DNA of 51,477 nt from an uncultured Pirellulaceae bacterium (GTDB lineage: Bacteria > Planctomycetota > Planctomycetia > Pirellulales > Pirellulaceae). Below the pieces are notes generated by a model. It did no database searches, had not been told where the DNA came from, and saw only the letters and a program-made list of their open reading frames with translations. Below, in pieces: positions 1 to 51,477 of this stretch. The DNA lies in assembly GCA_937929805.1 (NCBI GenBank), contig CALFUT010000070.1, positions 1 through 51,477 of the forward strand, read 5' to 3'. The translations under genes were made by a program, and so were the position numbers. Positions within the stretch are counted from its first letter, which is position 1; every line of letters begins with the position of its first letter.

Positions 1-1
1 T

Positions 2-37
2 CGAGAACGTGAAGTCCAGAATTTTGCCTTCGACTGA
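2..37 (+). CDS. Possible 3' end of an upstream gene (partial)
   Basis: Eleven open codons (ending VQNFAFD) run in from the left edge to a TGA that directly abuts the ATG of the methyltransferase gene, in the same frame. This would fit the end of a co-transcribed upstream gene with translational coupling. It could equally be leader sequence, because eleven codons without a stop is weak evidence. No function can be given. Confidence 0.25.
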   Translation, partial: REREVQNFAFD

Positions 38-904
38 ATGAAGATTGAGCCAAAAAATTATCTCGACCAATTCCTTTGCGGCGATGCGATCGAGGTCGCT
101 CGGACGCTGCCGGACGATTGCGTCGATACGATCGTCACCAGCCCGCCTTACTTCCAACAGCGTGACTACGGCAGTGATTTGCAGATCGGAATCGAATCTA
201 CTCAGCAGGAATACATTCAACGTTTGGCGGATTTGTTCGAAGAACTTCGCCGAGTCGTTAAACCGACGGGATCGGCGTGGGTCGTGATCGGTGACAAATA
301 CCAAAAGGGCGAACTACTTGGAATTCCGTGGCGCGTTTGTTTTGGGCTCAAAGAGATCGGTTGGCAACTGAGAAGTGACTGTATCTGGCACAAGCCCAAC
401 GCAATGCCCTCCAGTGCGAAGACTCGGCCGACGACCGACCACGAGTACATCTTCTTCTTTAGTCACTCGAAAAAGTATCACTACGATGCTGATGCGATTC
501 GCGAGCCGCACGTGACGTTTTCAGAGAACTCGAAAATGAAAGGTGGCCGAAAGCATTTTGGCAAACGAGGCGGAACGCCCGAGCAAGGTAAAAACCAAGG
601 AGACAATAATCTCCATGATGGGCGTTGGGACCAAGCGTTTCATCCGTCGGGCCGCAACAAACGCACGGTCTGGTCGATTTCGCTGTCGAAATTTCGTGAG
701 GCTCATTTTGCCGTCTATCCTCCGCAGCTGGTGGAAACTTGCATCAAGGCAAGCTGTCCTGAAGGCGGCGTTGTGTTGGATCCGTTCTCCGGGGCAGGTA
801 CCACGGCGTTGGTGGCTCGCAGCCTAGGGCGGCACTTCATCGGCATCGATTGTGTTGATGAGTATTGCGATCTGGCTCGCCGCCGGTTGGACGACCGTCA
901 ATAG
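38..904 (+). CDS. Site-specific DNA methyltransferase (amino-MTase, beta class)
   Basis: Transfers a methyl group from S-adenosylmethionine to an exocyclic amino group of a base in DNA. The catalytic motif IV reads TSPPY at residues 34-38 and the AdoMet-binding motif I reads DPFSGAGTT from residue 248. Catalytic motif first and AdoMet motif last is the beta-class order. SPPY rather than DPPY is most often found in N4-cytosine enzymes, but the base cannot be decided from sequence. The 288-residue length is normal for a stand-alone enzyme. The ATG directly follows an in-frame TGA. No restriction endonuclease is visible downstream, so it is either an orphan regulatory methylase or its partner lies left of the window. 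The TAG stop (902-904) coincides with the left end of a repeat element. Confidence 0.9.
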   Translation: MKIEPKNYLDQFLCGDAIEVARTLPDDCVDTIVTSPPYFQQRDYGSDLQIGIESTQQEYIQRLADLFEELRRVVKPTGSAWVVIGDKYQKGELLGIPWRVCFGLKEIGWQLRSDCIWHKPNAMPSSAKTRPTTDHEYIFFFSHSKKYHYDADAIREPHVTFSENSKMKGGRKHFGKRGGTPEQGKNQGDNNLHDGRWDQAFHPSGRNKRTVWSISLSKFREAHFAVYPPQLVETCIKASCPEGGVVLDPFSGAGTTALVARSLGRHFIGIDCVDEYCDLARRRLDDRQ

Positions 905-1080
905 CTGGGCAGCGTGGTTTTCGCTGGATGAAGCCGATGCTTGGGAGGGGAAGGCTCCGTCCGCCCCGCTCGGATGGTTGGGCTTTTTGTTCCGCATGGC
1001 TCGGACGGAGCCTCGGCCCTCCCGATGACTCTACCGTCTTCAAAACATCGTTCAAATTGGAAAACTAGCGCTGCCCAACT
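903..1080. repeat. MITE-like dispersed repeat, copy A
   Basis: A roughly 178-bp element with terminal inverted repeats: AGCTGGGCAGCG at 903-914 and CGCTGCCCAACT at 1069-1080, 11 of 12 positions matching. Inside is a nested hairpin: GGGAGGG (943-949) with CCCTCCC (1017-1023), and GGCTCCGTCCG (953-963) with CGGACGGAGCC (1002-1012). A second copy of almost the same length lies at 5459-5635 and a remnant at 51306-51341. It has no coding capacity. The left end overlaps the methyltransferase TAG stop codon. Confidence 0.8.
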
Positions 1081-1445
1081 GGTAGTTATTCAACGCTTGC
1101 TTGACAACTTTCTGGGTGCCATGCCTTACGCTTGCGTGAAAGTGCTTACGCAAGCGTGAAGCATGGCACCCTACATCGATGTCGTATGGACAAGTAGCGT
1201 GTTTGGTCAAATGCACGGCAAGCATCGCTAGCACTCGAGCGAACACCGTTCTGGCAAATTGGGCAATGTTAAGTTGTACCAATTATTGAAAAGGTGCCGG
1301 AAATACTCATGGTGCCGGTCATCCCGAGTCGATGGATTGTGCTACATGAACAACTTTTGCGGGCGCTCATTGCGCTTGGTGTAGGTCGTTTGTGACGTCC
1401 ATTTTCCAGTTTTGATCGCGTCGGGCTAAAACCCGGGAGACATCG
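905..1445. other. Intergenic spacer with two repeat elements
   Basis: This 541-base spacer holds the MITE-like repeat and the long palindrome listed separately. From 1171 to 1445 I see no convincing gene or clear sigma-70 promoter. A GGGAGA stretch just before 1446 could serve as ribosome-binding site for the next gene. Confidence 0.6.
1115..1170. repeat. Long palindromic hairpin (REP-like)
   Basis: A 23-bp arm at 1115-1137 (starting GGTGCCATGC) pairs with 1148-1170 (ending GCATGGCACC) with two mismatches around a 10-base loop. There is no T-run, so it is not a standard intrinsic terminator. It differs in sequence from the repeat just upstream and looks like a separate REP-type palindrome. 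Confidence 0.75.
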
Positions 1446-4400
1446 ATGAAGATAAGATTGAGCCTAATCTGCATGGTCGCATTCCTGACTTCCATGAACG
1501 TCGCAGACGCTCAGTTACTGCACCACCATGCCGGCCGCGGTTTCCGGGGAGGCCAAGGACTTGCAACTGGAGGTGAATCAGCCTTTCGGCAGGTCAGTGG
1601 CGAGGTACAAGCTGGTGTTCCCGGTCGGTTTTGGTTTGAAGCCAACGTCGCGGATCGAGGATTGGGGTACCAAGGTTCATACTTGACCGTGGGCGGTAAG
1701 CGTCGACTGTTCGAGGACTTCTTGGACGGTCGATGGTTGTTTGAAGCTCAGCTTCACCACTCGATTGATGAAGACCAAGGCGATTTCTTTTCGAATATTG
1801 GAATCGAGCGGGTGTTCTCGATCCCCGCCGCGGGAGCCGATATCAGCTTGGGCGGTTGGTACGATTTTAATAGCGAGACAGATACCGGGTTCTCAAATCC
1901 GTTCCATCAGATCGGTGTCAGCGGAGCCATTAAGAGCCGCCGTTGGGACTTGTTGGCCAACGGATATTTTCCAATCGGAGAAACTGACTTTACGCTGGGC
2001 GATCCAACGGGCGAGACTCCCTTTGCACGAAATTTCATCCTGAGTTCGCCTGCGATCGACGCGGCACAAACCGGATTTGACGTGACCATGAGATGGCGTC
2101 CGAAACAATTGGCGTTCGCCAACGGTACCGTTGACTTCGGTGGTTATGGATATAAGTCTGACGAAATCGATTTCTTCGGTGGCGGCCGTGTACGTCTTGG
2201 TGTTCAAGTTTTACGTGGAGCCACGATCAGTGCCGAGGTCAACCACGACGAGCGATTTAATACGACAGGTGTGCTGAGCGTCGGTTGGACGTTTGGTGCC
2301 AACGGTGGCGTTGGCGGTGAATACGCCGGCATTGGTCGTGACCTTGAAGCGACACAACGAAATGACCATGTCGTTCGAGTGCTAACCGAGGCATCATTCG
2401 TTGTTAACCCGAACACTGGGTTGCCCTACAACGTTCTGCACGTCAACAACGAAGGTGGCGAGGACGGAATCAACGGACTTGGTACTTTCGAGCGTCCGTT
2501 CCTGACGCTTGCTGAAGCGGAGGCAGCAGGTTCCGCCGACGACGCAATCTTTGTCGCCTCGGGCGATGGGACGCCGAACGGTCTCGAGACTGGCTTGGCA
2601 TTGCAAAATCGTCAACTTTTGTTGGGTGATGGCGGCACGTATACCATTCCGAATGCAGCCACCGGTGGTGGTTTTCAGTTGGTGACGGATGGCGGAATCG
2701 GGCCAACGATCAGGAATCCACTAGGAACTTCTGTTGTCGAACTGGCTAACGGGAACCGTATCGCGGGTGTCACGATTGACGGCATTGGCACGAACAACGG
2801 CATCAACGGTAACAGCGTCAACAATCTGGCAATGGAAGATGTCAATGTCGTGAACGCCGGGTTGAATGGTGTTCGTTTGGACAATTTCACTGGCAATTTA
2901 GACATTCGTGACAGTAATTTCAGCGGCAATGGTGCATCGGGTCTTTTGGTTGACAACCTTACAGACAACACGGCCACGATCTTGCTGAACAACAATATCG
3001 CCTCGACTAACGGTTTGGACGGATTCACGTTCCAGCGTTCCGATCCAGCGTCAGCTTTCGATCCGGGGTCATTTATCCTTAACGCAAACACGACTAGCAA
3101 CAACTTTCGTCACGGTTTGTTCGTGAACAACTTCGCCAACACCTCGACGAACGGATTGAACATCCTGAATCATACCGCTGACGCGAACGTAAATACGGGT
3201 ATCGTGGTTGATACTGGAACCGGCAAGCTGAATATTCTTGCTCCGAACGTTACCAACAACTCGGTGAACGGCATTCGTATCACCGATTTCACTAGCGGCG
3301 TCGGTGACACCACGGTGATCGCTGGTGCAGGAAACAACAGTGGCCTGTTGGATGGCAACGGTCTTGGCGGTTCGAACTTGCTAATTGAGTTGACACAACC
3401 AAACTTAGTTCAGAACGTGTTGGTGACTGACATTGCGATCACGGGAAGTGGAGGTGCTGGTGTGGCCGTGTCCGCCACGGGTTCCGATACAGAACTGAAC
3501 TTCGATTTGAGAGACAACGTCTCGATTACTGATAACCTAGGTGACGGTATTTCTCTGGTATCAACGTTTGGTTCTACAATCAACGCAGATATTGGAAATC
3601 CAGATCTAACAACGGCTCCATTGCAGATCACGAACAACGCGTTTTTGAGCGGAGCGGGTATTTCGGTTCTCTCACAAGGTCTTGATGGTGAACTTGATCT
3701 TACTGCCGTCAATGCAAACATCAGCAACGTCGCGATCTTGAACGACGAAAACATTACGATTACCCCAGACGGTGTAGCAAATCTTGTTGGTGGCACGGTT
3801 GGTGTTGACATTGACTCAATAGGCAGCGCAATTGTCGATGTCGTGGTTGCCGACAGCAGCATCGGTAATCCAGCGGAAACTGCTGACCAACATGTTATCG
3901 ATGGTGTTGATATTCTTCTAGATAACGACAACAGCTTCAACCGAAAGCCAAATCGCGTGTTGCTCGATAATTTGGATGTGGTGGTCGGTTCTTCGGGTGA
4001 CCTGTTGGGCAACCTAGGAACTGGCGTGATTGTTACCACACTGGAAGATACGCTTTCAGACATTACGATCTCAGACTCGACCTTTCGGCCTAACAGCCAG
4101 CCGTTGGAGCCACTTGGACCAAATGATGGTGTGTTCGGTGACACGGTTGGAAAGAGTGGTATTGAGTTGACGGCGATAGGAGCTGCAGATTTTATTGACC
4201 CCGTAGATCCCATAGTGATGGGGCTTGGCCAAGGGTTAGCTGGTCCCGGAACGGTTGCGGCGGCCAACCCGGTTGGTATGGATGTCGTCAGCGATGGAAT
4301 GCATGACAACCTGACACAACTGACACTGCTGAATAACACGATTCGTGACTTTACGTTTGATGGTGTCGATATTGCCGCCTTTGGAGACGCACGCCTACTG

Positions 4401-5216
4401 CTCAATATTTCTGGAAACACCGTGGCAAACAATGGAGCTGGCCAAAATACGGATGCTGACGATGACAACGTCTTTGGCGAGGAACCACTGACTCCAGAAG
4501 AAGCTGCACCGAACACAACACAATTGACGTTCTTCGACGGTATCAACGTTGACGCCTTCGAAGCCAGTACCATTTCCGCCCGTATCCAAGGCAACTCGTT
4601 TCAAGATAATTTTGAGCGCGGTTTGAGTCTCAACACGTTCGATGACGCAACAGTCAATGCAATTGTTTCCGGTAATGGTTTCGCCGGCAACGATCGTGGT
4701 ACTGACGAGAATATTGATTCTCCGCTGTTGTCAGTTGGCGGTCCTACGCCTCCAGTAGGAGGCATTACGGGAGTGTTAGACTTTGAAGCCATCAACAATG
4801 AGGAATTCTACTTCCGTTCTTTCGAAACCCCTGTCTTTACCTTGACCGAGGATGAGTTTATGGACAGTGGAAATGGCGACCTGTTCGACCCTCTTGGCAT
4901 CGATGACGACGGAAACATGGGGGTGATTTTGTCGGATATGGGTACACCCGGAGTACGAATTCCGGGTAACGGTTTCAACGGTGCTGTAGATGTCGATGGA
5001 AATCCGATTCCAGCCGGAATGGACATTCTCGGCAATGTGATTCCAATTGGTCAGGCAACAATCAATCTAGCCGTGTTGAACAACGGATTCCAAAACGGTA
5101 CCGATATCCAAGATTTCTCTCTCGATGGGCTTGGTTTGACTCTGGGTGACTTTGGCTTCGCCGATGGCTTGATCGACACCGAGGAACTTCTCTTCCTCAA
5201 CCGATGCATTCCTTAA
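1446..5216 (+). CDS. Inverse-autotransporter-like outer-membrane protein with beta-helix passenger
   Basis: A 1256-residue exported protein. Residues 1-22 form a signal peptide (cleavage near ADA-Q). Residues about 48-285 are rich in alternating aromatic/polar strands and Gly turns and read like a 12-strand outer-membrane barrel of the intimin/invasin (type Ve) kind; a short RNDHVVRV linker follows at about 306. From about 330 to the end are repeated short strands ending in Asn/Asp/Gly turns (NNxxx, SGNGASGL, ADANVNTG) typical of a right-handed parallel beta-helix. Barrel first and passenger last is the inverse-autotransporter order. No catalytic motif was recognised, so adhesion or a surface role is an inference. 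It stands alone, with repeat elements on both sides. Alternative: a generic beta-helix protein whose N-terminal strands are not membrane-inserted. Confidence 0.8.
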   Translation: MKIRLSLICMVAFLTSMNVADAQLLHHHAGRGFRGGQGLATGGESAFRQVSGEVQAGVPGRFWFEANVADRGLGYQGSYLTVGGKRRLFEDFLDGRWLFEAQLHHSIDEDQGDFFSNIGIERVFSIPAAGADISLGGWYDFNSETDTGFSNPFHQIGVSGAIKSRRWDLLANGYFPIGETDFTLGDPTGETPFARNFILSSPAIDAAQTGFDVTMRWRPKQLAFANGTVDFGGYGYKSDEIDFFGGGRVRLGVQVLRGATISAEVNHDERFNTTGVLSVGWTFGANGGVGGEYAGIGRDLEATQRNDHVVRVLTEASFVVNPNTGLPYNVLHVNNEGGEDGINGLGTFERPFLTLAEAEAAGSADDAIFVASGDGTPNGLETGLALQNRQLLLGDGGTYTIPNAATGGGFQLVTDGGIGPTIRNPLGTSVVELANGNRIAGVTIDGIGTNNGINGNSVNNLAMEDVNVVNAGLNGVRLDNFTGNLDIRDSNFSGNGASGLLVDNLTDNTATILLNNNIASTNGLDGFTFQRSDPASAFDPGSFILNANTTSNNFRHGLFVNNFANTSTNGLNILNHTADANVNTGIVVDTGTGKLNILAPNVTNNSVNGIRITDFTSGVGDTTVIAGAGNNSGLLDGNGLGGSNLLIELTQPNLVQNVLVTDIAITGSGGAGVAVSATGSDTELNFDLRDNVSITDNLGDGISLVSTFGSTINADIGNPDLTTAPLQITNNAFLSGAGISVLSQGLDGELDLTAVNANISNVAILNDENITITPDGVANLVGGTVGVDIDSIGSAIVDVVVADSSIGNPAETADQHVIDGVDILLDNDNSFNRKPNRVLLDNLDVVVGSSGDLLGNLGTGVIVTTLEDTLSDITISDSTFRPNSQPLEPLGPNDGVFGDTVGKSGIELTAIGAADFIDPVDPIVMGLGQGLAGPGTVAAANPVGMDVVSDGMHDNLTQLTLLNNTIRDFTFDGVDIAAFGDARLLLNISGNTVANNGAGQNTDADDDNVFGEEPLTPEEAAPNTTQLTFFDGINVDAFEASTISARIQGNSFQDNFERGLSLNTFDDATVNAIVSGNGFAGNDRGTDENIDSPLLSVGGPTPPVGGITGVLDFEAINNEEFYFRSFETPVFTLTEDEFMDSGNGDLFDPLGIDDDGNMGVILSDMGTPGVRIPGNGFNGAVDVDGNPIPAGMDILGNVIPIGQATINLAVLNNGFQNGTDIQDFSLDGLGLTLGDFGFADGLIDTEELLFLNRCIP

Positions 5217-5632
5217 GCTAGAGAGCTATCGCGAAGCCCGGACGGAACCGGCCTTCGCCCACTGTATTGGCTTCGGTGTAACAAGGGATCGCGCTTGATC
5301 CTGAGGTGTTGACTGACAAAGTTGGAACGATTTAACCAAGTGGCATCGCGTCGCACGTAGAGTGGCCAACTAAAAACGAATGCGAATTGAAATCTAATTT
5401 CACGAGTCGTTCGTTCGTGCCAGCGATGGGTTCTGAGCCCTGAAATCTCTTCACTTCAAATTTGACACGGCCACTTTAGTTGAATGAAACCGATGTTTGG
5501 GAGGGGAAGGCTCCGTCCGCCCCGCTTTAATGGTTGAGCTCTTTGCTTCGCACGGCTCGGGCGGAGCCTCACCCTCCCGGCGACGCGCCGCCATAAAACA
5601 ACGGTGAAAATAGAAAAACGTGCTCTGTCCAA
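5217..5632. other. Convergent spacer between beta-helix gene and sensor kinase
   Basis: The 416-base spacer contains the hairpin at 5231-5258 and repeat copy B from 5459. Between 5260 and 5458 nothing gene-like was seen, only a small GGATC/GATCC stem at 5286-5301. Confidence 0.6.
5231..5258 (+). terminator. Hairpin just after the beta-helix gene
   Basis: GCGAAGCCCGG pairs with CCGGCCTTCGC (one mismatch) around a 6-base loop, 15 bases after the stop codon. No U-run follows, so intrinsic termination is uncertain; it may instead protect the 3' end of the mRNA. Confidence 0.4.
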
Positions 5633-5635
5633 CTA
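5459..5635. repeat. MITE-like dispersed repeat, copy B
   Basis: Close relative of copy A in the same orientation. It shares the GGGAGGGGAAGGCTCCGTCC core (from 5499), with the internal hairpin GGCTCCGTCCG (5509-5519) against CGGGCGGAGCC (5558-5568) and GGGAGGG against CCCTCCC (5572-5578). The right end is CTCTGTCCAACTA. The left end is a diverged inverted repeat near AATTTGACACGG. The right end overlaps the TAG stop codon of the sensor kinase gene (5633-5635, read on the minus strand). Confidence 0.8.
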
Positions 5636-8536
5636 ACTCTTCTCCACAAACGCTTCCACTTCCTGCTTCACCGCTTCCCAGTCGGCGTCCAATTGGTCGA
5701 GCAACCGATCTTCGTCGGGCATGATGCCGGCCTCGCCCATCCGTTCTAGCGCCAACGCGGGTTCGCGAATGAGATCGATTCCAAGGAATAACACCGATCC
5801 CTTGAGTGCATGGGCCGAGATGCGAAGGCGTCCCGCGTCATTGTCGGCGATGGATTGTTTGACATTGCCAATCATGTCCGGCCCCGCATCGATCAATGTC
5901 TGAGCCACAATTTTCAGCAGGTCTTGGTCGTTGTTGACTGCTTGAGCCGCCACGTCCCAATCGATAATCTTTTGCGGTGTTTGGTCCACGCTCATGTTTG
6001 GTGTCTCCTTGGGGGCAGAATCAGGCGTTGATTGGTTTTGGCCGGAGGTCAAGTCTTCCAGCATTTTTCGAAGTTCGGCAATTCGGATTGGTTTGGACAT
6101 GTAGTCGTCCATTCCAGCATCAAGGCAATCCTGCCGATCCCTAGCACGTGCGTGAGCCGTCATGGCGACGATAATGGTATGACCAGTCCGCCCCGTCCCA
6201 CGATCTTTGGACTCGATTTTTCGAATCGCCCGAGTCGCCTCTAGTCCGTCCATTTCCGGCATTTGAACGTCCATCAGAATCGCATCAAACTTTTTTTGCT
6301 GCCACAGCTCCAACGCTTCGCGGCCATGGTTGGCGACCGTGACTTGATGCCCGAACGATTCAAGAATCCCAACTGCCAGTTTTTGGTTAACGATATTATC
6401 CTCGGCCAACAGCAAGTCGAGTGACCTAGCCGCTTCGACGGTCTGTTCCGATGCGCTATCTGCTCGGTCGGAACTTGCTTGCTTTGCCAACGGGATCTTG
6501 AGTGCTGCGACAACTGCCTCAAAGACTTCGGCCTGTTTGACCGGTTTGGTTAATCTACCGACGATCCCCAGTTCCTTCATTCGGGCAGCGTGGTCCGGCT
6601 TCATGCCCGACGTCAGCATGATGACCGTCGCGCCAGCGATTTTGCGATCGTCTCTAATTTGCTGAACGAAATCCAGACCGTTGACGTGAGGCATTTGGAA
6701 GTCGGTAACGACCAGCGGCAACGGTTTGCCGGCCTGCTGAGTCTTCTTCAGGTTCGCGATTGCCTCGGCGGGTGTCTTGATGCTTTCGGGCCGCATGCCC
6801 CAGCCGCTGAGCATGTCGCAAAGAATACGCCGGTTGGTGTCGTTGTCGTCCACAATCAACGCACGCATTCCAACGAGTGCCTTGATCCGTTTGGCAACTT
6901 CTTCCGCATCAGCTTCTTCGACTTTCATGGTGGCGTCGAAGATGAACTTACTGCCTTTGCCTAGTTCACTTTCGACGGCGATCGATCCATTCATCAGCTC
7001 GATCAACTTTTTCGAGATCGATAGTCCAAGCCCGGTGCCGCCGTATTGACGCGTGGTCGATGAGTCCGCTTGTTCGAAGTCCTCAAAAACTGAGTCCAAT
7101 TTGTCCTTCGCGATCCCGATTCCAGAGTCCCGCACTTGGAACTCGAGAGTGACCGAATCAGCTGAACGGTTTTTCGCGATCACTTCGAGGACGACTTCGC
7201 CTTCGCTGGTGAACTTGATCGCGTTCCCAAGTAAGTTAACCAGAACTTGTCGCAAGCGGGCTCTGTCTGCGATCAGTCGATGAGGAACATCATTCGCCAC
7301 CGAAAAAAGCAGCTCAAGATCTTTGTTCTGGGCTCTGACCGAAAGCGTGCGGACGGTGTCTCCAACAAGATCGCGAAGATCAAACGGTTGAGGGTCGAGT
7401 TCGAATTTTCCCGCCTCGATTTTGGAAAAATCGAGAATGTGGTTGATCAGTTCCAGCAAAGATTCGCCGGACGACAACACCATGTTGAGGTATTCGCGTT
7501 GGTAGTCTGCCAAGTCTGTGTCGAGCAAAAGTTCGGAAATTCCGATCACGGCATTCATCGGCGTGCGAATTTCGTGGCTCATGTTTGCCAAGAATTCACT
7601 TTTTGCTCGATTCGCTTGGTCCGCCTCCTCTTTTGCTTTCCGCAATGCCTCTTCGGCACGAATCTGAGCCGTCACGTTACGCGAGATTCCAAAAGTGCCA
7701 ACGATGTTTCCCGCTTGATCGCGGAGCGGCATCTTCGTGGTTGACGCCCACGTGTCGGGCGAGTCGTCCCACGTTTCTTTTTCGATTTTGCCATGGATCG
7801 GCTTGCCTGTACGCATGATTTCCAGTTCGTCTTTTCGAGCCGCCTGCGCGTGTTCGTGGCTGAAAATATCCGCGTCCGTTTTGCCCAAGATCTCGTCGGG
7901 CGAGTTGTAACCGAACTTGATCGCTTGGGCTTGACTGCCGCGAATGAAACGACTGCCGACGTCTTTGAAGTAGATTGAATCGGGTATGTGATCCATCAAC
8001 GACTGCAATAAGTATCCCTCATGCGCCGCGGTGGCTTCGGCACGCTTGCGAAGCGTAACGTCCCAAAACACGGCCTTGGTGCCCACAATGTTTTCGCGTG
8101 CGTCACGCAAAGGTGATTTGCGAACTTCGACAAATGTCTTTCCCTCAATCGGATCGGAATCGCGCGGTGCACGTGCGGATTGGTCGGTTTCGATGACTTC
8201 GATGTCGCGAAACACATTGCCGGTTTCCATGACGTATTTGTCATCGGCTCGATACTTTTCGGCAAGCTGTTTTGGAAACAGATCGAAATCGGTTTTTCCA
8301 TAAAGCTGCGATGCGGGCTTGTCGAGCATTTTAGCGAATGCTTCATTCAAGTAGATCAGCTGACCGTCGGCATTTTTACAAACGACGCAGATCGGCAGTC
8401 GGTCAGCCAGCTGAGCAAAGAAGTCTGCCGGTGGACGAGGAAGCGCGGATGCAGTCCAAGATACGGGTCCGTTTTTCTCGAGGCCCTGTTCCAGACTCGA
8501 TTCGTCGCCCGGTTGAGAATTATCTACGTTGGTCAT
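5633..8536 (-). CDS. Hybrid sensor histidine kinase (PAS-PAS-HisKA-HATPase-REC-REC-Hpt)
   Basis: A 967-residue phosphorelay protein with no membrane segment. Two PAS domains (about 38-165 and 175-295) precede a short coiled coil. The dimerisation domain carries the phospho-accepting His321 in SHEIRTP. The ATPase domain has its N box near 433-440 (LVNLLGNAI) and glycine boxes at 470-475 and 499-504. The first receiver domain has D563/D564, phospho-acceptor D612 and K664; the second has E712/D713, D756 and K815. A C-terminal Hpt domain has His909 in SAHALKGS. All phosphotransfer residues are present, giving a full His-Asp-His relay in one chain. The output regulator is not adjacent. The input is probably cytosolic (redox, small ligand or light through PAS), but no cofactor-binding signature is clear. 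Confidence 0.95.
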   Translation of the reverse strand: MTNVDNSQPGDESSLEQGLEKNGPVSWTASALPRPPADFFAQLADRLPICVVCKNADGQLIYLNEAFAKMLDKPASQLYGKTDFDLFPKQLAEKYRADDKYVMETGNVFRDIEVIETDQSARAPRDSDPIEGKTFVEVRKSPLRDARENIVGTKAVFWDVTLRKRAEATAAHEGYLLQSLMDHIPDSIYFKDVGSRFIRGSQAQAIKFGYNSPDEILGKTDADIFSHEHAQAARKDELEIMRTGKPIHGKIEKETWDDSPDTWASTTKMPLRDQAGNIVGTFGISRNVTAQIRAEEALRKAKEEADQANRAKSEFLANMSHEIRTPMNAVIGISELLLDTDLADYQREYLNMVLSSGESLLELINHILDFSKIEAGKFELDPQPFDLRDLVGDTVRTLSVRAQNKDLELLFSVANDVPHRLIADRARLRQVLVNLLGNAIKFTSEGEVVLEVIAKNRSADSVTLEFQVRDSGIGIAKDKLDSVFEDFEQADSSTTRQYGGTGLGLSISKKLIELMNGSIAVESELGKGSKFIFDATMKVEEADAEEVAKRIKALVGMRALIVDDNDTNRRILCDMLSGWGMRPESIKTPAEAIANLKKTQQAGKPLPLVVTDFQMPHVNGLDFVQQIRDDRKIAGATVIMLTSGMKPDHAARMKELGIVGRLTKPVKQAEVFEAVVAALKIPLAKQASSDRADSASEQTVEAARSLDLLLAEDNIVNQKLAVGILESFGHQVTVANHGREALELWQQKKFDAILMDVQMPEMDGLEATRAIRKIESKDRGTGRTGHTIIVAMTAHARARDRQDCLDAGMDDYMSKPIRIAELRKMLEDLTSGQNQSTPDSAPKETPNMSVDQTPQKIIDWDVAAQAVNNDQDLLKIVAQTLIDAGPDMIGNVKQSIADNDAGRLRISAHALKGSVLFLGIDLIREPALALERMGEAGIMPDEDRLLDQLDADWEAVKQEVEAFVEKS

Positions 8537-8592
8537 GGTAGCACTCCGGCGTGGTTGATCATGGTCGACCGTTCAACGCTAGTCTGACAATG

Positions 8593-8598
8593 ATTGTA
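8593..8598 (-). promoter_or_regulatory. Possible -10 box for the sensor kinase gene
   Basis: Read on the minus strand, TACAAT lies 57 bases upstream of the kinase ATG. A weak -35 candidate (CGGTTG) sits 16 bases further upstream. The -10 is good but the -35 is poor. Confidence 0.25.
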
Positions 8599-8757
8599 GC
8601 AGAGTTTTTCTACGCAACCGCTGATTGAAGCCAATTTGCGGTTGGTAAAACGAGTGATCTCCTGCGGCAGAACCATTTGGCGTGAACCTGTTCCGGTTGC
8701 CCATCTAAGGGAAACTTGTGAAGATTGTGTTTCGAAGTTGAACTCCCCGAGTTAGAA

Positions 8758-8970
8758 ATGTCACTAGACGAACAACTGAAATCTGAAAGATCGATTCTTA
8801 ACCGTCCCTACGTCTTGGTGGCCGTTGGGTTTGGGCTGGGCTATCTGGCAAGATTGGTGCTCGGACCGCCTGCGGGCGAACTAGAGGCGGTTCACCGCAG
8901 GTTTGAGCGACCGATGCCTGTCGCGAAACCCGAGGTCGATGTGCCGCTGGATCGTGAAACCGGTTCGTAG
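8758..8970 (+). CDS. Small predicted single-pass membrane protein
   Basis: A 70-residue frame starting at ATG 8758 (MSLDEQLK). A TTG 33 bases upstream would extend it. A hydrophobic stretch rich in Gly and Val at about residues 18-38 could span the membrane, followed by a polar Arg/Pro-rich tail. No family was recognised. It points the same way as the protease gene 250 bases downstream but is separated from it by a promoter-like sequence. It may be a chance frame; the charge distribution and Met position make it plausible. Confidence 0.4.
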   Translation: MSLDEQLKSERSILNRPYVLVAVGFGLGYLARLVLGPPAGELEAVHRRFERPMPVAKPEVDVPLDRETGS

Positions 8971-9018
8971 CCGCCCGGATGACGTTCGGGCTTTGCAAAT
9001 AATCAGAGACTGGAAAAT

Positions 9019-9046
9019 TTGAATTCAACGGGGTGATGGCTATACT
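9019..9046 (+). promoter_or_regulatory. Sigma-70-type promoter for the protease gene
   Basis: TTGAAT (9019-9024) and TATACT (9041-9046) are separated by 16 bases. The position, about 170 bases before the protease ATG, would give a long leader. The match is good but not proven. Confidence 0.4.
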
Positions 9047-9220
9047 AAGGTCATAAGCGTTGCAGAGATGATTTTGGATTCGGTAATACGGATCGGTGTC
9101 GGGTCGAACATGGCACTCGCGAAATAATAACCTACCGACTTCTTTGGCCATTGGGCGAGGAATCCGTCCTCGTTTCGCGTGCTCAAATCGGTCATTTACT
9201 TTCTGGCGAGTGCTTGGCAC

Positions 9221-10645
9221 ATGAACAACTCTAACGACAAATCTCGATCGGATCCGTCAACCGACGATCCGTTGCCGTTTGACTCGCTGGAGTTTGGTAC
9301 CGACCAAGTCAACGGCCCGCCCAAAAAAGAAATTTCTCCCGCTCGTCCGCCTGAAGTCAGCCCATCGTCTCCGGCTTCCGCACCCGCTGCTTCTCGCTCG
9401 GTCTCCATTGTACCGCCCAAAGAAAATACTTCTTCGCATCGCGGTAAACGTGAAACACTTTCGGCCAGCGAGATTCGGCAACAGCGTCGCGAAACCCTCC
9501 GGCGCAAGCAGCAGGCGGAACTGGCAAGATCGCCGGCAAGTGGTGACACGGGCGGATTGGCGTTGATGCTGTTAACCACGGCGTTGGTTTTTGGGTTATG
9601 GTTCGCAGGTCCTCGGCTGGTTGAGGAATACCACTACGCCGCGGCGGCCGGAAAGTCGCGAGCCGAATACGAACACGCAAGCGCGATATTGGAATCGGAT
9701 CCCCTTGCTTCGGTATCCTATGCGTATCAGATGGTGGCTCAGAAGGTTCGCCCCAGTGTGGTTAGCATTACCGCCTATAAACGCGAGCGATCGTCCGTTG
9801 GAATTCCGGGTTTAGGTGAAGAAGGATTGGGTTCGGGAGTCATCATTTCTGCGGACGGTGACATCGTGACTAATGCCCACGTGCTTGATGGCGGATATCG
9901 ATTTTTTGTTGAATTACATGACCGTCGTCGGTACTCGGCAACGCTGATTGGAGTCGATAAGGTCAGCGACTTGGCATTGTTGAGAATCAAGTGTGATGAT
10001 TTGTTACCCGCCAGTTGGGGCGATAGTGACGCGTTAGATGTTGGCTCGATCGTTTGGGCTTTTGGCAACCCTTACCAACTCAAACAGACGGTGACGTCCG
10101 GAATCATTAGCGGGAAAGATCGTCCCGGTGACCTGAACGCTAAACAAGCCTTGCTGCAGACCGACGCGGCGATCAACAAGGGAAATAGTGGAGGTCCGCT
10201 GGTTGATTCGAAGGGGCACGTCATTGGCATCAACACCGCGATCTTGGGCGAAACGTTCCAAGGGATCGGTTTTGCGGTGCCCAGTTCGACGGCTCGCTAT
10301 GTGGTTGAGCAATTACGAACCAACGGCAAAGTGACGCGTGGGTTTCTTGGTGTGACCCCGGTCGAGGTATCGAACTCGGATGCTCGCCGGTTGGCATTGC
10401 CAGATCTCAATGGAGCCAAGCTGGTCCATGTGATGGCGGACTCGCCTGCCGCATTGGCCGGATTCCGATCGGCAGACGTGATTCGCGAATGGAATGGAAT
10501 TCCGATCAAGGACTACAAAACGCTCTATCGTTTGGCCGAGATGACGCCACCTGATTCGACCGTCAACGTCACGCTCATTCGTGACGGCCGAGAGCTTGAC
10601 GCTTCGGTCCGCATCGGAAATCGCGAACTCATTCCGATTCAATAG
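9221..10645 (+). CDS. Membrane-anchored HtrA/DegP-like serine protease with PDZ domain
   Basis: A 474-residue trypsin-fold protease acting outside the cytoplasmic membrane. Residues 1-110 are a long Pro/Ser-rich and then basic cytoplasmic segment, followed by a membrane helix at about 111-130. The protease domain holds the triad His220 (TNAH), Asp250 (VSDLALL) and Ser323 (KGNSGGPL). One PDZ domain follows at about 373-466 (starts RGFLGVTP). This fits the DegS/HtrA group involved in envelope protein quality control or regulated proteolysis. The 110-residue N-terminal tail is longer than in DegS. ATG 9221, preceded by GGCGAG, is preferred over a GTG at 9179 that would add 14 residues. Confidence 0.92.
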   Translation: MNNSNDKSRSDPSTDDPLPFDSLEFGTDQVNGPPKKEISPARPPEVSPSSPASAPAASRSVSIVPPKENTSSHRGKRETLSASEIRQQRRETLRRKQQAELARSPASGDTGGLALMLLTTALVFGLWFAGPRLVEEYHYAAAAGKSRAEYEHASAILESDPLASVSYAYQMVAQKVRPSVVSITAYKRERSSVGIPGLGEEGLGSGVIISADGDIVTNAHVLDGGYRFFVELHDRRRYSATLIGVDKVSDLALLRIKCDDLLPASWGDSDALDVGSIVWAFGNPYQLKQTVTSGIISGKDRPGDLNAKQALLQTDAAINKGNSGGPLVDSKGHVIGINTAILGETFQGIGFAVPSSTARYVVEQLRTNGKVTRGFLGVTPVEVSNSDARRLALPDLNGAKLVHVMADSPAALAGFRSADVIREWNGIPIKDYKTLYRLAEMTPPDSTVNVTLIRDGRELDASVRIGNRELIPIQ

Positions 10646-10854
10646 CTTCAATCTGCCGGGCTGGTTTGCTAGCCGAGTTGGCTTTGAATCGGTTCCGCAA
10701 CGCGCTCTGGTTAATGAGCACGCTCTCCAAAAAACATCCTGCGCTTTGCGAAATATTTTCGATCGTGGCGGTTGGTTCGTTCGCCAAGGCAGGAATGATC
10801 AATTCTGGTTGTATTAAAATTGACCAGTGTTCAATTTTGCTCCATCTACGAAAA

Positions 10855-10886
10855 AAGGCGGCAGGCATCAATTTGCCGGCCGCCTT
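10855..10886. terminator. Bidirectional terminator-like hairpin
   Basis: AAGGCGGCAGGCA pairs with TGCCGGCCGCCTT with one mismatch and a short loop. On the minus strand it is followed by a run of six T, the form expected of an intrinsic terminator. On the plus strand the tail is weaker (GTTATATTTT). It lies between two convergent genes. Confidence 0.65.
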
Positions 10887-10920
10887 GTTATATTTTGTGG
10901 AAAAAAGCTTGAAAAAGCGA

Positions 10921-10950
10921 CCTGAACTGCCCACAAGTGAGCAGTTCAGG
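10921..10950 (-). terminator. Perfect 10-bp hairpin with minus-strand T-run
   Basis: CCTGAACTGC and GCAGTTCAGG are exact inverse complements around a 10-base loop. On the minus strand the stem is followed by TCGCTTTTTC, fitting a terminator for the gene at 11088-11348. Confidence 0.5.
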
Positions 10951-10970
10951 CACTGCCTCGTCTCTATATC

Positions 10971-10998
10971 GCACAACCAAGAGCTAACTTGGTTGTGC
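10971..10998. other. Perfect 10-bp inverted repeat
   Basis: GCACAACCAA and TTGGTTGTGC are exact inverse complements around 8 bases. No T-run follows on either strand. It is the third consecutive stem in this spacer and could be part of a structured 3' UTR or a small RNA. Confidence 0.5.
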
Positions 10999-11087
10999 GA
11001 ACCACTTCCGAAAAAACAACAATGCAAGAGGCATGCCAAACTTTGGGGCGGACGCCAAAAAATTGCTGCCGATTCGGCTTTGGGGAC

Positions 11088-11348
11088 TCATCGAGTCAAA
11101 CGGCGGGCGATTTTCAGAGTCCAGTAAGCCCCGATAAGGATCAGAAGCGGCATCATGGCGGTCATGATCACGAATTGACCGACTTCTTGTCCGTCGCCGC
11201 TTGATGCTCGCCAAAGGTAGCCAAAACTGGCGGCGGTTGAGGCAAAAACGGCAGTCAAAATCAGCATCGTACGGATGGTGAGCGGTTTCCGGACGGCGCC
11301 ATTCGGCTTTGTTGGTTTGGTTTGCTTTGTTGGTTTGTCAACCATCAT
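11088..11348 (-). CDS. Small two-helix membrane protein
   Basis: 86 residues. A basic Lys/Thr/Pro-rich cytoplasmic N-terminus (two PTKQ/PTKP-like repeats) is followed by two hydrophobic segments at about 28-48 and 59-80, separated by a short Ser/Gly loop, and by a basic end. No family was recognised. The start is either of two consecutive ATGs. Convergent with the protease gene and followed by terminator-like hairpins. Confidence 0.65.
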   Translation of the reverse strand: MMVDKPTKQTKPTKPNGAVRKPLTIRTMLILTAVFASTAASFGYLWRASSGDGQEVGQFVIMTAMMPLLILIGAYWTLKIARRLTR

Positions 11349-11788
11349 GTTGGATTGGAATTTGGCCAGAAAGTTAACGTCATGCGGGGAAGCTGTTTAG
11401 GTTCAGCCTGCATTCGTAAGTCGTTGTCGCGTAATCATGTGCTGACACACATGCTGGCAACAGCTTGCACGCCGAGTCTAACCAACCGTGCGTTGGAAAT
11501 CATCTGCCCTTGGTCTGGATTCTCGTTTGGGCAGGGTTCCAGTGCTGACGATTGTTCTTGGCGTGCCGACTTTGACAGTTTTGCCGAATCTCTCAATTTT
11601 TCTGCCATACCGGACGATATCTCTTTCAGACGCCGGTCCCGTTTAATGGCGTCCACTGGTTTGTTGCGTCCCATGCCCATGGGGCTCAAGCCAAAGTCTC
11701 GCTTGAATGCTGGCAGTGCGAAGGTTTTCGCATCAGGAGCTTGCCGTTTTGTTCAAGTCGACCCAGAAAATTCAAAAGGATTTGAGAC
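11349..11788. other. 440-base spacer without a clear gene
   Basis: The divergent spacer between the small membrane gene and the Cys-rich lipoprotein gene should contain promoters for both, but I could not pick a convincing pair. Only a weak CATGTG/CACATG inverted repeat (11436-11453) was seen. An 84-codon minus frame at 11435-11689 is possible but unsupported. Confidence 0.4.
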
Positions 11789-12571
11789 ATGCGATTCTTC
11801 ATGATCGCTGCTGCCATGAGTGTAGCGGCTTTGGGGTTTAGTGGCTGTGCCACGACCGGTGGATGCCAGTCAGGTGGATGTGGAGCCGAGATCGCCGCCG
11901 GCGGTTGCGGCGACGCGGGTTGCTCGGACTGCCAGACGCCCGAGGCTGCCGAGTGCAGTTGTGGCGGCGGCGGTTGCGCCAGTTGCTTGAACGGCATCCA
12001 CGGTGGTGCTCCGGGGCAGTACGGCGGCGGGCTTCAAAACACCGGCATGGCGATGACCATGTTTGACCGTGGACCTAAATGCGATGCCGGCTGCGGAAGG
12101 TTCGGCTGCGGACGTTTGGGCCTTTGCGGCGGGTGTCGAATCCGAGGGGCGATCGCAGCTAAATGCAACACGTGTGACGAAGGTGGCTGCGATAACTGCG
12201 AGGAAGAAGCACCTTCACCAGGTTTGCTGGGTCGGTTGAAAGAAGCCAACGCAATCGCGTTGGCTGAACAGGACGCGGAATTCGCCGCGAGTCACGGCTG
12301 CGGATGTGGAATCCCCGGTTGTGGGGGCGGCGCCGGTTGCCTCGGTGCCCACGGCTGTGGCGGTCGAGGCTGTGCTCAAGGATGTAAAGACTGTGCCCGC
12401 GGCATACTGCAACACTCGCTGGGACAACCTTATGGCGGTGCCGTGCCTCACACCACGCAACCTCAAGGAGCACCTCCGGCAGGAATGGCTCCAACCTACG
12501 CCTACCCTTACTACACGACTCGCGGTCCACGAGATTTTCTGGCTCGCGAGCCCGCATCAATCGGATATTGA
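11789..12571 (+). CDS. Cysteine- and glycine-rich lipoprotein
   Basis: 260 residues with a lipoprotein signal (LGFSGC, lipidated Cys20). I count 27 cysteines, about one residue in ten, mostly in GGC, CxxC and CGCG clusters, in two blocks (about 20-57 and 90-125) and a third near 173-205. The remainder is Gly-rich with a Pro/Tyr-rich tail. No domain was recognised. The pattern could bind metal, be a disulphide-stapled envelope component, or both. The ATG follows AGGATTTGAGAC. A strong bidirectional terminator lies downstream, shared with der. Glycine-rich composition rather than a catalytic core argues for a structural role, which is inference. Confidence 0.8.
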   Translation: MRFFMIAAAMSVAALGFSGCATTGGCQSGGCGAEIAAGGCGDAGCSDCQTPEAAECSCGGGGCASCLNGIHGGAPGQYGGGLQNTGMAMTMFDRGPKCDAGCGRFGCGRLGLCGGCRIRGAIAAKCNTCDEGGCDNCEEEAPSPGLLGRLKEANAIALAEQDAEFAASHGCGCGIPGCGGGAGCLGAHGCGGRGCAQGCKDCARGILQHSLGQPYGGAVPHTTQPQGAPPAGMAPTYAYPYYTTRGPRDFLAREPASIGY

Positions 12572-12683
12572 TTGCTTAACGGGCTCGACTGAAGCGGTTT
12601 CACACGCTGCTTCACATCCCGCGATCGAAACATGAGTCGAGTGCATTGGCGCGAAGCCACGGGTCGAGCCAGTGCACTAAAAG

Positions 12684-12722
12684 AAAACCCGTTGCCGAAA
12701 TTTGGCAACGGGTTTTTCTTTA
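12684..12722. terminator. Strong bidirectional intrinsic terminator
   Basis: AAAACCCGTTGCC pairs perfectly with GGCAACGGGTTTT around a 7-base loop, with T-rich sequence on the plus strand and A-rich sequence before it, so it also works on the minus strand. It separates the convergent lipoprotein and der genes. Confidence 0.85.
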
Positions 12723-12769
12723 TGGGTTTTTAGTTTCTCGCTGACGCAGTTTCTATTTTTGCGAACGAG

Positions 12770-14131
12770 CTACGCATTGCTTTGCTCAAGCATGTCGTTG
12801 GGATCGGTCGACTTACGTTTCTCTAGGACCAATCGAATTGGGACTTCGCCAAAGTCCAGCGAATCGGACAGCACGCTTAATAAGTAACGCCGGTACGTCT
12901 TGGAAAATGCGTCTGGGTTGTTGCACTTGATCACAATGGTGGGCGGTTCAATTCCAATCTGAGCGGCATAGAAAATCTTGGGTCGACGCTTGTTCGATGC
13001 CATCGGTGGCGGATGTCGAACGAGTGCCTCTTTGAGAATTCGATTTAGTTTCGGCGTTGAGATTCGCGATCGAGATTGCTTGAAGAGCATCTGAGCGTGA
13101 TTGAGCATTCGCTTGGTGTTCTGGCCGGACTGAGCTGTAATGAAAGCGATGGGAGCCGTCCAACTGGACGGGAATTGCTCGCGAAGGTATTCGGCCCAAC
13201 GCTCGGTGGGCATGTGCTCGGCCATCAAGTCCCATTTGTTGACCACAAACATGCACGGTTTGTAGTTGGACTCGATGTAAGTCACCAGCTGTTTGTCGAC
13301 TTTGCTAATTCGGCTGCTGGCATCGAACACCATAAGCACGACGTCGGCATGACGGATTGAGCGATGGGCTCGATGCGTGCCGTACCATTCGACGTCGGTG
13401 CGAACACTTTTTCCCTTGCGAAGTCCGGGCGTATCGATCGCCACCATGGCAATGTCGTCCAACTCGAACCGGACATCGACGCTGTCGCGAGTCGTGCCGG
13501 CGACTTCGCTGACGATCATGCGGTCGGTCTTCACCAACGCATTGATCAACGTGCTTTTGCCAACATTGCGACGCCCGACCAAGACAAACTTCATGTCTGG
13601 TTCCGCGATTTCGCGTGCTTCGATTTCTTCTTCGCTTGGCAGTCGTTCGACGATCGCTTGGATCAGTTCAGACTTACGACGATTGTTTTTCGCGCTGCAT
13701 AAAACGGGTTTGTCGAAACCCAGCGAGTAGAAATCACTCGCGTCCAGTTCCCAGTTTTCGCCGTCACACTTGTTGGCGACTAGCAAAACGGGTTTGTCGA
13801 TTGAGCGAAGCCGTTCGGCCACGTGTTGGTCCAAAACGGTTTTTCCATCTCGGGCGTCGACTACAAACATCAACAGATCGGCTCCGTTGATCCCAAGCTG
13901 AATCTGCTGTTCGATTTCTTCGTCCAGTTCATCGACGTCGTTAATGCCAATCCCGCCGGTGTCCATGATCTCAAAGTAGCGACCTTCTTCTTCCAGCATA
14001 AAGGTCATGCGATCGCGGGTGACACCCGCCATGTTGTCCACAATGGCCAGACGTACGCCGGCCAGCCAATTGAAAATGCTGGATTTCCCCACGTTGGGGC
14101 GGCCGACAATAGAAACTTTGGGAAGCGACAT
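12770..14131 (-). CDS. der: Ribosome-biogenesis GTPase Der (EngA)
   Basis: 453 residues, with two tandem GTPase domains and a C-terminal KH-like domain, the hallmark of Der, which acts in 50S subunit maturation. Domain 1 has P-loop GRPNVGKS at 10-17, DTGG at 57-60 and NKCD at 120-123. Domain 2 has GRRNVGKS at 186-193, DTPG at 233-236 and NKWD at 298-301. The second P-loop has Arg where Pro is usual. The KH-like domain occupies about 350-440. The start is taken at the ATG (14129-14131) encoding MSLPKVSIVG, which places the first P-loop at the usual distance; an upstream in-frame start would add 19 unlikely residues. Confidence 0.97.
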   Translation of the reverse strand: MSLPKVSIVGRPNVGKSSIFNWLAGVRLAIVDNMAGVTRDRMTFMLEEEGRYFEIMDTGGIGINDVDELDEEIEQQIQLGINGADLLMFVVDARDGKTVLDQHVAERLRSIDKPVLLVANKCDGENWELDASDFYSLGFDKPVLCSAKNNRRKSELIQAIVERLPSEEEIEAREIAEPDMKFVLVGRRNVGKSTLINALVKTDRMIVSEVAGTTRDSVDVRFELDDIAMVAIDTPGLRKGKSVRTDVEWYGTHRAHRSIRHADVVLMVFDASSRISKVDKQLVTYIESNYKPCMFVVNKWDLMAEHMPTERWAEYLREQFPSSWTAPIAFITAQSGQNTKRMLNHAQMLFKQSRSRISTPKLNRILKEALVRHPPPMASNKRRPKIFYAAQIGIEPPTIVIKCNNPDAFSKTYRRYLLSVLSDSLDFGEVPIRLVLEKRKSTDPNDMLEQSNA

Positions 14132-14439
14132 GACTCTGCATTCGAAGTGGTCAAAGTGTTTAAAAGGGGTAGCGGCGCTAACTCGCACTGGCCGAGTCGT
14201 TCATTGATTGAGCGATGGGCTTTGCGGAGACAGACGCATAAGCACCACCAAGGCACTTCTGTGAAGCTCGTTTGGTCTTGGTTGTTGATTGACTTGCAGG
14301 GAGCTTGCTTAACAGCGGTGCGAAAGAGCGTTATCATCACGGAAGAATCTTCTGGTTAGATTCCAGCGGTGAAACGCTGTGCCACTACAAAATAACAGGT
14401 TTTCCAGTTGCGGAAACAGGCAAAGTCGGACAAACGCGG

Positions 14440-15408
14440 GTGAACGTCGAATCATTGAATCTCAAGCGGCTTTTGTTGCAGCAATTACGGTCCTACGAGG
14501 CAAGCGGGTTGAGCTCGCTTCCAGTCGGCTCGGGCGAGTTGCCGTTTGACCTGTCAGACCTGATGTCCGACGGAGGGGCGGAGTCTGCGGAGGCCAGCCA
14601 GCAAGGGACCACGGCGGTTGTTGGCACTGCCGCTGCCGCACAAAGGCAATCAGCCGAGGGCGTCGGAACTTCGTTGCAATCGTCAACTCCTAACGCTTCA
14701 ACCACCGGCGCTCCATCAAGCCCGCAGCCGGTAGCCCAATCTTCCAGCAATCCCGGCGGCACTGGATCGGCCAGCGTCAGCCCGGACGACAGCGTGCCGG
14801 GCAGCGAACTAGCGCTGCCGTATCCTCAGTCGTTGCCGCTTGCCCAGCGTCAGCAGCAGTTGACGGTGCTGCAAAGCTTGGTGTCCGAGTGCACTCGGTG
14901 TGAAGAACTGGCAAATTCACGGACGCAAACCGTCTTTGGCGTCGGTGATCCAACGGCAAGGCTGGTTTTCGTCGGCGAAGGCCCCGGCGCTGACGAGGAC
15001 CGCCAGGGTGAGCCGTTCGTCGGGGCGGCCGGGCAGTTGCTGAACAAGATCCTAGACGCCTGCCAACTGTCCCGTGAGCAAGTGTACATTCTGAATGTGG
15101 TCAAATGTCGTCCTCCGCGGAATCGGAATCCCTCTGATTCAGAGCGTTCTTGCTGTTGGGGCTACGCCCGTGAGCAGCTTGAAATCCTGCAGCCCGAGTT
15201 CATCTGTTGCCTCGGCAGCGTTGCCGCGAAATCGCTCTTGAACACCAAACAGCCGCTTGGCCGCATGCGTCAGCAATTTCACGCATACCGAGGAAGCCGC
15301 GTAATCGTTACATACCACCCCGCCTATCTTTTACGAACGCCGAGTGCAAAACGTCACGTCTGGGACGACATGAAACTGCTGATGAAAGCGATGGGCGTCG
15401 ATCTGTAA
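14440..15408 (+). CDS. Family-4 uracil-DNA glycosylase (4Fe-4S)
   Basis: Removes uracil from DNA in base-excision repair. Numbering is from GTG 14440 (322 residues). Residues about 40-140 form a long Ser/Ala/Gly/Pro-rich linker, unusual for this family. The catalytic domain begins near 140 with CTRC (Cys151, Cys154), followed by GEGPGADED (motif A, 179-187), the third cluster ligand Cys223 in KCRPP, the fourth at Cys239 in ExxxC, and HPAYLL (His293). The four cysteines fit the 4Fe-4S cluster of family-4 enzymes. The start is uncertain: a TTG at 14305 keeps the frame open and would add 45 residues. Transcribed divergently from der. Confidence 0.9.
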
Positions 15409-15762
15409 GCCAGAGGGCTGTTGCGCTTGACCCTTTCCTTGCGAAAACGTGCTGGACTGGGTCGATTGCCTAGCCGAAGTGCCTTGAAGCTGGTCGGATC
15501 GAGCCCAAAACGCTGGTTTTCCTTGTGCTTTTGACGGGCCGCCCCACAAATTCCCGCTGGGAAAAGTACGGTTTGTGGTTAAGGTGATAGAGTTCAAAAA
15601 TAGAAAACGCTCGGCTACCGATTTAGCTCAAGCTAGGCTTAATCGGAACTCGAGTTTGAATCGAGCAGAGATTGCGACCGCAAGCCTTTGTTCTTGCTTC
15701 GGCACATCGTTGCGACACAAAATCATTTAATCTCAACATCAGGAAACTGGTTGGAGAACGCT
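15409..15762. other. 354-base spacer
   Basis: No gene was seen. An imperfect stem (CCGATT, TAGC / GCTA, AATCGG) lies at 15618-15646. GGAG nine bases before 15763 is a reasonable ribosome-binding site for the next gene. Confidence 0.4.
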
Positions 15763-17136
15763 ATGTTGGTTACTGCACTGAAACGAATCTCCCTAGCATC
15801 ATTATTGGCGCTGGTCGCCTCGACGGCGTGCTTTGCCCAAGATGACCTGCTGGGAAACACAGGCGGTGTCGAAGTTGATGCCCTTGGAGTTCTGACGAAT
15901 CTGAAGGTGCCGGCTGATGCTCAGCAATTAAATCAGAAGCGTTATCAGGCTGCGGTTGCGTCGCTGAACCAAGACATGCAGAAGCCCAGTGACTTTCGGA
16001 AAGTCTCTCTGACGCGTTTGGAAGCCGAAGTCGCAAAACTTCGCGCGGCCAACAAACCGATCCCGGCCGACATGGCCTACCTTGGTGGTTTAACTCAAAT
16101 CACTCACGTCTTCTTTTACCCAGAAACAAAAGACGTTGTCGTTGCGGGCCCTGCCGAAGGGATTTACGTCAACGGACTTAATCGCGCAGTCGGTATGAAG
16201 TCTGGTCGTGCGGCGATTCAGTTGCAAGACCTTGTTGTTGCCTTACGAGCATTTGCTCCCAACGGACCAAAGACTCAGATAATTTCTTGCTCGTTCGATC
16301 CGACGGCCGAGGGCTTGCAGCGGATGCAGCAGGCGATGCAGCACGCCACCCGGAATTTCCGCCCCGGCGACGAACAGGCCTTCGTCAATCTGATCAAAGA
16401 GGCAACCGGATACCAGACGATCACGATCAAAGGCGTGTCGCCCAAAACGCATTTTGCGCACACGATGGCGGAAGCCGATTACGCGATGAAGCTGATTGGT
16501 CTTGGGTTGCGTGAAACTCCCGTCAAGATCACCACCTTTGTCGAAAAGACCAAGCCACGCTATGGTTCGAACTCATTGATTCGCTGGTTCTTCCAGCCGG
16601 ACTACAGTTGCGTGCACATGACCGAAGACAAGCAATCGATGCAGCTGGTTGGCAACGGAGTCAAGCTTGTTGGTGAAGATGAAAGCGTCAGCGCGGCCGG
16701 TAACCGAAAAGGCCGGGGATCGATGAACCCTGCCAGCAAGGCCTTCACCAGTTCATTCACTCGAATGTACGGAAAGCTGGCGGCGAAAGCGCCACTGTTT
16801 GCAGAACTTCGCAATCTGATTGATCTCTCGATCGTTGCCGCGTTCATTCAGAAAATGGACATCTACGGCCAAGCCGATTGGGAACTGGCCACCTTTGGTG
16901 ATGAGTCGGTCGTTCCGGTTGAAACTCGTTACCCGTTGCAAAAAGTTGCCCCCGTCGTCAACGGCTTCTGGAAAGGCAACTCTTTCATGGCTCCCACCGC
17001 GGGCGGAGTCAGCATCCAACCTCGGGTCGCATTGAATTCGGATCGAATCAATGTCGACGAGACTGGGGAAATCCAAGCGAAACGTGACTCGGTGGTTGTC
17101 GACCTATTGGAAGATGGCCAGTGGTGGTGGGATTGA
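15763..17136 (+). CDS. Secreted DUF1598-type protein
   Basis: 457 residues after an ATG preceded by GGAG. The signal peptide covers 1-25 (cleavage CFA-QDD). The remainder is soluble and reads as a DUF1598 family member, a family I associate with planctomycetes. Its function is unknown. Notable stretches are a Val-rich FFYPETKDVVVAGPAEG segment at about 113-130 and a conserved-looking WFFQPDYSC near 286. The C-terminus is Trp-rich (QWWWD). No enzymatic motif was recognised. Family naming is from memory of the sequence style, not a search. Confidence 0.75.
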   Translation: MLVTALKRISLASLLALVASTACFAQDDLLGNTGGVEVDALGVLTNLKVPADAQQLNQKRYQAAVASLNQDMQKPSDFRKVSLTRLEAEVAKLRAANKPIPADMAYLGGLTQITHVFFYPETKDVVVAGPAEGIYVNGLNRAVGMKSGRAAIQLQDLVVALRAFAPNGPKTQIISCSFDPTAEGLQRMQQAMQHATRNFRPGDEQAFVNLIKEATGYQTITIKGVSPKTHFAHTMAEADYAMKLIGLGLRETPVKITTFVEKTKPRYGSNSLIRWFFQPDYSCVHMTEDKQSMQLVGNGVKLVGEDESVSAAGNRKGRGSMNPASKAFTSSFTRMYGKLAAKAPLFAELRNLIDLSIVAAFIQKMDIYGQADWELATFGDESVVPVETRYPLQKVAPVVNGFWKGNSFMAPTAGGVSIQPRVALNSDRINVDETGEIQAKRDSVVVDLLEDGQWWWD

Positions 17137-17379
17137 TCACAGTCGCTAACGTTTGAAGTTGATTGGGCGGCCATTGCTTCTGTTACCGGCCGTTTGACTC
17201 GCGTTTTGCAACACTTCTGCTGACTGGGCTTTGCCCCGCGCCAATTTTGGTTCTAATAATGGCTAGTCGCCATCGAACCATCCTCTTAGGTTATCCGGGC
17301 TCAGACGACAGGTTTGCGTCTGAAGCCGGGCTGAGGTAGGCCTTGGATTTCGCTTTTCAGTTCCGCAAGTTTCGGGCAG

Positions 17380-18456
17380 ATGATCAAACTTCGCCAACAG
17401 AAAAACAGCGGAATCGAAACCGATGATCGATTGGTGATCGAAGCGTTTCCGGGATACGCACGAAAGCTTGCGTCGGGCGACTGGAAGTTTTCGCTTTCTG
17501 GTGTGGTTTGCCAACCGCCTGAAAGTTTCAACATGCGTCAGCGAATGATGATTCGCATGTTGGGCAATGCGATGCAGGCAACGCCCGAACAGCTTCAGTG
17601 CGATATGTTTCAGGCACGTGTCGCTCCTTTTCTTGCCGAAGCCGAACACAAGCGTCATCTAATTGTGACCATCGGGGATCAATCGTTTCAATTGTCTAGG
17701 CGAACCTATCGCAACGGTCATTTTCGCGGCACGGTGGGCGTCAGTCAGGCACTGGTTGATAGCATTCGGGCGACCAGTTCAGGCCATAAAGAAGTGCCAT
17801 ATCGAGTTGAATTGGCCGATCAGCCGGCCGTGGTGGCCGAGGGCATTGTTCGTTTGATTTCCGATGGTGGGCTGAGCGTGATCTCGGATATCGACGACAC
17901 GATCAAGGTATCGGGCGTTGGGAATCGAAAAGAGCTGCTGGCCAACACGTTTTTGCGAGAATTCAAAAGCGTCACGGGGATGGCGGAGCTCTATCAACAA
18001 TGGGACGCCTTGGGGGCCAGTTTTCATTACGTGTCCTCAAGCCCGTGGCAACTTTATCGTGCCCTCCAGGGGTTGCATACGGAACTCAGGTTTCCAGCCG
18101 GGACAATGCATTTGCGAAATTTTCGACTTCGCGACCAGCTTTTCAAGAAGTTTCGGATTCGCCGTCATGGGAAGGTTTCGGCCATCCAATCGCTGCTCAA
18201 GGGGCTGCCGGGGCAGAAATTTGTGCTGATTGGTGATTCGGGGGAAAAAGACCCGGAAATTTACCGTCGAATCTGCCGACGATTCCCCGGTCGAGTCACC
18301 GGTTTGTTCATTCGAGATCTGCCTCATCGCAGAATGACGGATGAACGGCTGCTGAAACTACGAAAAGCGTTGCCCGACGGCATTTGCGAACGGTACGAGA
18401 GTGCCCAAGCGCTGCGGGAGACTGTCGGGGATCTGTTTTCCGAATTGGCGACCTGA
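17380..18456 (+). CDS. App1-like phosphatidate phosphatase catalytic-domain protein (DUF2183)
   Basis: 358 residues. The C-terminal half has the HAD-type DxDxT signature at Asp170, Asp172 and Thr174 (SDIDDTIKVSGV), then a conserved VSSSPWQLY segment near 218-226 and IGDSGEKDPEIY near 284-295, as in the App1 family, where the yeast enzyme dephosphorylates phosphatidic acid. The N-terminal 165 residues form a beta-rich region typical of bacterial members. No signal peptide or membrane segment is visible, so it is probably cytosolic or peripheral. Substrate in bacteria is unproven. The ATG lacks a strong Shine-Dalgarno sequence. Confidence 0.88.
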   Translation: MIKLRQQKNSGIETDDRLVIEAFPGYARKLASGDWKFSLSGVVCQPPESFNMRQRMMIRMLGNAMQATPEQLQCDMFQARVAPFLAEAEHKRHLIVTIGDQSFQLSRRTYRNGHFRGTVGVSQALVDSIRATSSGHKEVPYRVELADQPAVVAEGIVRLISDGGLSVISDIDDTIKVSGVGNRKELLANTFLREFKSVTGMAELYQQWDALGASFHYVSSSPWQLYRALQGLHTELRFPAGTMHLRNFRLRDQLFKKFRIRRHGKVSAIQSLLKGLPGQKFVLIGDSGEKDPEIYRRICRRFPGRVTGLFIRDLPHRRMTDERLLKLRKALPDGICERYESAQALRETVGDLFSELAT

Positions 18457-18745
18457 TTCCGCCATGGGTCGTAGCGGTTGCACGCGGTCAATCGGTATCG
18501 TTTCGATGCTGGGAAGATTTCAATGCTCCCGCCCGAAACGCCGTCGCAGTTTTGGCTTGACATTTACCCCTTGCCGATGTGGCGAGGGTCAGCGATAGTA
18601 TGCGGTTCAAATTTCGGAGTCTCGCTCGGTACGTTGCCGGGAGTAGACGGCTTCGACTGATTTTCGGTGGTTAGCATGGCGTGAGACGCCCGCACGCTGC
18701 CGAGATCAGTAAGTTCACCAATTTTCGCTCAGGAGCGAATTGAAG

Positions 18746-19363
18746 ATGGCACGTTATTCAGGTCCCAAAGGACGAATCAATCGACGCTTGCAAGCGTTAA
18801 TCTACGAAAACAGTGGTGCTGCCAAAGCACTCGAAAAGCGAGGCAATCAGCCTCCCGGGATGCACACCCGTTTCCGCCGCCCGTCCAACTATGGACAGGC
18901 GTTGATGGAAAAGCAGAAGATCAAGCATTACTACGGAATTGGCGAACGCCAGCTACGTCGCTACTTCGATAAGGCCACTGCACAAAAAGGTAACACGGGT
19001 GAAAACCTGTTGCTGATTTGTGAGCAGCGTCTGGACAACGTGGTCCGTCGCGTCGGTCTGGCCAAGACTCGCCCGCAAGCACGCCAAGGAGTTGCCCACG
19101 GTCACTTCCGAGTCAACGGCATTAAGGTCGACAAGCCGTCGTTCTTGCTTCGCCCCGGCGATGTGATCACGCTTCGTCCGCGTCCAAGTCTGCTGCGGAT
19201 GTACAAGGACATGCGTGAGCAAGGTGTTGAAGGCGAAGGCTGCGAATGGGTTTCTCTTGATAGCGATACTTTGGTTGCAACCGTCAACGGCAAGCCTTCC
19301 GGCGTTGGCGACATCAGCCTACCGGTAGACGCGAACACCGTGGTCGAATTCCTGTCGCGTTAA
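18746..19363 (+). CDS. rpsD: 30S ribosomal protein S4
   Basis: 205 residues, normal for S4, which nucleates assembly of the 30S body. It starts MARYSGPKGR with AGGAGCG nine bases upstream, and an N-terminal region without the zinc-binding cysteines (the C-minus form). The S4 RNA-binding domain is at about 94-155 (RLDNVVRRVG through VNGIKVDKP). It stands alone rather than with rpsK/rpoA as in many bacteria. It is followed directly by a terminator, so it is a single-gene unit. An S4-binding leader may lie in the 289-base upstream spacer, but no structure was identified there. Confidence 0.98.
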   Translation: MARYSGPKGRINRRLQALIYENSGAAKALEKRGNQPPGMHTRFRRPSNYGQALMEKQKIKHYYGIGERQLRRYFDKATAQKGNTGENLLLICEQRLDNVVRRVGLAKTRPQARQGVAHGHFRVNGIKVDKPSFLLRPGDVITLRPRPSLLRMYKDMREQGVEGEGCEWVSLDSDTLVATVNGKPSGVGDISLPVDANTVVEFLSR

Positions 19364-19418
19364 TCCCTCACCGGAGTACCGGTCGTTGTAAGCGACACGA
19401 ATCATCGCACTCGATATC

Positions 19419-19453
19419 AGGCGGCCAGTCACTTGTGGCTGGCCGCCTTTTTC
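19419..19453 (+). terminator. Intrinsic terminator after rpsD
   Basis: AGGCGGCCAG pairs perfectly with CTGGCCGCCT around a 10-base loop, followed directly by TTTTTC. It sits 55 bases after the rpsD stop. Confidence 0.88.
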
Positions 19454-19486
19454 ATTTTAAAAACAATTCACATCTGAGACCCAATC

Positions 19487-20911
19487 ATGCAAGCTCAAGT
19501 TGTCGTTATCGGTGGCGGACCCGGCGGATACGCTGCGGCCTTTCTGGCGGCCGACGAAGGAATGGACGTCGTCCTGATTGAAGCCGAAGGGCGACTGGGC
19601 GGCACGTGCTTGCTACGAGGATGCATCCCTTCGAAAGCGCTGCTGCATGTTGCCAAAGTGATCAACGAAGCAGAAGAGTTGACGCACGATTGGGGCGTTA
19701 GCTTCAGCGAGCCAAAAATTGAGATCGACAAGCTGCGCGATCGAAAAAACAAGGTCATCGACACACTCTCGGGTGGTCTTGGCGGTCTTGCGAAGACTCG
19801 TAAAGTCAAAGTCATCAAGGCACACGCGAAATTCGAAAACCCAACGACCTTGGTTCTGGAGGGTGACGACGAATCGATTCCCGCCGGCGGCAAGTTAACC
19901 TTCGAATACGCCATCGTTGCCACCGGTAGCGTGCCGGCCATGCCGGGAGCGTTCAACATCGGTTCGGACCGAGTCATGGATTCGACCGGTGCATTGAAAC
20001 TGACCGACATTCCGGAAAGCTTGCTGGTCATTGGCGGCGGTTACATCGGCCTAGAAATGGGAACGGTGTACGCCAATCTGGGCACCAAGGTCAGCGTCGT
20101 TGAACTTCAAGATGGCCTGTTGATGGGAGCCGATCGTGATCTCGTCCGCCCGTTGGCCAAGCGTCTGAAGACATTGTTTGAAGATCGAATCTTCTTGAAT
20201 ACCAAAGTCGGCGGCGTGGCACTGGATGGTGATAAAGTTGCGGTCACTTTCGAGGGCCCGAAAAAGTATGGATCAGAAAAGTACGACCGAGTCCTTGTGT
20301 CCGTCGGTCGTCGCCCGGTGACTGAAAACCTTGGCCTTGAGAACACCTCGATCCAAACCGATCAGCGTGGTTTCTTGGTCCATGACGCCAACCTTCGCAC
20401 GGCCGAACCGAACATCTTCGTCATCGGTGACGCAGCTGGCGAACCCATGTTGGCGCACAAGGCCAATCACGAAGGTCGGCATGCCGTCGAAGTCATTCTT
20501 GGGCATGCTTCTGCTTATGACAAACGAGCCTGTCCGGCGGTGGTCTTTACGGATCCGGAAATCGCTTGGACCGGCATCACTGCGGAAGAAGCCAAGCGGG
20601 ACGGCGTCAAGCACGAAGTTGTCAGCTATCCGTGGGCCGCCAGCGGTCGTGCTCAAGCTCTCGGTCGCACCGAAGGCATGACCAAGTGGATCGTCGACCC
20701 AGAAACGGAACGAGTACTTGGTTGCGGCATCGTCGGCCCCGGCGCAGGCGAGATGATTGGCGAGGCGACTTTGGCGATCGAAATGGGTAGCGAGGTCCGC
20801 GACATCAGCGAAACCATTCACGCCCATCCAACTTTGGGTGAAACGTTGATGAACGCCGCAGAGGTCTTCTACGGCACCGCCACCGAGGTCTACAAACCGA
20901 AGAAAAAGTAA
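19487..20911 (+). CDS. lpdA: Dihydrolipoyl dehydrogenase (E3)
   Basis: 474-residue flavoprotein that reoxidises dihydrolipoamide of the pyruvate and 2-oxoglutarate dehydrogenase and glycine-cleavage complexes, using NAD. The FAD-binding GGGPGG is at 9-14. The redox disulphide is Cys41/Cys46 (GTCLLRGC). The NAD-binding fold has GGGYIG near 183-188, the second FAD motif is GDAAGEP near 313, and the catalytic base pair is His447/Glu452 (HPTLGE). All active residues are present. No E1 or E2 gene is adjacent, so the partner complex is encoded elsewhere. Confidence 0.96.
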   Translation: MQAQVVVIGGGPGGYAAAFLAADEGMDVVLIEAEGRLGGTCLLRGCIPSKALLHVAKVINEAEELTHDWGVSFSEPKIEIDKLRDRKNKVIDTLSGGLGGLAKTRKVKVIKAHAKFENPTTLVLEGDDESIPAGGKLTFEYAIVATGSVPAMPGAFNIGSDRVMDSTGALKLTDIPESLLVIGGGYIGLEMGTVYANLGTKVSVVELQDGLLMGADRDLVRPLAKRLKTLFEDRIFLNTKVGGVALDGDKVAVTFEGPKKYGSEKYDRVLVSVGRRPVTENLGLENTSIQTDQRGFLVHDANLRTAEPNIFVIGDAAGEPMLAHKANHEGRHAVEVILGHASAYDKRACPAVVFTDPEIAWTGITAEEAKRDGVKHEVVSYPWAASGRAQALGRTEGMTKWIVDPETERVLGCGIVGPGAGEMIGEATLAIEMGSEVRDISETIHAHPTLGETLMNAAEVFYGTATEVYKPKKK

Positions 20912-21060
20912 ACTCGTGTTTTGCCCAAGTGGACGAGGCCACGAGTCCTTGCCAATGTCTCGCTTGGCGAAGTCGTTTTTCTTGGCGACCGTTCTCGTCA
21001 CGTTCAGGCGCTCGGCGAAGTCAGGAAGTCTGTGCGACTTCCACTACTTGAGGATGGAAA

Positions 21061-21642
21061 ATGTCGCAACCAACGATGTATGTCGTCGGCGGTCCCAACG
21101 GGGCTGGCAAGACGACGCTTTCAGTAAAATACACGTCGGAACTCAATGCCGTATACGTTGGAGCCGATAAGATCGCGTTTGAAATTTCTCCCGACGATCC
21201 TGCCAAGGCAAACGTCGCGGCTGGGAGAAAATTCATTGAAACGATCAACGATCACATTTTGGCCGGTGACAGCCTTGTGGTTGAAACGACCCTTTCCGGG
21301 CGTAGCTACCGTCGTTTGATTGAAACGGCACGGAAAGCCGATTATCGAGTTTCGATCACCTTCGTGTTTGTCGATCAAGCTGACACTTGCGTCGCTCGTG
21401 TCAAACAGCGCGTCCGCAAAGGCGGTCACCACGTCCCTGAACAAGATGTCCGTCGCCGGTTTTCCCGTTCAATCCGGAATTTCTGGGGTCTCTACCGAAA
21501 TTTGGCCGATGAGTGGACGTTATTGTATAATGGCGATGACAGGCATGTTCCTGTCTCGAAGGGAGTTGAGGAAGACTTTCGAATCGTCAGCGAACCATTG
21601 TTTGAAAAATTTATGACGATGTACGAGGACATGGTGGAATGA
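21061..21642 (+). CDS. Zeta-toxin-like P-loop ATPase
   Basis: 193 residues. Walker A is GPNGAGKT at 11-18, followed by an acidic/polar core and a basic middle (RVKQRVRKGGHHVPEQDVRRRFSR region, about 112-135) like that of the zeta-toxin/COG4185 kinases. Zeta toxins phosphorylate UDP-N-acetylglucosamine, but the substrate here cannot be inferred. GAGGA precedes the ATG. The stop overlaps the ATG of the next gene in ATGA, suggesting coupled translation with a possible antitoxin. Alternatively it is a non-toxic kinase of the same fold, since many COG4185 proteins are of unknown role. Confidence 0.8.
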   Translation: MSQPTMYVVGGPNGAGKTTLSVKYTSELNAVYVGADKIAFEISPDDPAKANVAAGRKFIETINDHILAGDSLVVETTLSGRSYRRLIETARKADYRVSITFVFVDQADTCVARVKQRVRKGGHHVPEQDVRRRFSRSIRNFWGLYRNLADEWTLLYNGDDRHVPVSKGVEEDFRIVSEPLFEKFMTMYEDMVE

Positions 21643-21854
21643 ACAAGAACCCTGAAAAGACAGCCGAGGCATACGCCCGACTCGACGAGCTGATGCGAAT
21701 CGGCAGCGTTGCCGTTCAAGAAGCGATCGAAGAAAGTCGCCGGATGGGCGTTCCAAACGTCTACGAATTCAATGGCCGGGTTTACTACGAACTTCCCAAC
21801 GGCGAGCTCTCTTTGGAAGATCCGTATGTTGAGCCAAACAGCTCCGCTAAATAG
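21639..21854 (+). CDS. Small acidic protein, possible antitoxin of the upstream kinase
   Basis: 71 residues, starting at the ATG that overlaps the upstream stop (ATGA). It has a predicted helical first half (AEAYARLDELMRIGSVAVQE) and an acidic second half with Tyr/Phe and Glu/Asp-rich segments. There is no DNA-binding motif and no recognised family. The tight four-base overlap and matching size make it the natural partner of the ATPase. The toxin-first order is atypical but known for related systems. The function is inference. Confidence 0.65.
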   Translation: MNKNPEKTAEAYARLDELMRIGSVAVQEAIEESRRMGVPNVYEFNGRVYYELPNGELSLEDPYVEPNSSAK

Positions 21855-21863
21855 GCAGCAAGT

Positions 21864-23120
21864 TTACGCTCGCCGTAGTGCCTCGATCGGATCCAGCTTC
21901 GCTGCCGCGCGGGCGGGGTAGATGCCGAACACCATGCCGACGGTAAAAGACACCAGCACCGCGACCAGAACCGACCACACCGTGACTTCGGTCCGCATTC
22001 CTGACAGCCACGATACCAGCATCGGTGCCGCAAGGCCCAACGCCAGACCGATCATGGTGCCGATGCCTGACAAGACCACGGTTTCAAACAGAAACTGCAT
22101 CACAATATCCTTCTGCCGAGCCCCTAGTGCTCGGCGGATGCCGATCTCGCGAGTCCGTTCACTGACGCTGGCCAGCATGATGTTCATGATTCCGATGCCG
22201 CCTACTAACAGCGAAATCGCGGCAGTCGAGCCCAGCACGACGCTGAAGACTCGCTGAGCAGCCTTGGCCCGCTCAAGTAGGTCCAGTGGAATGACAACGA
22301 CGAAGTCTGTCTGTTTATGGGTTTTCGCCAGTAGGCCTTCAATGACTTCAGCAGTCGGTTTCACGTTGTCCACACTATCGACCTGAACTGTGATTTGACT
22401 AAGTTCCAACTTCTCGCTCACATAGGAACCTTGCTGCCTTCGTCTCAGTGTTTCACCAATTCGAGCGCGATCTGTGGTTAGCGGAATATAGATGTCTCGA
22501 TTGAAATCTTCGGCAGACAAACTTGAACCAACGCCAGCCGAGGGCGTGCGATACTGAGTCACTCCGACGATGCGAAAGAAGTGTCGGTTGCCGATCTGAA
22601 CGCTGCGTCCCATCGGCGACTGGTGCCGGAAAAGTTTCTCGGCCAGTTCTGAACCGATGACGCAGATGTTTCGCAAGTGTTTTAAATCGTTTGGCTGAAT
22701 GAATCGGCCTTGCGCGATATTCAAACGGTTTGCGATCGCGTAGTTTGGGTGAACTCCCACGACTCGTGCATCAAGATTTTGGCCCTGATTACGAGCGTCA
22801 TGCATGAACTCACGATGCGGCGTGGCGTCGACGACGGTGTCAACCGTTTCCATGATTCGGTCCATGTCGTCGTACTTCACGCCGTATTCCAAAGCGCCCC
22901 AAGAGGTCGCCTCCGTCGCGTCGGCGGGTTTGATACTGCGACAGATGATATTTTTTACACCGAGTGACGCGATTCCTTCTTGGATTTTCTGATTGGCTCC
23001 TTCGGCCACGGCCAGCATGACGATCACCGCAGCAACGCCAAAGACCAAGCCCAACACGGTCAAAAATGACCGCAGTTTGTGCATCATCAGGCTGCGAATG
23101 GCGGAAGAAAACATGGTCAA
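21864..23120 (-). CDS. MacB/FtsX-type ABC transporter permease
   Basis: 418 residues with the MacB topology: one N-terminal helix (about 17-40), a long periplasmic domain (about 42-285), and three C-terminal helices (about 290-315, 345-370, 380-405). The end, YPARAAAKLDPIEALR, is the usual MacB-permease finish. It carries no ATP-binding domain. It is the last gene of a three-gene minus-strand operon, 51 bases after the adaptor gene. The transport substrate is unknown. It should need a separate ATPase subunit, which is not encoded in this window. Confidence 0.92.
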   Translation of the reverse strand: MTMFSSAIRSLMMHKLRSFLTVLGLVFGVAAVIVMLAVAEGANQKIQEGIASLGVKNIICRSIKPADATEATSWGALEYGVKYDDMDRIMETVDTVVDATPHREFMHDARNQGQNLDARVVGVHPNYAIANRLNIAQGRFIQPNDLKHLRNICVIGSELAEKLFRHQSPMGRSVQIGNRHFFRIVGVTQYRTPSAGVGSSLSAEDFNRDIYIPLTTDRARIGETLRRRQQGSYVSEKLELSQITVQVDSVDNVKPTAEVIEGLLAKTHKQTDFVVVIPLDLLERAKAAQRVFSVVLGSTAAISLLVGGIGIMNIMLASVSERTREIGIRRALGARQKDIVMQFLFETVVLSGIGTMIGLALGLAAPMLVSWLSGMRTEVTVWSVLVAVLVSFTVGMVFGIYPARAAAKLDPIEALRRA

Positions 23121-23171
23121 AGGCGGAGGTCGGAGTTCGGCGGTTGGAACATCGCAAGGTTTTGTCGACGG

Positions 23172-24788
23172 CTAACTTGGACCGCCAGCCGGTTCTGCTG
23201 AAGGTACAGCAGTTTCGGCTTCGGTTTCGTCTTCGTTGGAGCCACCGAATTCGCGCAAGCCACGCTGGTAGGCGTCCATCGCTAGTTCGTCCCCGACCGA
23301 GAGCCCTTTGGTGACTTCGATGAAGGAATTGGTGACCCGTCCAATTTCGATTCGATGTTTCAAAAACTCATCGCCAGATTTTTTAAAAACGTAAGACTGA
23401 CCATAGTTTTCGGTCACGGTGGTGACGGGAACTGCCAAAACATCTTTGTAGGTTCCAACCTTGACTTCGACTTCCGCGGTCATGTCGGGTTTCAGATTGA
23501 CGCCATCAGGAATCTCTAGAATGTGGACAATGACGTCGTAATTTTGACTGGCGTTGTAACGGGTGCTATCCGACAACTGTGATACGGTTTTGACTTCACC
23601 CTCAAATTTGTGATCCGGAAAAGCGTCGATTCGTATCGACGCTTTTTGGTCTTTCTTGATCTTGTTTACGACCGATTCGTGGACGCTGACTTTGACCTGC
23701 ATTCGTGTCATGTCCGGTAGGTTAAAAATGAGCCTTCCTTCGCCTACTTCCGCACCCACACGAATCTTACGGTCATCGGAATACCAGTACTCATTGGCGT
23801 AGGCAACAGTGCCCGGTTGGGACGCTAGGACAATACATTTTTCCTTGGCATCCTCTTTTTCCTTCAGCTCATCTTGCTGCAACTTCAGGTTACGTTCAGC
23901 CCGTTTGACCTCAGTTTCAGCTTGACGTTTCTGAGCTTCAGCAGTCGTTTTGGCTCGTTCGAGCTTTAACTTGCCATCGCTGACATTGTGTGTCAGCAGT
24001 GACATTTGTTCGCGATAGGTGTACTTTTTCAGCACCTCTAATTTTCTGCGATCGCTGGTGACTCGGTAGCGATGGCCGTCAACTTGGAGTTCGATTTCGC
24101 GCAGTTGCTCGGGTGAATTGATGCCCTTTTTGACCAGCGCACGAAAGTTTTGAAGATTGTCACTGCTGCGTTCCAGTTCCGATTCTCCCTCACTAATGGA
24201 GCGACGTAGGTCAGCGACCTGTTGCGAATAATCTCCGTCTCGGTATTTTTCTAAAGCGATTTCAGCTTGAGCCAACTTAAATTCGGCATCGGAAACGAGG
24301 CTGTCCGATTCGTTTTTCTTAACCTTGATTTCTTGCTTCGCCGATTCGAGTTTGCGTTCGGCTTCGTTGACCTGAACCTTCTTTTCTGCAATCAGCTTGT
24401 CGATTGAGTCGGTGCTAAACTTGACGACTTCGTCGCCTTTGCTAATCATGCTGCCTTCGGGAACGATGAAGGTGATCTTGTGGTCTCGTCCGGGGACCTC
24501 GCACTTGCCCACCACCGTCTCTTGACTTTCCAACGCTCCGCGTTCGATGACCGTATCCCGCAGCGTCTTCTTTTTGACGCTGTAGGTCAGCAGGTCTGCG
24601 TTTGGGTCGACCGTGAATTTTTCCGACAACACATTCGCGCCGTAAGCGACGCCGGTCAGTAATAGAAGTGCGACGAAAATCCAAAGCAGATGCCTCGTCC
24701 AACGCCGCCGCTTAGGCACTGAGTCAGCCTGCTGGTTGTCTGCGGGAGCCGAGGCGGCTTGAGTTGCTTTCAAGTTGGGATTGTTCAA
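23172..24788 (-). CDS. HlyD/MacA-like periplasmic adaptor
   Basis: 538 residues. The chain has a basic cytoplasmic N-terminus, one membrane helix at about 33-52, a lipoyl/barrel region, and a long coiled-coil hairpin (about 128-330, Glu/Lys/Arg-rich). A beta-barrel and membrane-proximal region follow, ending in an acidic Glu/Ala/Thr tail. This is the linker between an inner-membrane transporter and a TolC-like duct. It starts at TTG 24788 because no ATG precedes the membrane helix; the frame overlaps the end of the upstream outer-membrane gene by 65 bases, implying coupled translation. The tail and helix are longer than in MacA. Confidence 0.9.
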   Translation of the reverse strand: MNNPNLKATQAASAPADNQQADSVPKRRRWTRHLLWIFVALLLLTGVAYGANVLSEKFTVDPNADLLTYSVKKKTLRDTVIERGALESQETVVGKCEVPGRDHKITFIVPEGSMISKGDEVVKFSTDSIDKLIAEKKVQVNEAERKLESAKQEIKVKKNESDSLVSDAEFKLAQAEIALEKYRDGDYSQQVADLRRSISEGESELERSSDNLQNFRALVKKGINSPEQLREIELQVDGHRYRVTSDRRKLEVLKKYTYREQMSLLTHNVSDGKLKLERAKTTAEAQKRQAETEVKRAERNLKLQQDELKEKEDAKEKCIVLASQPGTVAYANEYWYSDDRKIRVGAEVGEGRLIFNLPDMTRMQVKVSVHESVVNKIKKDQKASIRIDAFPDHKFEGEVKTVSQLSDSTRYNASQNYDVIVHILEIPDGVNLKPDMTAEVEVKVGTYKDVLAVPVTTVTENYGQSYVFKKSGDEFLKHRIEIGRVTNSFIEVTKGLSVGDELAMDAYQRGLREFGGSNEDETEAETAVPSAEPAGGPS

Positions 24789-27495
24789 GGTTCAGTCCCA
24801 CATCAGATGGTGTCTGGTTTGCGTCAGGAACATCAGGCTCAGGCCCGTCCAAAGTCGGGCCGTCAGTCGGCTCAAAATCAGGTTGGGGTGCCTCAGCATC
24901 GGAGTCGCCGTCGACAGCCGAATCACTTGGCAATTCTTCAAAGGATTGAGGTGAACTCGAAATTTGCGTCGAGTCAGCTTCCGTCAGCTCGGAATTTGCT
25001 AGCTCACCCGGATCAGAATCCTTATTGATCCAGTTCCCCTGTTCATCCAAGTATAACAGCTCCAGATCGACAAACAGATTGATTCTGGCGATTTCGTGAT
25101 TGATTCGGTTTGAGATTAAGCCATTTTTCGCCGCCAACAATCCCGCCAACGCGTTCAATAGATCCTGCGTTGGGCTACTGTCGTTGGCACTGTCGGTCGC
25201 GGTGCGAAGTCGGGTTTGAGCATTATCGACCTGCCGAATCGATGAAATCAAACTTTGACGACCGATTTGGAAGTTCAAACGGCTAATCCGCAACGCTCGA
25301 AGATCCGCCCGAATCCCGTTGGTGATTCCATCCTCGGTAGCCATGACTGAACGCCGGGACGCTTGGTATGCGATCTGGCTGGCTCGGTAGGCGTTGGCTT
25401 CATTGAATCGGTTAAGTGGCCCATCGAACTGGACACCCACGTTGTAGCTATTCGCGTTGGAGTCAAATCGGAACGCGTTGTCGTTGTCCGTCCCCAAAGA
25501 TGCCGACGCAGAAACGGTCAAGTCGCTTTCCAACGCGTCGGCGGCGACTTCCATGTTACGAAATGCATCGGTCAGTTGGCCACGAACGTTTTTCAAATCA
25601 AGGCGGTTCTGCAGAGCGTATTGGACGGCGTCCTGCTGTTTCAAGTCCGTCCTTTTTACATCGATAAAGAACAACCGCGTTTGCGTTTGAGCCACAAACA
25701 TGTTGGCTAAGCGTTCGCGAAGTCGACGGCCCAACATGCGAGTCAACTGCGTCCAAGACGCGATCAACTTTTCGTCTTCATCCATTTCCTCAGCGTCGTC
25801 GTCATCTTTTTCATCCGACTCAATGCCATCCCGTTGGTTGTCGCGTTCGCGGCCTTGGGCTAGGTAGTCATCCACGGTGAAAAACAAGTCAGACAGCTTT
25901 CGGTTGGCCAGCGGATCGTCAACATCCCATTTCGTTGCAGTCTCAAGGTCTTCGGGCAAATCTGTGTTTAGATCATCCACGAGACGAGCAACTCGCTTTG
26001 ACAAACGCTTTTGTTGGATGATGTCTCCACGATCATCTTCGCTAATCCGCTTTTCGTCGATTGCAGCCAATTGAGACTGCCATTTCTCGACATCCGATTT
26101 AATCTGTGGCATCAATTCGATCGCCTGTTCAATCAGTTCGATCAGTTCTTTATGTACCCGGATTAATGAATCACGTTCCGGAATCTCTGGTGGAAGCGTT
26201 TGTGTCAGATCTTGGTACAGCGCCTGTGTGTCTTCCTGTAGTTCCTCCAGTGCCGGATCTGAAAGCTCGAACGGTTCAAGCAAGCTTTCGTCCAATTCGA
26301 TTTCTACCCAAGCGGGAAGTCCCAGTTGAAACTTGAACGCGTCGAACGAGTTCTCAAGCCCTTGTTCTGCCGCGAGTAGTGCGATACGACCGTTCTGGAC
26401 GTTTTGAAAAACTTGGTCAAACTGAATTTGAGACACTTGGCCTCGTATCAAGCGTTCCCTGAACTCGTCCAAGTTGACCTGAAGGCTTTCAAGGTTCGTC
26501 TCCGTGTTTCGTTTGGCTTGGATTTGGGTCAGCAGGCCCAAGTAGCTAGTAATCACGCCTTGGTAAAACGCCCGTCGAAATCGAGCGAAATCTCGCACGT
26601 CGTACAGCAATCCACGTTCGGCTTGCGTGAGTGCATTCAAACGAACGTGGCGGAACGCACCCCGAAGCAGCGGCTGGGTCAGTCCGACAATCAAGTTCCC
26701 GTTGGCCATGTTGAATTGATTGCTGCCAAGTTCCCAGACAAAGGTATTTGCCAATGAGGTAGTGAATTGACCGCCTGCCGCTAGTGCCCTTACAAACCCA
26801 AGCTGGTTAGAGGTCGACAGCGTTCGCAGAGCGTTGGGCGCATCGCTGAACGCGTTGAAGTCCGTTCCCGTTCCGCCAAACCATTGCGTCTGAAACTCAA
26901 AACGCTGGCTGGCAAGGTTCAGCCCGCTTAGATAAAGGCCCTCCACCTGCGATTGGAAATCGCGACTGTGAAGCAGAGCAATTTGAACCACTGTTTGCTC
27001 GGACAAAACCACCTTGCCATCTTCATTACGCGGCAATTGATGAACCCAGTGGTTGTGATCAAGAACCGGATCGGTCGGGATGCTGTCATAGTACTCGCCG
27101 TTGTCTCGTGCGTTGGGGCAGCGAGTGAATTGGTCAGCGGCTTCGTCGTCGAGCGGCTTTGGCCCACAGTCGGGGCAGTTGACATCCGCCATGCGAGATT
27201 CGGGGGCCGGTTCAACCGTTCGATCCGGGATTCGCCATAGCGGATCGATTTGCCGGCTGCCAATCAATCGGTACGCATCTCGATCGGCTCGTTGCCGGTG
27301 CCACGATCGCGAGCAACCATTCGCCAGCATGCACGCAACGACGGCGCACGCCAGCGCAATCGCGATGGGCAATTCGTAGCGATCAATTTGACAAGGCGTT
27401 ATCTTCAAAGCGTTTGGACCATGCTGGTGACGGCGCGAACTTGCAGCGCTCGCTTGCGAAAAGACCGCGCTCCTTCGAAAGAGGGATCGAATCAA
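24724..27495 (-). CDS. TolC-like outer-membrane efflux lipoprotein with large insertion
   Basis: 923 residues, well over the usual 450-500 of TolC-type proteins. A lipobox (ACMLANGC, Cys61) follows a hydrophobic helix, and a CPDC pair is near 107-110. The first duct repeat runs to about 395. A charged helical, Asp/Glu-rich insertion of about 210 residues occupies 410-615. The second repeat starts near 622 (DAVQYALQNRLDL). The tail is Pro/Asp/Ser-rich. Translation probably starts at TTG 27495; TTG 27408 would give a shorter, more typical lipoprotein leader. First gene of the operon with the adaptor and permease, so it is the exit duct of that system. Confidence 0.88.
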   Translation of the reverse strand: MIRSLFRRSAVFSQASAASSRRHQHGPNALKITPCQIDRYELPIAIALACAVVACMLANGCSRSWHRQRADRDAYRLIGSRQIDPLWRIPDRTVEPAPESRMADVNCPDCGPKPLDDEAADQFTRCPNARDNGEYYDSIPTDPVLDHNHWVHQLPRNEDGKVVLSEQTVVQIALLHSRDFQSQVEGLYLSGLNLASQRFEFQTQWFGGTGTDFNAFSDAPNALRTLSTSNQLGFVRALAAGGQFTTSLANTFVWELGSNQFNMANGNLIVGLTQPLLRGAFRHVRLNALTQAERGLLYDVRDFARFRRAFYQGVITSYLGLLTQIQAKRNTETNLESLQVNLDEFRERLIRGQVSQIQFDQVFQNVQNGRIALLAAEQGLENSFDAFKFQLGLPAWVEIELDESLLEPFELSDPALEELQEDTQALYQDLTQTLPPEIPERDSLIRVHKELIELIEQAIELMPQIKSDVEKWQSQLAAIDEKRISEDDRGDIIQQKRLSKRVARLVDDLNTDLPEDLETATKWDVDDPLANRKLSDLFFTVDDYLAQGRERDNQRDGIESDEKDDDDAEEMDEDEKLIASWTQLTRMLGRRLRERLANMFVAQTQTRLFFIDVKRTDLKQQDAVQYALQNRLDLKNVRGQLTDAFRNMEVAADALESDLTVSASASLGTDNDNAFRFDSNANSYNVGVQFDGPLNRFNEANAYRASQIAYQASRRSVMATEDGITNGIRADLRALRISRLNFQIGRQSLISSIRQVDNAQTRLRTATDSANDSSPTQDLLNALAGLLAAKNGLISNRINHEIARINLFVDLELLYLDEQGNWINKDSDPGELANSELTEADSTQISSSPQSFEELPSDSAVDGDSDAEAPQPDFEPTDGPTLDGPEPDVPDANQTPSDVGLNLEQSQLESNSSRLGSRRQPAG

Positions 27496-27671
27496 ACCGT
27501 GGTTGATGATTACGCCTATCGTTACGAGCGTTGCAAAAGTTTGATATTATGCAGCTGGCAGAATGCGATGCGTCCGCAAGGTTTACCCGTTTTACCTGAC
27601 CCGAACGGAATCAAGTTGCCTGCTGATTGACTGACTTCAAACGAACTTTTACGACAAACGACAAACGACGA

Positions 27672-28961
27672 ATGAACCGAACCCGTAGCCAGACAGAGTA
27701 CGCCCGCGCGAAGAACTTGATGCCCGGAGGCGTGAACAGCGCCGCGCGGGCTTTTGGAGCCGTCGGCGGCGAGCCGATCGTGTTCGAACGCGGCGAGGGA
27801 GCGTATCTGTTCGACATCGATGGCAACAAGTACATCGATTACATCGGATCGTGGGGGCCAATGATCCTTGGTCACCAGCAGGAAGCCGTCAAGGAAGCTG
27901 TCCACGCGGCGGTTGAACGCGGCACCAGCTTTGGGGCTCCGACCGTCGCCGAAAACGAACTGGCTGAGCTTATGATCGAGGCCGTGCCGTCTGTCGAGAT
28001 GGTTCGTCTGGTCAACAGCGGAACCGAGGCCACGATGAGTGCCATTCGAGTCGCTCGTGGCTACACCGGTCGCGATATCGTGATCAAGTTTTCCGGCAAC
28101 TATCACGGGCACGTGGATAGTCTGTTGGTTGCCGCAGGAAGTGCGGCGGCGACGCTGGGCGTTCCAAGTTCGCCCGGTGTGACAGCCGGAACCAGCAAGG
28201 ACACGATGGTGCTGGGCTACAACGAGGTAGCCGAGATCGAGGAAGCGTTCGCGACGCACGGTGACAAAATTGCGGCGGTCATCATGGAGCCCGTTTGTGG
28301 CAACATGGGTTGTGTAACGCCGACCGAAGTGTTCTTGAACGCCGTCCGATCGCTGACCGAAAAGCACGGCAGCGTTTTGATCTTTGATGAAGTGATGTGC
28401 GGTTTCCGTGTCGCTCATGGTGGGGCTCAGTCGTTGTTTGGCGTGACACCTGACATGACGACGATGGGAAAAATCGTTGGCGGAGGACTTCCCTTGGGTG
28501 CGTTTGGCGGCAAGCGAGAAATTATGCAACACGTGTTGCCGGCCGGGAAGGTTTTTCAGGCAGGAACGCTTAGCGGTAACCCAATCGCCACCGCCGCTGG
28601 CATCGCGATGCTGAAAAGCTTGCGAGACAATCCTCCCTACGAAAAACTGGAAGGCTTAGGTACTCGGTTGGAAGCAGGGTTGGCCGCTGCGGCAACGAAG
28701 GCGGGCGTCGACCACTCGATCAAACGAGTCGGCAGCATGATGACGCTGTTCTTTAATCCGGAGCCGGTCACTGGTTGGTCGTCCGCAGAAAAGTGTGACA
28801 CCGAAGCGTTCTCAAAATACTTCTGGGGCCTAATCGATCGAGGCGTTTACATGCCGTGTAGCCAATTCGAAGCGTTGTTTATCTCAGCCGCCCACACCGA
28901 TGCAGATATTGATCACACGATCGCCGCGGCGGAAGAAGTGCTGTGCTCGCAGCATGGGTGA
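27672..28961 (+). CDS. hemL: Glutamate-1-semialdehyde 2,1-aminomutase
   Basis: 429 residues, the normal size. It converts glutamate-1-semialdehyde into 5-aminolevulinate, the first committed porphyrin precursor in the C5 pathway. The PLP-binding Lys267 is in TTMGKIVGGGLP. The N-terminus RTRSQTEYARAKNLMPGGVNS is typical of the family. The ATG 27672 gives this start; a TTG 45 bases upstream would add 15 residues. It is divergent from the efflux operon and has no haem genes as neighbours. No membrane segment is expected, as it is a cytosolic enzyme. Confidence 0.96.
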   Translation: MNRTRSQTEYARAKNLMPGGVNSAARAFGAVGGEPIVFERGEGAYLFDIDGNKYIDYIGSWGPMILGHQQEAVKEAVHAAVERGTSFGAPTVAENELAELMIEAVPSVEMVRLVNSGTEATMSAIRVARGYTGRDIVIKFSGNYHGHVDSLLVAAGSAAATLGVPSSPGVTAGTSKDTMVLGYNEVAEIEEAFATHGDKIAAVIMEPVCGNMGCVTPTEVFLNAVRSLTEKHGSVLIFDEVMCGFRVAHGGAQSLFGVTPDMTTMGKIVGGGLPLGAFGGKREIMQHVLPAGKVFQAGTLSGNPIATAAGIAMLKSLRDNPPYEKLEGLGTRLEAGLAAAATKAGVDHSIKRVGSMMTLFFNPEPVTGWSSAEKCDTEAFSKYFWGLIDRGVYMPCSQFEALFISAAHTDADIDHTIAAAEEVLCSQHG

Positions 28962-29036
28962 TTACTTTTGCCTCTCGCACTGACGTATTTTCTCTGATTC
29001 ATCTAGCCCCTCTAACTGCTTTAACGGAGACTTGCG

Positions 29037-31232
29037 ATGTCGCTTTCTTTATCATTGAGAGTAGCAGCACGGCTTGTTGTGATGTTGCTCATTGGGTGCT
29101 CCGGTCCGATTGCTTACGGTCAAGAAGCGACGGTCGAGCCTGAGCAAACTGCTCGTGGAGCAAATCGTTGGGGCGAGCCCATTCCCGTCGGGAAAGACGC
29201 CGTTACCGCCCGCGATGCCGCAAAATATGTCTATGATTACAACCTTCGTACGTTGGTGGACGCTTACAAAGAGGTGGGATCCAAAGACGATGCATGGGAT
29301 GAAGCGGCGATTGAGTGGCTTACTGAAATGGCGCGACATTTTGCTGTAGCGAAAGGGTATGATTCTCCGGAAGGGTTTAAGCATCGAGAAGAACTGATTG
29401 CGCTGGGTGAGCCAATCGTCGAAAGTGGTTGTGATGACCCACTGGTGGAATATTGCCTTGGTGCGATGCTTCAAGATGCCCAGCAAAACGAAACTGCTGA
29501 AGCGCGAGGCAAACGCCTGGTCGAACGTAGCTATCCACGACTGGTTGAACGAGGGTACCCGGCTGATCGTTGCTTCTACGCAGCCCGTCGTATCTGGAGA
29601 AAATACAGGTGGCAGAAAACCAAGATCGAAGAAGCAGAAAAGTACTTCGATTTATGCCAGAAGCATGCTCTCGAGATGATTTTGCAAGACGATTTATCGG
29701 GCAATGATGGTCGGAGTCTCTATGGTCGGTTGAACGATTTCGCTAGATCGATGCCGGCGAAGGTTAGACAAGAGTTCGTCGAACAAGCTAAACGGCACGC
29801 GAAGGAATCTCCCTACGTTGCTCAGATGCTCGTCGGCGAATATCACCTTTATGCGGCATGGAAAGTACGAGGTGGCGGTTTTGCTTCGGAAGTCACCGAA
29901 GAAGGGTGGGAAGGATTCTATGAACACATGCGACTGGCGAGAACGAGTTTCGAGATGGCTTGGGAAGCGGCACCGCACCGTCCCGAGGCGGCGACCGCTA
30001 TGGTGAAAGTTGCGGAAGGAATCAGCCGATCACCCCGTCGCGAGATGCGTCAATGGTTTGACCGCGCCGTCAAAGCGCAGTGCGACTACCTAACGGCTTA
30101 CAAGAATCTTGTTCACGGTATGCTGCCTCATTGGCATGGGTCGTATGACGAGATTTACCAATTCGGGATCGAGTGTATGAACACCGAGCGTTACGACACA
30201 GACATTCCTTTCATGTTGTGCGACGGTTTGTGGACCAGCACCCGCTCATACGCATCCATGCCCGTAGATGACCACTACCTAAAGAAGCCAGATATCTACA
30301 ACAACGTTCGAACGGTTTGCCAAAGGTATGTCGAGCAGGAGAACGCTTCGGCAAGCGACGAGTGGTGGAAGACCGTATGGCTTGGGTTTGCCTACAAGGC
30401 GGAGCAGTGGGAAGACGCTGCGCAGCTTCTTGACGAGCTTGACGACAATCCAGATTTTGATGCGCTTGGTCGATTCCCAATCACTGCTGATGGAGTCATT
30501 TCAACGGTTAAGCTCAACACTAGCCCCCACTTCGACGCTATTACGAAAGCCTTTCGCGCCGCCGACGCAGGCCAACGCGATCAGGCAGTCGTTGATCTTA
30601 AAGAGATTCTGTCGAGTTGCGACCTTCATTCAAGTACTTCCAGCCGCATTCGGTCACGCTTGCAAGGCTTGAGCTGGGGAAGCGAATTTGACAAGGGGGA
30701 ACCAATCAGTCTGCTGCCGGATGTGAACCTTGATGGATGGAAAGCGGTTGCCGGAAAATGGACGCGAACTGCTGACAATAAGCTCCAAGGTGTTTCCGAC
30801 ACATCAGGAGTCATTTTGAAAAGCGAAACGGATTTCGGTGAGTATTGGCAGATTAGCGGCGAGCTGACTCATGGGAAAAGCCCACACTATCCGTGGTTCG
30901 CGGGTGTCTTGTTGCTGGAAGATGATCGCCCTAAGTACTCGATCATGTTTCATCCAACACAAAAGTGGGTCGCCGCTGGTCTTCATAGTGCTCTCAGTGA
31001 GCACCAACGACCATTTGAGCCAGCTGGCAAAACGACCAAGTTTGTCATTCGCGTGGAAGGAGATATCGTCAATGTTTGGCTCAATGATGAACTGGTGATT
31101 GACGAGAAGGAAGTCGTCGGTCTTGCAGATTCCGAAGGCAACCGTCTAGCCATTGGTGCCAAATATTGGTGGAAAGACGCGACTCTTATCTACAAGAATT
31201 TGAAGATTGAAAAACTCGTGCCTGAGGCGTAG
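29037..31232 (+). CDS. Exported helical-repeat protein with possible LamG/DUF1080-like C-terminus
   Basis: 731 residues. The N-terminus fits a lipoprotein (LLIGC, Cys21) or a signal peptidase I site after YG. Residues about 40-540 are alpha-helical, Trp/Tyr-rich and Cys-containing, and look TPR-like (DUF4034-type is one possibility). Residues about 550-731 are beta-rich (WKAVAGKWTRTADNKLQG, FAGVLLLEDD) and resemble the jelly-roll of concanavalin/DUF1080 sugar-binding modules. GGAG lies nine bases before the ATG. I do not recognise a specific family. A role in carbohydrate-related scavenging fits planctomycetes but is only inferred from the fold impression. Confidence 0.7.
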   Translation: MSLSLSLRVAARLVVMLLIGCSGPIAYGQEATVEPEQTARGANRWGEPIPVGKDAVTARDAAKYVYDYNLRTLVDAYKEVGSKDDAWDEAAIEWLTEMARHFAVAKGYDSPEGFKHREELIALGEPIVESGCDDPLVEYCLGAMLQDAQQNETAEARGKRLVERSYPRLVERGYPADRCFYAARRIWRKYRWQKTKIEEAEKYFDLCQKHALEMILQDDLSGNDGRSLYGRLNDFARSMPAKVRQEFVEQAKRHAKESPYVAQMLVGEYHLYAAWKVRGGGFASEVTEEGWEGFYEHMRLARTSFEMAWEAAPHRPEAATAMVKVAEGISRSPRREMRQWFDRAVKAQCDYLTAYKNLVHGMLPHWHGSYDEIYQFGIECMNTERYDTDIPFMLCDGLWTSTRSYASMPVDDHYLKKPDIYNNVRTVCQRYVEQENASASDEWWKTVWLGFAYKAEQWEDAAQLLDELDDNPDFDALGRFPITADGVISTVKLNTSPHFDAITKAFRAADAGQRDQAVVDLKEILSSCDLHSSTSSRIRSRLQGLSWGSEFDKGEPISLLPDVNLDGWKAVAGKWTRTADNKLQGVSDTSGVILKSETDFGEYWQISGELTHGKSPHYPWFAGVLLLEDDRPKYSIMFHPTQKWVAAGLHSALSEHQRPFEPAGKTTKFVIRVEGDIVNVWLNDELVIDEKEVVGLADSEGNRLAIGAKYWWKDATLIYKNLKIEKLVPEA

Positions 31233-31384
31233 TTTGTACTTGCGGCTGTTGAAAACAGGTTGTTATGCCCGAATTCATGATCAAGGTTTTTCTGAGCACG
31301 CTGGGTAAGTTGCCCGTGGGCCCGTGACAAACACCATGTCATCACGCGAACGATTGCAGAGTATCTGCGGAAGTGCCTAGGGCG

Positions 31385-32464
31385 TTATTCAGATGGTGCG
31401 GCAGGCTCGGCTACCGGTGTTGGGTTGGTCGCTTCTTCTACGACTTCCTCGACCACGTCCGATGCGGATGGTGTTTCGGTAGTCGCAGGTACTTCGGTTG
31501 ATTCCGTTGCAGCCGGTTTGACGGTTTCGATCATTTCAGAGGCGGCTGACTCAGCGGCTTCTGTCGTTGGCTCGGTTGTTTCCGTGCTACCGGTAGTCGA
31601 ATTGGCTTCAGCAGGATCCAGTTTGGCCGGGTCGGCAGGAGCCTCTTCATCCGTTGTGACCGGAGCCGCTTTTACTTCAGGCTGTTCCATCTCTGTTTCG
31701 CCTTCGATGTCTGCACTATCGGGCTTCACTTCATCCGTCGCAGCCTCATCGGCAGGGACATCAACCTCAGGGAAATCGATCTCGGGGCGAGTCGGCACGT
31801 TCGGGCCGGGAGCGTCACCCAATGGCTCGTACTCTTTGAACTTCTTAAAGGCGGCAGCGAAATCTGGATTGGTCGAACGAGCGACGCCTCGTTTTGCTGC
31901 TTCGGCGAAGTGAGAGTCGGGGGCTTCTTCAAGCAGCTGACTGTAATACTTTGCAGCGTCGTCGAATTCACCTAGAGACTCGCAGGCGTACGCCATCGCG
32001 AAGACGGACGATTGTTGAAGCGCCGGAGTTTTGGCGCTCGCGGGAGCGTCCAGCATTTGCTGGTAGCTTTCTTTTGCTTTCTCGATCGAGCCAAAACCTG
32101 TGTCGCGATCCGTTTGCAGTTGATCGAGCCCTTGACGCAGCTGAAAGTCTCCGGCTGTCTGCAACGCCTGCATGGCGGCCGCCGTGTCGGGGTATTGCGA
32201 TGCAACCTGAGTCAGGCGGTCAACGTTTCCGCTGATGGCGAATTCCGATTGAGCCGAAGTCAATTCCTGCCATGGAGCCGATACACTCTGCTGGCGACTG
32301 TTAATAAACAACGTGATCGCGATCAATGCCAACAGGCCCAAGATGACCGCAATTCCGACCTGCGTAAGATACGGACGCAGCTTGTCCATCAGTTCATCGT
32401 TCTCCCCACGTTCCGGGGCGGCGATTGGAGGCGAGTCAGTCTGCGTGGCGGTGTTTTCTGTCAT
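31385..32464 (-). CDS. Membrane-anchored TPR protein with acidic tail
   Basis: 359 residues from ATG 32464. A membrane helix at about 36-54 follows a short polar N-terminus. TPR-like helices follow at about 75-205, arranged as in YfgM/BamD-type tetratricopeptide proteins (QALQTAGDFQLRQG, YYSQLLEEAPDSHFAEAAKRG). The tail (about 215-359) is low-complexity Glu/Ala/Thr/Pro. YfgM-type proteins assist envelope protein folding; that role is inferred here. A GTG 54 bases upstream would extend it by 18 residues. Convergent with the preceding gene and divergent from the helicase gene. Confidence 0.75.
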   Translation of the reverse strand: MTENTATQTDSPPIAAPERGENDELMDKLRPYLTQVGIAVILGLLALIAITLFINSRQQSVSAPWQELTSAQSEFAISGNVDRLTQVASQYPDTAAAMQALQTAGDFQLRQGLDQLQTDRDTGFGSIEKAKESYQQMLDAPASAKTPALQQSSVFAMAYACESLGEFDDAAKYYSQLLEEAPDSHFAEAAKRGVARSTNPDFAAAFKKFKEYEPLGDAPGPNVPTRPEIDFPEVDVPADEAATDEVKPDSADIEGETEMEQPEVKAAPVTTDEEAPADPAKLDPAEANSTTGSTETTEPTTEAAESAASEMIETVKPAATESTEVPATTETPSASDVVEEVVEEATNPTPVAEPAAPSE

Positions 32465-32795
32465 TGTCTGGTTTTCCGGGTCGGTCCTTCGACCTGATGT
32501 GCTGATTCGGTTTGACACGTACAGCGGAGTAGCCCGCCGAGCGTAAAAACGCGAGAAATTTGCTTGGATTTAATCGCGATAGTATATGGTTACGCAAAAC
32601 GGACGGTCAATAGCGACATGGGCTGACGATTTGCCTTCGTGAATGAGCCGATGTGATACGAAACGACCCATTTTCTCTCCCCCGCGTTGCCCTCGGGCGT
32701 CAAGTCTGCAAAATCGAGCGGCCCTCGAGCCAATCCAAGTCAATCCGCGTCAAGCGTTCCGACCTTTCTAGCAAGATCATAAGACTTCGCCCTCC

Positions 32796-34820
32796 ATGAA
32801 TGGACTCAATCCCGGACAACACGACGCGGTCAACACGCTTTCCGGGCCGTTGCTGGTGTTGGCGGGTGCCGGGACGGGCAAGACGCGAGTCATCACGTTC
32901 CGCATTGCGAAACTAATCGATACCGGAGTGCCTCGAGACCGCATTCTTGGTGTCACGTTCACCAACAAGGCCGCCAACGAGATGAAAGAGCGGCTGGGTA
33001 AAATGATCGGAGCACGGAAAAAGGCCCCTGCCCCGCACGCGAAATATCAGTCAAAGCACCGCAAGAAGAAGGCCCAAGCCGAACTAGAAGGGGCTCAGCC
33101 GTTCATTTCGACCTTCCATTCACTGTGCGTTAATATTTTGCGGCGGCGAATCGAGGCACTCGACTACCCAAAAAAATTCGCGATCTACAGTCGCGGCGAT
33201 CAAGAAGCGTTGGCTCGGACGGTTTTGCGTGAAATCAATGTCGCCGACAAGCTGTTGGCGCCCAATCAATTGCTGTTTCACATCAGCAATTGGAAATGCA
33301 AATCGATGAGCCCCAGCGATGCGATTACTCATAGTGATACCGACCGTCAGCATCTGGCCGCAGTCGCCTATCAGCGTTACCAACGTCAGTTGAAGCTGCT
33401 GGGGTGCGTTGACTTTGATGATTTGCTGTTGCTGACTGAACGCTTGTTCGATGAACACGAAGACATTCGCGTTGAGGAAGCTGGCCGGTTCGATCATCTG
33501 CTGATTGATGAATACCAAGACACCAACCAAAGCCAGTATCGCATCGTCAAAGCATTGGCATCGAAGCATCGAAATCTGTGCGTGGTGGGCGACGATGATC
33601 AATCGATTTACGGTTGGCGTGGAGCCGAGGTCGAGCACATTCTGTCCTTCCATCGTGACTGGCCCGATGCGAAGGTGGTACGCTTGGAGGACAATTATCG
33701 CTCGACGGGCAGCATCATTCAGTTTGCCAACACGCTGATCAAGTTTAACTCGTTGCGGCACGACAAAGTGCTCAAGGCTGCGAGAGGAGGTGGGCTTCCG
33801 CCGATGATCCAGCAGTATCCAAACGAAGTCGTCGAAGCCCAAGAGACTGTGCGTTCGATCGAAAGCCGTTTGAAGGATCACGGACGAGAGCCGCGGGACT
33901 TTGCGATTCTGTTTCGCACCAACGAGCAGCCTCGTGTGTTTGAAACGGAGCTGCGAAAAGCCAAGCTACCCTACATTTTGGTCGGCGGGATGTCATTCTT
34001 CGATCGCAAGGAAGTCAAGGATCTGCTGGCTTACTTGCGGCTGGTAGACGAAACGCCCGACGAGATCTCGATTCTGCGAGTGATCAATACGCCGGCTCGT
34101 GGGATCGGCAAAAAATCGATCGAGACATTGCTGAACCATTCGATCCAGAAAAAAGTACCGCTGTGGGACTTGGTCACCGGCGCTGCGCCACGGCCCAAGC
34201 TGACATCGAAAACGATTTCTGGACTAAACGAATTGGCTTACCATGTGGAAGAAGTCCGAGTCCAAGGGCAATCGATGTCATTGGTCGAGATGGCTCGGAC
34301 GCTGATCGATACGATCGGCTACCGACGTGAAATCGACCGACTCTATCAAAAACCGGAAGACCGTGAGGCTCGCTGGGCGACGGTGGAGCAAATTGTTAGT
34401 GCGTTGGGCGAATATGAACAGTCTCGAAAAAAGCCAAAGCTCAGTTCGTTTTTGGACAAGTTGCTGCTTGGCGAACAGGACACCGGGGATGAAAAAGAAA
34501 AGCAACTGAAGAAGAACGCCATCGCGTTGATGACGATGCACAGCGCGAAGGGGCTGGAATTCCCTGAGGTGTACTTGGTCGGCATGGAGGAAGGGATTCT
34601 GCCTCATCATCGCTCGTTAGAGGACGGCGAGGCGGGCGTGCCCGAAGAGCGTCGGTTGTGTTACGTGGGTGTCACGCGAGCCGAAGAAATTCTGACGCTG
34701 TCGATGTCGTTGACTCGGATGAAGTGGGGCAAGCCACGCGACACGATCCCCAGCCGATTTCTATTCGAGCTGACTGGCCAAGCAGACCATCCAGACTACG
34801 CGAAAAAACGCGGCGTTTGA
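32796..34820 (+). CDS. UvrD/PcrA/Rep-type superfamily 1 DNA helicase
   Basis: 674 residues. A 3'-5' helicase motor of DNA repair and replication restart. Walker A AGAGTGKT is at 23-30; later motifs include FTNKAANEMKERL, LLIDEYQDTNQSQY, GDDDQSIYGWRGAE, TMHSAKGLEFPEVYLVGMEEG and VGVTRAEE, all intact. A basic Lys/Ala-rich insertion at about 69-95 is not usual. The length is slightly under that of PcrA (about 720). PcrA, UvrD and Rep cannot be told apart from this read. The same strand continues with a lipoprotein and smc, but spacing gives no clear operon. Confidence 0.94.
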   Translation: MNGLNPGQHDAVNTLSGPLLVLAGAGTGKTRVITFRIAKLIDTGVPRDRILGVTFTNKAANEMKERLGKMIGARKKAPAPHAKYQSKHRKKKAQAELEGAQPFISTFHSLCVNILRRRIEALDYPKKFAIYSRGDQEALARTVLREINVADKLLAPNQLLFHISNWKCKSMSPSDAITHSDTDRQHLAAVAYQRYQRQLKLLGCVDFDDLLLLTERLFDEHEDIRVEEAGRFDHLLIDEYQDTNQSQYRIVKALASKHRNLCVVGDDDQSIYGWRGAEVEHILSFHRDWPDAKVVRLEDNYRSTGSIIQFANTLIKFNSLRHDKVLKAARGGGLPPMIQQYPNEVVEAQETVRSIESRLKDHGREPRDFAILFRTNEQPRVFETELRKAKLPYILVGGMSFFDRKEVKDLLAYLRLVDETPDEISILRVINTPARGIGKKSIETLLNHSIQKKVPLWDLVTGAAPRPKLTSKTISGLNELAYHVEEVRVQGQSMSLVEMARTLIDTIGYRREIDRLYQKPEDREARWATVEQIVSALGEYEQSRKKPKLSSFLDKLLLGEQDTGDEKEKQLKKNAIALMTMHSAKGLEFPEVYLVGMEEGILPHHRSLEDGEAGVPEERRLCYVGVTRAEEILTLSMSLTRMKWGKPRDTIPSRFLFELTGQADHPDYAKKRGV

Positions 34821-34980
34821 CGGCCGTAAAAAGTGCTAGCTGTGGGTGTCTTTCAACTGTGTGACGTTGACGCATTTAGGCCGTATTTCTACTTTCACAG
34901 CTGGCTTTTGCGCTGCGGAAGTTCATGCGCGCACGGATTTTCAAGTGCGGCAGATGATTATCGCCATGGAAGGCAGATCG

Positions 34981-36888
34981 ATGACTGATTGCTGGAATCT
35001 TGCACACATCCGACGATTCATGTTTGGCTCGCTGGTTGGATCGCTCATCCTGACCGGAGTCACTTTAAACTCCGGCTGCAAGAACATCGTCAATCGGGCT
35101 CAAAGTCCCGACCAGACGCTACCCGTCGCCAAAGATGGAAGTGACTCAAAAGCGCAGCCTCAAAAATACATCGGAGATACGTGCCATTTTTGGGGCACGA
35201 AAACGACTCAGATTGAGGGACTTACGCTAGTCACAGGGCTCGGTGATACCGGTAGCAATCCCGGCCCCAGCCAGCAGCGGGGAGACTTGCTGAAGACACT
35301 CAAGGCGCGGAAGGAGATCTCAAACTCGAAGCAATTGGTTGCTGACATGAGCACCGAGATCGTTCTCGTTCGTGGATTGTTGCCACCGGGCATTCGCAAG
35401 GGCGAACCGTTCGATATCGAAGTTCAATCGCTGCGTGATACCGAGGCGACTAGTCTTGAGGGTGGCACGGCATTGCAATGTCGGCTTCGCCCGCAGGCTC
35501 GTTTGGGCAGAGCGGTCAAGGCGGGACATGTCAAAGGCTTGGCCAAGGGACGCGTGATTGTCGAAAGTGCCTTTTCGACTCGCGATGACGAATCCACGTC
35601 GCTGCGAGGCATCGTTCCCGGTGGAGGAATCGCTTCGGAAGATCGCGAGATGGGCCTGAAGTTGGTCGGTGGCACCGTTCATCCGAGAAGCACATCCGAG
35701 ATTGCGGTCGCGATCAACCGGCGGTTTTCCGTGATTGGTCGGGACGGTAGGGTTGGAGCAGCCGAAGCAAAAACCGATCGCGTCGTTAATCTTTTGGTGC
35801 CGGCCGAATACAAATTGAACGTGGATCGTTACGTCCAAGTGGTGCGAAACCTAGCCTATGCCGAAACGGTCAACGCTCGCGTTAATCGGATGGAGGCGTT
35901 GGAGCGGAGGATGGGATCGCCGTCTGAAGCGGAAACGGCCGCGTTGCGTTTGGAGGCCTTGGGGCGTGACGGACAGCCGGCGCTGAAGCGTGCGTTGACG
36001 AATCAAGACGCCGAAATTCGTTTTCATGCGGCTCAAGCGTTGGCGTATCAGCACGAGGAAGACGGAGCCGAGGTGCTGAAACTTGCGGCTCGAGACGAAC
36101 CAGCCTTTCGAGCATTGGCGTTGACGGCTTTGGCGACACTTGATTCGTTCAGTGCCGATAAAGCGCTTGCTGAATTGCTTCATGTGCCCAGCGCCGAGAC
36201 TCGATACGGTGCGTTCTTTGCGTTACGAGCCAAGCCTTCTCAAAGTTCGGAAATCGCCGGCGATTGGGTAGGCGATCGATTCTACTTGCACTCGATTGAA
36301 TCGGACGCTGATCCGATGCTTCACTTTTCGAAGGCCAAGCGGGCGGAGATCGTGGTGTTTGGAGACGATCAGACCGTGTCGGAGGATTTTCTGTATGTCG
36401 GATCTGGGCTGACGGTTCGATCGATTAGCAAAGACACGCTGCGGATTAGTCGCTACCGTCGTGACGGTTCCGACACACGTGAGCAATGCTCAAACCGGGT
36501 CGCAGATTTGATTGCGGCGCTTGCCGAAGAAGGTGTCGGGTACGGCCAGATGCTAAAATTGTTCCGCGATGCAAAACAAAACGAGACGCTGAATTCGCGG
36601 TTGGTGGTTCATGCGATGCCACGCTCCGACCGGGAATATGTGCCGGGTGAATCCAGCGACCAACTGCCGCCCGAGCGTTCAGACAAGTACATTGCCAAAG
36701 CGGCTCCTACTTTGTTTCAAGATATGGAAGACGGCGACTCGGATGAGCAAGAAAGTGTAAAACCGGCAGACGTTACCCAAAGTGACAAGTCGGACGCCAT
36801 TGAGAAGCCTCCCGTCAAGGTTCACAAGGATAACGCGGTTCGCAAAGCGAGTGCTTGGAGTAAAATAAATCCCTTCAAGAAAAAATGA
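34981..36888 (+). CDS. FlgI-like lipoprotein with HEAT-repeat insertion
   Basis: 635 residues from ATG 34981, preceded by GGAAGG. Lipobox LNSGC (Cys33). Residues 76-292 match flagellar P-ring protein FlgI in order: a VTGLGDTGS region, VRGLLPPGIRKGEPFDIEV, SLEGGTALQC, then IAVAINRRFSVIG and a VPAEYKLNVDRYVQVVRNL stretch. Residues about 315-425 are HEAT-like (EALGRDGQPALKRAL, EIRFHAAQALAY). Then 454-546 read like the FlgI C-terminus (AEIVVFGDDQTVSEDF; LIAALAEEGVGYGQMLKLF). The tail is charged. No flagellar gene is nearby. Either a divergent P-ring subunit or a repurposed envelope ring. Upstream in-frame ATGs would add up to 45 residues. Confidence 0.8.
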   Translation: MTDCWNLAHIRRFMFGSLVGSLILTGVTLNSGCKNIVNRAQSPDQTLPVAKDGSDSKAQPQKYIGDTCHFWGTKTTQIEGLTLVTGLGDTGSNPGPSQQRGDLLKTLKARKEISNSKQLVADMSTEIVLVRGLLPPGIRKGEPFDIEVQSLRDTEATSLEGGTALQCRLRPQARLGRAVKAGHVKGLAKGRVIVESAFSTRDDESTSLRGIVPGGGIASEDREMGLKLVGGTVHPRSTSEIAVAINRRFSVIGRDGRVGAAEAKTDRVVNLLVPAEYKLNVDRYVQVVRNLAYAETVNARVNRMEALERRMGSPSEAETAALRLEALGRDGQPALKRALTNQDAEIRFHAAQALAYQHEEDGAEVLKLAARDEPAFRALALTALATLDSFSADKALAELLHVPSAETRYGAFFALRAKPSQSSEIAGDWVGDRFYLHSIESDADPMLHFSKAKRAEIVVFGDDQTVSEDFLYVGSGLTVRSISKDTLRISRYRRDGSDTREQCSNRVADLIAALAEEGVGYGQMLKLFRDAKQNETLNSRLVVHAMPRSDREYVPGESSDQLPPERSDKYIAKAAPTLFQDMEDGDSDEQESVKPADVTQSDKSDAIEKPPVKVHKDNAVRKASAWSKINPFKKK

Positions 36889-37001
36889 TCGTCTTGCGGT
36901 TTGCCGCGTCATTCTTTTGCGTGTGCGAAAGCGGTGACCGATGAATCAGACGACGGTGAATAACAAATTCAACCCACGCCCACGATGAACCGAGCGAACG
37001 C

Positions 37002-40000
37002 ATGTTGAAAGCGCTGGAGTTGGCGGGCTTCAAGAGCTTTGCTGACAAAACGCGATTCGAGTTTCCGGCGGGGGTTACCGTCGTTGTCGGCCCTAACGGT
37101 TCGGGCAAATCTAACATCGTCGACGCCATCAAGTGGGTCCTTGGTGAGCAAAGTGCCAAAAGCCTTCGCGGCAAGGACATGTCCGATGTGATCTTTAAGG
37201 GGTCCAGCGGTGCCGACGCACGCCGACCGGCCAACAGTGCCACCGCGACGATCATTTTGGATAACTCCGACCGCCGGTTTGCGTTCGATCAGGATGAAGT
37301 TCTGGTTTCGCGGCGAGTTTATCGCAGCGGTGAAACGGAATATCTGATCAACAACGAAACTAGCCGTTTGAAAGATATCAAGTCGCTGTTTCGAGGTACC
37401 GGAGTCGGAACTGACGCCTACAGTCTGATCGAGCAAGGGAAAGTCGAGCGGTTGCTGCAGACGAGTCCCAAGGAACGGCGGGCGATCTTCGAGGAGGCCG
37501 CCGGCATCAGTCGGTTCAAAGCGAACAAGGTCGAGGCCCAGCGGCGGTTGGCTCGCGTGGACGGCAATCTAATTCGCTTGGCCGACATTGTGGACGAGGT
37601 TGGCAATCGTTACCGCAGCGTGAAGGCTCAGGCGTCCAAGGCGTCGCGATACAAGGATTACTCGGATCGCTTGCAGCAGCTACGAACCTTCGTTGGCATG
37701 AAGGATTGGCGATCGCTGACCGAGAAGTTGACTCAGGTTGAAGCCGAAGGCCAGCAGCGTCAAGCGAAAACGGCCGAGCTGTCAAGCGAAATCACTCAGA
37801 TGGACACGCGGCTCAAAGAGATCAGCGATCAGCTGGAACAGATCTCAAGCCGCCTGCTCGAACATCAAGACACGGCGACCAAAATTCGCGAACAACTTTC
37901 GGACTCGGAGGCATCCGTCAAGCTGAACGAATCGCGTCAAAAAGATCTAAACGATCGCTCGACGCAGTTGACGGAGCAGATTGAGCGATCCACTGGGCGG
38001 CTGGCGGAGCTTGAAAAACGAATCGCGGATGTCGAGAAGGATACCGAACCTGCCGAGATCGAGTTCCGTGACTCCAGCGAACAGATGAAGCAACTGGAAG
38101 GTGAATTAGCGGAAGTTGATCAGTTCCTAAACGATTCGGCCAACCAAACTCAGCAGCGACGCAGCCAGCATTCAGAACTGATGACCTTGATTACGCAGAT
38201 CGGCCGCGCGGTAAGCACCGCCGATTCGCAACTGGAAGTTTCGGTCAGCGAGAAAAATCGCTACGCGAGCGAAGTCGAGCAATTGTCCGGCTCGATGGCG
38301 AATTATCAGAATGCGTTCGAATCGTTTGAGAAAGAAAAGAAGCGACTCCAAGCGGAAGCCGAATCTCGCGATTCCGCGTTGGCCGATGGACGAAAGGCGT
38401 TCGATCAGCACAAATCCGAACTGGCTAAGGTTCGAAAAGAGTTGGCCGACTACACGACTCGTCAGGCTGGTTTGACTCAGCGAGCCGAAGTGATCGAAGA
38501 ACTGGAGAAAAGCCTTGAAGGGATCAACGCCGGCGCTCGTGAGTTGCTGCAATTGGCTCAGGCGGATTCGACGGGGCAGTTCTCCGAAGTCGTCGGCTTG
38601 GTGGCGGACGTGGTGGCGGTCAATGTGCAGCACGCGGCGTTGGTCGACGTGGCGTTGGGGGAGTTGTCGCAGTACGTCATCGTTGACGGTGATCGGTTGA
38701 TCAACGCGTTGGCCGACGAGTCAATGAAAGTAAACGGTCGGCTGGGAATGATCCAACTAGATGGCCCAGCGGTCAGCGGCTCCGACGCGCAGGCAAATCT
38801 GAACGGTGAATCGGGCGTGATTGGTCGTGCTGACCGGTTGGTTCAAGTGCAACCGCAGTACGTGGACTTCATTCGCAAGCTTCTGGGCGGGACTTGGATC
38901 GTTAAAACGCTTAGCGTTGCGTTGCATTTGAATGGCACGCACGAACACGGCAAATCAGTCCGATTCGTGACGCTTGATGGCGAAGTGGTCGAAGCCGATG
39001 GCACGGTCGTGGTTGGGCCCAAGTCAGCATCGGTTGGGTTGGTGTCTCGGCGGAGTGAGTTGCGGGCATTGCGTCGCGAGTTGGCTCGATTGGAAGAGCA
39101 GATCGAAGACGCTGATGCTCGATCGAAGAAGCTGGATCAAGACGTGAAGTCTTCCGAAGCGAATGTGCAGCGGATGATCGATGAAAACACGGACCTTGCG
39201 TCCCAGCTTGCCGATCAATCGATGAAAGCCAACGCGGCCAGCGAGCAGATTTCGGAAACTGAAACGCGAATTCAGCACGCAAAAGCGGCACTTGCCGACG
39301 CCGAATCGAAATCGAATCAGCTGACGCTTCAGCTCACTTCCGATCGTGCGAACTTGGTCACTCAGGAGACGCAGATCGGATTGATCAGCCAGTTGCTATC
39401 CGATGACGAATCGAAGGTGCAGACTTCTCGGCAACGCCGGACAGAGATTGAGCGGCAGTTGACGACTTCGAAAGTGAAGCTTGCCAAACGCGAGCAGCAG
39501 TTGGCTGACTTGCATTCACGTGTCGCTCAATGGCGATCGGAATTGGAAGACCAACGCAAAACGAACGCGGAACTTCAGCAGCAACAGAAAAACAATACGA
39601 CGGCTCTAGAGCAAGCGATCGAAGTGATCAAAGTAGCCACCGAATCGATTGCTAAACTGAATCATCAGCGTGAAGAAACGGCCGATCACGTTCAACGTTT
39701 GACGGCCGAGCGTGCCGAGATCGACGACGAACGCCGAAAGCTGGCGATGGAGTTGTCCAGCAAGCGTGACGCATTGCGAACGGTTCAGGATCAGACGCAC
39801 CAAGCGACGTTACGCATTGAGCAGCTTTCAATGCAGCGGAACCAGCTGTCTGAACGATTGCAGGATGACTACGGAATTGACGTCGCCAGTGAAGATGTTG
39901 AAATTCAACTGACCGAAGAAGAGCTACAGCAACGCGACCAAGTGGATCAAGAAATTGGTCAGCTGCGAAAGCAGATCTCGGACATTGGTTCGGTCAATCT

Positions 40001-40643
40001 GGAATCACTTGAGGAATTGGAAGATCTCGAGGGTCGCTACACCAAAATGGAGTCGCAGTACCAAGACTTGGTGCAGTCCAAGGAGACGCTCGAAAAGATC
40101 ATTGTTCGGATTGATTCAGACAGTCGAAAGTTGTTCGTGGAAACGCTTGAGGCGATTCGTCAGAACTTTCAGAAGCTGTTCCGTCAGACGTTTGGCGGTG
40201 GGCACGCTGACATTATCCTTGAGGAAGGTGTCGATCCGCTGGAGGCGGGTGTCGAGATCATTGCGACTCCGCCCGGCAAACCCGAGTTCAACAATTCGTT
40301 ATTGAGCGGTGGCGAGAAAGCGTTGACGGCGGTGTCGCTGTTGATGGCAATTTTCCAGTTCCGTCCCAGCCCGTTCTGTGTGCTTGACGAAGTGGACGCT
40401 CCGTTCGACGAGGCGAACATTGGCCGGTTTATTGACGTGCTGAAGAGTTTCCTTGGCTGGACCAAGTTTGTGATCGTGACTCACAGCAAGAAGACGATGA
40501 CCGCCGCCACGACTTTGTACGGTATCACGATGCAGGAGTCCGGCGTTTCCAAACGCGTCAGCGTCCGATTCGAGGACGTTAGCGAAGATGGTCACATTTC
40601 GGACGAGGCCATCAACCGCAGCGAATCGGAAGACGCGGCGTAG
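37002..40643 (+). CDS. smc: Chromosome segregation ATPase SMC
   Basis: 1213 residues, typical length. It compacts and organises DNA as a homodimer with ScpA/ScpB. Walker A GPNGSGKS is at 30-37, followed by coiled coil, a hinge at about 510-690 (globular, Gly/Val-rich), a second coiled coil, signature LSGGEK at 1101-1106 and Walker B with D1129/E1130 (VLDEVD). All motor residues are present. There is no scpA/scpB neighbour. The ATG gives the standard MLKALELAGFKSF start. Confidence 0.97.
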   Translation: MLKALELAGFKSFADKTRFEFPAGVTVVVGPNGSGKSNIVDAIKWVLGEQSAKSLRGKDMSDVIFKGSSGADARRPANSATATIILDNSDRRFAFDQDEVLVSRRVYRSGETEYLINNETSRLKDIKSLFRGTGVGTDAYSLIEQGKVERLLQTSPKERRAIFEEAAGISRFKANKVEAQRRLARVDGNLIRLADIVDEVGNRYRSVKAQASKASRYKDYSDRLQQLRTFVGMKDWRSLTEKLTQVEAEGQQRQAKTAELSSEITQMDTRLKEISDQLEQISSRLLEHQDTATKIREQLSDSEASVKLNESRQKDLNDRSTQLTEQIERSTGRLAELEKRIADVEKDTEPAEIEFRDSSEQMKQLEGELAEVDQFLNDSANQTQQRRSQHSELMTLITQIGRAVSTADSQLEVSVSEKNRYASEVEQLSGSMANYQNAFESFEKEKKRLQAEAESRDSALADGRKAFDQHKSELAKVRKELADYTTRQAGLTQRAEVIEELEKSLEGINAGARELLQLAQADSTGQFSEVVGLVADVVAVNVQHAALVDVALGELSQYVIVDGDRLINALADESMKVNGRLGMIQLDGPAVSGSDAQANLNGESGVIGRADRLVQVQPQYVDFIRKLLGGTWIVKTLSVALHLNGTHEHGKSVRFVTLDGEVVEADGTVVVGPKSASVGLVSRRSELRALRRELARLEEQIEDADARSKKLDQDVKSSEANVQRMIDENTDLASQLADQSMKANAASEQISETETRIQHAKAALADAESKSNQLTLQLTSDRANLVTQETQIGLISQLLSDDESKVQTSRQRRTEIERQLTTSKVKLAKREQQLADLHSRVAQWRSELEDQRKTNAELQQQQKNNTTALEQAIEVIKVATESIAKLNHQREETADHVQRLTAERAEIDDERRKLAMELSSKRDALRTVQDQTHQATLRIEQLSMQRNQLSERLQDDYGIDVASEDVEIQLTEEELQQRDQVDQEIGQLRKQISDIGSVNLESLEELEDLEGRYTKMESQYQDLVQSKETLEKIIVRIDSDSRKLFVETLEAIRQNFQKLFRQTFGGGHADIILEEGVDPLEAGVEIIATPPGKPEFNNSLLSGGEKALTAVSLLMAIFQFRPSPFCVLDEVDAPFDEANIGRFIDVLKSFLGWTKFVIVTHSKKTMTAATTLYGITMQESGVSKRVSVRFEDVSEDGHISDEAINRSESEDAA

Positions 40644-41022
40644 AAGTTGTGCAAACTCAAATTTCATGAGTACGTGTCAATACCTTGGTATCCGTTGAAC
40701 CAACGGCTGCTTGTTGGCCATTGTTGGAAATTCGTCAGGCACTGATCATTGGGAACAATCGGCGAAAAGTGTCGCGTGTGAGAGCGTTTTGTCAAAACGC
40801 GTCCGATTGCAAATGTTCTGAACTTGGTTTTTAAAGGTCTCCGGCGCAAACGCTCAGCAAGTCACGTTATACAGATGGCGTTGCGGTGGTGAGCACAATG
40901 TCAGCACAGGAGACTCGATTTCGGGATCCGCTTCGTTCCCCGGATTCCCAGTATGATTTCGGGTCCACGCGGCGTCACTGGGATTGTAAGGCATGTAACG
41001 TCAACTTTTTGATTGGTTACCA
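40644..41022. other. 379-base spacer between smc and the dockerin protease gene
   Basis: No gene was recognised. It contains a near-perfect palindrome at 40784-40800 (GCGTTTTG, T, CAAAACGC) that could be an operator. A partial direct repeat also occurs, GATTTCGGGATCCGC at about 40917 and GATTTCGGGTCCACGC at about 40955, and a CCCAGT/ACTGGG pair brackets the second copy. Confidence 0.4.
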
Positions 41023-42543
41023 ATGAGTCGAAATAGCTTCTTCCCCAGCGTTTTGTTTGCGGCAATGTTTATCGGCGTGGCCCCTGTTGTTGGGCAGCTT
41101 ACGTTCAACTTTGTCGACTCAGCCGGGGTTCCAGCGGTCGGGAACCCCAACCTCGATCCCGTTGCAGTTGCTGGATTTGTAGAAGCTGGGGAGCGTTGGT
41201 CGGCTATTTTCGACGATGACATTACGATTAACATTGAAATCGACTTTGCGCCAATTGAGTCAGAATCCGGCGCGACAATTTTAGGTTCGACAGGCTCAAG
41301 CTTGGTTGATTCAGCGGCTGAGCTGGGCGGAGACTTTCCGACACTCCAGTTGCTGAAGGATCAGCTTTTTGCCGACGCAACCTCTGCCAACGACCTAATT
41401 GCAGTTGAGAATTTGCCAGCAGGTAACGATGCAACCAACGGACCAGGCTTGTCGGTAGTCTCGTTCTTGACCAATGACCGAGACGGGAACGTCGTTCTGG
41501 ATAATGATACATCGCTTGGTGCGGGAGATTTTTCCGCACTCAATAACGCCTTGTTCGCGATTACTTCGGCCAATGCCAAGGCGGTCGGTTTACTTCCTGC
41601 GAATGATCCGGGAATCGATGCCGTAATTACCTTCAACAGCGAAGTCAACTTTGATTTTGATCCTTCTGACGGTATCACGTTTGGAGCCACCGACTTTGTT
41701 GGCGTAGCAACCCACGAAATTGGCCACGCGATGGGGTTTGTCTCTGGGGTAGACGTCGTTGACACGTTTTCTGACGCCGGGCCAGCGGCAGACGTTGACT
41801 TGAACGGCGGAACTGCTGGTATTGGAGACTTGAATTCTTTTGCTCTATTTTCTTCGTTCGATCTGTTTCGTAGAAGCAGTGCGGCGTTTGCAGCGGATCC
41901 TGACGCGCTAGATTTTAGCACAGGATCGAACGTTTTCTTTTCGATCGATGCGGATTTGACTGACGGCGATGACATTTTGCTGGAGACCGGATCTTTCAAC
42001 GGCACCGGAAATCAAGCGTCTCACTTTTTTGATGGATTTCCATCGCTGGGAATTTTGGACCCAACAGCGGCCCCGGGCGAGTTGTTGACGATCTCTGAAA
42101 ACGACATTCTGGTTTTTGATGTGATCGGATACGACCTCGCTGCCACCGTTGCGAATGTCGTTGGAGACTTTGACGGTGATTTGGATGTCGATTTGGATGA
42201 CCTTGATCAGTACATCGGCAACATCGGTGCCCCCGCAGTTGGAGTGTTGGCTGACCTCGACCTAGACGGCAGTGGTACGATCGAGTTCACAGACTTCCAG
42301 CAACATTTTTCGACGTTGGTTGAGACGTCAAACGGCCTGACGGGTACGTTTGTTGGAGACGCAAATCTCGACGGCGTCGTAGACGTGCTTGGAGACGCCA
42401 GCGCCTTGGTTAGCAACTTGGGGGCGGTATCAACCAGTTGGTCTCAGGGCGACTTCAATGCGGATGGATCGGTCAACGTGTTGGGCGATGCATTTGCCTT
42501 AATCGGTAATCTGGGCAGCAGCAACGAGGTTAGTACGCCATAG
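41023..42543 (+). CDS. Secreted zincin metalloprotease with dockerin repeats
   Basis: 506 residues. Signal peptide 1-24. The Zn-binding motif HEIGHAMGF at 231-239 (His231, Glu232, His235) resembles NF038122-style metalloproteases. From about 383 three Asp-rich calcium-loop segments of the type-I dockerin kind follow: GDFDGDLDVDLDDLDQY, GDANLDGVVDVLGDA and GDFNADGSVNVLGDA. Dockerins bind cohesin partners in cellulosome-like complexes, but lone dockerin-like repeats in planctomycetes need not. No cohesin gene is seen here. The substrate is unknown. It is convergent with the oxidoreductase gene. Confidence 0.85.
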   Translation: MSRNSFFPSVLFAAMFIGVAPVVGQLTFNFVDSAGVPAVGNPNLDPVAVAGFVEAGERWSAIFDDDITINIEIDFAPIESESGATILGSTGSSLVDSAAELGGDFPTLQLLKDQLFADATSANDLIAVENLPAGNDATNGPGLSVVSFLTNDRDGNVVLDNDTSLGAGDFSALNNALFAITSANAKAVGLLPANDPGIDAVITFNSEVNFDFDPSDGITFGATDFVGVATHEIGHAMGFVSGVDVVDTFSDAGPAADVDLNGGTAGIGDLNSFALFSSFDLFRRSSAAFAADPDALDFSTGSNVFFSIDADLTDGDDILLETGSFNGTGNQASHFFDGFPSLGILDPTAAPGELLTISENDILVFDVIGYDLAATVANVVGDFDGDLDVDLDDLDQYIGNIGAPAVGVLADLDLDGSGTIEFTDFQQHFSTLVETSNGLTGTFVGDANLDGVVDVLGDASALVSNLGAVSTSWSQGDFNADGSVNVLGDAFALIGNLGSSNEVSTP

Positions 42544-42640
42544 ATTGTGAACCTGTTTGCCTTGAGTGCATTTCAGAACCACGTCGGGAGGTTTGCCCAA
42601 CGCTTGATATCCTGATTTGACATTTCAATGAGACGGTGGC

Positions 42641-44104
42641 CTACTTGGCTGTTGCCTTCGCAATTTCAGGCAACTCGAACCCCTCGCGATATTCGCGTTT
42701 TAGAAATTCGTTGGCTTCGTCCGAGTGTTCGCCGATGAATCGTTGGGTTTTCGGATCGAGTTCCAGTACCGGGCTTAGCTTGATCGCTTCGCTTTGAATG
42801 TCGATTTCATGTCGCTCAAGCAGGCTTTCCATTTCGCCGACCAGTTTTGTCCACACTTCCACATCGATTTCAGCCGCGTCGGTGTGAGCGAAGGGCTTGC
42901 CAACCTGATACGTGACGTTGGCCAAGTTGCACCAACCGGTCGAGTCGTGTCCCACTTGGATCTCAGCGTTCAGCAATGACGAATCGTGGGCTCGAACTGC
43001 GTCGATGAAATTTTGAGCGTGGTTGGGCAGCCCGCCATTGCCTTTGAACGTTTTGATGACGTCGCCCTCACTGTCGAACGCTTCAGCACTACCGCGCTGG
43101 CCTTCGAGCCAACCGCCTTCACAGTAAGCGATGTATCCGCTGCTGGGGCCCGGATGAGCAGATCGAGCTTTTGACGCTTTGCTGTTAGTTAGGTTAGACA
43201 GCCCGATCACAACGGGAATGCTGCCAGTATCGAAGTAAGCAAAGTGAGTGTTTGGAGTATTGCCAGCATCGTCCCACGCAACGCGTCCGCCTCCGCCCAT
43301 GATTTTTCTGGGCAACGCAACTTTGTCTTGGAAAACGTTGTTGCGAACGTCATCCAAAACGTGGACGCCCCAATTGCCCATCTCGCCCGATCCAGTATTA
43401 AAGTCCCAGTGCCAGTCGTAATGAAATTTCTGACGCATGATCTTTGTGTCGGCCGCAGGACCAAGCCAGAGATCGTACTTCACGGACTCGGGAGGCCTAA
43501 GTGCCGCGGCCCGTTTGCCGATCGGTTTGCGAACGCCGTAACGGTTGACTCGCGCTGACTGAATCTCGCCGAGTGCTTTTTCTTCGTGCAGGAATTTTTT
43601 GATTTCCGCCTGCATCGGATCGGAGCGTTGCTGGGTTCCAATCTGGCAGATGCGATCATACTTCCTTGCGGCGGCGACCGTTTGCTCGCCTTCCCATTGT
43701 GAATGAGAGAGCGGTTTTTCCACGTACACGTCCTTGCCCGCTTCCATGGCCCAGATCGCAGCAAGGCAATGCCAATGGTTGCAGGTTGAGATAACCACGG
43801 CGTCAACCAAATCACCCTCCAGCAAGTTACGCATGTCCGCGAAGCCCTTCGCTTTTGGGTATAGATCCTTCGCTGCGCCTAGGCGTTCGACGTCTGGATC
43901 GCAGAGTGCGGTCACGTTGACTCCATCGACCAAGTCAAAATTCTTCATCAAATTCTTGGCGCGACCACCACAGCCGATATAGCCCAAGCTGATCTCGCTG
44001 TTGGCGTCACTCGCACAAAGCCGGCGGCCTCCGGCAATCGAGCTGGTGAACACCCCGGCTGCAACCAATGATTTCAAGAAACGACGGCGTGCTGGATCAT
44101 TCAT
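42641..44104 (-). CDS. Tat-exported Gfo/Idh/MocA family oxidoreductase
   Basis: 487 residues. The twin-arginine leader RRRFLKS at 6-12 and a hydrophobic stretch mark export in folded state. The Rossmann fold begins LGYIGCGGRAKNL at about 36-48. The EKPLSHSQWEG segment near 132-142 supplies the conserved Lys of the family. The C-terminal alpha/beta domain has the usual WDWNF-like aromatic region (WHWDFNTGSGEMGNWG, about 232-247). NAD(P)-dependent sugar or polyol oxidation is likely; the substrate is unknown. Planctomycetes carry many such Tat-exported members. Confidence 0.92.
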   Translation of the reverse strand: MNDPARRRFLKSLVAAGVFTSSIAGGRRLCASDANSEISLGYIGCGGRAKNLMKNFDLVDGVNVTALCDPDVERLGAAKDLYPKAKGFADMRNLLEGDLVDAVVISTCNHWHCLAAIWAMEAGKDVYVEKPLSHSQWEGEQTVAAARKYDRICQIGTQQRSDPMQAEIKKFLHEEKALGEIQSARVNRYGVRKPIGKRAAALRPPESVKYDLWLGPAADTKIMRQKFHYDWHWDFNTGSGEMGNWGVHVLDDVRNNVFQDKVALPRKIMGGGGRVAWDDAGNTPNTHFAYFDTGSIPVVIGLSNLTNSKASKARSAHPGPSSGYIAYCEGGWLEGQRGSAEAFDSEGDVIKTFKGNGGLPNHAQNFIDAVRAHDSSLLNAEIQVGHDSTGWCNLANVTYQVGKPFAHTDAAEIDVEVWTKLVGEMESLLERHEIDIQSEAIKLSPVLELDPKTQRFIGEHSDEANEFLKREYREGFELPEIAKATAK

Positions 44105-44470
44105 GGGACTATCGATTTCATTCTGCCAATCGCCAATGCGATCAAGCCTTGCAGCGTTGTTGGTTGATGTAAACGGCTATCCGGGATTTAACCCTGCAAT
44201 CGGCCAAACGGTCCGCCGATTGTAACATTTTTTCTAAAACGAAACGGCTTTTGATTAGCCCGTCGATTGGTAAGACAGCGATCCTGACGCTCATCTGTTT
44301 TCTGCCTTGGGTTCTGCCTTGGGGCTCCGAAACCTCTCGCCAATCCATACGACTGGTTGCAAGATCGATTCTACGCGATGGATCGAAGAAATTTTCCCTC
44401 TTTCACGAGGAAAATGGCCTAGATTTTCGATGGGCTGGCCGATCTGCTTGGCCACATTGACGATCAAGTT
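44105..44470. other. Divergent spacer with a 12-bp tandem repeat
   Basis: The 366-base region holds no clear gene. TTCTGCCTTGGG occurs twice head to tail at 44300-44311 and 44312-44323. Promoters for both flanking genes must lie here, but I could not pick convincing -35/-10 pairs. Confidence 0.4.
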
Positions 44471-46519
44471 TTGCTTTCTTCACAGAGTGTTACCTTGAGT
44501 ATTCCAAATCGATTGCTGACGTCTCTACCGGTTGCCGCACTACGCAGGCTGGTTCACAGTTGGCGGCTAAACCAAGGGACGGGGGCACCGCGGCGTCGAA
44601 CCGGATCGGACCGCCGTACTTTGCAGTTTAGTTCACTTGAATCGCGATCCATGCTGGCAACGATCGTGGTGGATTACTCGTTTGACAGCCAAGGCTTCTT
44701 CGATGACACCGCACGACGGGATGCAGTCGAGGATGTTGCGTCTGCGATTAGTGATTCGCTCAATGATACCCTCGATGCAATCGTGCCTAGCGGCATCAAC
44801 ACTTGGTCACAGCGTTTCTTTCATCCCGGGACAGGAGATTTTGGGTCGCACGTGAGTAACCCAACGGTCAACGCGGACGAGATCGTGGTGTACGTGGGGG
44901 GGCGGGATTTAGGCCCTGGCGCTTTGGGGCTTGGTGGTCCCGGCGGATTCAGCGCCAGTGGTACGCAGGCATGGTTTGACGCCATTAGCGAACGCGGCGA
45001 GTCGGGTGTCGCGAACGATGACGATTTCGCGCCATGGGGTGGGACGGTTTCGTTTTCTACGGCAGTCAACTGGCACTTTGGCGAAACGACCACCGATCTT
45101 GATGCCAGTGAGTTTGATTTTCGGTCTGTCGCCTTTCACGAATTCTATCACGTCTTGGGGATCGGTACTTCCGACTCATGGGATGCGCGGGTCGATGTCA
45201 GTAACGTTACATTCACCGGAACGGCTACGGTGGCTGAGTATGACGGTGCGGGGGATGTCCCACTGTTCAGCGATCTCGCTCACTTTGCCGAGGGAACAAC
45301 CGACAACGGTCGTAACTCAGCGTTAGATCCAAGCATTCCAAACGGCACGCGCGAGTTACCGACTGATCTCGACAACGCCGCTCTCACCGACATCGGATGG
45401 GAATTTGCTTCGCCGGGTATTGGCGAGGTGTACGCGTTGGGCAGTGACTTGGTTGTGAATGGAACGGACGATATCAACTTGATCGAAGTGCGAGGCTCAA
45501 CAGGTGAACTTCGCATTTTGGTGGATGGTTTTGATCACGGCCTGTTTGCTCGCCCCAGCGGCCAATTGATTGTCAACGCTTTAGAGGGAGATGACGAAAT
45601 TCGGCTACAGCCAACGGTTAGCGTTGACTCAATGCTCAATGGCGATGCGGGGAATGACTTTATTCGTGGCGGCGTTGGTGTTGACACGATTTACGGCGGT
45701 GCCGGAAACGATCGCCTGTTTGGTCGTGATGGCGACGATTTTATTTTTGGAGAAGCAGGAAACGATCGTTTGTTGGGCATGGAAGGAAATGACACGCTTG
45801 AAGGCGGTGCAGGAGCCAACACGCTGACCGGTGGAGCCGGCAATGACCAAATTACCGGCGGAGACGACATCGATACCGTTTTTGGAAGCGGGGGAAATGA
45901 CACGATCTACGCGGGTGGCGGAGCAGACATCATTTCGGGTGGAACGGGAGACGACATGATCTACGGAGGCTCGGGCGATGATGAAATCACTGGCCAGAGC
46001 GGCGTCGATACGATTTATGGTGAAGCTGGCATGGACATGATCTTTGGCGGAGCGGGCGACGACATGTTGTTTGGTGGAGCCGACGACGACGAAATTCACG
46101 GGGGCGGAAACTCGGACACCATCGAAGGTGGTGCGGGGAACGACATGTTATTTGGTGACCAAGCGAATGATTTTCTGTTCGGAGGCTTGGGCGATGACAT
46201 CCTGTACGGTGGCACCAGTCCCGACGAGCTATATGGCGGATTGGGGAACGATACGTTGCATGGCGGAGGCGCCGTCGATCTTCTGTTTGGCGAACAGGGA
46301 GAAGATAAACTTTACGGTGGCTTCGACAATGACATTTTGCGAGGCGGAGATGACGACGACGAACTCTTTGGAGAGGGCGGCTCAGACGATTTGTTTGGCG
46401 ACTCTGGCGACGACATGCTGACCGGCGGTCTGGCCGCTGACTTGCTGGACGGCGGAACCGGGTTCGACACCGCATTGGACAACGGTGAACGCGGAGAGAT
46501 TGATATCGAAGTGAGTTAG
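44471..46519 (+). CDS. Exported RTX (calcium-binding) protein with N-terminal zincin
   Basis: 682 residues. The N-terminus has the planctomycete-type motif LESRSMLA (about 56-63) after a basic segment, apparently an export signal. Residues about 65-310 form a zincin domain with HEFYHVLGIG at 223-232 (His223, Glu224, His227). From about 390 to 665 are tandem nine-residue calcium-binding RTX repeats of the GGAGNDxL/U type, filling about 45640-46470 on the DNA. No type I secretion genes are adjacent, and the end (IDIEVS) is not a known RTX secretion signal. The start is a TTG (44471 or 44495), as no ATG occurs before the motif. Protease activity is inferred. Confidence 0.85.
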   Translation: MLSSQSVTLSIPNRLLTSLPVAALRRLVHSWRLNQGTGAPRRRTGSDRRTLQFSSLESRSMLATIVVDYSFDSQGFFDDTARRDAVEDVASAISDSLNDTLDAIVPSGINTWSQRFFHPGTGDFGSHVSNPTVNADEIVVYVGGRDLGPGALGLGGPGGFSASGTQAWFDAISERGESGVANDDDFAPWGGTVSFSTAVNWHFGETTTDLDASEFDFRSVAFHEFYHVLGIGTSDSWDARVDVSNVTFTGTATVAEYDGAGDVPLFSDLAHFAEGTTDNGRNSALDPSIPNGTRELPTDLDNAALTDIGWEFASPGIGEVYALGSDLVVNGTDDINLIEVRGSTGELRILVDGFDHGLFARPSGQLIVNALEGDDEIRLQPTVSVDSMLNGDAGNDFIRGGVGVDTIYGGAGNDRLFGRDGDDFIFGEAGNDRLLGMEGNDTLEGGAGANTLTGGAGNDQITGGDDIDTVFGSGGNDTIYAGGGADIISGGTGDDMIYGGSGDDEITGQSGVDTIYGEAGMDMIFGGAGDDMLFGGADDDEIHGGGNSDTIEGGAGNDMLFGDQANDFLFGGLGDDILYGGTSPDELYGGLGNDTLHGGGAVDLLFGEQGEDKLYGGFDNDILRGGDDDDELFGEGGSDDLFGDSGDDMLTGGLAADLLDGGTGFDTALDNGERGEIDIEVS

Positions 46520-46590
46520 TCCGATTGAGGCTGCAATCAAATCGGATGCTTTATCAAATCGGATGCTTAAACCAATCGGAAGTTGCACTT

Positions 46591-46666
46591 AATACAAGCC
46601 CGAAGCGCAAGCGAGTGGATGTCCGAGGGCTTTCCGATTTCCTTGCTCGCGCCTCGGACTTGTATT
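46591..46666. repeat. Imperfect palindrome (REP-like) between convergent genes
   Basis: AATACAAGCCCGAAGCGCAAGC (46591-46612) and its near inverse complement at 46645-46666 pair with 3 mismatches of 22, around 32 bases. The arm resembles intergenic palindromes I associate with Pirellulaceae genomes. It lies between the RTX gene and the BON protein gene. Confidence 0.7.
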
Positions 46667-46742
46667 GCAAACGCTCGGGAATCACCACGCCACGCTTTGC
46701 AGAATCAAATTGCCTGAAATGCGAAAGTGTGCAACTTCAGAA

Positions 46743-47519
46743 TCAACGAGCGTTGCTGCTGCCGTTTGGAATGACTTCGATCTGATTGATGATCTGATAG
46801 ACGCCCGGTTCTAGCCGCAGTTGTCGTTCCCAGCGATCACGCTCGGTCAACGAGCCGACAAAGCCGGTCAGGATAGCCGTCCGATTCTGGACTTGGACGT
46901 TCACGCCAGACGTTGAAACACTTGAGAACACCGCATCTGAAAACGGCGGCCCGGCGGGTTGCGGCACCGGCTGTCGCGAGAATCGATCTTGGAATCGAGA
47001 AACAATTTGTTCGCCCGGGATCGGCGGCGCGTTAATTCTTGGTACCAATCGAGCCCGAACACTCGAACGAATCACTTGAAAGCCGTTTTCCGTTCCACCA
47101 CCCAGTTGTCCAGCGTCTCCAAAGCCTCCGTTGAAACCTCCACCCCCGCCAGCACCACCGGGGTTGCCTGCTGTGCCGCCACCACCGCCACCTCCGGCTT
47201 GAACACCGCTGTTGTTGATGTCGCCGCCAAAGGTTGCACCTTCACTCAAAGGAGGTCCACTGGTTTCCGAAGAGGCTCCCACGAATCCGAGTTCCTGAAT
47301 GCCGGTTGCCGTTGCACCGACGAAACCTTGGTTGCGAGTATCCTCGGTATTTGTCCCCAAATCCAATTCGGCCGGTTCGAAACCGCCGTCTCCTGTGAGC
47401 CCGCCTCCAGCATCGCCACCACCACCGACGTCAACTCCGCCGCCCGGGTCGAGCTGTCCGATCGCAGCCGCGGGGGGCAACGTGAGAATCAATACTAGAA
47501 ATAAAACGATGTAGGGCAT
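46743..47519 (-). CDS. Exported glycine-rich protein with C-terminal BON domain
   Basis: 258 residues. The signal peptide covers 1-21. Residues about 22-150 are dominated by Gly/Asn/Pro runs of low complexity. The C-terminal about 75 residues (VNVQVQNRTAILTGFVGS, RDRWERQLRLEPGVYQIINQIEV) fit a BON domain, a module thought to contact membranes or ligands (as in OsmY). The Gly-rich region may act as a flexible linker. No partner gene is evident. The ATG is the only good start. Confidence 0.82.
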   Translation of the reverse strand: MPYIVLFLVLILTLPPAAAIGQLDPGGGVDVGGGGDAGGGLTGDGGFEPAELDLGTNTEDTRNQGFVGATATGIQELGFVGASSETSGPPLSEGATFGGDINNSGVQAGGGGGGGTAGNPGGAGGGGGFNGGFGDAGQLGGGTENGFQVIRSSVRARLVPRINAPPIPGEQIVSRFQDRFSRQPVPQPAGPPFSDAVFSSVSTSGVNVQVQNRTAILTGFVGSLTERDRWERQLRLEPGVYQIINQIEVIPNGSSNAR

Positions 47520-47873
47520 GACGGCTCGATTCGTTCCGCATTTATAAAGTGGGCGTGACTTCGTCTTATCGGTAATGGTTGACGCCTGCCTTGAAAACGT
47601 TGGTATAATTTAACGTTTGGATAAACTGGCGCGTAGTTCTCAGGGTGCAAATGTCCTCGGGGAACCGCTTCGTCGTGAATAACGTAGGAAAATCTCATCT
47701 ACGGGACGATCCGCTCACTCGGAAACTCGCTCCAATGTGACTAAAATGCCGACGCGGCGGCTAGATTCAAGTCCGTGAATATCAGCGATTGCGTTCCAAG
47801 GGTACGCTTTGGAAATCGTCCGAATCGTGGCTCGATGGTCCGCTCAAACGACAATCTATTTTATGGGAACAAG
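47520..47873. other. Divergent spacer with a promoter-like sequence
   Basis: This 354-base region between the BON gene and the large secreted gene contains one promoter candidate (listed separately). A start at 47775 (ATG-type frame) is possible for the downstream protein but is less likely than 47874. Confidence 0.45.
47579..47609 (+). promoter_or_regulatory. Promoter candidate for the large secreted protein
   Basis: TTGACG (47579-47584) and TATAAT (47604-47609) are separated by 19 bases, longer than the optimum of 17. The -10 hexamer is perfect. It lies about 265 bases before the preferred ATG. Confidence 0.35.
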
Positions 47874-49769
47874 ATGAACGAATCAAATTTTTGGTCTAAA
47901 CCGTACCGATCCCGTATGGCGGGTCGGGCGCAGAACTCGATTCTCATGGCATTACCAATGTTGGCGGTTTTAGTGTTCACTTCGGCGATGCTAGCCCAAG
48001 ATGCGCCGCCGCGTCCTGCGATCGAGGAGTTATTGCCAGAGACGACTGCTGCGTTTCTGCAGATTGACAATGTGCAGGAATCGTTGCCCAAGCTGATGGG
48101 TGCGGAGATGCTCGAGGACGAAAACATTGGTCCTTTCGTGCAACGAATGTACGACGAAGCCGAAGCGGCTTACACGGAAGTTACCGAAGGTAAAGTTGGC
48201 ATGACTTTGGAACAGATCAAGGACCTGCCGGCCGGTGAACTTTGTCTGGCCGTGATTGCTCCTCGCCGGAAGGATCTTGAGTACTTGATTGCCGTCGACA
48301 TTGACCCGGAATCCGAGTCTGCCGAAATTGTCGCGCAGTCTCGGACGGAGTGGACGGAACTGCTGGCCGACAAAGGACTCACCGAGACCGTTGAAGCAAC
48401 GGAATCCGGAGTCGAAATTTACTCGTACGATCTTCCGGACATGCCCAAGAAGGCACACGCGTTTGTGCGTGATGGCTGGTTTGTCAGTTGCACTGCAAGA
48501 GACGAATTGGAGGCCGTGCTGGCTCGTTGGGAAGGGTTGGAAGTCGAGAAGGTTCGACCGCTCAAGGAAAACCGAAAGTTCGTCACGGTCATGAACCGGT
48601 GCCGTCCCACAGAAGATATCCAGCCCGAGATTCGGTATTTTGCGGATCCGATTTCGCTTGCTCGCGGTGGTTTTCGTGGGAACACGATTGCTCAGGGCGT
48701 GCTGGCGTTTCTACCCAAGGTCGGGCTTGATGGCGTGTTGGGCTTGGGCGGCAGTATTTCGCTGCAAAGCGAAGAGTTCAACAGCGTTTCTCATGCCCAC
48801 TTGTTGTTGGCAAACCCTCGCGCTGGCATTTTAGAAATGTTGGCGCTGAAGCCGGGTGACGGCGATCCACAACCGTGGATCCCCGCCGATGCAACCAACT
48901 ACATTTCCACGCATTGGGATCCGATGCAGGCGGTCAACGAGTTCGAAAAAATTGTCGATACGTTTTCGCCCGATGGCGAGTTCCAAAAGGAAGTCGTGGT
49001 CAAACTGAAAGAACGAACTGGGTTGGACTTCTACGAAGATGTTGTCAATACGGTCGACGGTCGATTCACCTATCTCGAATGGGCCGACCCGGAGACGGAG
49101 TTCTTGATGAACGCTCGGTCTAGGGCGGTAGCGCTGGGAGTGGTCGATATGGAAAAGGCCAAAGAAGTCGTGGATGAGCTGATCAACATGAGAGCCGGCA
49201 AGGATGGAAAAAGCGGATCCTCGACGGTCGAGCACGAAGGCGTGCCGATGTGGGTGTTCGATCCTCCAAGCGAAGAGATACAAGCGCTTCGTGAAAAACG
49301 AACCAAAGAGCGAGTCGGGGATCTTCCGATGCGTTTCTCTGACCCAGCGTTCTGTTTGCTGGACAATAGTTTGATCCTTTGTGATTCGGCCGATATGGTG
49401 AAGCACTTGATTGACGTAAGTCTCGGGAATGCACCCGCCATGGCGGAGGACGAAGAATATACTCAGCAGATGCAACGGCTGACGGAGGCTGCCGGGTCGG
49501 ATGTGCCATGTGCAGTAACGTTCTTTAACCCTGAAGGGCCCATGCGTCAGTTTTTCAAATTGATGGGCGACGAGCGTTCGGCGACCATGGTTGAAAAGAT
49601 GAGCGAGAAGAATCCGATGTTGGCTAGGTTTCAAACAGCGTTGGCCGAGCAACCGTTGCCGGAATTTGACCTGATCAAGCGGTACTTCCGACCGACTGGC
49701 ATGATCGTCACGACCGATGACACCGGCTACCACATGCTGGCTTTTCAGTACGGACCGAGCGAAGAATAG
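47874..49769 (+). CDS. Large secreted protein, DUF3352-like, planctomycete type
   Basis: 631 residues from ATG 47874 (GGGA 11 bases upstream); an upstream start at 47775 would add 33. The signal peptide is basic then hydrophobic, with cleavage near MLA-QDA. The body has alternating beta/alpha segments (FLQIDNVQESLPKLMG, GELCLAVIAPRRKD, AFVRDGWFVSCTARDELEAVL), reminiscent of DUF3352-type proteins, without a catalytic motif. No family can be named firmly. No neighbour suggests a role. trkA follows 192 bases downstream on the same strand. Confidence 0.65.
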   Translation: MNESNFWSKPYRSRMAGRAQNSILMALPMLAVLVFTSAMLAQDAPPRPAIEELLPETTAAFLQIDNVQESLPKLMGAEMLEDENIGPFVQRMYDEAEAAYTEVTEGKVGMTLEQIKDLPAGELCLAVIAPRRKDLEYLIAVDIDPESESAEIVAQSRTEWTELLADKGLTETVEATESGVEIYSYDLPDMPKKAHAFVRDGWFVSCTARDELEAVLARWEGLEVEKVRPLKENRKFVTVMNRCRPTEDIQPEIRYFADPISLARGGFRGNTIAQGVLAFLPKVGLDGVLGLGGSISLQSEEFNSVSHAHLLLANPRAGILEMLALKPGDGDPQPWIPADATNYISTHWDPMQAVNEFEKIVDTFSPDGEFQKEVVVKLKERTGLDFYEDVVNTVDGRFTYLEWADPETEFLMNARSRAVALGVVDMEKAKEVVDELINMRAGKDGKSGSSTVEHEGVPMWVFDPPSEEIQALREKRTKERVGDLPMRFSDPAFCLLDNSLILCDSADMVKHLIDVSLGNAPAMAEDEEYTQQMQRLTEAAGSDVPCAVTFFNPEGPMRQFFKLMGDERSATMVEKMSEKNPMLARFQTALAEQPLPEFDLIKRYFRPTGMIVTTDDTGYHMLAFQYGPSEE

Positions 49770-49961
49770 TAAGGATTTGCTCAATAATAAATTACCGGAT
49801 GCAGCTCCAAATCATTCGGGAAATCCGGACGATAAAGCATGTCCGTTAAGTAACTTGTTTATCCGCAGATCCTAAATTCGGACGATTGAGCGCACGATGT
49901 TGGGATAGATTTTGAATCCAGCTCGTGCGAAAACAGCCTGTCACCGAAAGTCCATTCCAGT

Positions 49962-51308
49962 ATGAACATTATCATCCTTGGCGCGGGAACCGTTGGAACC
50001 TCCATCGCGGATCGCTTGTGCCAATTGGAACATAGCGTGACGGTCGTTGATATTGACCCAGAAATGGTTCGAGTGATTAACGAAAGCTTTGACGTCCGCG
50101 CGATCGTTGGATCGGCGTCGCAGTCCAGCGTTTTGTTTCAGGCCGGGATTAGCACGGCCGATATCTGCTTGGCGGTCACGGGCAAAGACGAGGTCAACAT
50201 CGTGGCGGCCAGCATGGCCAAAGCGATGGGCGTTCGTCGCTCGATTGCTCGCGTTTATTCCCCCGTGTTCCGCGATCTTAGCACGTTCGACTATCAGCGG
50301 CACTTTGGAATTGACCGCATGCTCTCGTTGGAGCACCTGACGGCGATGGAGTTGGCTCGAGCGATTCGTGATCCCGGCAGCGTGGTGGTCGAGCAGTTTG
50401 CTCGTGGTGGCCTTGAAGTTCAAGAGCTTGTTGTTGGGCAACAGGGGAAGGTCACCGACCATCCAATCCGCGACCTCGGCCTACCGTCCAACGTTCGGAT
50501 GGGGATGGTCCAGCGAGAGAAACGTTTCTGGATTGCGGCTGCCGACGACCAACTGCAGGTTGGCGACAAGGTGACCGTGTTCGGCCGTCCCGAAGATATC
50601 AAAGTCGTCAGAGCGCTGTTTAAAAGTGGCACGCCGAAAGCGAAACGAGTCGTGATCGCCGGCGGTGGCGAGACTGGATTGCAGCTGGCTAGAACGCTGG
50701 AACGAGAAAGCTACAAGGTGATGGTGCTGGAGTCCGATGAGGCTCGCTGTCAAATTCTGGCGGGAATTCTTGAGACTGCCGCCGTTGTTCACTGTGACGC
50801 AAGGCGGCGTGAGAACCTTGAAGAACAGCGGGTCGGCAACGCAGATGTCTTCGTTGCGTGTACGGGCGACGACGAGGATAACATGATGTTGGGCGTCGAG
50901 GCGGACGATCTGGGTGCCGACCAGATTATGACGGTGATTGATCGTCCCGATTATTGCAGCATCACTCAAAAGTTGGGCATTAATTTGGCCGTCAGCGAAC
51001 AGAACGTGATGGCTAGACAGATTTTGTCCTACTTGAACGACGGAATCGTCGTCAGCCGCGCGAAAATGCCTGGCGGCTTGATCAACGTGATTGAAGTCGA
51101 TGTGCTGGACGGATCACCGGCGACCGAATCGGCCGTGAAGGATCTTGGATTGCCGGATCGCTGCCTGATTGTGGCCGTGATTCAGCAGGACTATGTCCGC
51201 GTGCCCGGTGCGAACGATCGATTGTCGGCGGGCGACACTGCGGTCATCTTGTTGGAAGACGATGTGGTCGACGCAACGCTGGCGGTGTTCGTTCCTGCGT
51301 CACCTTAG
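49962..51308 (+). CDS. trkA: Trk potassium-uptake regulatory subunit TrkA
   Basis: 448 residues, the standard double-domain form. It gates the TrkH/TrkG potassium channel in response to NAD(H)/ATP from the cytoplasmic side. Two Rossmann RCK_N domains, GAGTVG at 7-12 and GGGETG near 229-234, are each followed by an RCK_C (TrkA_C) domain. The length and order match E. coli TrkA. No trkH is adjacent within the window. The TAG stop coincides with a repeat remnant. Confidence 0.95.
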   Translation: MNIIILGAGTVGTSIADRLCQLEHSVTVVDIDPEMVRVINESFDVRAIVGSASQSSVLFQAGISTADICLAVTGKDEVNIVAASMAKAMGVRRSIARVYSPVFRDLSTFDYQRHFGIDRMLSLEHLTAMELARAIRDPGSVVVEQFARGGLEVQELVVGQQGKVTDHPIRDLGLPSNVRMGMVQREKRFWIAAADDQLQVGDKVTVFGRPEDIKVVRALFKSGTPKAKRVVIAGGGETGLQLARTLERESYKVMVLESDEARCQILAGILETAAVVHCDARRRENLEEQRVGNADVFVACTGDDEDNMMLGVEADDLGADQIMTVIDRPDYCSITQKLGINLAVSEQNVMARQILSYLNDGIVVSRAKMPGGLINVIEVDVLDGSPATESAVKDLGLPDRCLIVAVIQQDYVRVPGANDRLSAGDTAVILLEDDVVDATLAVFVPASP

Positions 51309-51341
51309 CTCAGCGGCCCCAATGTTCGGGAGGGTAAGGCT
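51306..51341. repeat. MITE-like dispersed repeat, remnant copy C
   Basis: TAGCTCAGCGG followed by CCAATGTTCGGGAGGGTAAGGCT resembles the left end and core of copy A (TAGCTGGGCAGCG and CCGATGCTTGGGAGGGGAAGGCT; 20 of 23 core bases agree with copy B). The right half is missing. It begins exactly at the trkA TAG stop. Confidence 0.6.
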
Positions 51342-51361
51342 GGGGAGGTGAAAAGAATTTT

Positions 51362-51475
51362 CTAGTGTTTCGATTCTGTTACGCGTTTTTTCGTTTTTTC
51401 GTAGGCCTTTGTTCTTCTTGATTGGGTAGAGTTTGTCAGGCCTGCATCTTTTAGCCACTGCTTGAGGTCACGATT
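51362..51475 (-). CDS. 3' end of an unidentified gene (partial)
   Basis: On the minus strand, 37 open codons run from the right edge to a TAG at 51362-51364. They give a protein-like C-terminus, helical then strongly basic, with segments RDLKQWLKDAG and EKTKKRVTES. It would be convergent with trkA. The family is not recognisable from this fragment, and a chance open frame of this length is possible. Confidence 0.45.
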   Translation of the reverse strand, partial: NRDLKQWLKDAGLTNSTQSRRTKAYEKTKKRVTESKH

Positions 51476-51477
51476 TT

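Follow-up and report, generated by a model that had tools for sequence, protein, structure and literature searches.

A probable IS701-type MITE with a REP-like hairpin whose target motif coincides with stop codons in an uncultured Pirellulaceae bacterium

The repeat that adjoins stop codons in the window (the whole stretch of DNA analysed, 51,477 nucleotides) is very probably a non-autonomous MITE of the IS701 type with a REP-like hairpin, its link to stop codons arising from a YTAR target combined with selection. The window is contig C70 of G000, a draft assembly of 4.2 Mb divided among 74 contigs, called the own genome below. We observed directly the ends of the element, its target duplication, a Blastopirellula marina IS701 element that shares these ends, the depletion of copies in genes and their bias towards gene 3' ends. 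An earlier note on the window had called the repeat MITE-like, which was right and can now be sharpened to an IS701-type MITE. The stop codon belongs to the target sequence and not to the payload of the element, and its coincidence with the repeat is mostly ordinary. A target motif that equals a stop codon makes insertion there harmless, and it offers repeats a simple route to settle on gene ends and look functional. The analysis also names a likely transposase family for a repeat of many planctomycete assemblies, in which several contigs end inside it.

Element anatomy, copies and hairpin core

The element is a non-coding MITE of 172 bp with inverted ends TTGGACAGCGCCA; the aligned ends give the consensus YTAR-TTGGACAGCGCCA ... 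TGGCGCTGTCCAA-YTAR. As in other MITEs, copies are multiple and no transposase gene is present in the 172 bp. The target duplication is 4 bp long and mostly YTAR (CTAG, CTAA, TTAG or TTAA), which is the target motif of IS701 in ISfinder; some copies have the variant sites GTAG/CTAC, ATAG or CTAT. Left and right 4-mers were identical in 11 of 27 pairs in the own genome (permutation mean 4.9, p = 0.001) and in 30 of 41 public pairs among the matches listed (permutation mean 9.5, p = 1e-4), for which the search pattern required TAR at one end.

Two near-complete copies had been noted in the window before, and sequence and repeat searches found both, with boundaries better drawn to exclude the 4-bp target sites (Table 1). 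Their flanking 4-mers, ATAG/CTGG for copy 1 and CAAA/CTAA for copy 2, are decayed duplications. Of the terminal inverted repeats said to be shared, those of copy 1 were recovered by the repeat search (903-914/1069-1080, 92%), but the same search reported none for copy 2, whose left end has decayed. The shared hairpin was borne out: allowing 3 mismatches, motif GGGAGGGNAAGGCTCCGTCCG matched three times in the window, always inside the two copies, against 0.01 matches expected. With 2 mismatches allowed, half-motif CGGGAGGGTAAGGCT matched four times against 0.07 expected, once exactly (51327-51341) within what had been described as a remnant at 51306-51341. A chance match of this hairpin half is unlikely; the stretch is nonetheless only a probable MITE fragment, because the remnant itself supplied the search pattern and its terminal repeat, CTCAGCG, resembles the MITE end only weakly. 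Open reading frame ends confirmed the coincidence with a TAG stop at all three sites. An Rfam search of window positions 1-9000 gave no match.

Table 1. Features of the MITE in the window, and its junctions with a second MITE elsewhere in the own genome
Feature	Position	Strand	Remarks
Left target site of copy 1, ATAG	901-904	.	includes TAG stop (902-904) of ORF 38-904
MITE copy 1	905-1078	+	79% identity with the recent query copy
REP-like inverted hairpin core, copy 1	943-1023	.	inverted-repeat and motif search; extent read from sequence
Decayed right-flank duplication of copy 1, CTGG	1079-1082	.	
MITE copy 2	5461-5632	+	83% identical to the recent copy; left terminal repeat decayed
REP-like hairpin core, copy 2	5499-5578	.	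motif search
Right target site of copy 2, CTAA (minus strand: TTAG)	5633-5636	.	includes stop (5635-5633) of minus-strand ORF 8536-5633
TTAG target-like site	51305-51308	.	with TAG stop (51306-51308) of ORF 49962-51308
Probable left-end fragment of MITE	51309-51341	+	weak terminal repeat, then CGGGAGGGTAAGGCT
Second-MITE junctions with the first MITE	L004, L005, L006, L008, L010, L019, L036		own genome

Across the own genome we obtained at least 48 match rows with a window copy as query and at least 44 with a recent copy; each search scored 40 of ~150 first-look candidates, and further copies may exist. Forty rows reached at least 110 bits and 38 were used, after a contig-end duplicate of L010 (L032) and a row without a usable end (L015) were dropped; a few of these 38 are decayed or hardly more than the core. 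At least 12 rows are at least 95% identical to the recent copy, and the element has therefore been recently active; the window copies are older. In relatives, the recent copy matched 8 of 60 genomes (own genome counted), mostly in the core or ends only, with one full-length copy of 86% identity in G010. A pattern scan of public sequences returned at least 113 stretches; the public set comprises the 80 loci listed, related loci being counted separately. Their titles name planctomycetes in 63 cases (including four Candidatus Kuenenia, which we take to be planctomycetes) and just 'bacterium' in 17. Among the public matches listed, 40 of 41 convergent end pairs were spaced 100-654 bp.

Several observations accompany these counts. 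Own-genome contigs C48, C50 and C18 end inside MITE copies, and at least nine G044 contigs terminate inside the same terminal repeat, within ~100 bases, a pattern suggesting that assembly lost a longer element present in multiple copies. Two copies, L038 (C39:52496-52865) and L027 (C12:223351-223593), are interrupted by ~190 and ~90 bp of other DNA and are possible nested insertions. A second MITE of ~108 bp, with ends GCTTTGTCCCAAAA, lies directly against the first at seven own-genome places, where both have the target 4-mer in common (Table 1). It gave 21 match rows in the own genome; of 12 places fetched at a distance from the first MITE, 9 were resolved as pairs, with CTAG on at least one side in 9/9 and on both sides in 4/9.

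The recent copy L006 folds as a long hairpin (-91 kcal/mol, z -8.0; other strand -88.9 kcal/mol, z -7.0). Its core can be called a REP-like pair because these central 80 bases are also found singly and as tandem repeats at other loci (L028, L037), so that paired inverted REP palindromes, as in REPINs and BIMEs, exist outside the MITE. The tandem core arrays, at L028:1492-2257 and L037:2540-2835, are without MITE ends. The likeness to REP/BIME/REPIN systems with RAYT thus lies in two inverted GC-rich palindromes found within the MITE, alone and in tandem; unlike those systems, the MITE holds its pair within DDE-type terminal repeats and a target duplication. The own genome has 10 Y1_Tnp domain matches. 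An unlikely but more elaborate arrangement would have two layers: a DDE-type MITE that captured a RAYT-type REP pair, the hairpin spreading by two unrelated transposition routes, with YTAR stops as a safe harbour and host selection making use of the 3' structure.

A putative IS701-family partner

Blastopirellula marina DSM 3645 carries a 1785-bp element (L151:312-2096) with the same ends within 2 mismatches and CTAA on both sides; it is the exception in spacing among the 41 listed public end pairs. Inside it lie two fragments of a disrupted IS701-family transposase, which match the NCBIfam IS701 transposase with E 1.7e-41 and 1.4e-16, both under the whole-protein cut-off, and Pfam DDE_5 matches the first piece only (E 4e-32). 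The MITE thus has its ends in common with an IS701 element, although the transposase there is broken. A transposase with matching inverted repeats, which the earlier note had proposed to look for, therefore exists in B. marina in this broken form, but a profile search for IS701 (PF13546) found none in the own genome.

The same search gave no match in four of five other genomes, and the 3.8-kb stretch containing the sole match elsewhere, in G010, has no such MITE end, even at 4 mismatches. MITE status does not need a partner transposase in the same genome; since the own genome, a draft of 74 contigs, gave no PF13546 match, mobilisation is something that we infer. Five DDE_Tnp_1 (PF01609) matches were found in the own genome. 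An end pair 2.9 kb apart on G047:C337 was considered as an intact partner and rejected; its interior contains several long ORFs that look like host genes by eye. Beside the B. marina element lies a second, uninterrupted IS701 gene (L151:2098-3638, a single 423-aa ORF above the family cut-off), which has other inverted ends (19 nt, 95%) and directly adjoins the duplicated target of the broken element; the tandem arrangement resembles that of the MITE and the second MITE.

The MITE shares with IS701-family elements and their derived MITEs the 4-bp duplication and the ends of an element bearing an IS701 transposase. It differs from IS701 elements in being only 172 bp long, with no room for a transposase, in its REP-like core and in having no own-genome partner. 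Part of one report cites other IS701 members with duplications of 4 or 5 bp and describes two Geobacillus IS701 elements with duplications of 4-9 bp and no target consensus, against the 4-bp, mostly YTAR duplication of the MITE (PMC8024623). Haloquadratum MITEs, as treated in part of another report (PMC3119063), are apparently mobile without a functional partner transposase in the genome, in which they are alike; they are archaeal and of other families, unlike the planctomycete MITE. Our literature search found no paper joining MITE, Rhodopirellula and transposase, none joining IS701, YTAR and target site, and none joining IS701, MITE and terminal inverted repeats; we make no claim that the repeat is absent from print.

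We hypothesize that an IS701-family transposase would act in trans on the TTGGACAGCGCCA ends and insert the element at 4-bp sites, most of them YTAR, that become duplicated. At a gene's own terminal Y-TAR, the gene would stay intact because TAR is identical to TAA or TAG and is kept by the duplication, the gene-side duplicate still giving a stop. The stop itself preceded the insertion, because the TAG or TAA belongs to the duplicated target. Insertions in genes and in promoter gaps would then be purged, and the survivors would gather just behind genes, exact stops included, with selection and not target choice as the probable cause of the 3' bias.

Placement relative to genes and stop codons

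Genes were called with a simple 3-periodic caller (coding density 0.78), and no annotation was used. A first caller, based on codon log-odds and with a coding density of 0.68, had shown a stronger excess of stops, 8/25 vs 26/468 (p = 1e-4), or 8/25 vs 32/429 (p = 6e-4) at a lower threshold; it was replaced because genes that a caller misses add to the intergenic count. The coincidence seen at three of three sites in the window holds there, but genome-wide it drops to 9 of 38 own rows, of which five have the left and four the right end of the element at the stop, with no preferred orientation to the gene. Among own two-ended copies (n = 26), 8 are on a stop, 17 intergenic and 1 in a gene, and 1/12 one-ended copies is on a stop; the available YTAR sites of these loci (n = 1054) divide into 31, 315 and 708. 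Listed public two-ended copies (n = 39) divide into 4, 34 and 1, against 77, 569 and 912 of the YTAR sites at those loci (n = 1558); 9/42 listed public one-ended copies are on a stop. Copies are strongly depleted in genes (own 1/26 vs 708/1054 sites; listed public 1/39 vs 912/1558). Divergent, promoter-bearing gaps are avoided by own copies (1/25 vs 91/346 sites) and more weakly by listed public copies (6/38 vs 168/646). Outside genes, own two-ended copies exceed the YTAR sites in exact stops (8/25 vs 31/346, p = 0.002), not significantly so against CTAG sites only (8/25 vs 9/70, p = 0.064), and no excess appears in listed public two-ended copies (4/38 vs 77/646, p = 1). The 100-nt zone next to gene 3' ends is enriched in own copies (19/25 vs 108/346, p = 1.2e-5), with the share of exact stops inside it not raised (8/19 vs 31/108, p = 0.28); for listed public two-ended copies the zone holds 18/38 vs 214/646 (p = 0.08).

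Counting per element end takes in one-ended copies; these counts omit one own and four public ends with less than 300 bases of flank and one in-gene copy per set, and their p values are uncorrected for multiplicity. Exact stops were found at 9/62 own ends vs 31/692 (p = 0.003). Listed public ends gave 13/116 vs 78/1292 when pooled (p = 0.045), 4/76 vs 78/1292 for two-ended copies (p = 1) and 9/40 vs 78/1292 for one-ended copies (p = 0.0007). Ends at most 100 nt away from the 3' end of a gene numbered 27/62 vs 113/692 in the own genome (p = 1.7e-6) and 36/116 vs 234/1292 in the listed public set (p = 0.001). Among these near-3' ends, exact stops made up 9/27 vs 31/113 (own, p = 0.64), 13/36 vs 78/234 (listed public, pooled, p = 0.85) and 9/14 vs 78/234 (listed public, one-ended, p = 0.04). 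Pooled, the enrichment of exact stops is no greater than that of the whole zone behind genes. The earlier suggestion of insertion at stop codons thus stands insofar as exact stops are enriched, as a by-product of the target, because the TAR trinucleotide equals a stop codon, but the pooled counts give no excess beyond the 3' zone.

The one-ended public excess, both overall and within 100 nt of gene ends, is the strongest point against an origin in target and selection, and a small extra stop preference beyond target choice is possible. Together with the own exact-stop excess, it would fit a transposase that takes stop codons or gene ends themselves as its signal, for instance via translation or transcription termination, and inserts there deliberately. 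We consider this very unlikely, given the non-significant comparison with CTAG sites, the listed public two-ended copies and the pooled counts within the 100-nt zone. A TA target of the IS630/Tc1 type, in which 2 bp are duplicated and the element tip is a G, would account for the nearly invariant TA and the common CTAG, both features of IS630 targets. It is extremely improbable, as the two sides match over all four bases, the outer as well as the inner ones (TTAG/TTAG, CTAA/CTAA, CTAC/CTAC), and the sole partner found is IS701; the 2-bp TA model was dropped because left/right agreement spans 4 bp.

The very stable fold on both strands of L006 and the enrichment of own and listed public copies within 100 nt of gene 3' ends are what would be expected if the hairpin served at gene ends to terminate transcription or, as a 3' structure, to stabilise mRNA, much as REP/BIME sequences do, and the element were kept for it. 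Terminator-like sites (GC hairpin plus T run) between 800 and 5800, however, number 3 against a shuffled mean of 6.2, one of them (968-983) within copy 1; stops show no orientation preference, and purging from genes and promoters accounts for the bias. A functional 3'-end role, the other option raised before, is accordingly unsupported, with no U-tract terminator beyond chance in that interval, and we regard it as quite unlikely. An IS701-type MITE with a YTAR target, sorted by selection, remains our preferred reading.

Matched genes in relatives

The nearest genome by trkA identity (88%) is G010, where trkA ends with TTAG and no repeat. For the nine other stop-associated gene ends, six G010 matches were examined and taken as orthologues, the match of L033 being left out; in these six the element is absent from the 70 nt after the stop. 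Six of the seven matched G010 genes stop at the same place or within two residues. The claim that the element's ends supply the TAG therefore fails: the TAG or TAA lies within the duplicated target, and these genes stop there without the element. The same TAG in relatives without the repeat, a check suggested with that claim, was seen in part: the place is kept in six of seven, but TAG in only two, with TAA in one, TGA in three and one frame that runs on. The stop contexts include TTAA in a presumably FtsH-like gene and GTAG in one that we take to be shikimate-kinase-like. Because relatives stop at or near the same place without the element, the C-termini are mostly older than the insertions, with frequent turnover of the stop triplet itself. 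The kinase of G010 has a TGA stop two residues earlier, and the methyltransferase frame is ~30 codons longer in G010, whereas in G024 its end, CTAG, lies close to that of the window gene.
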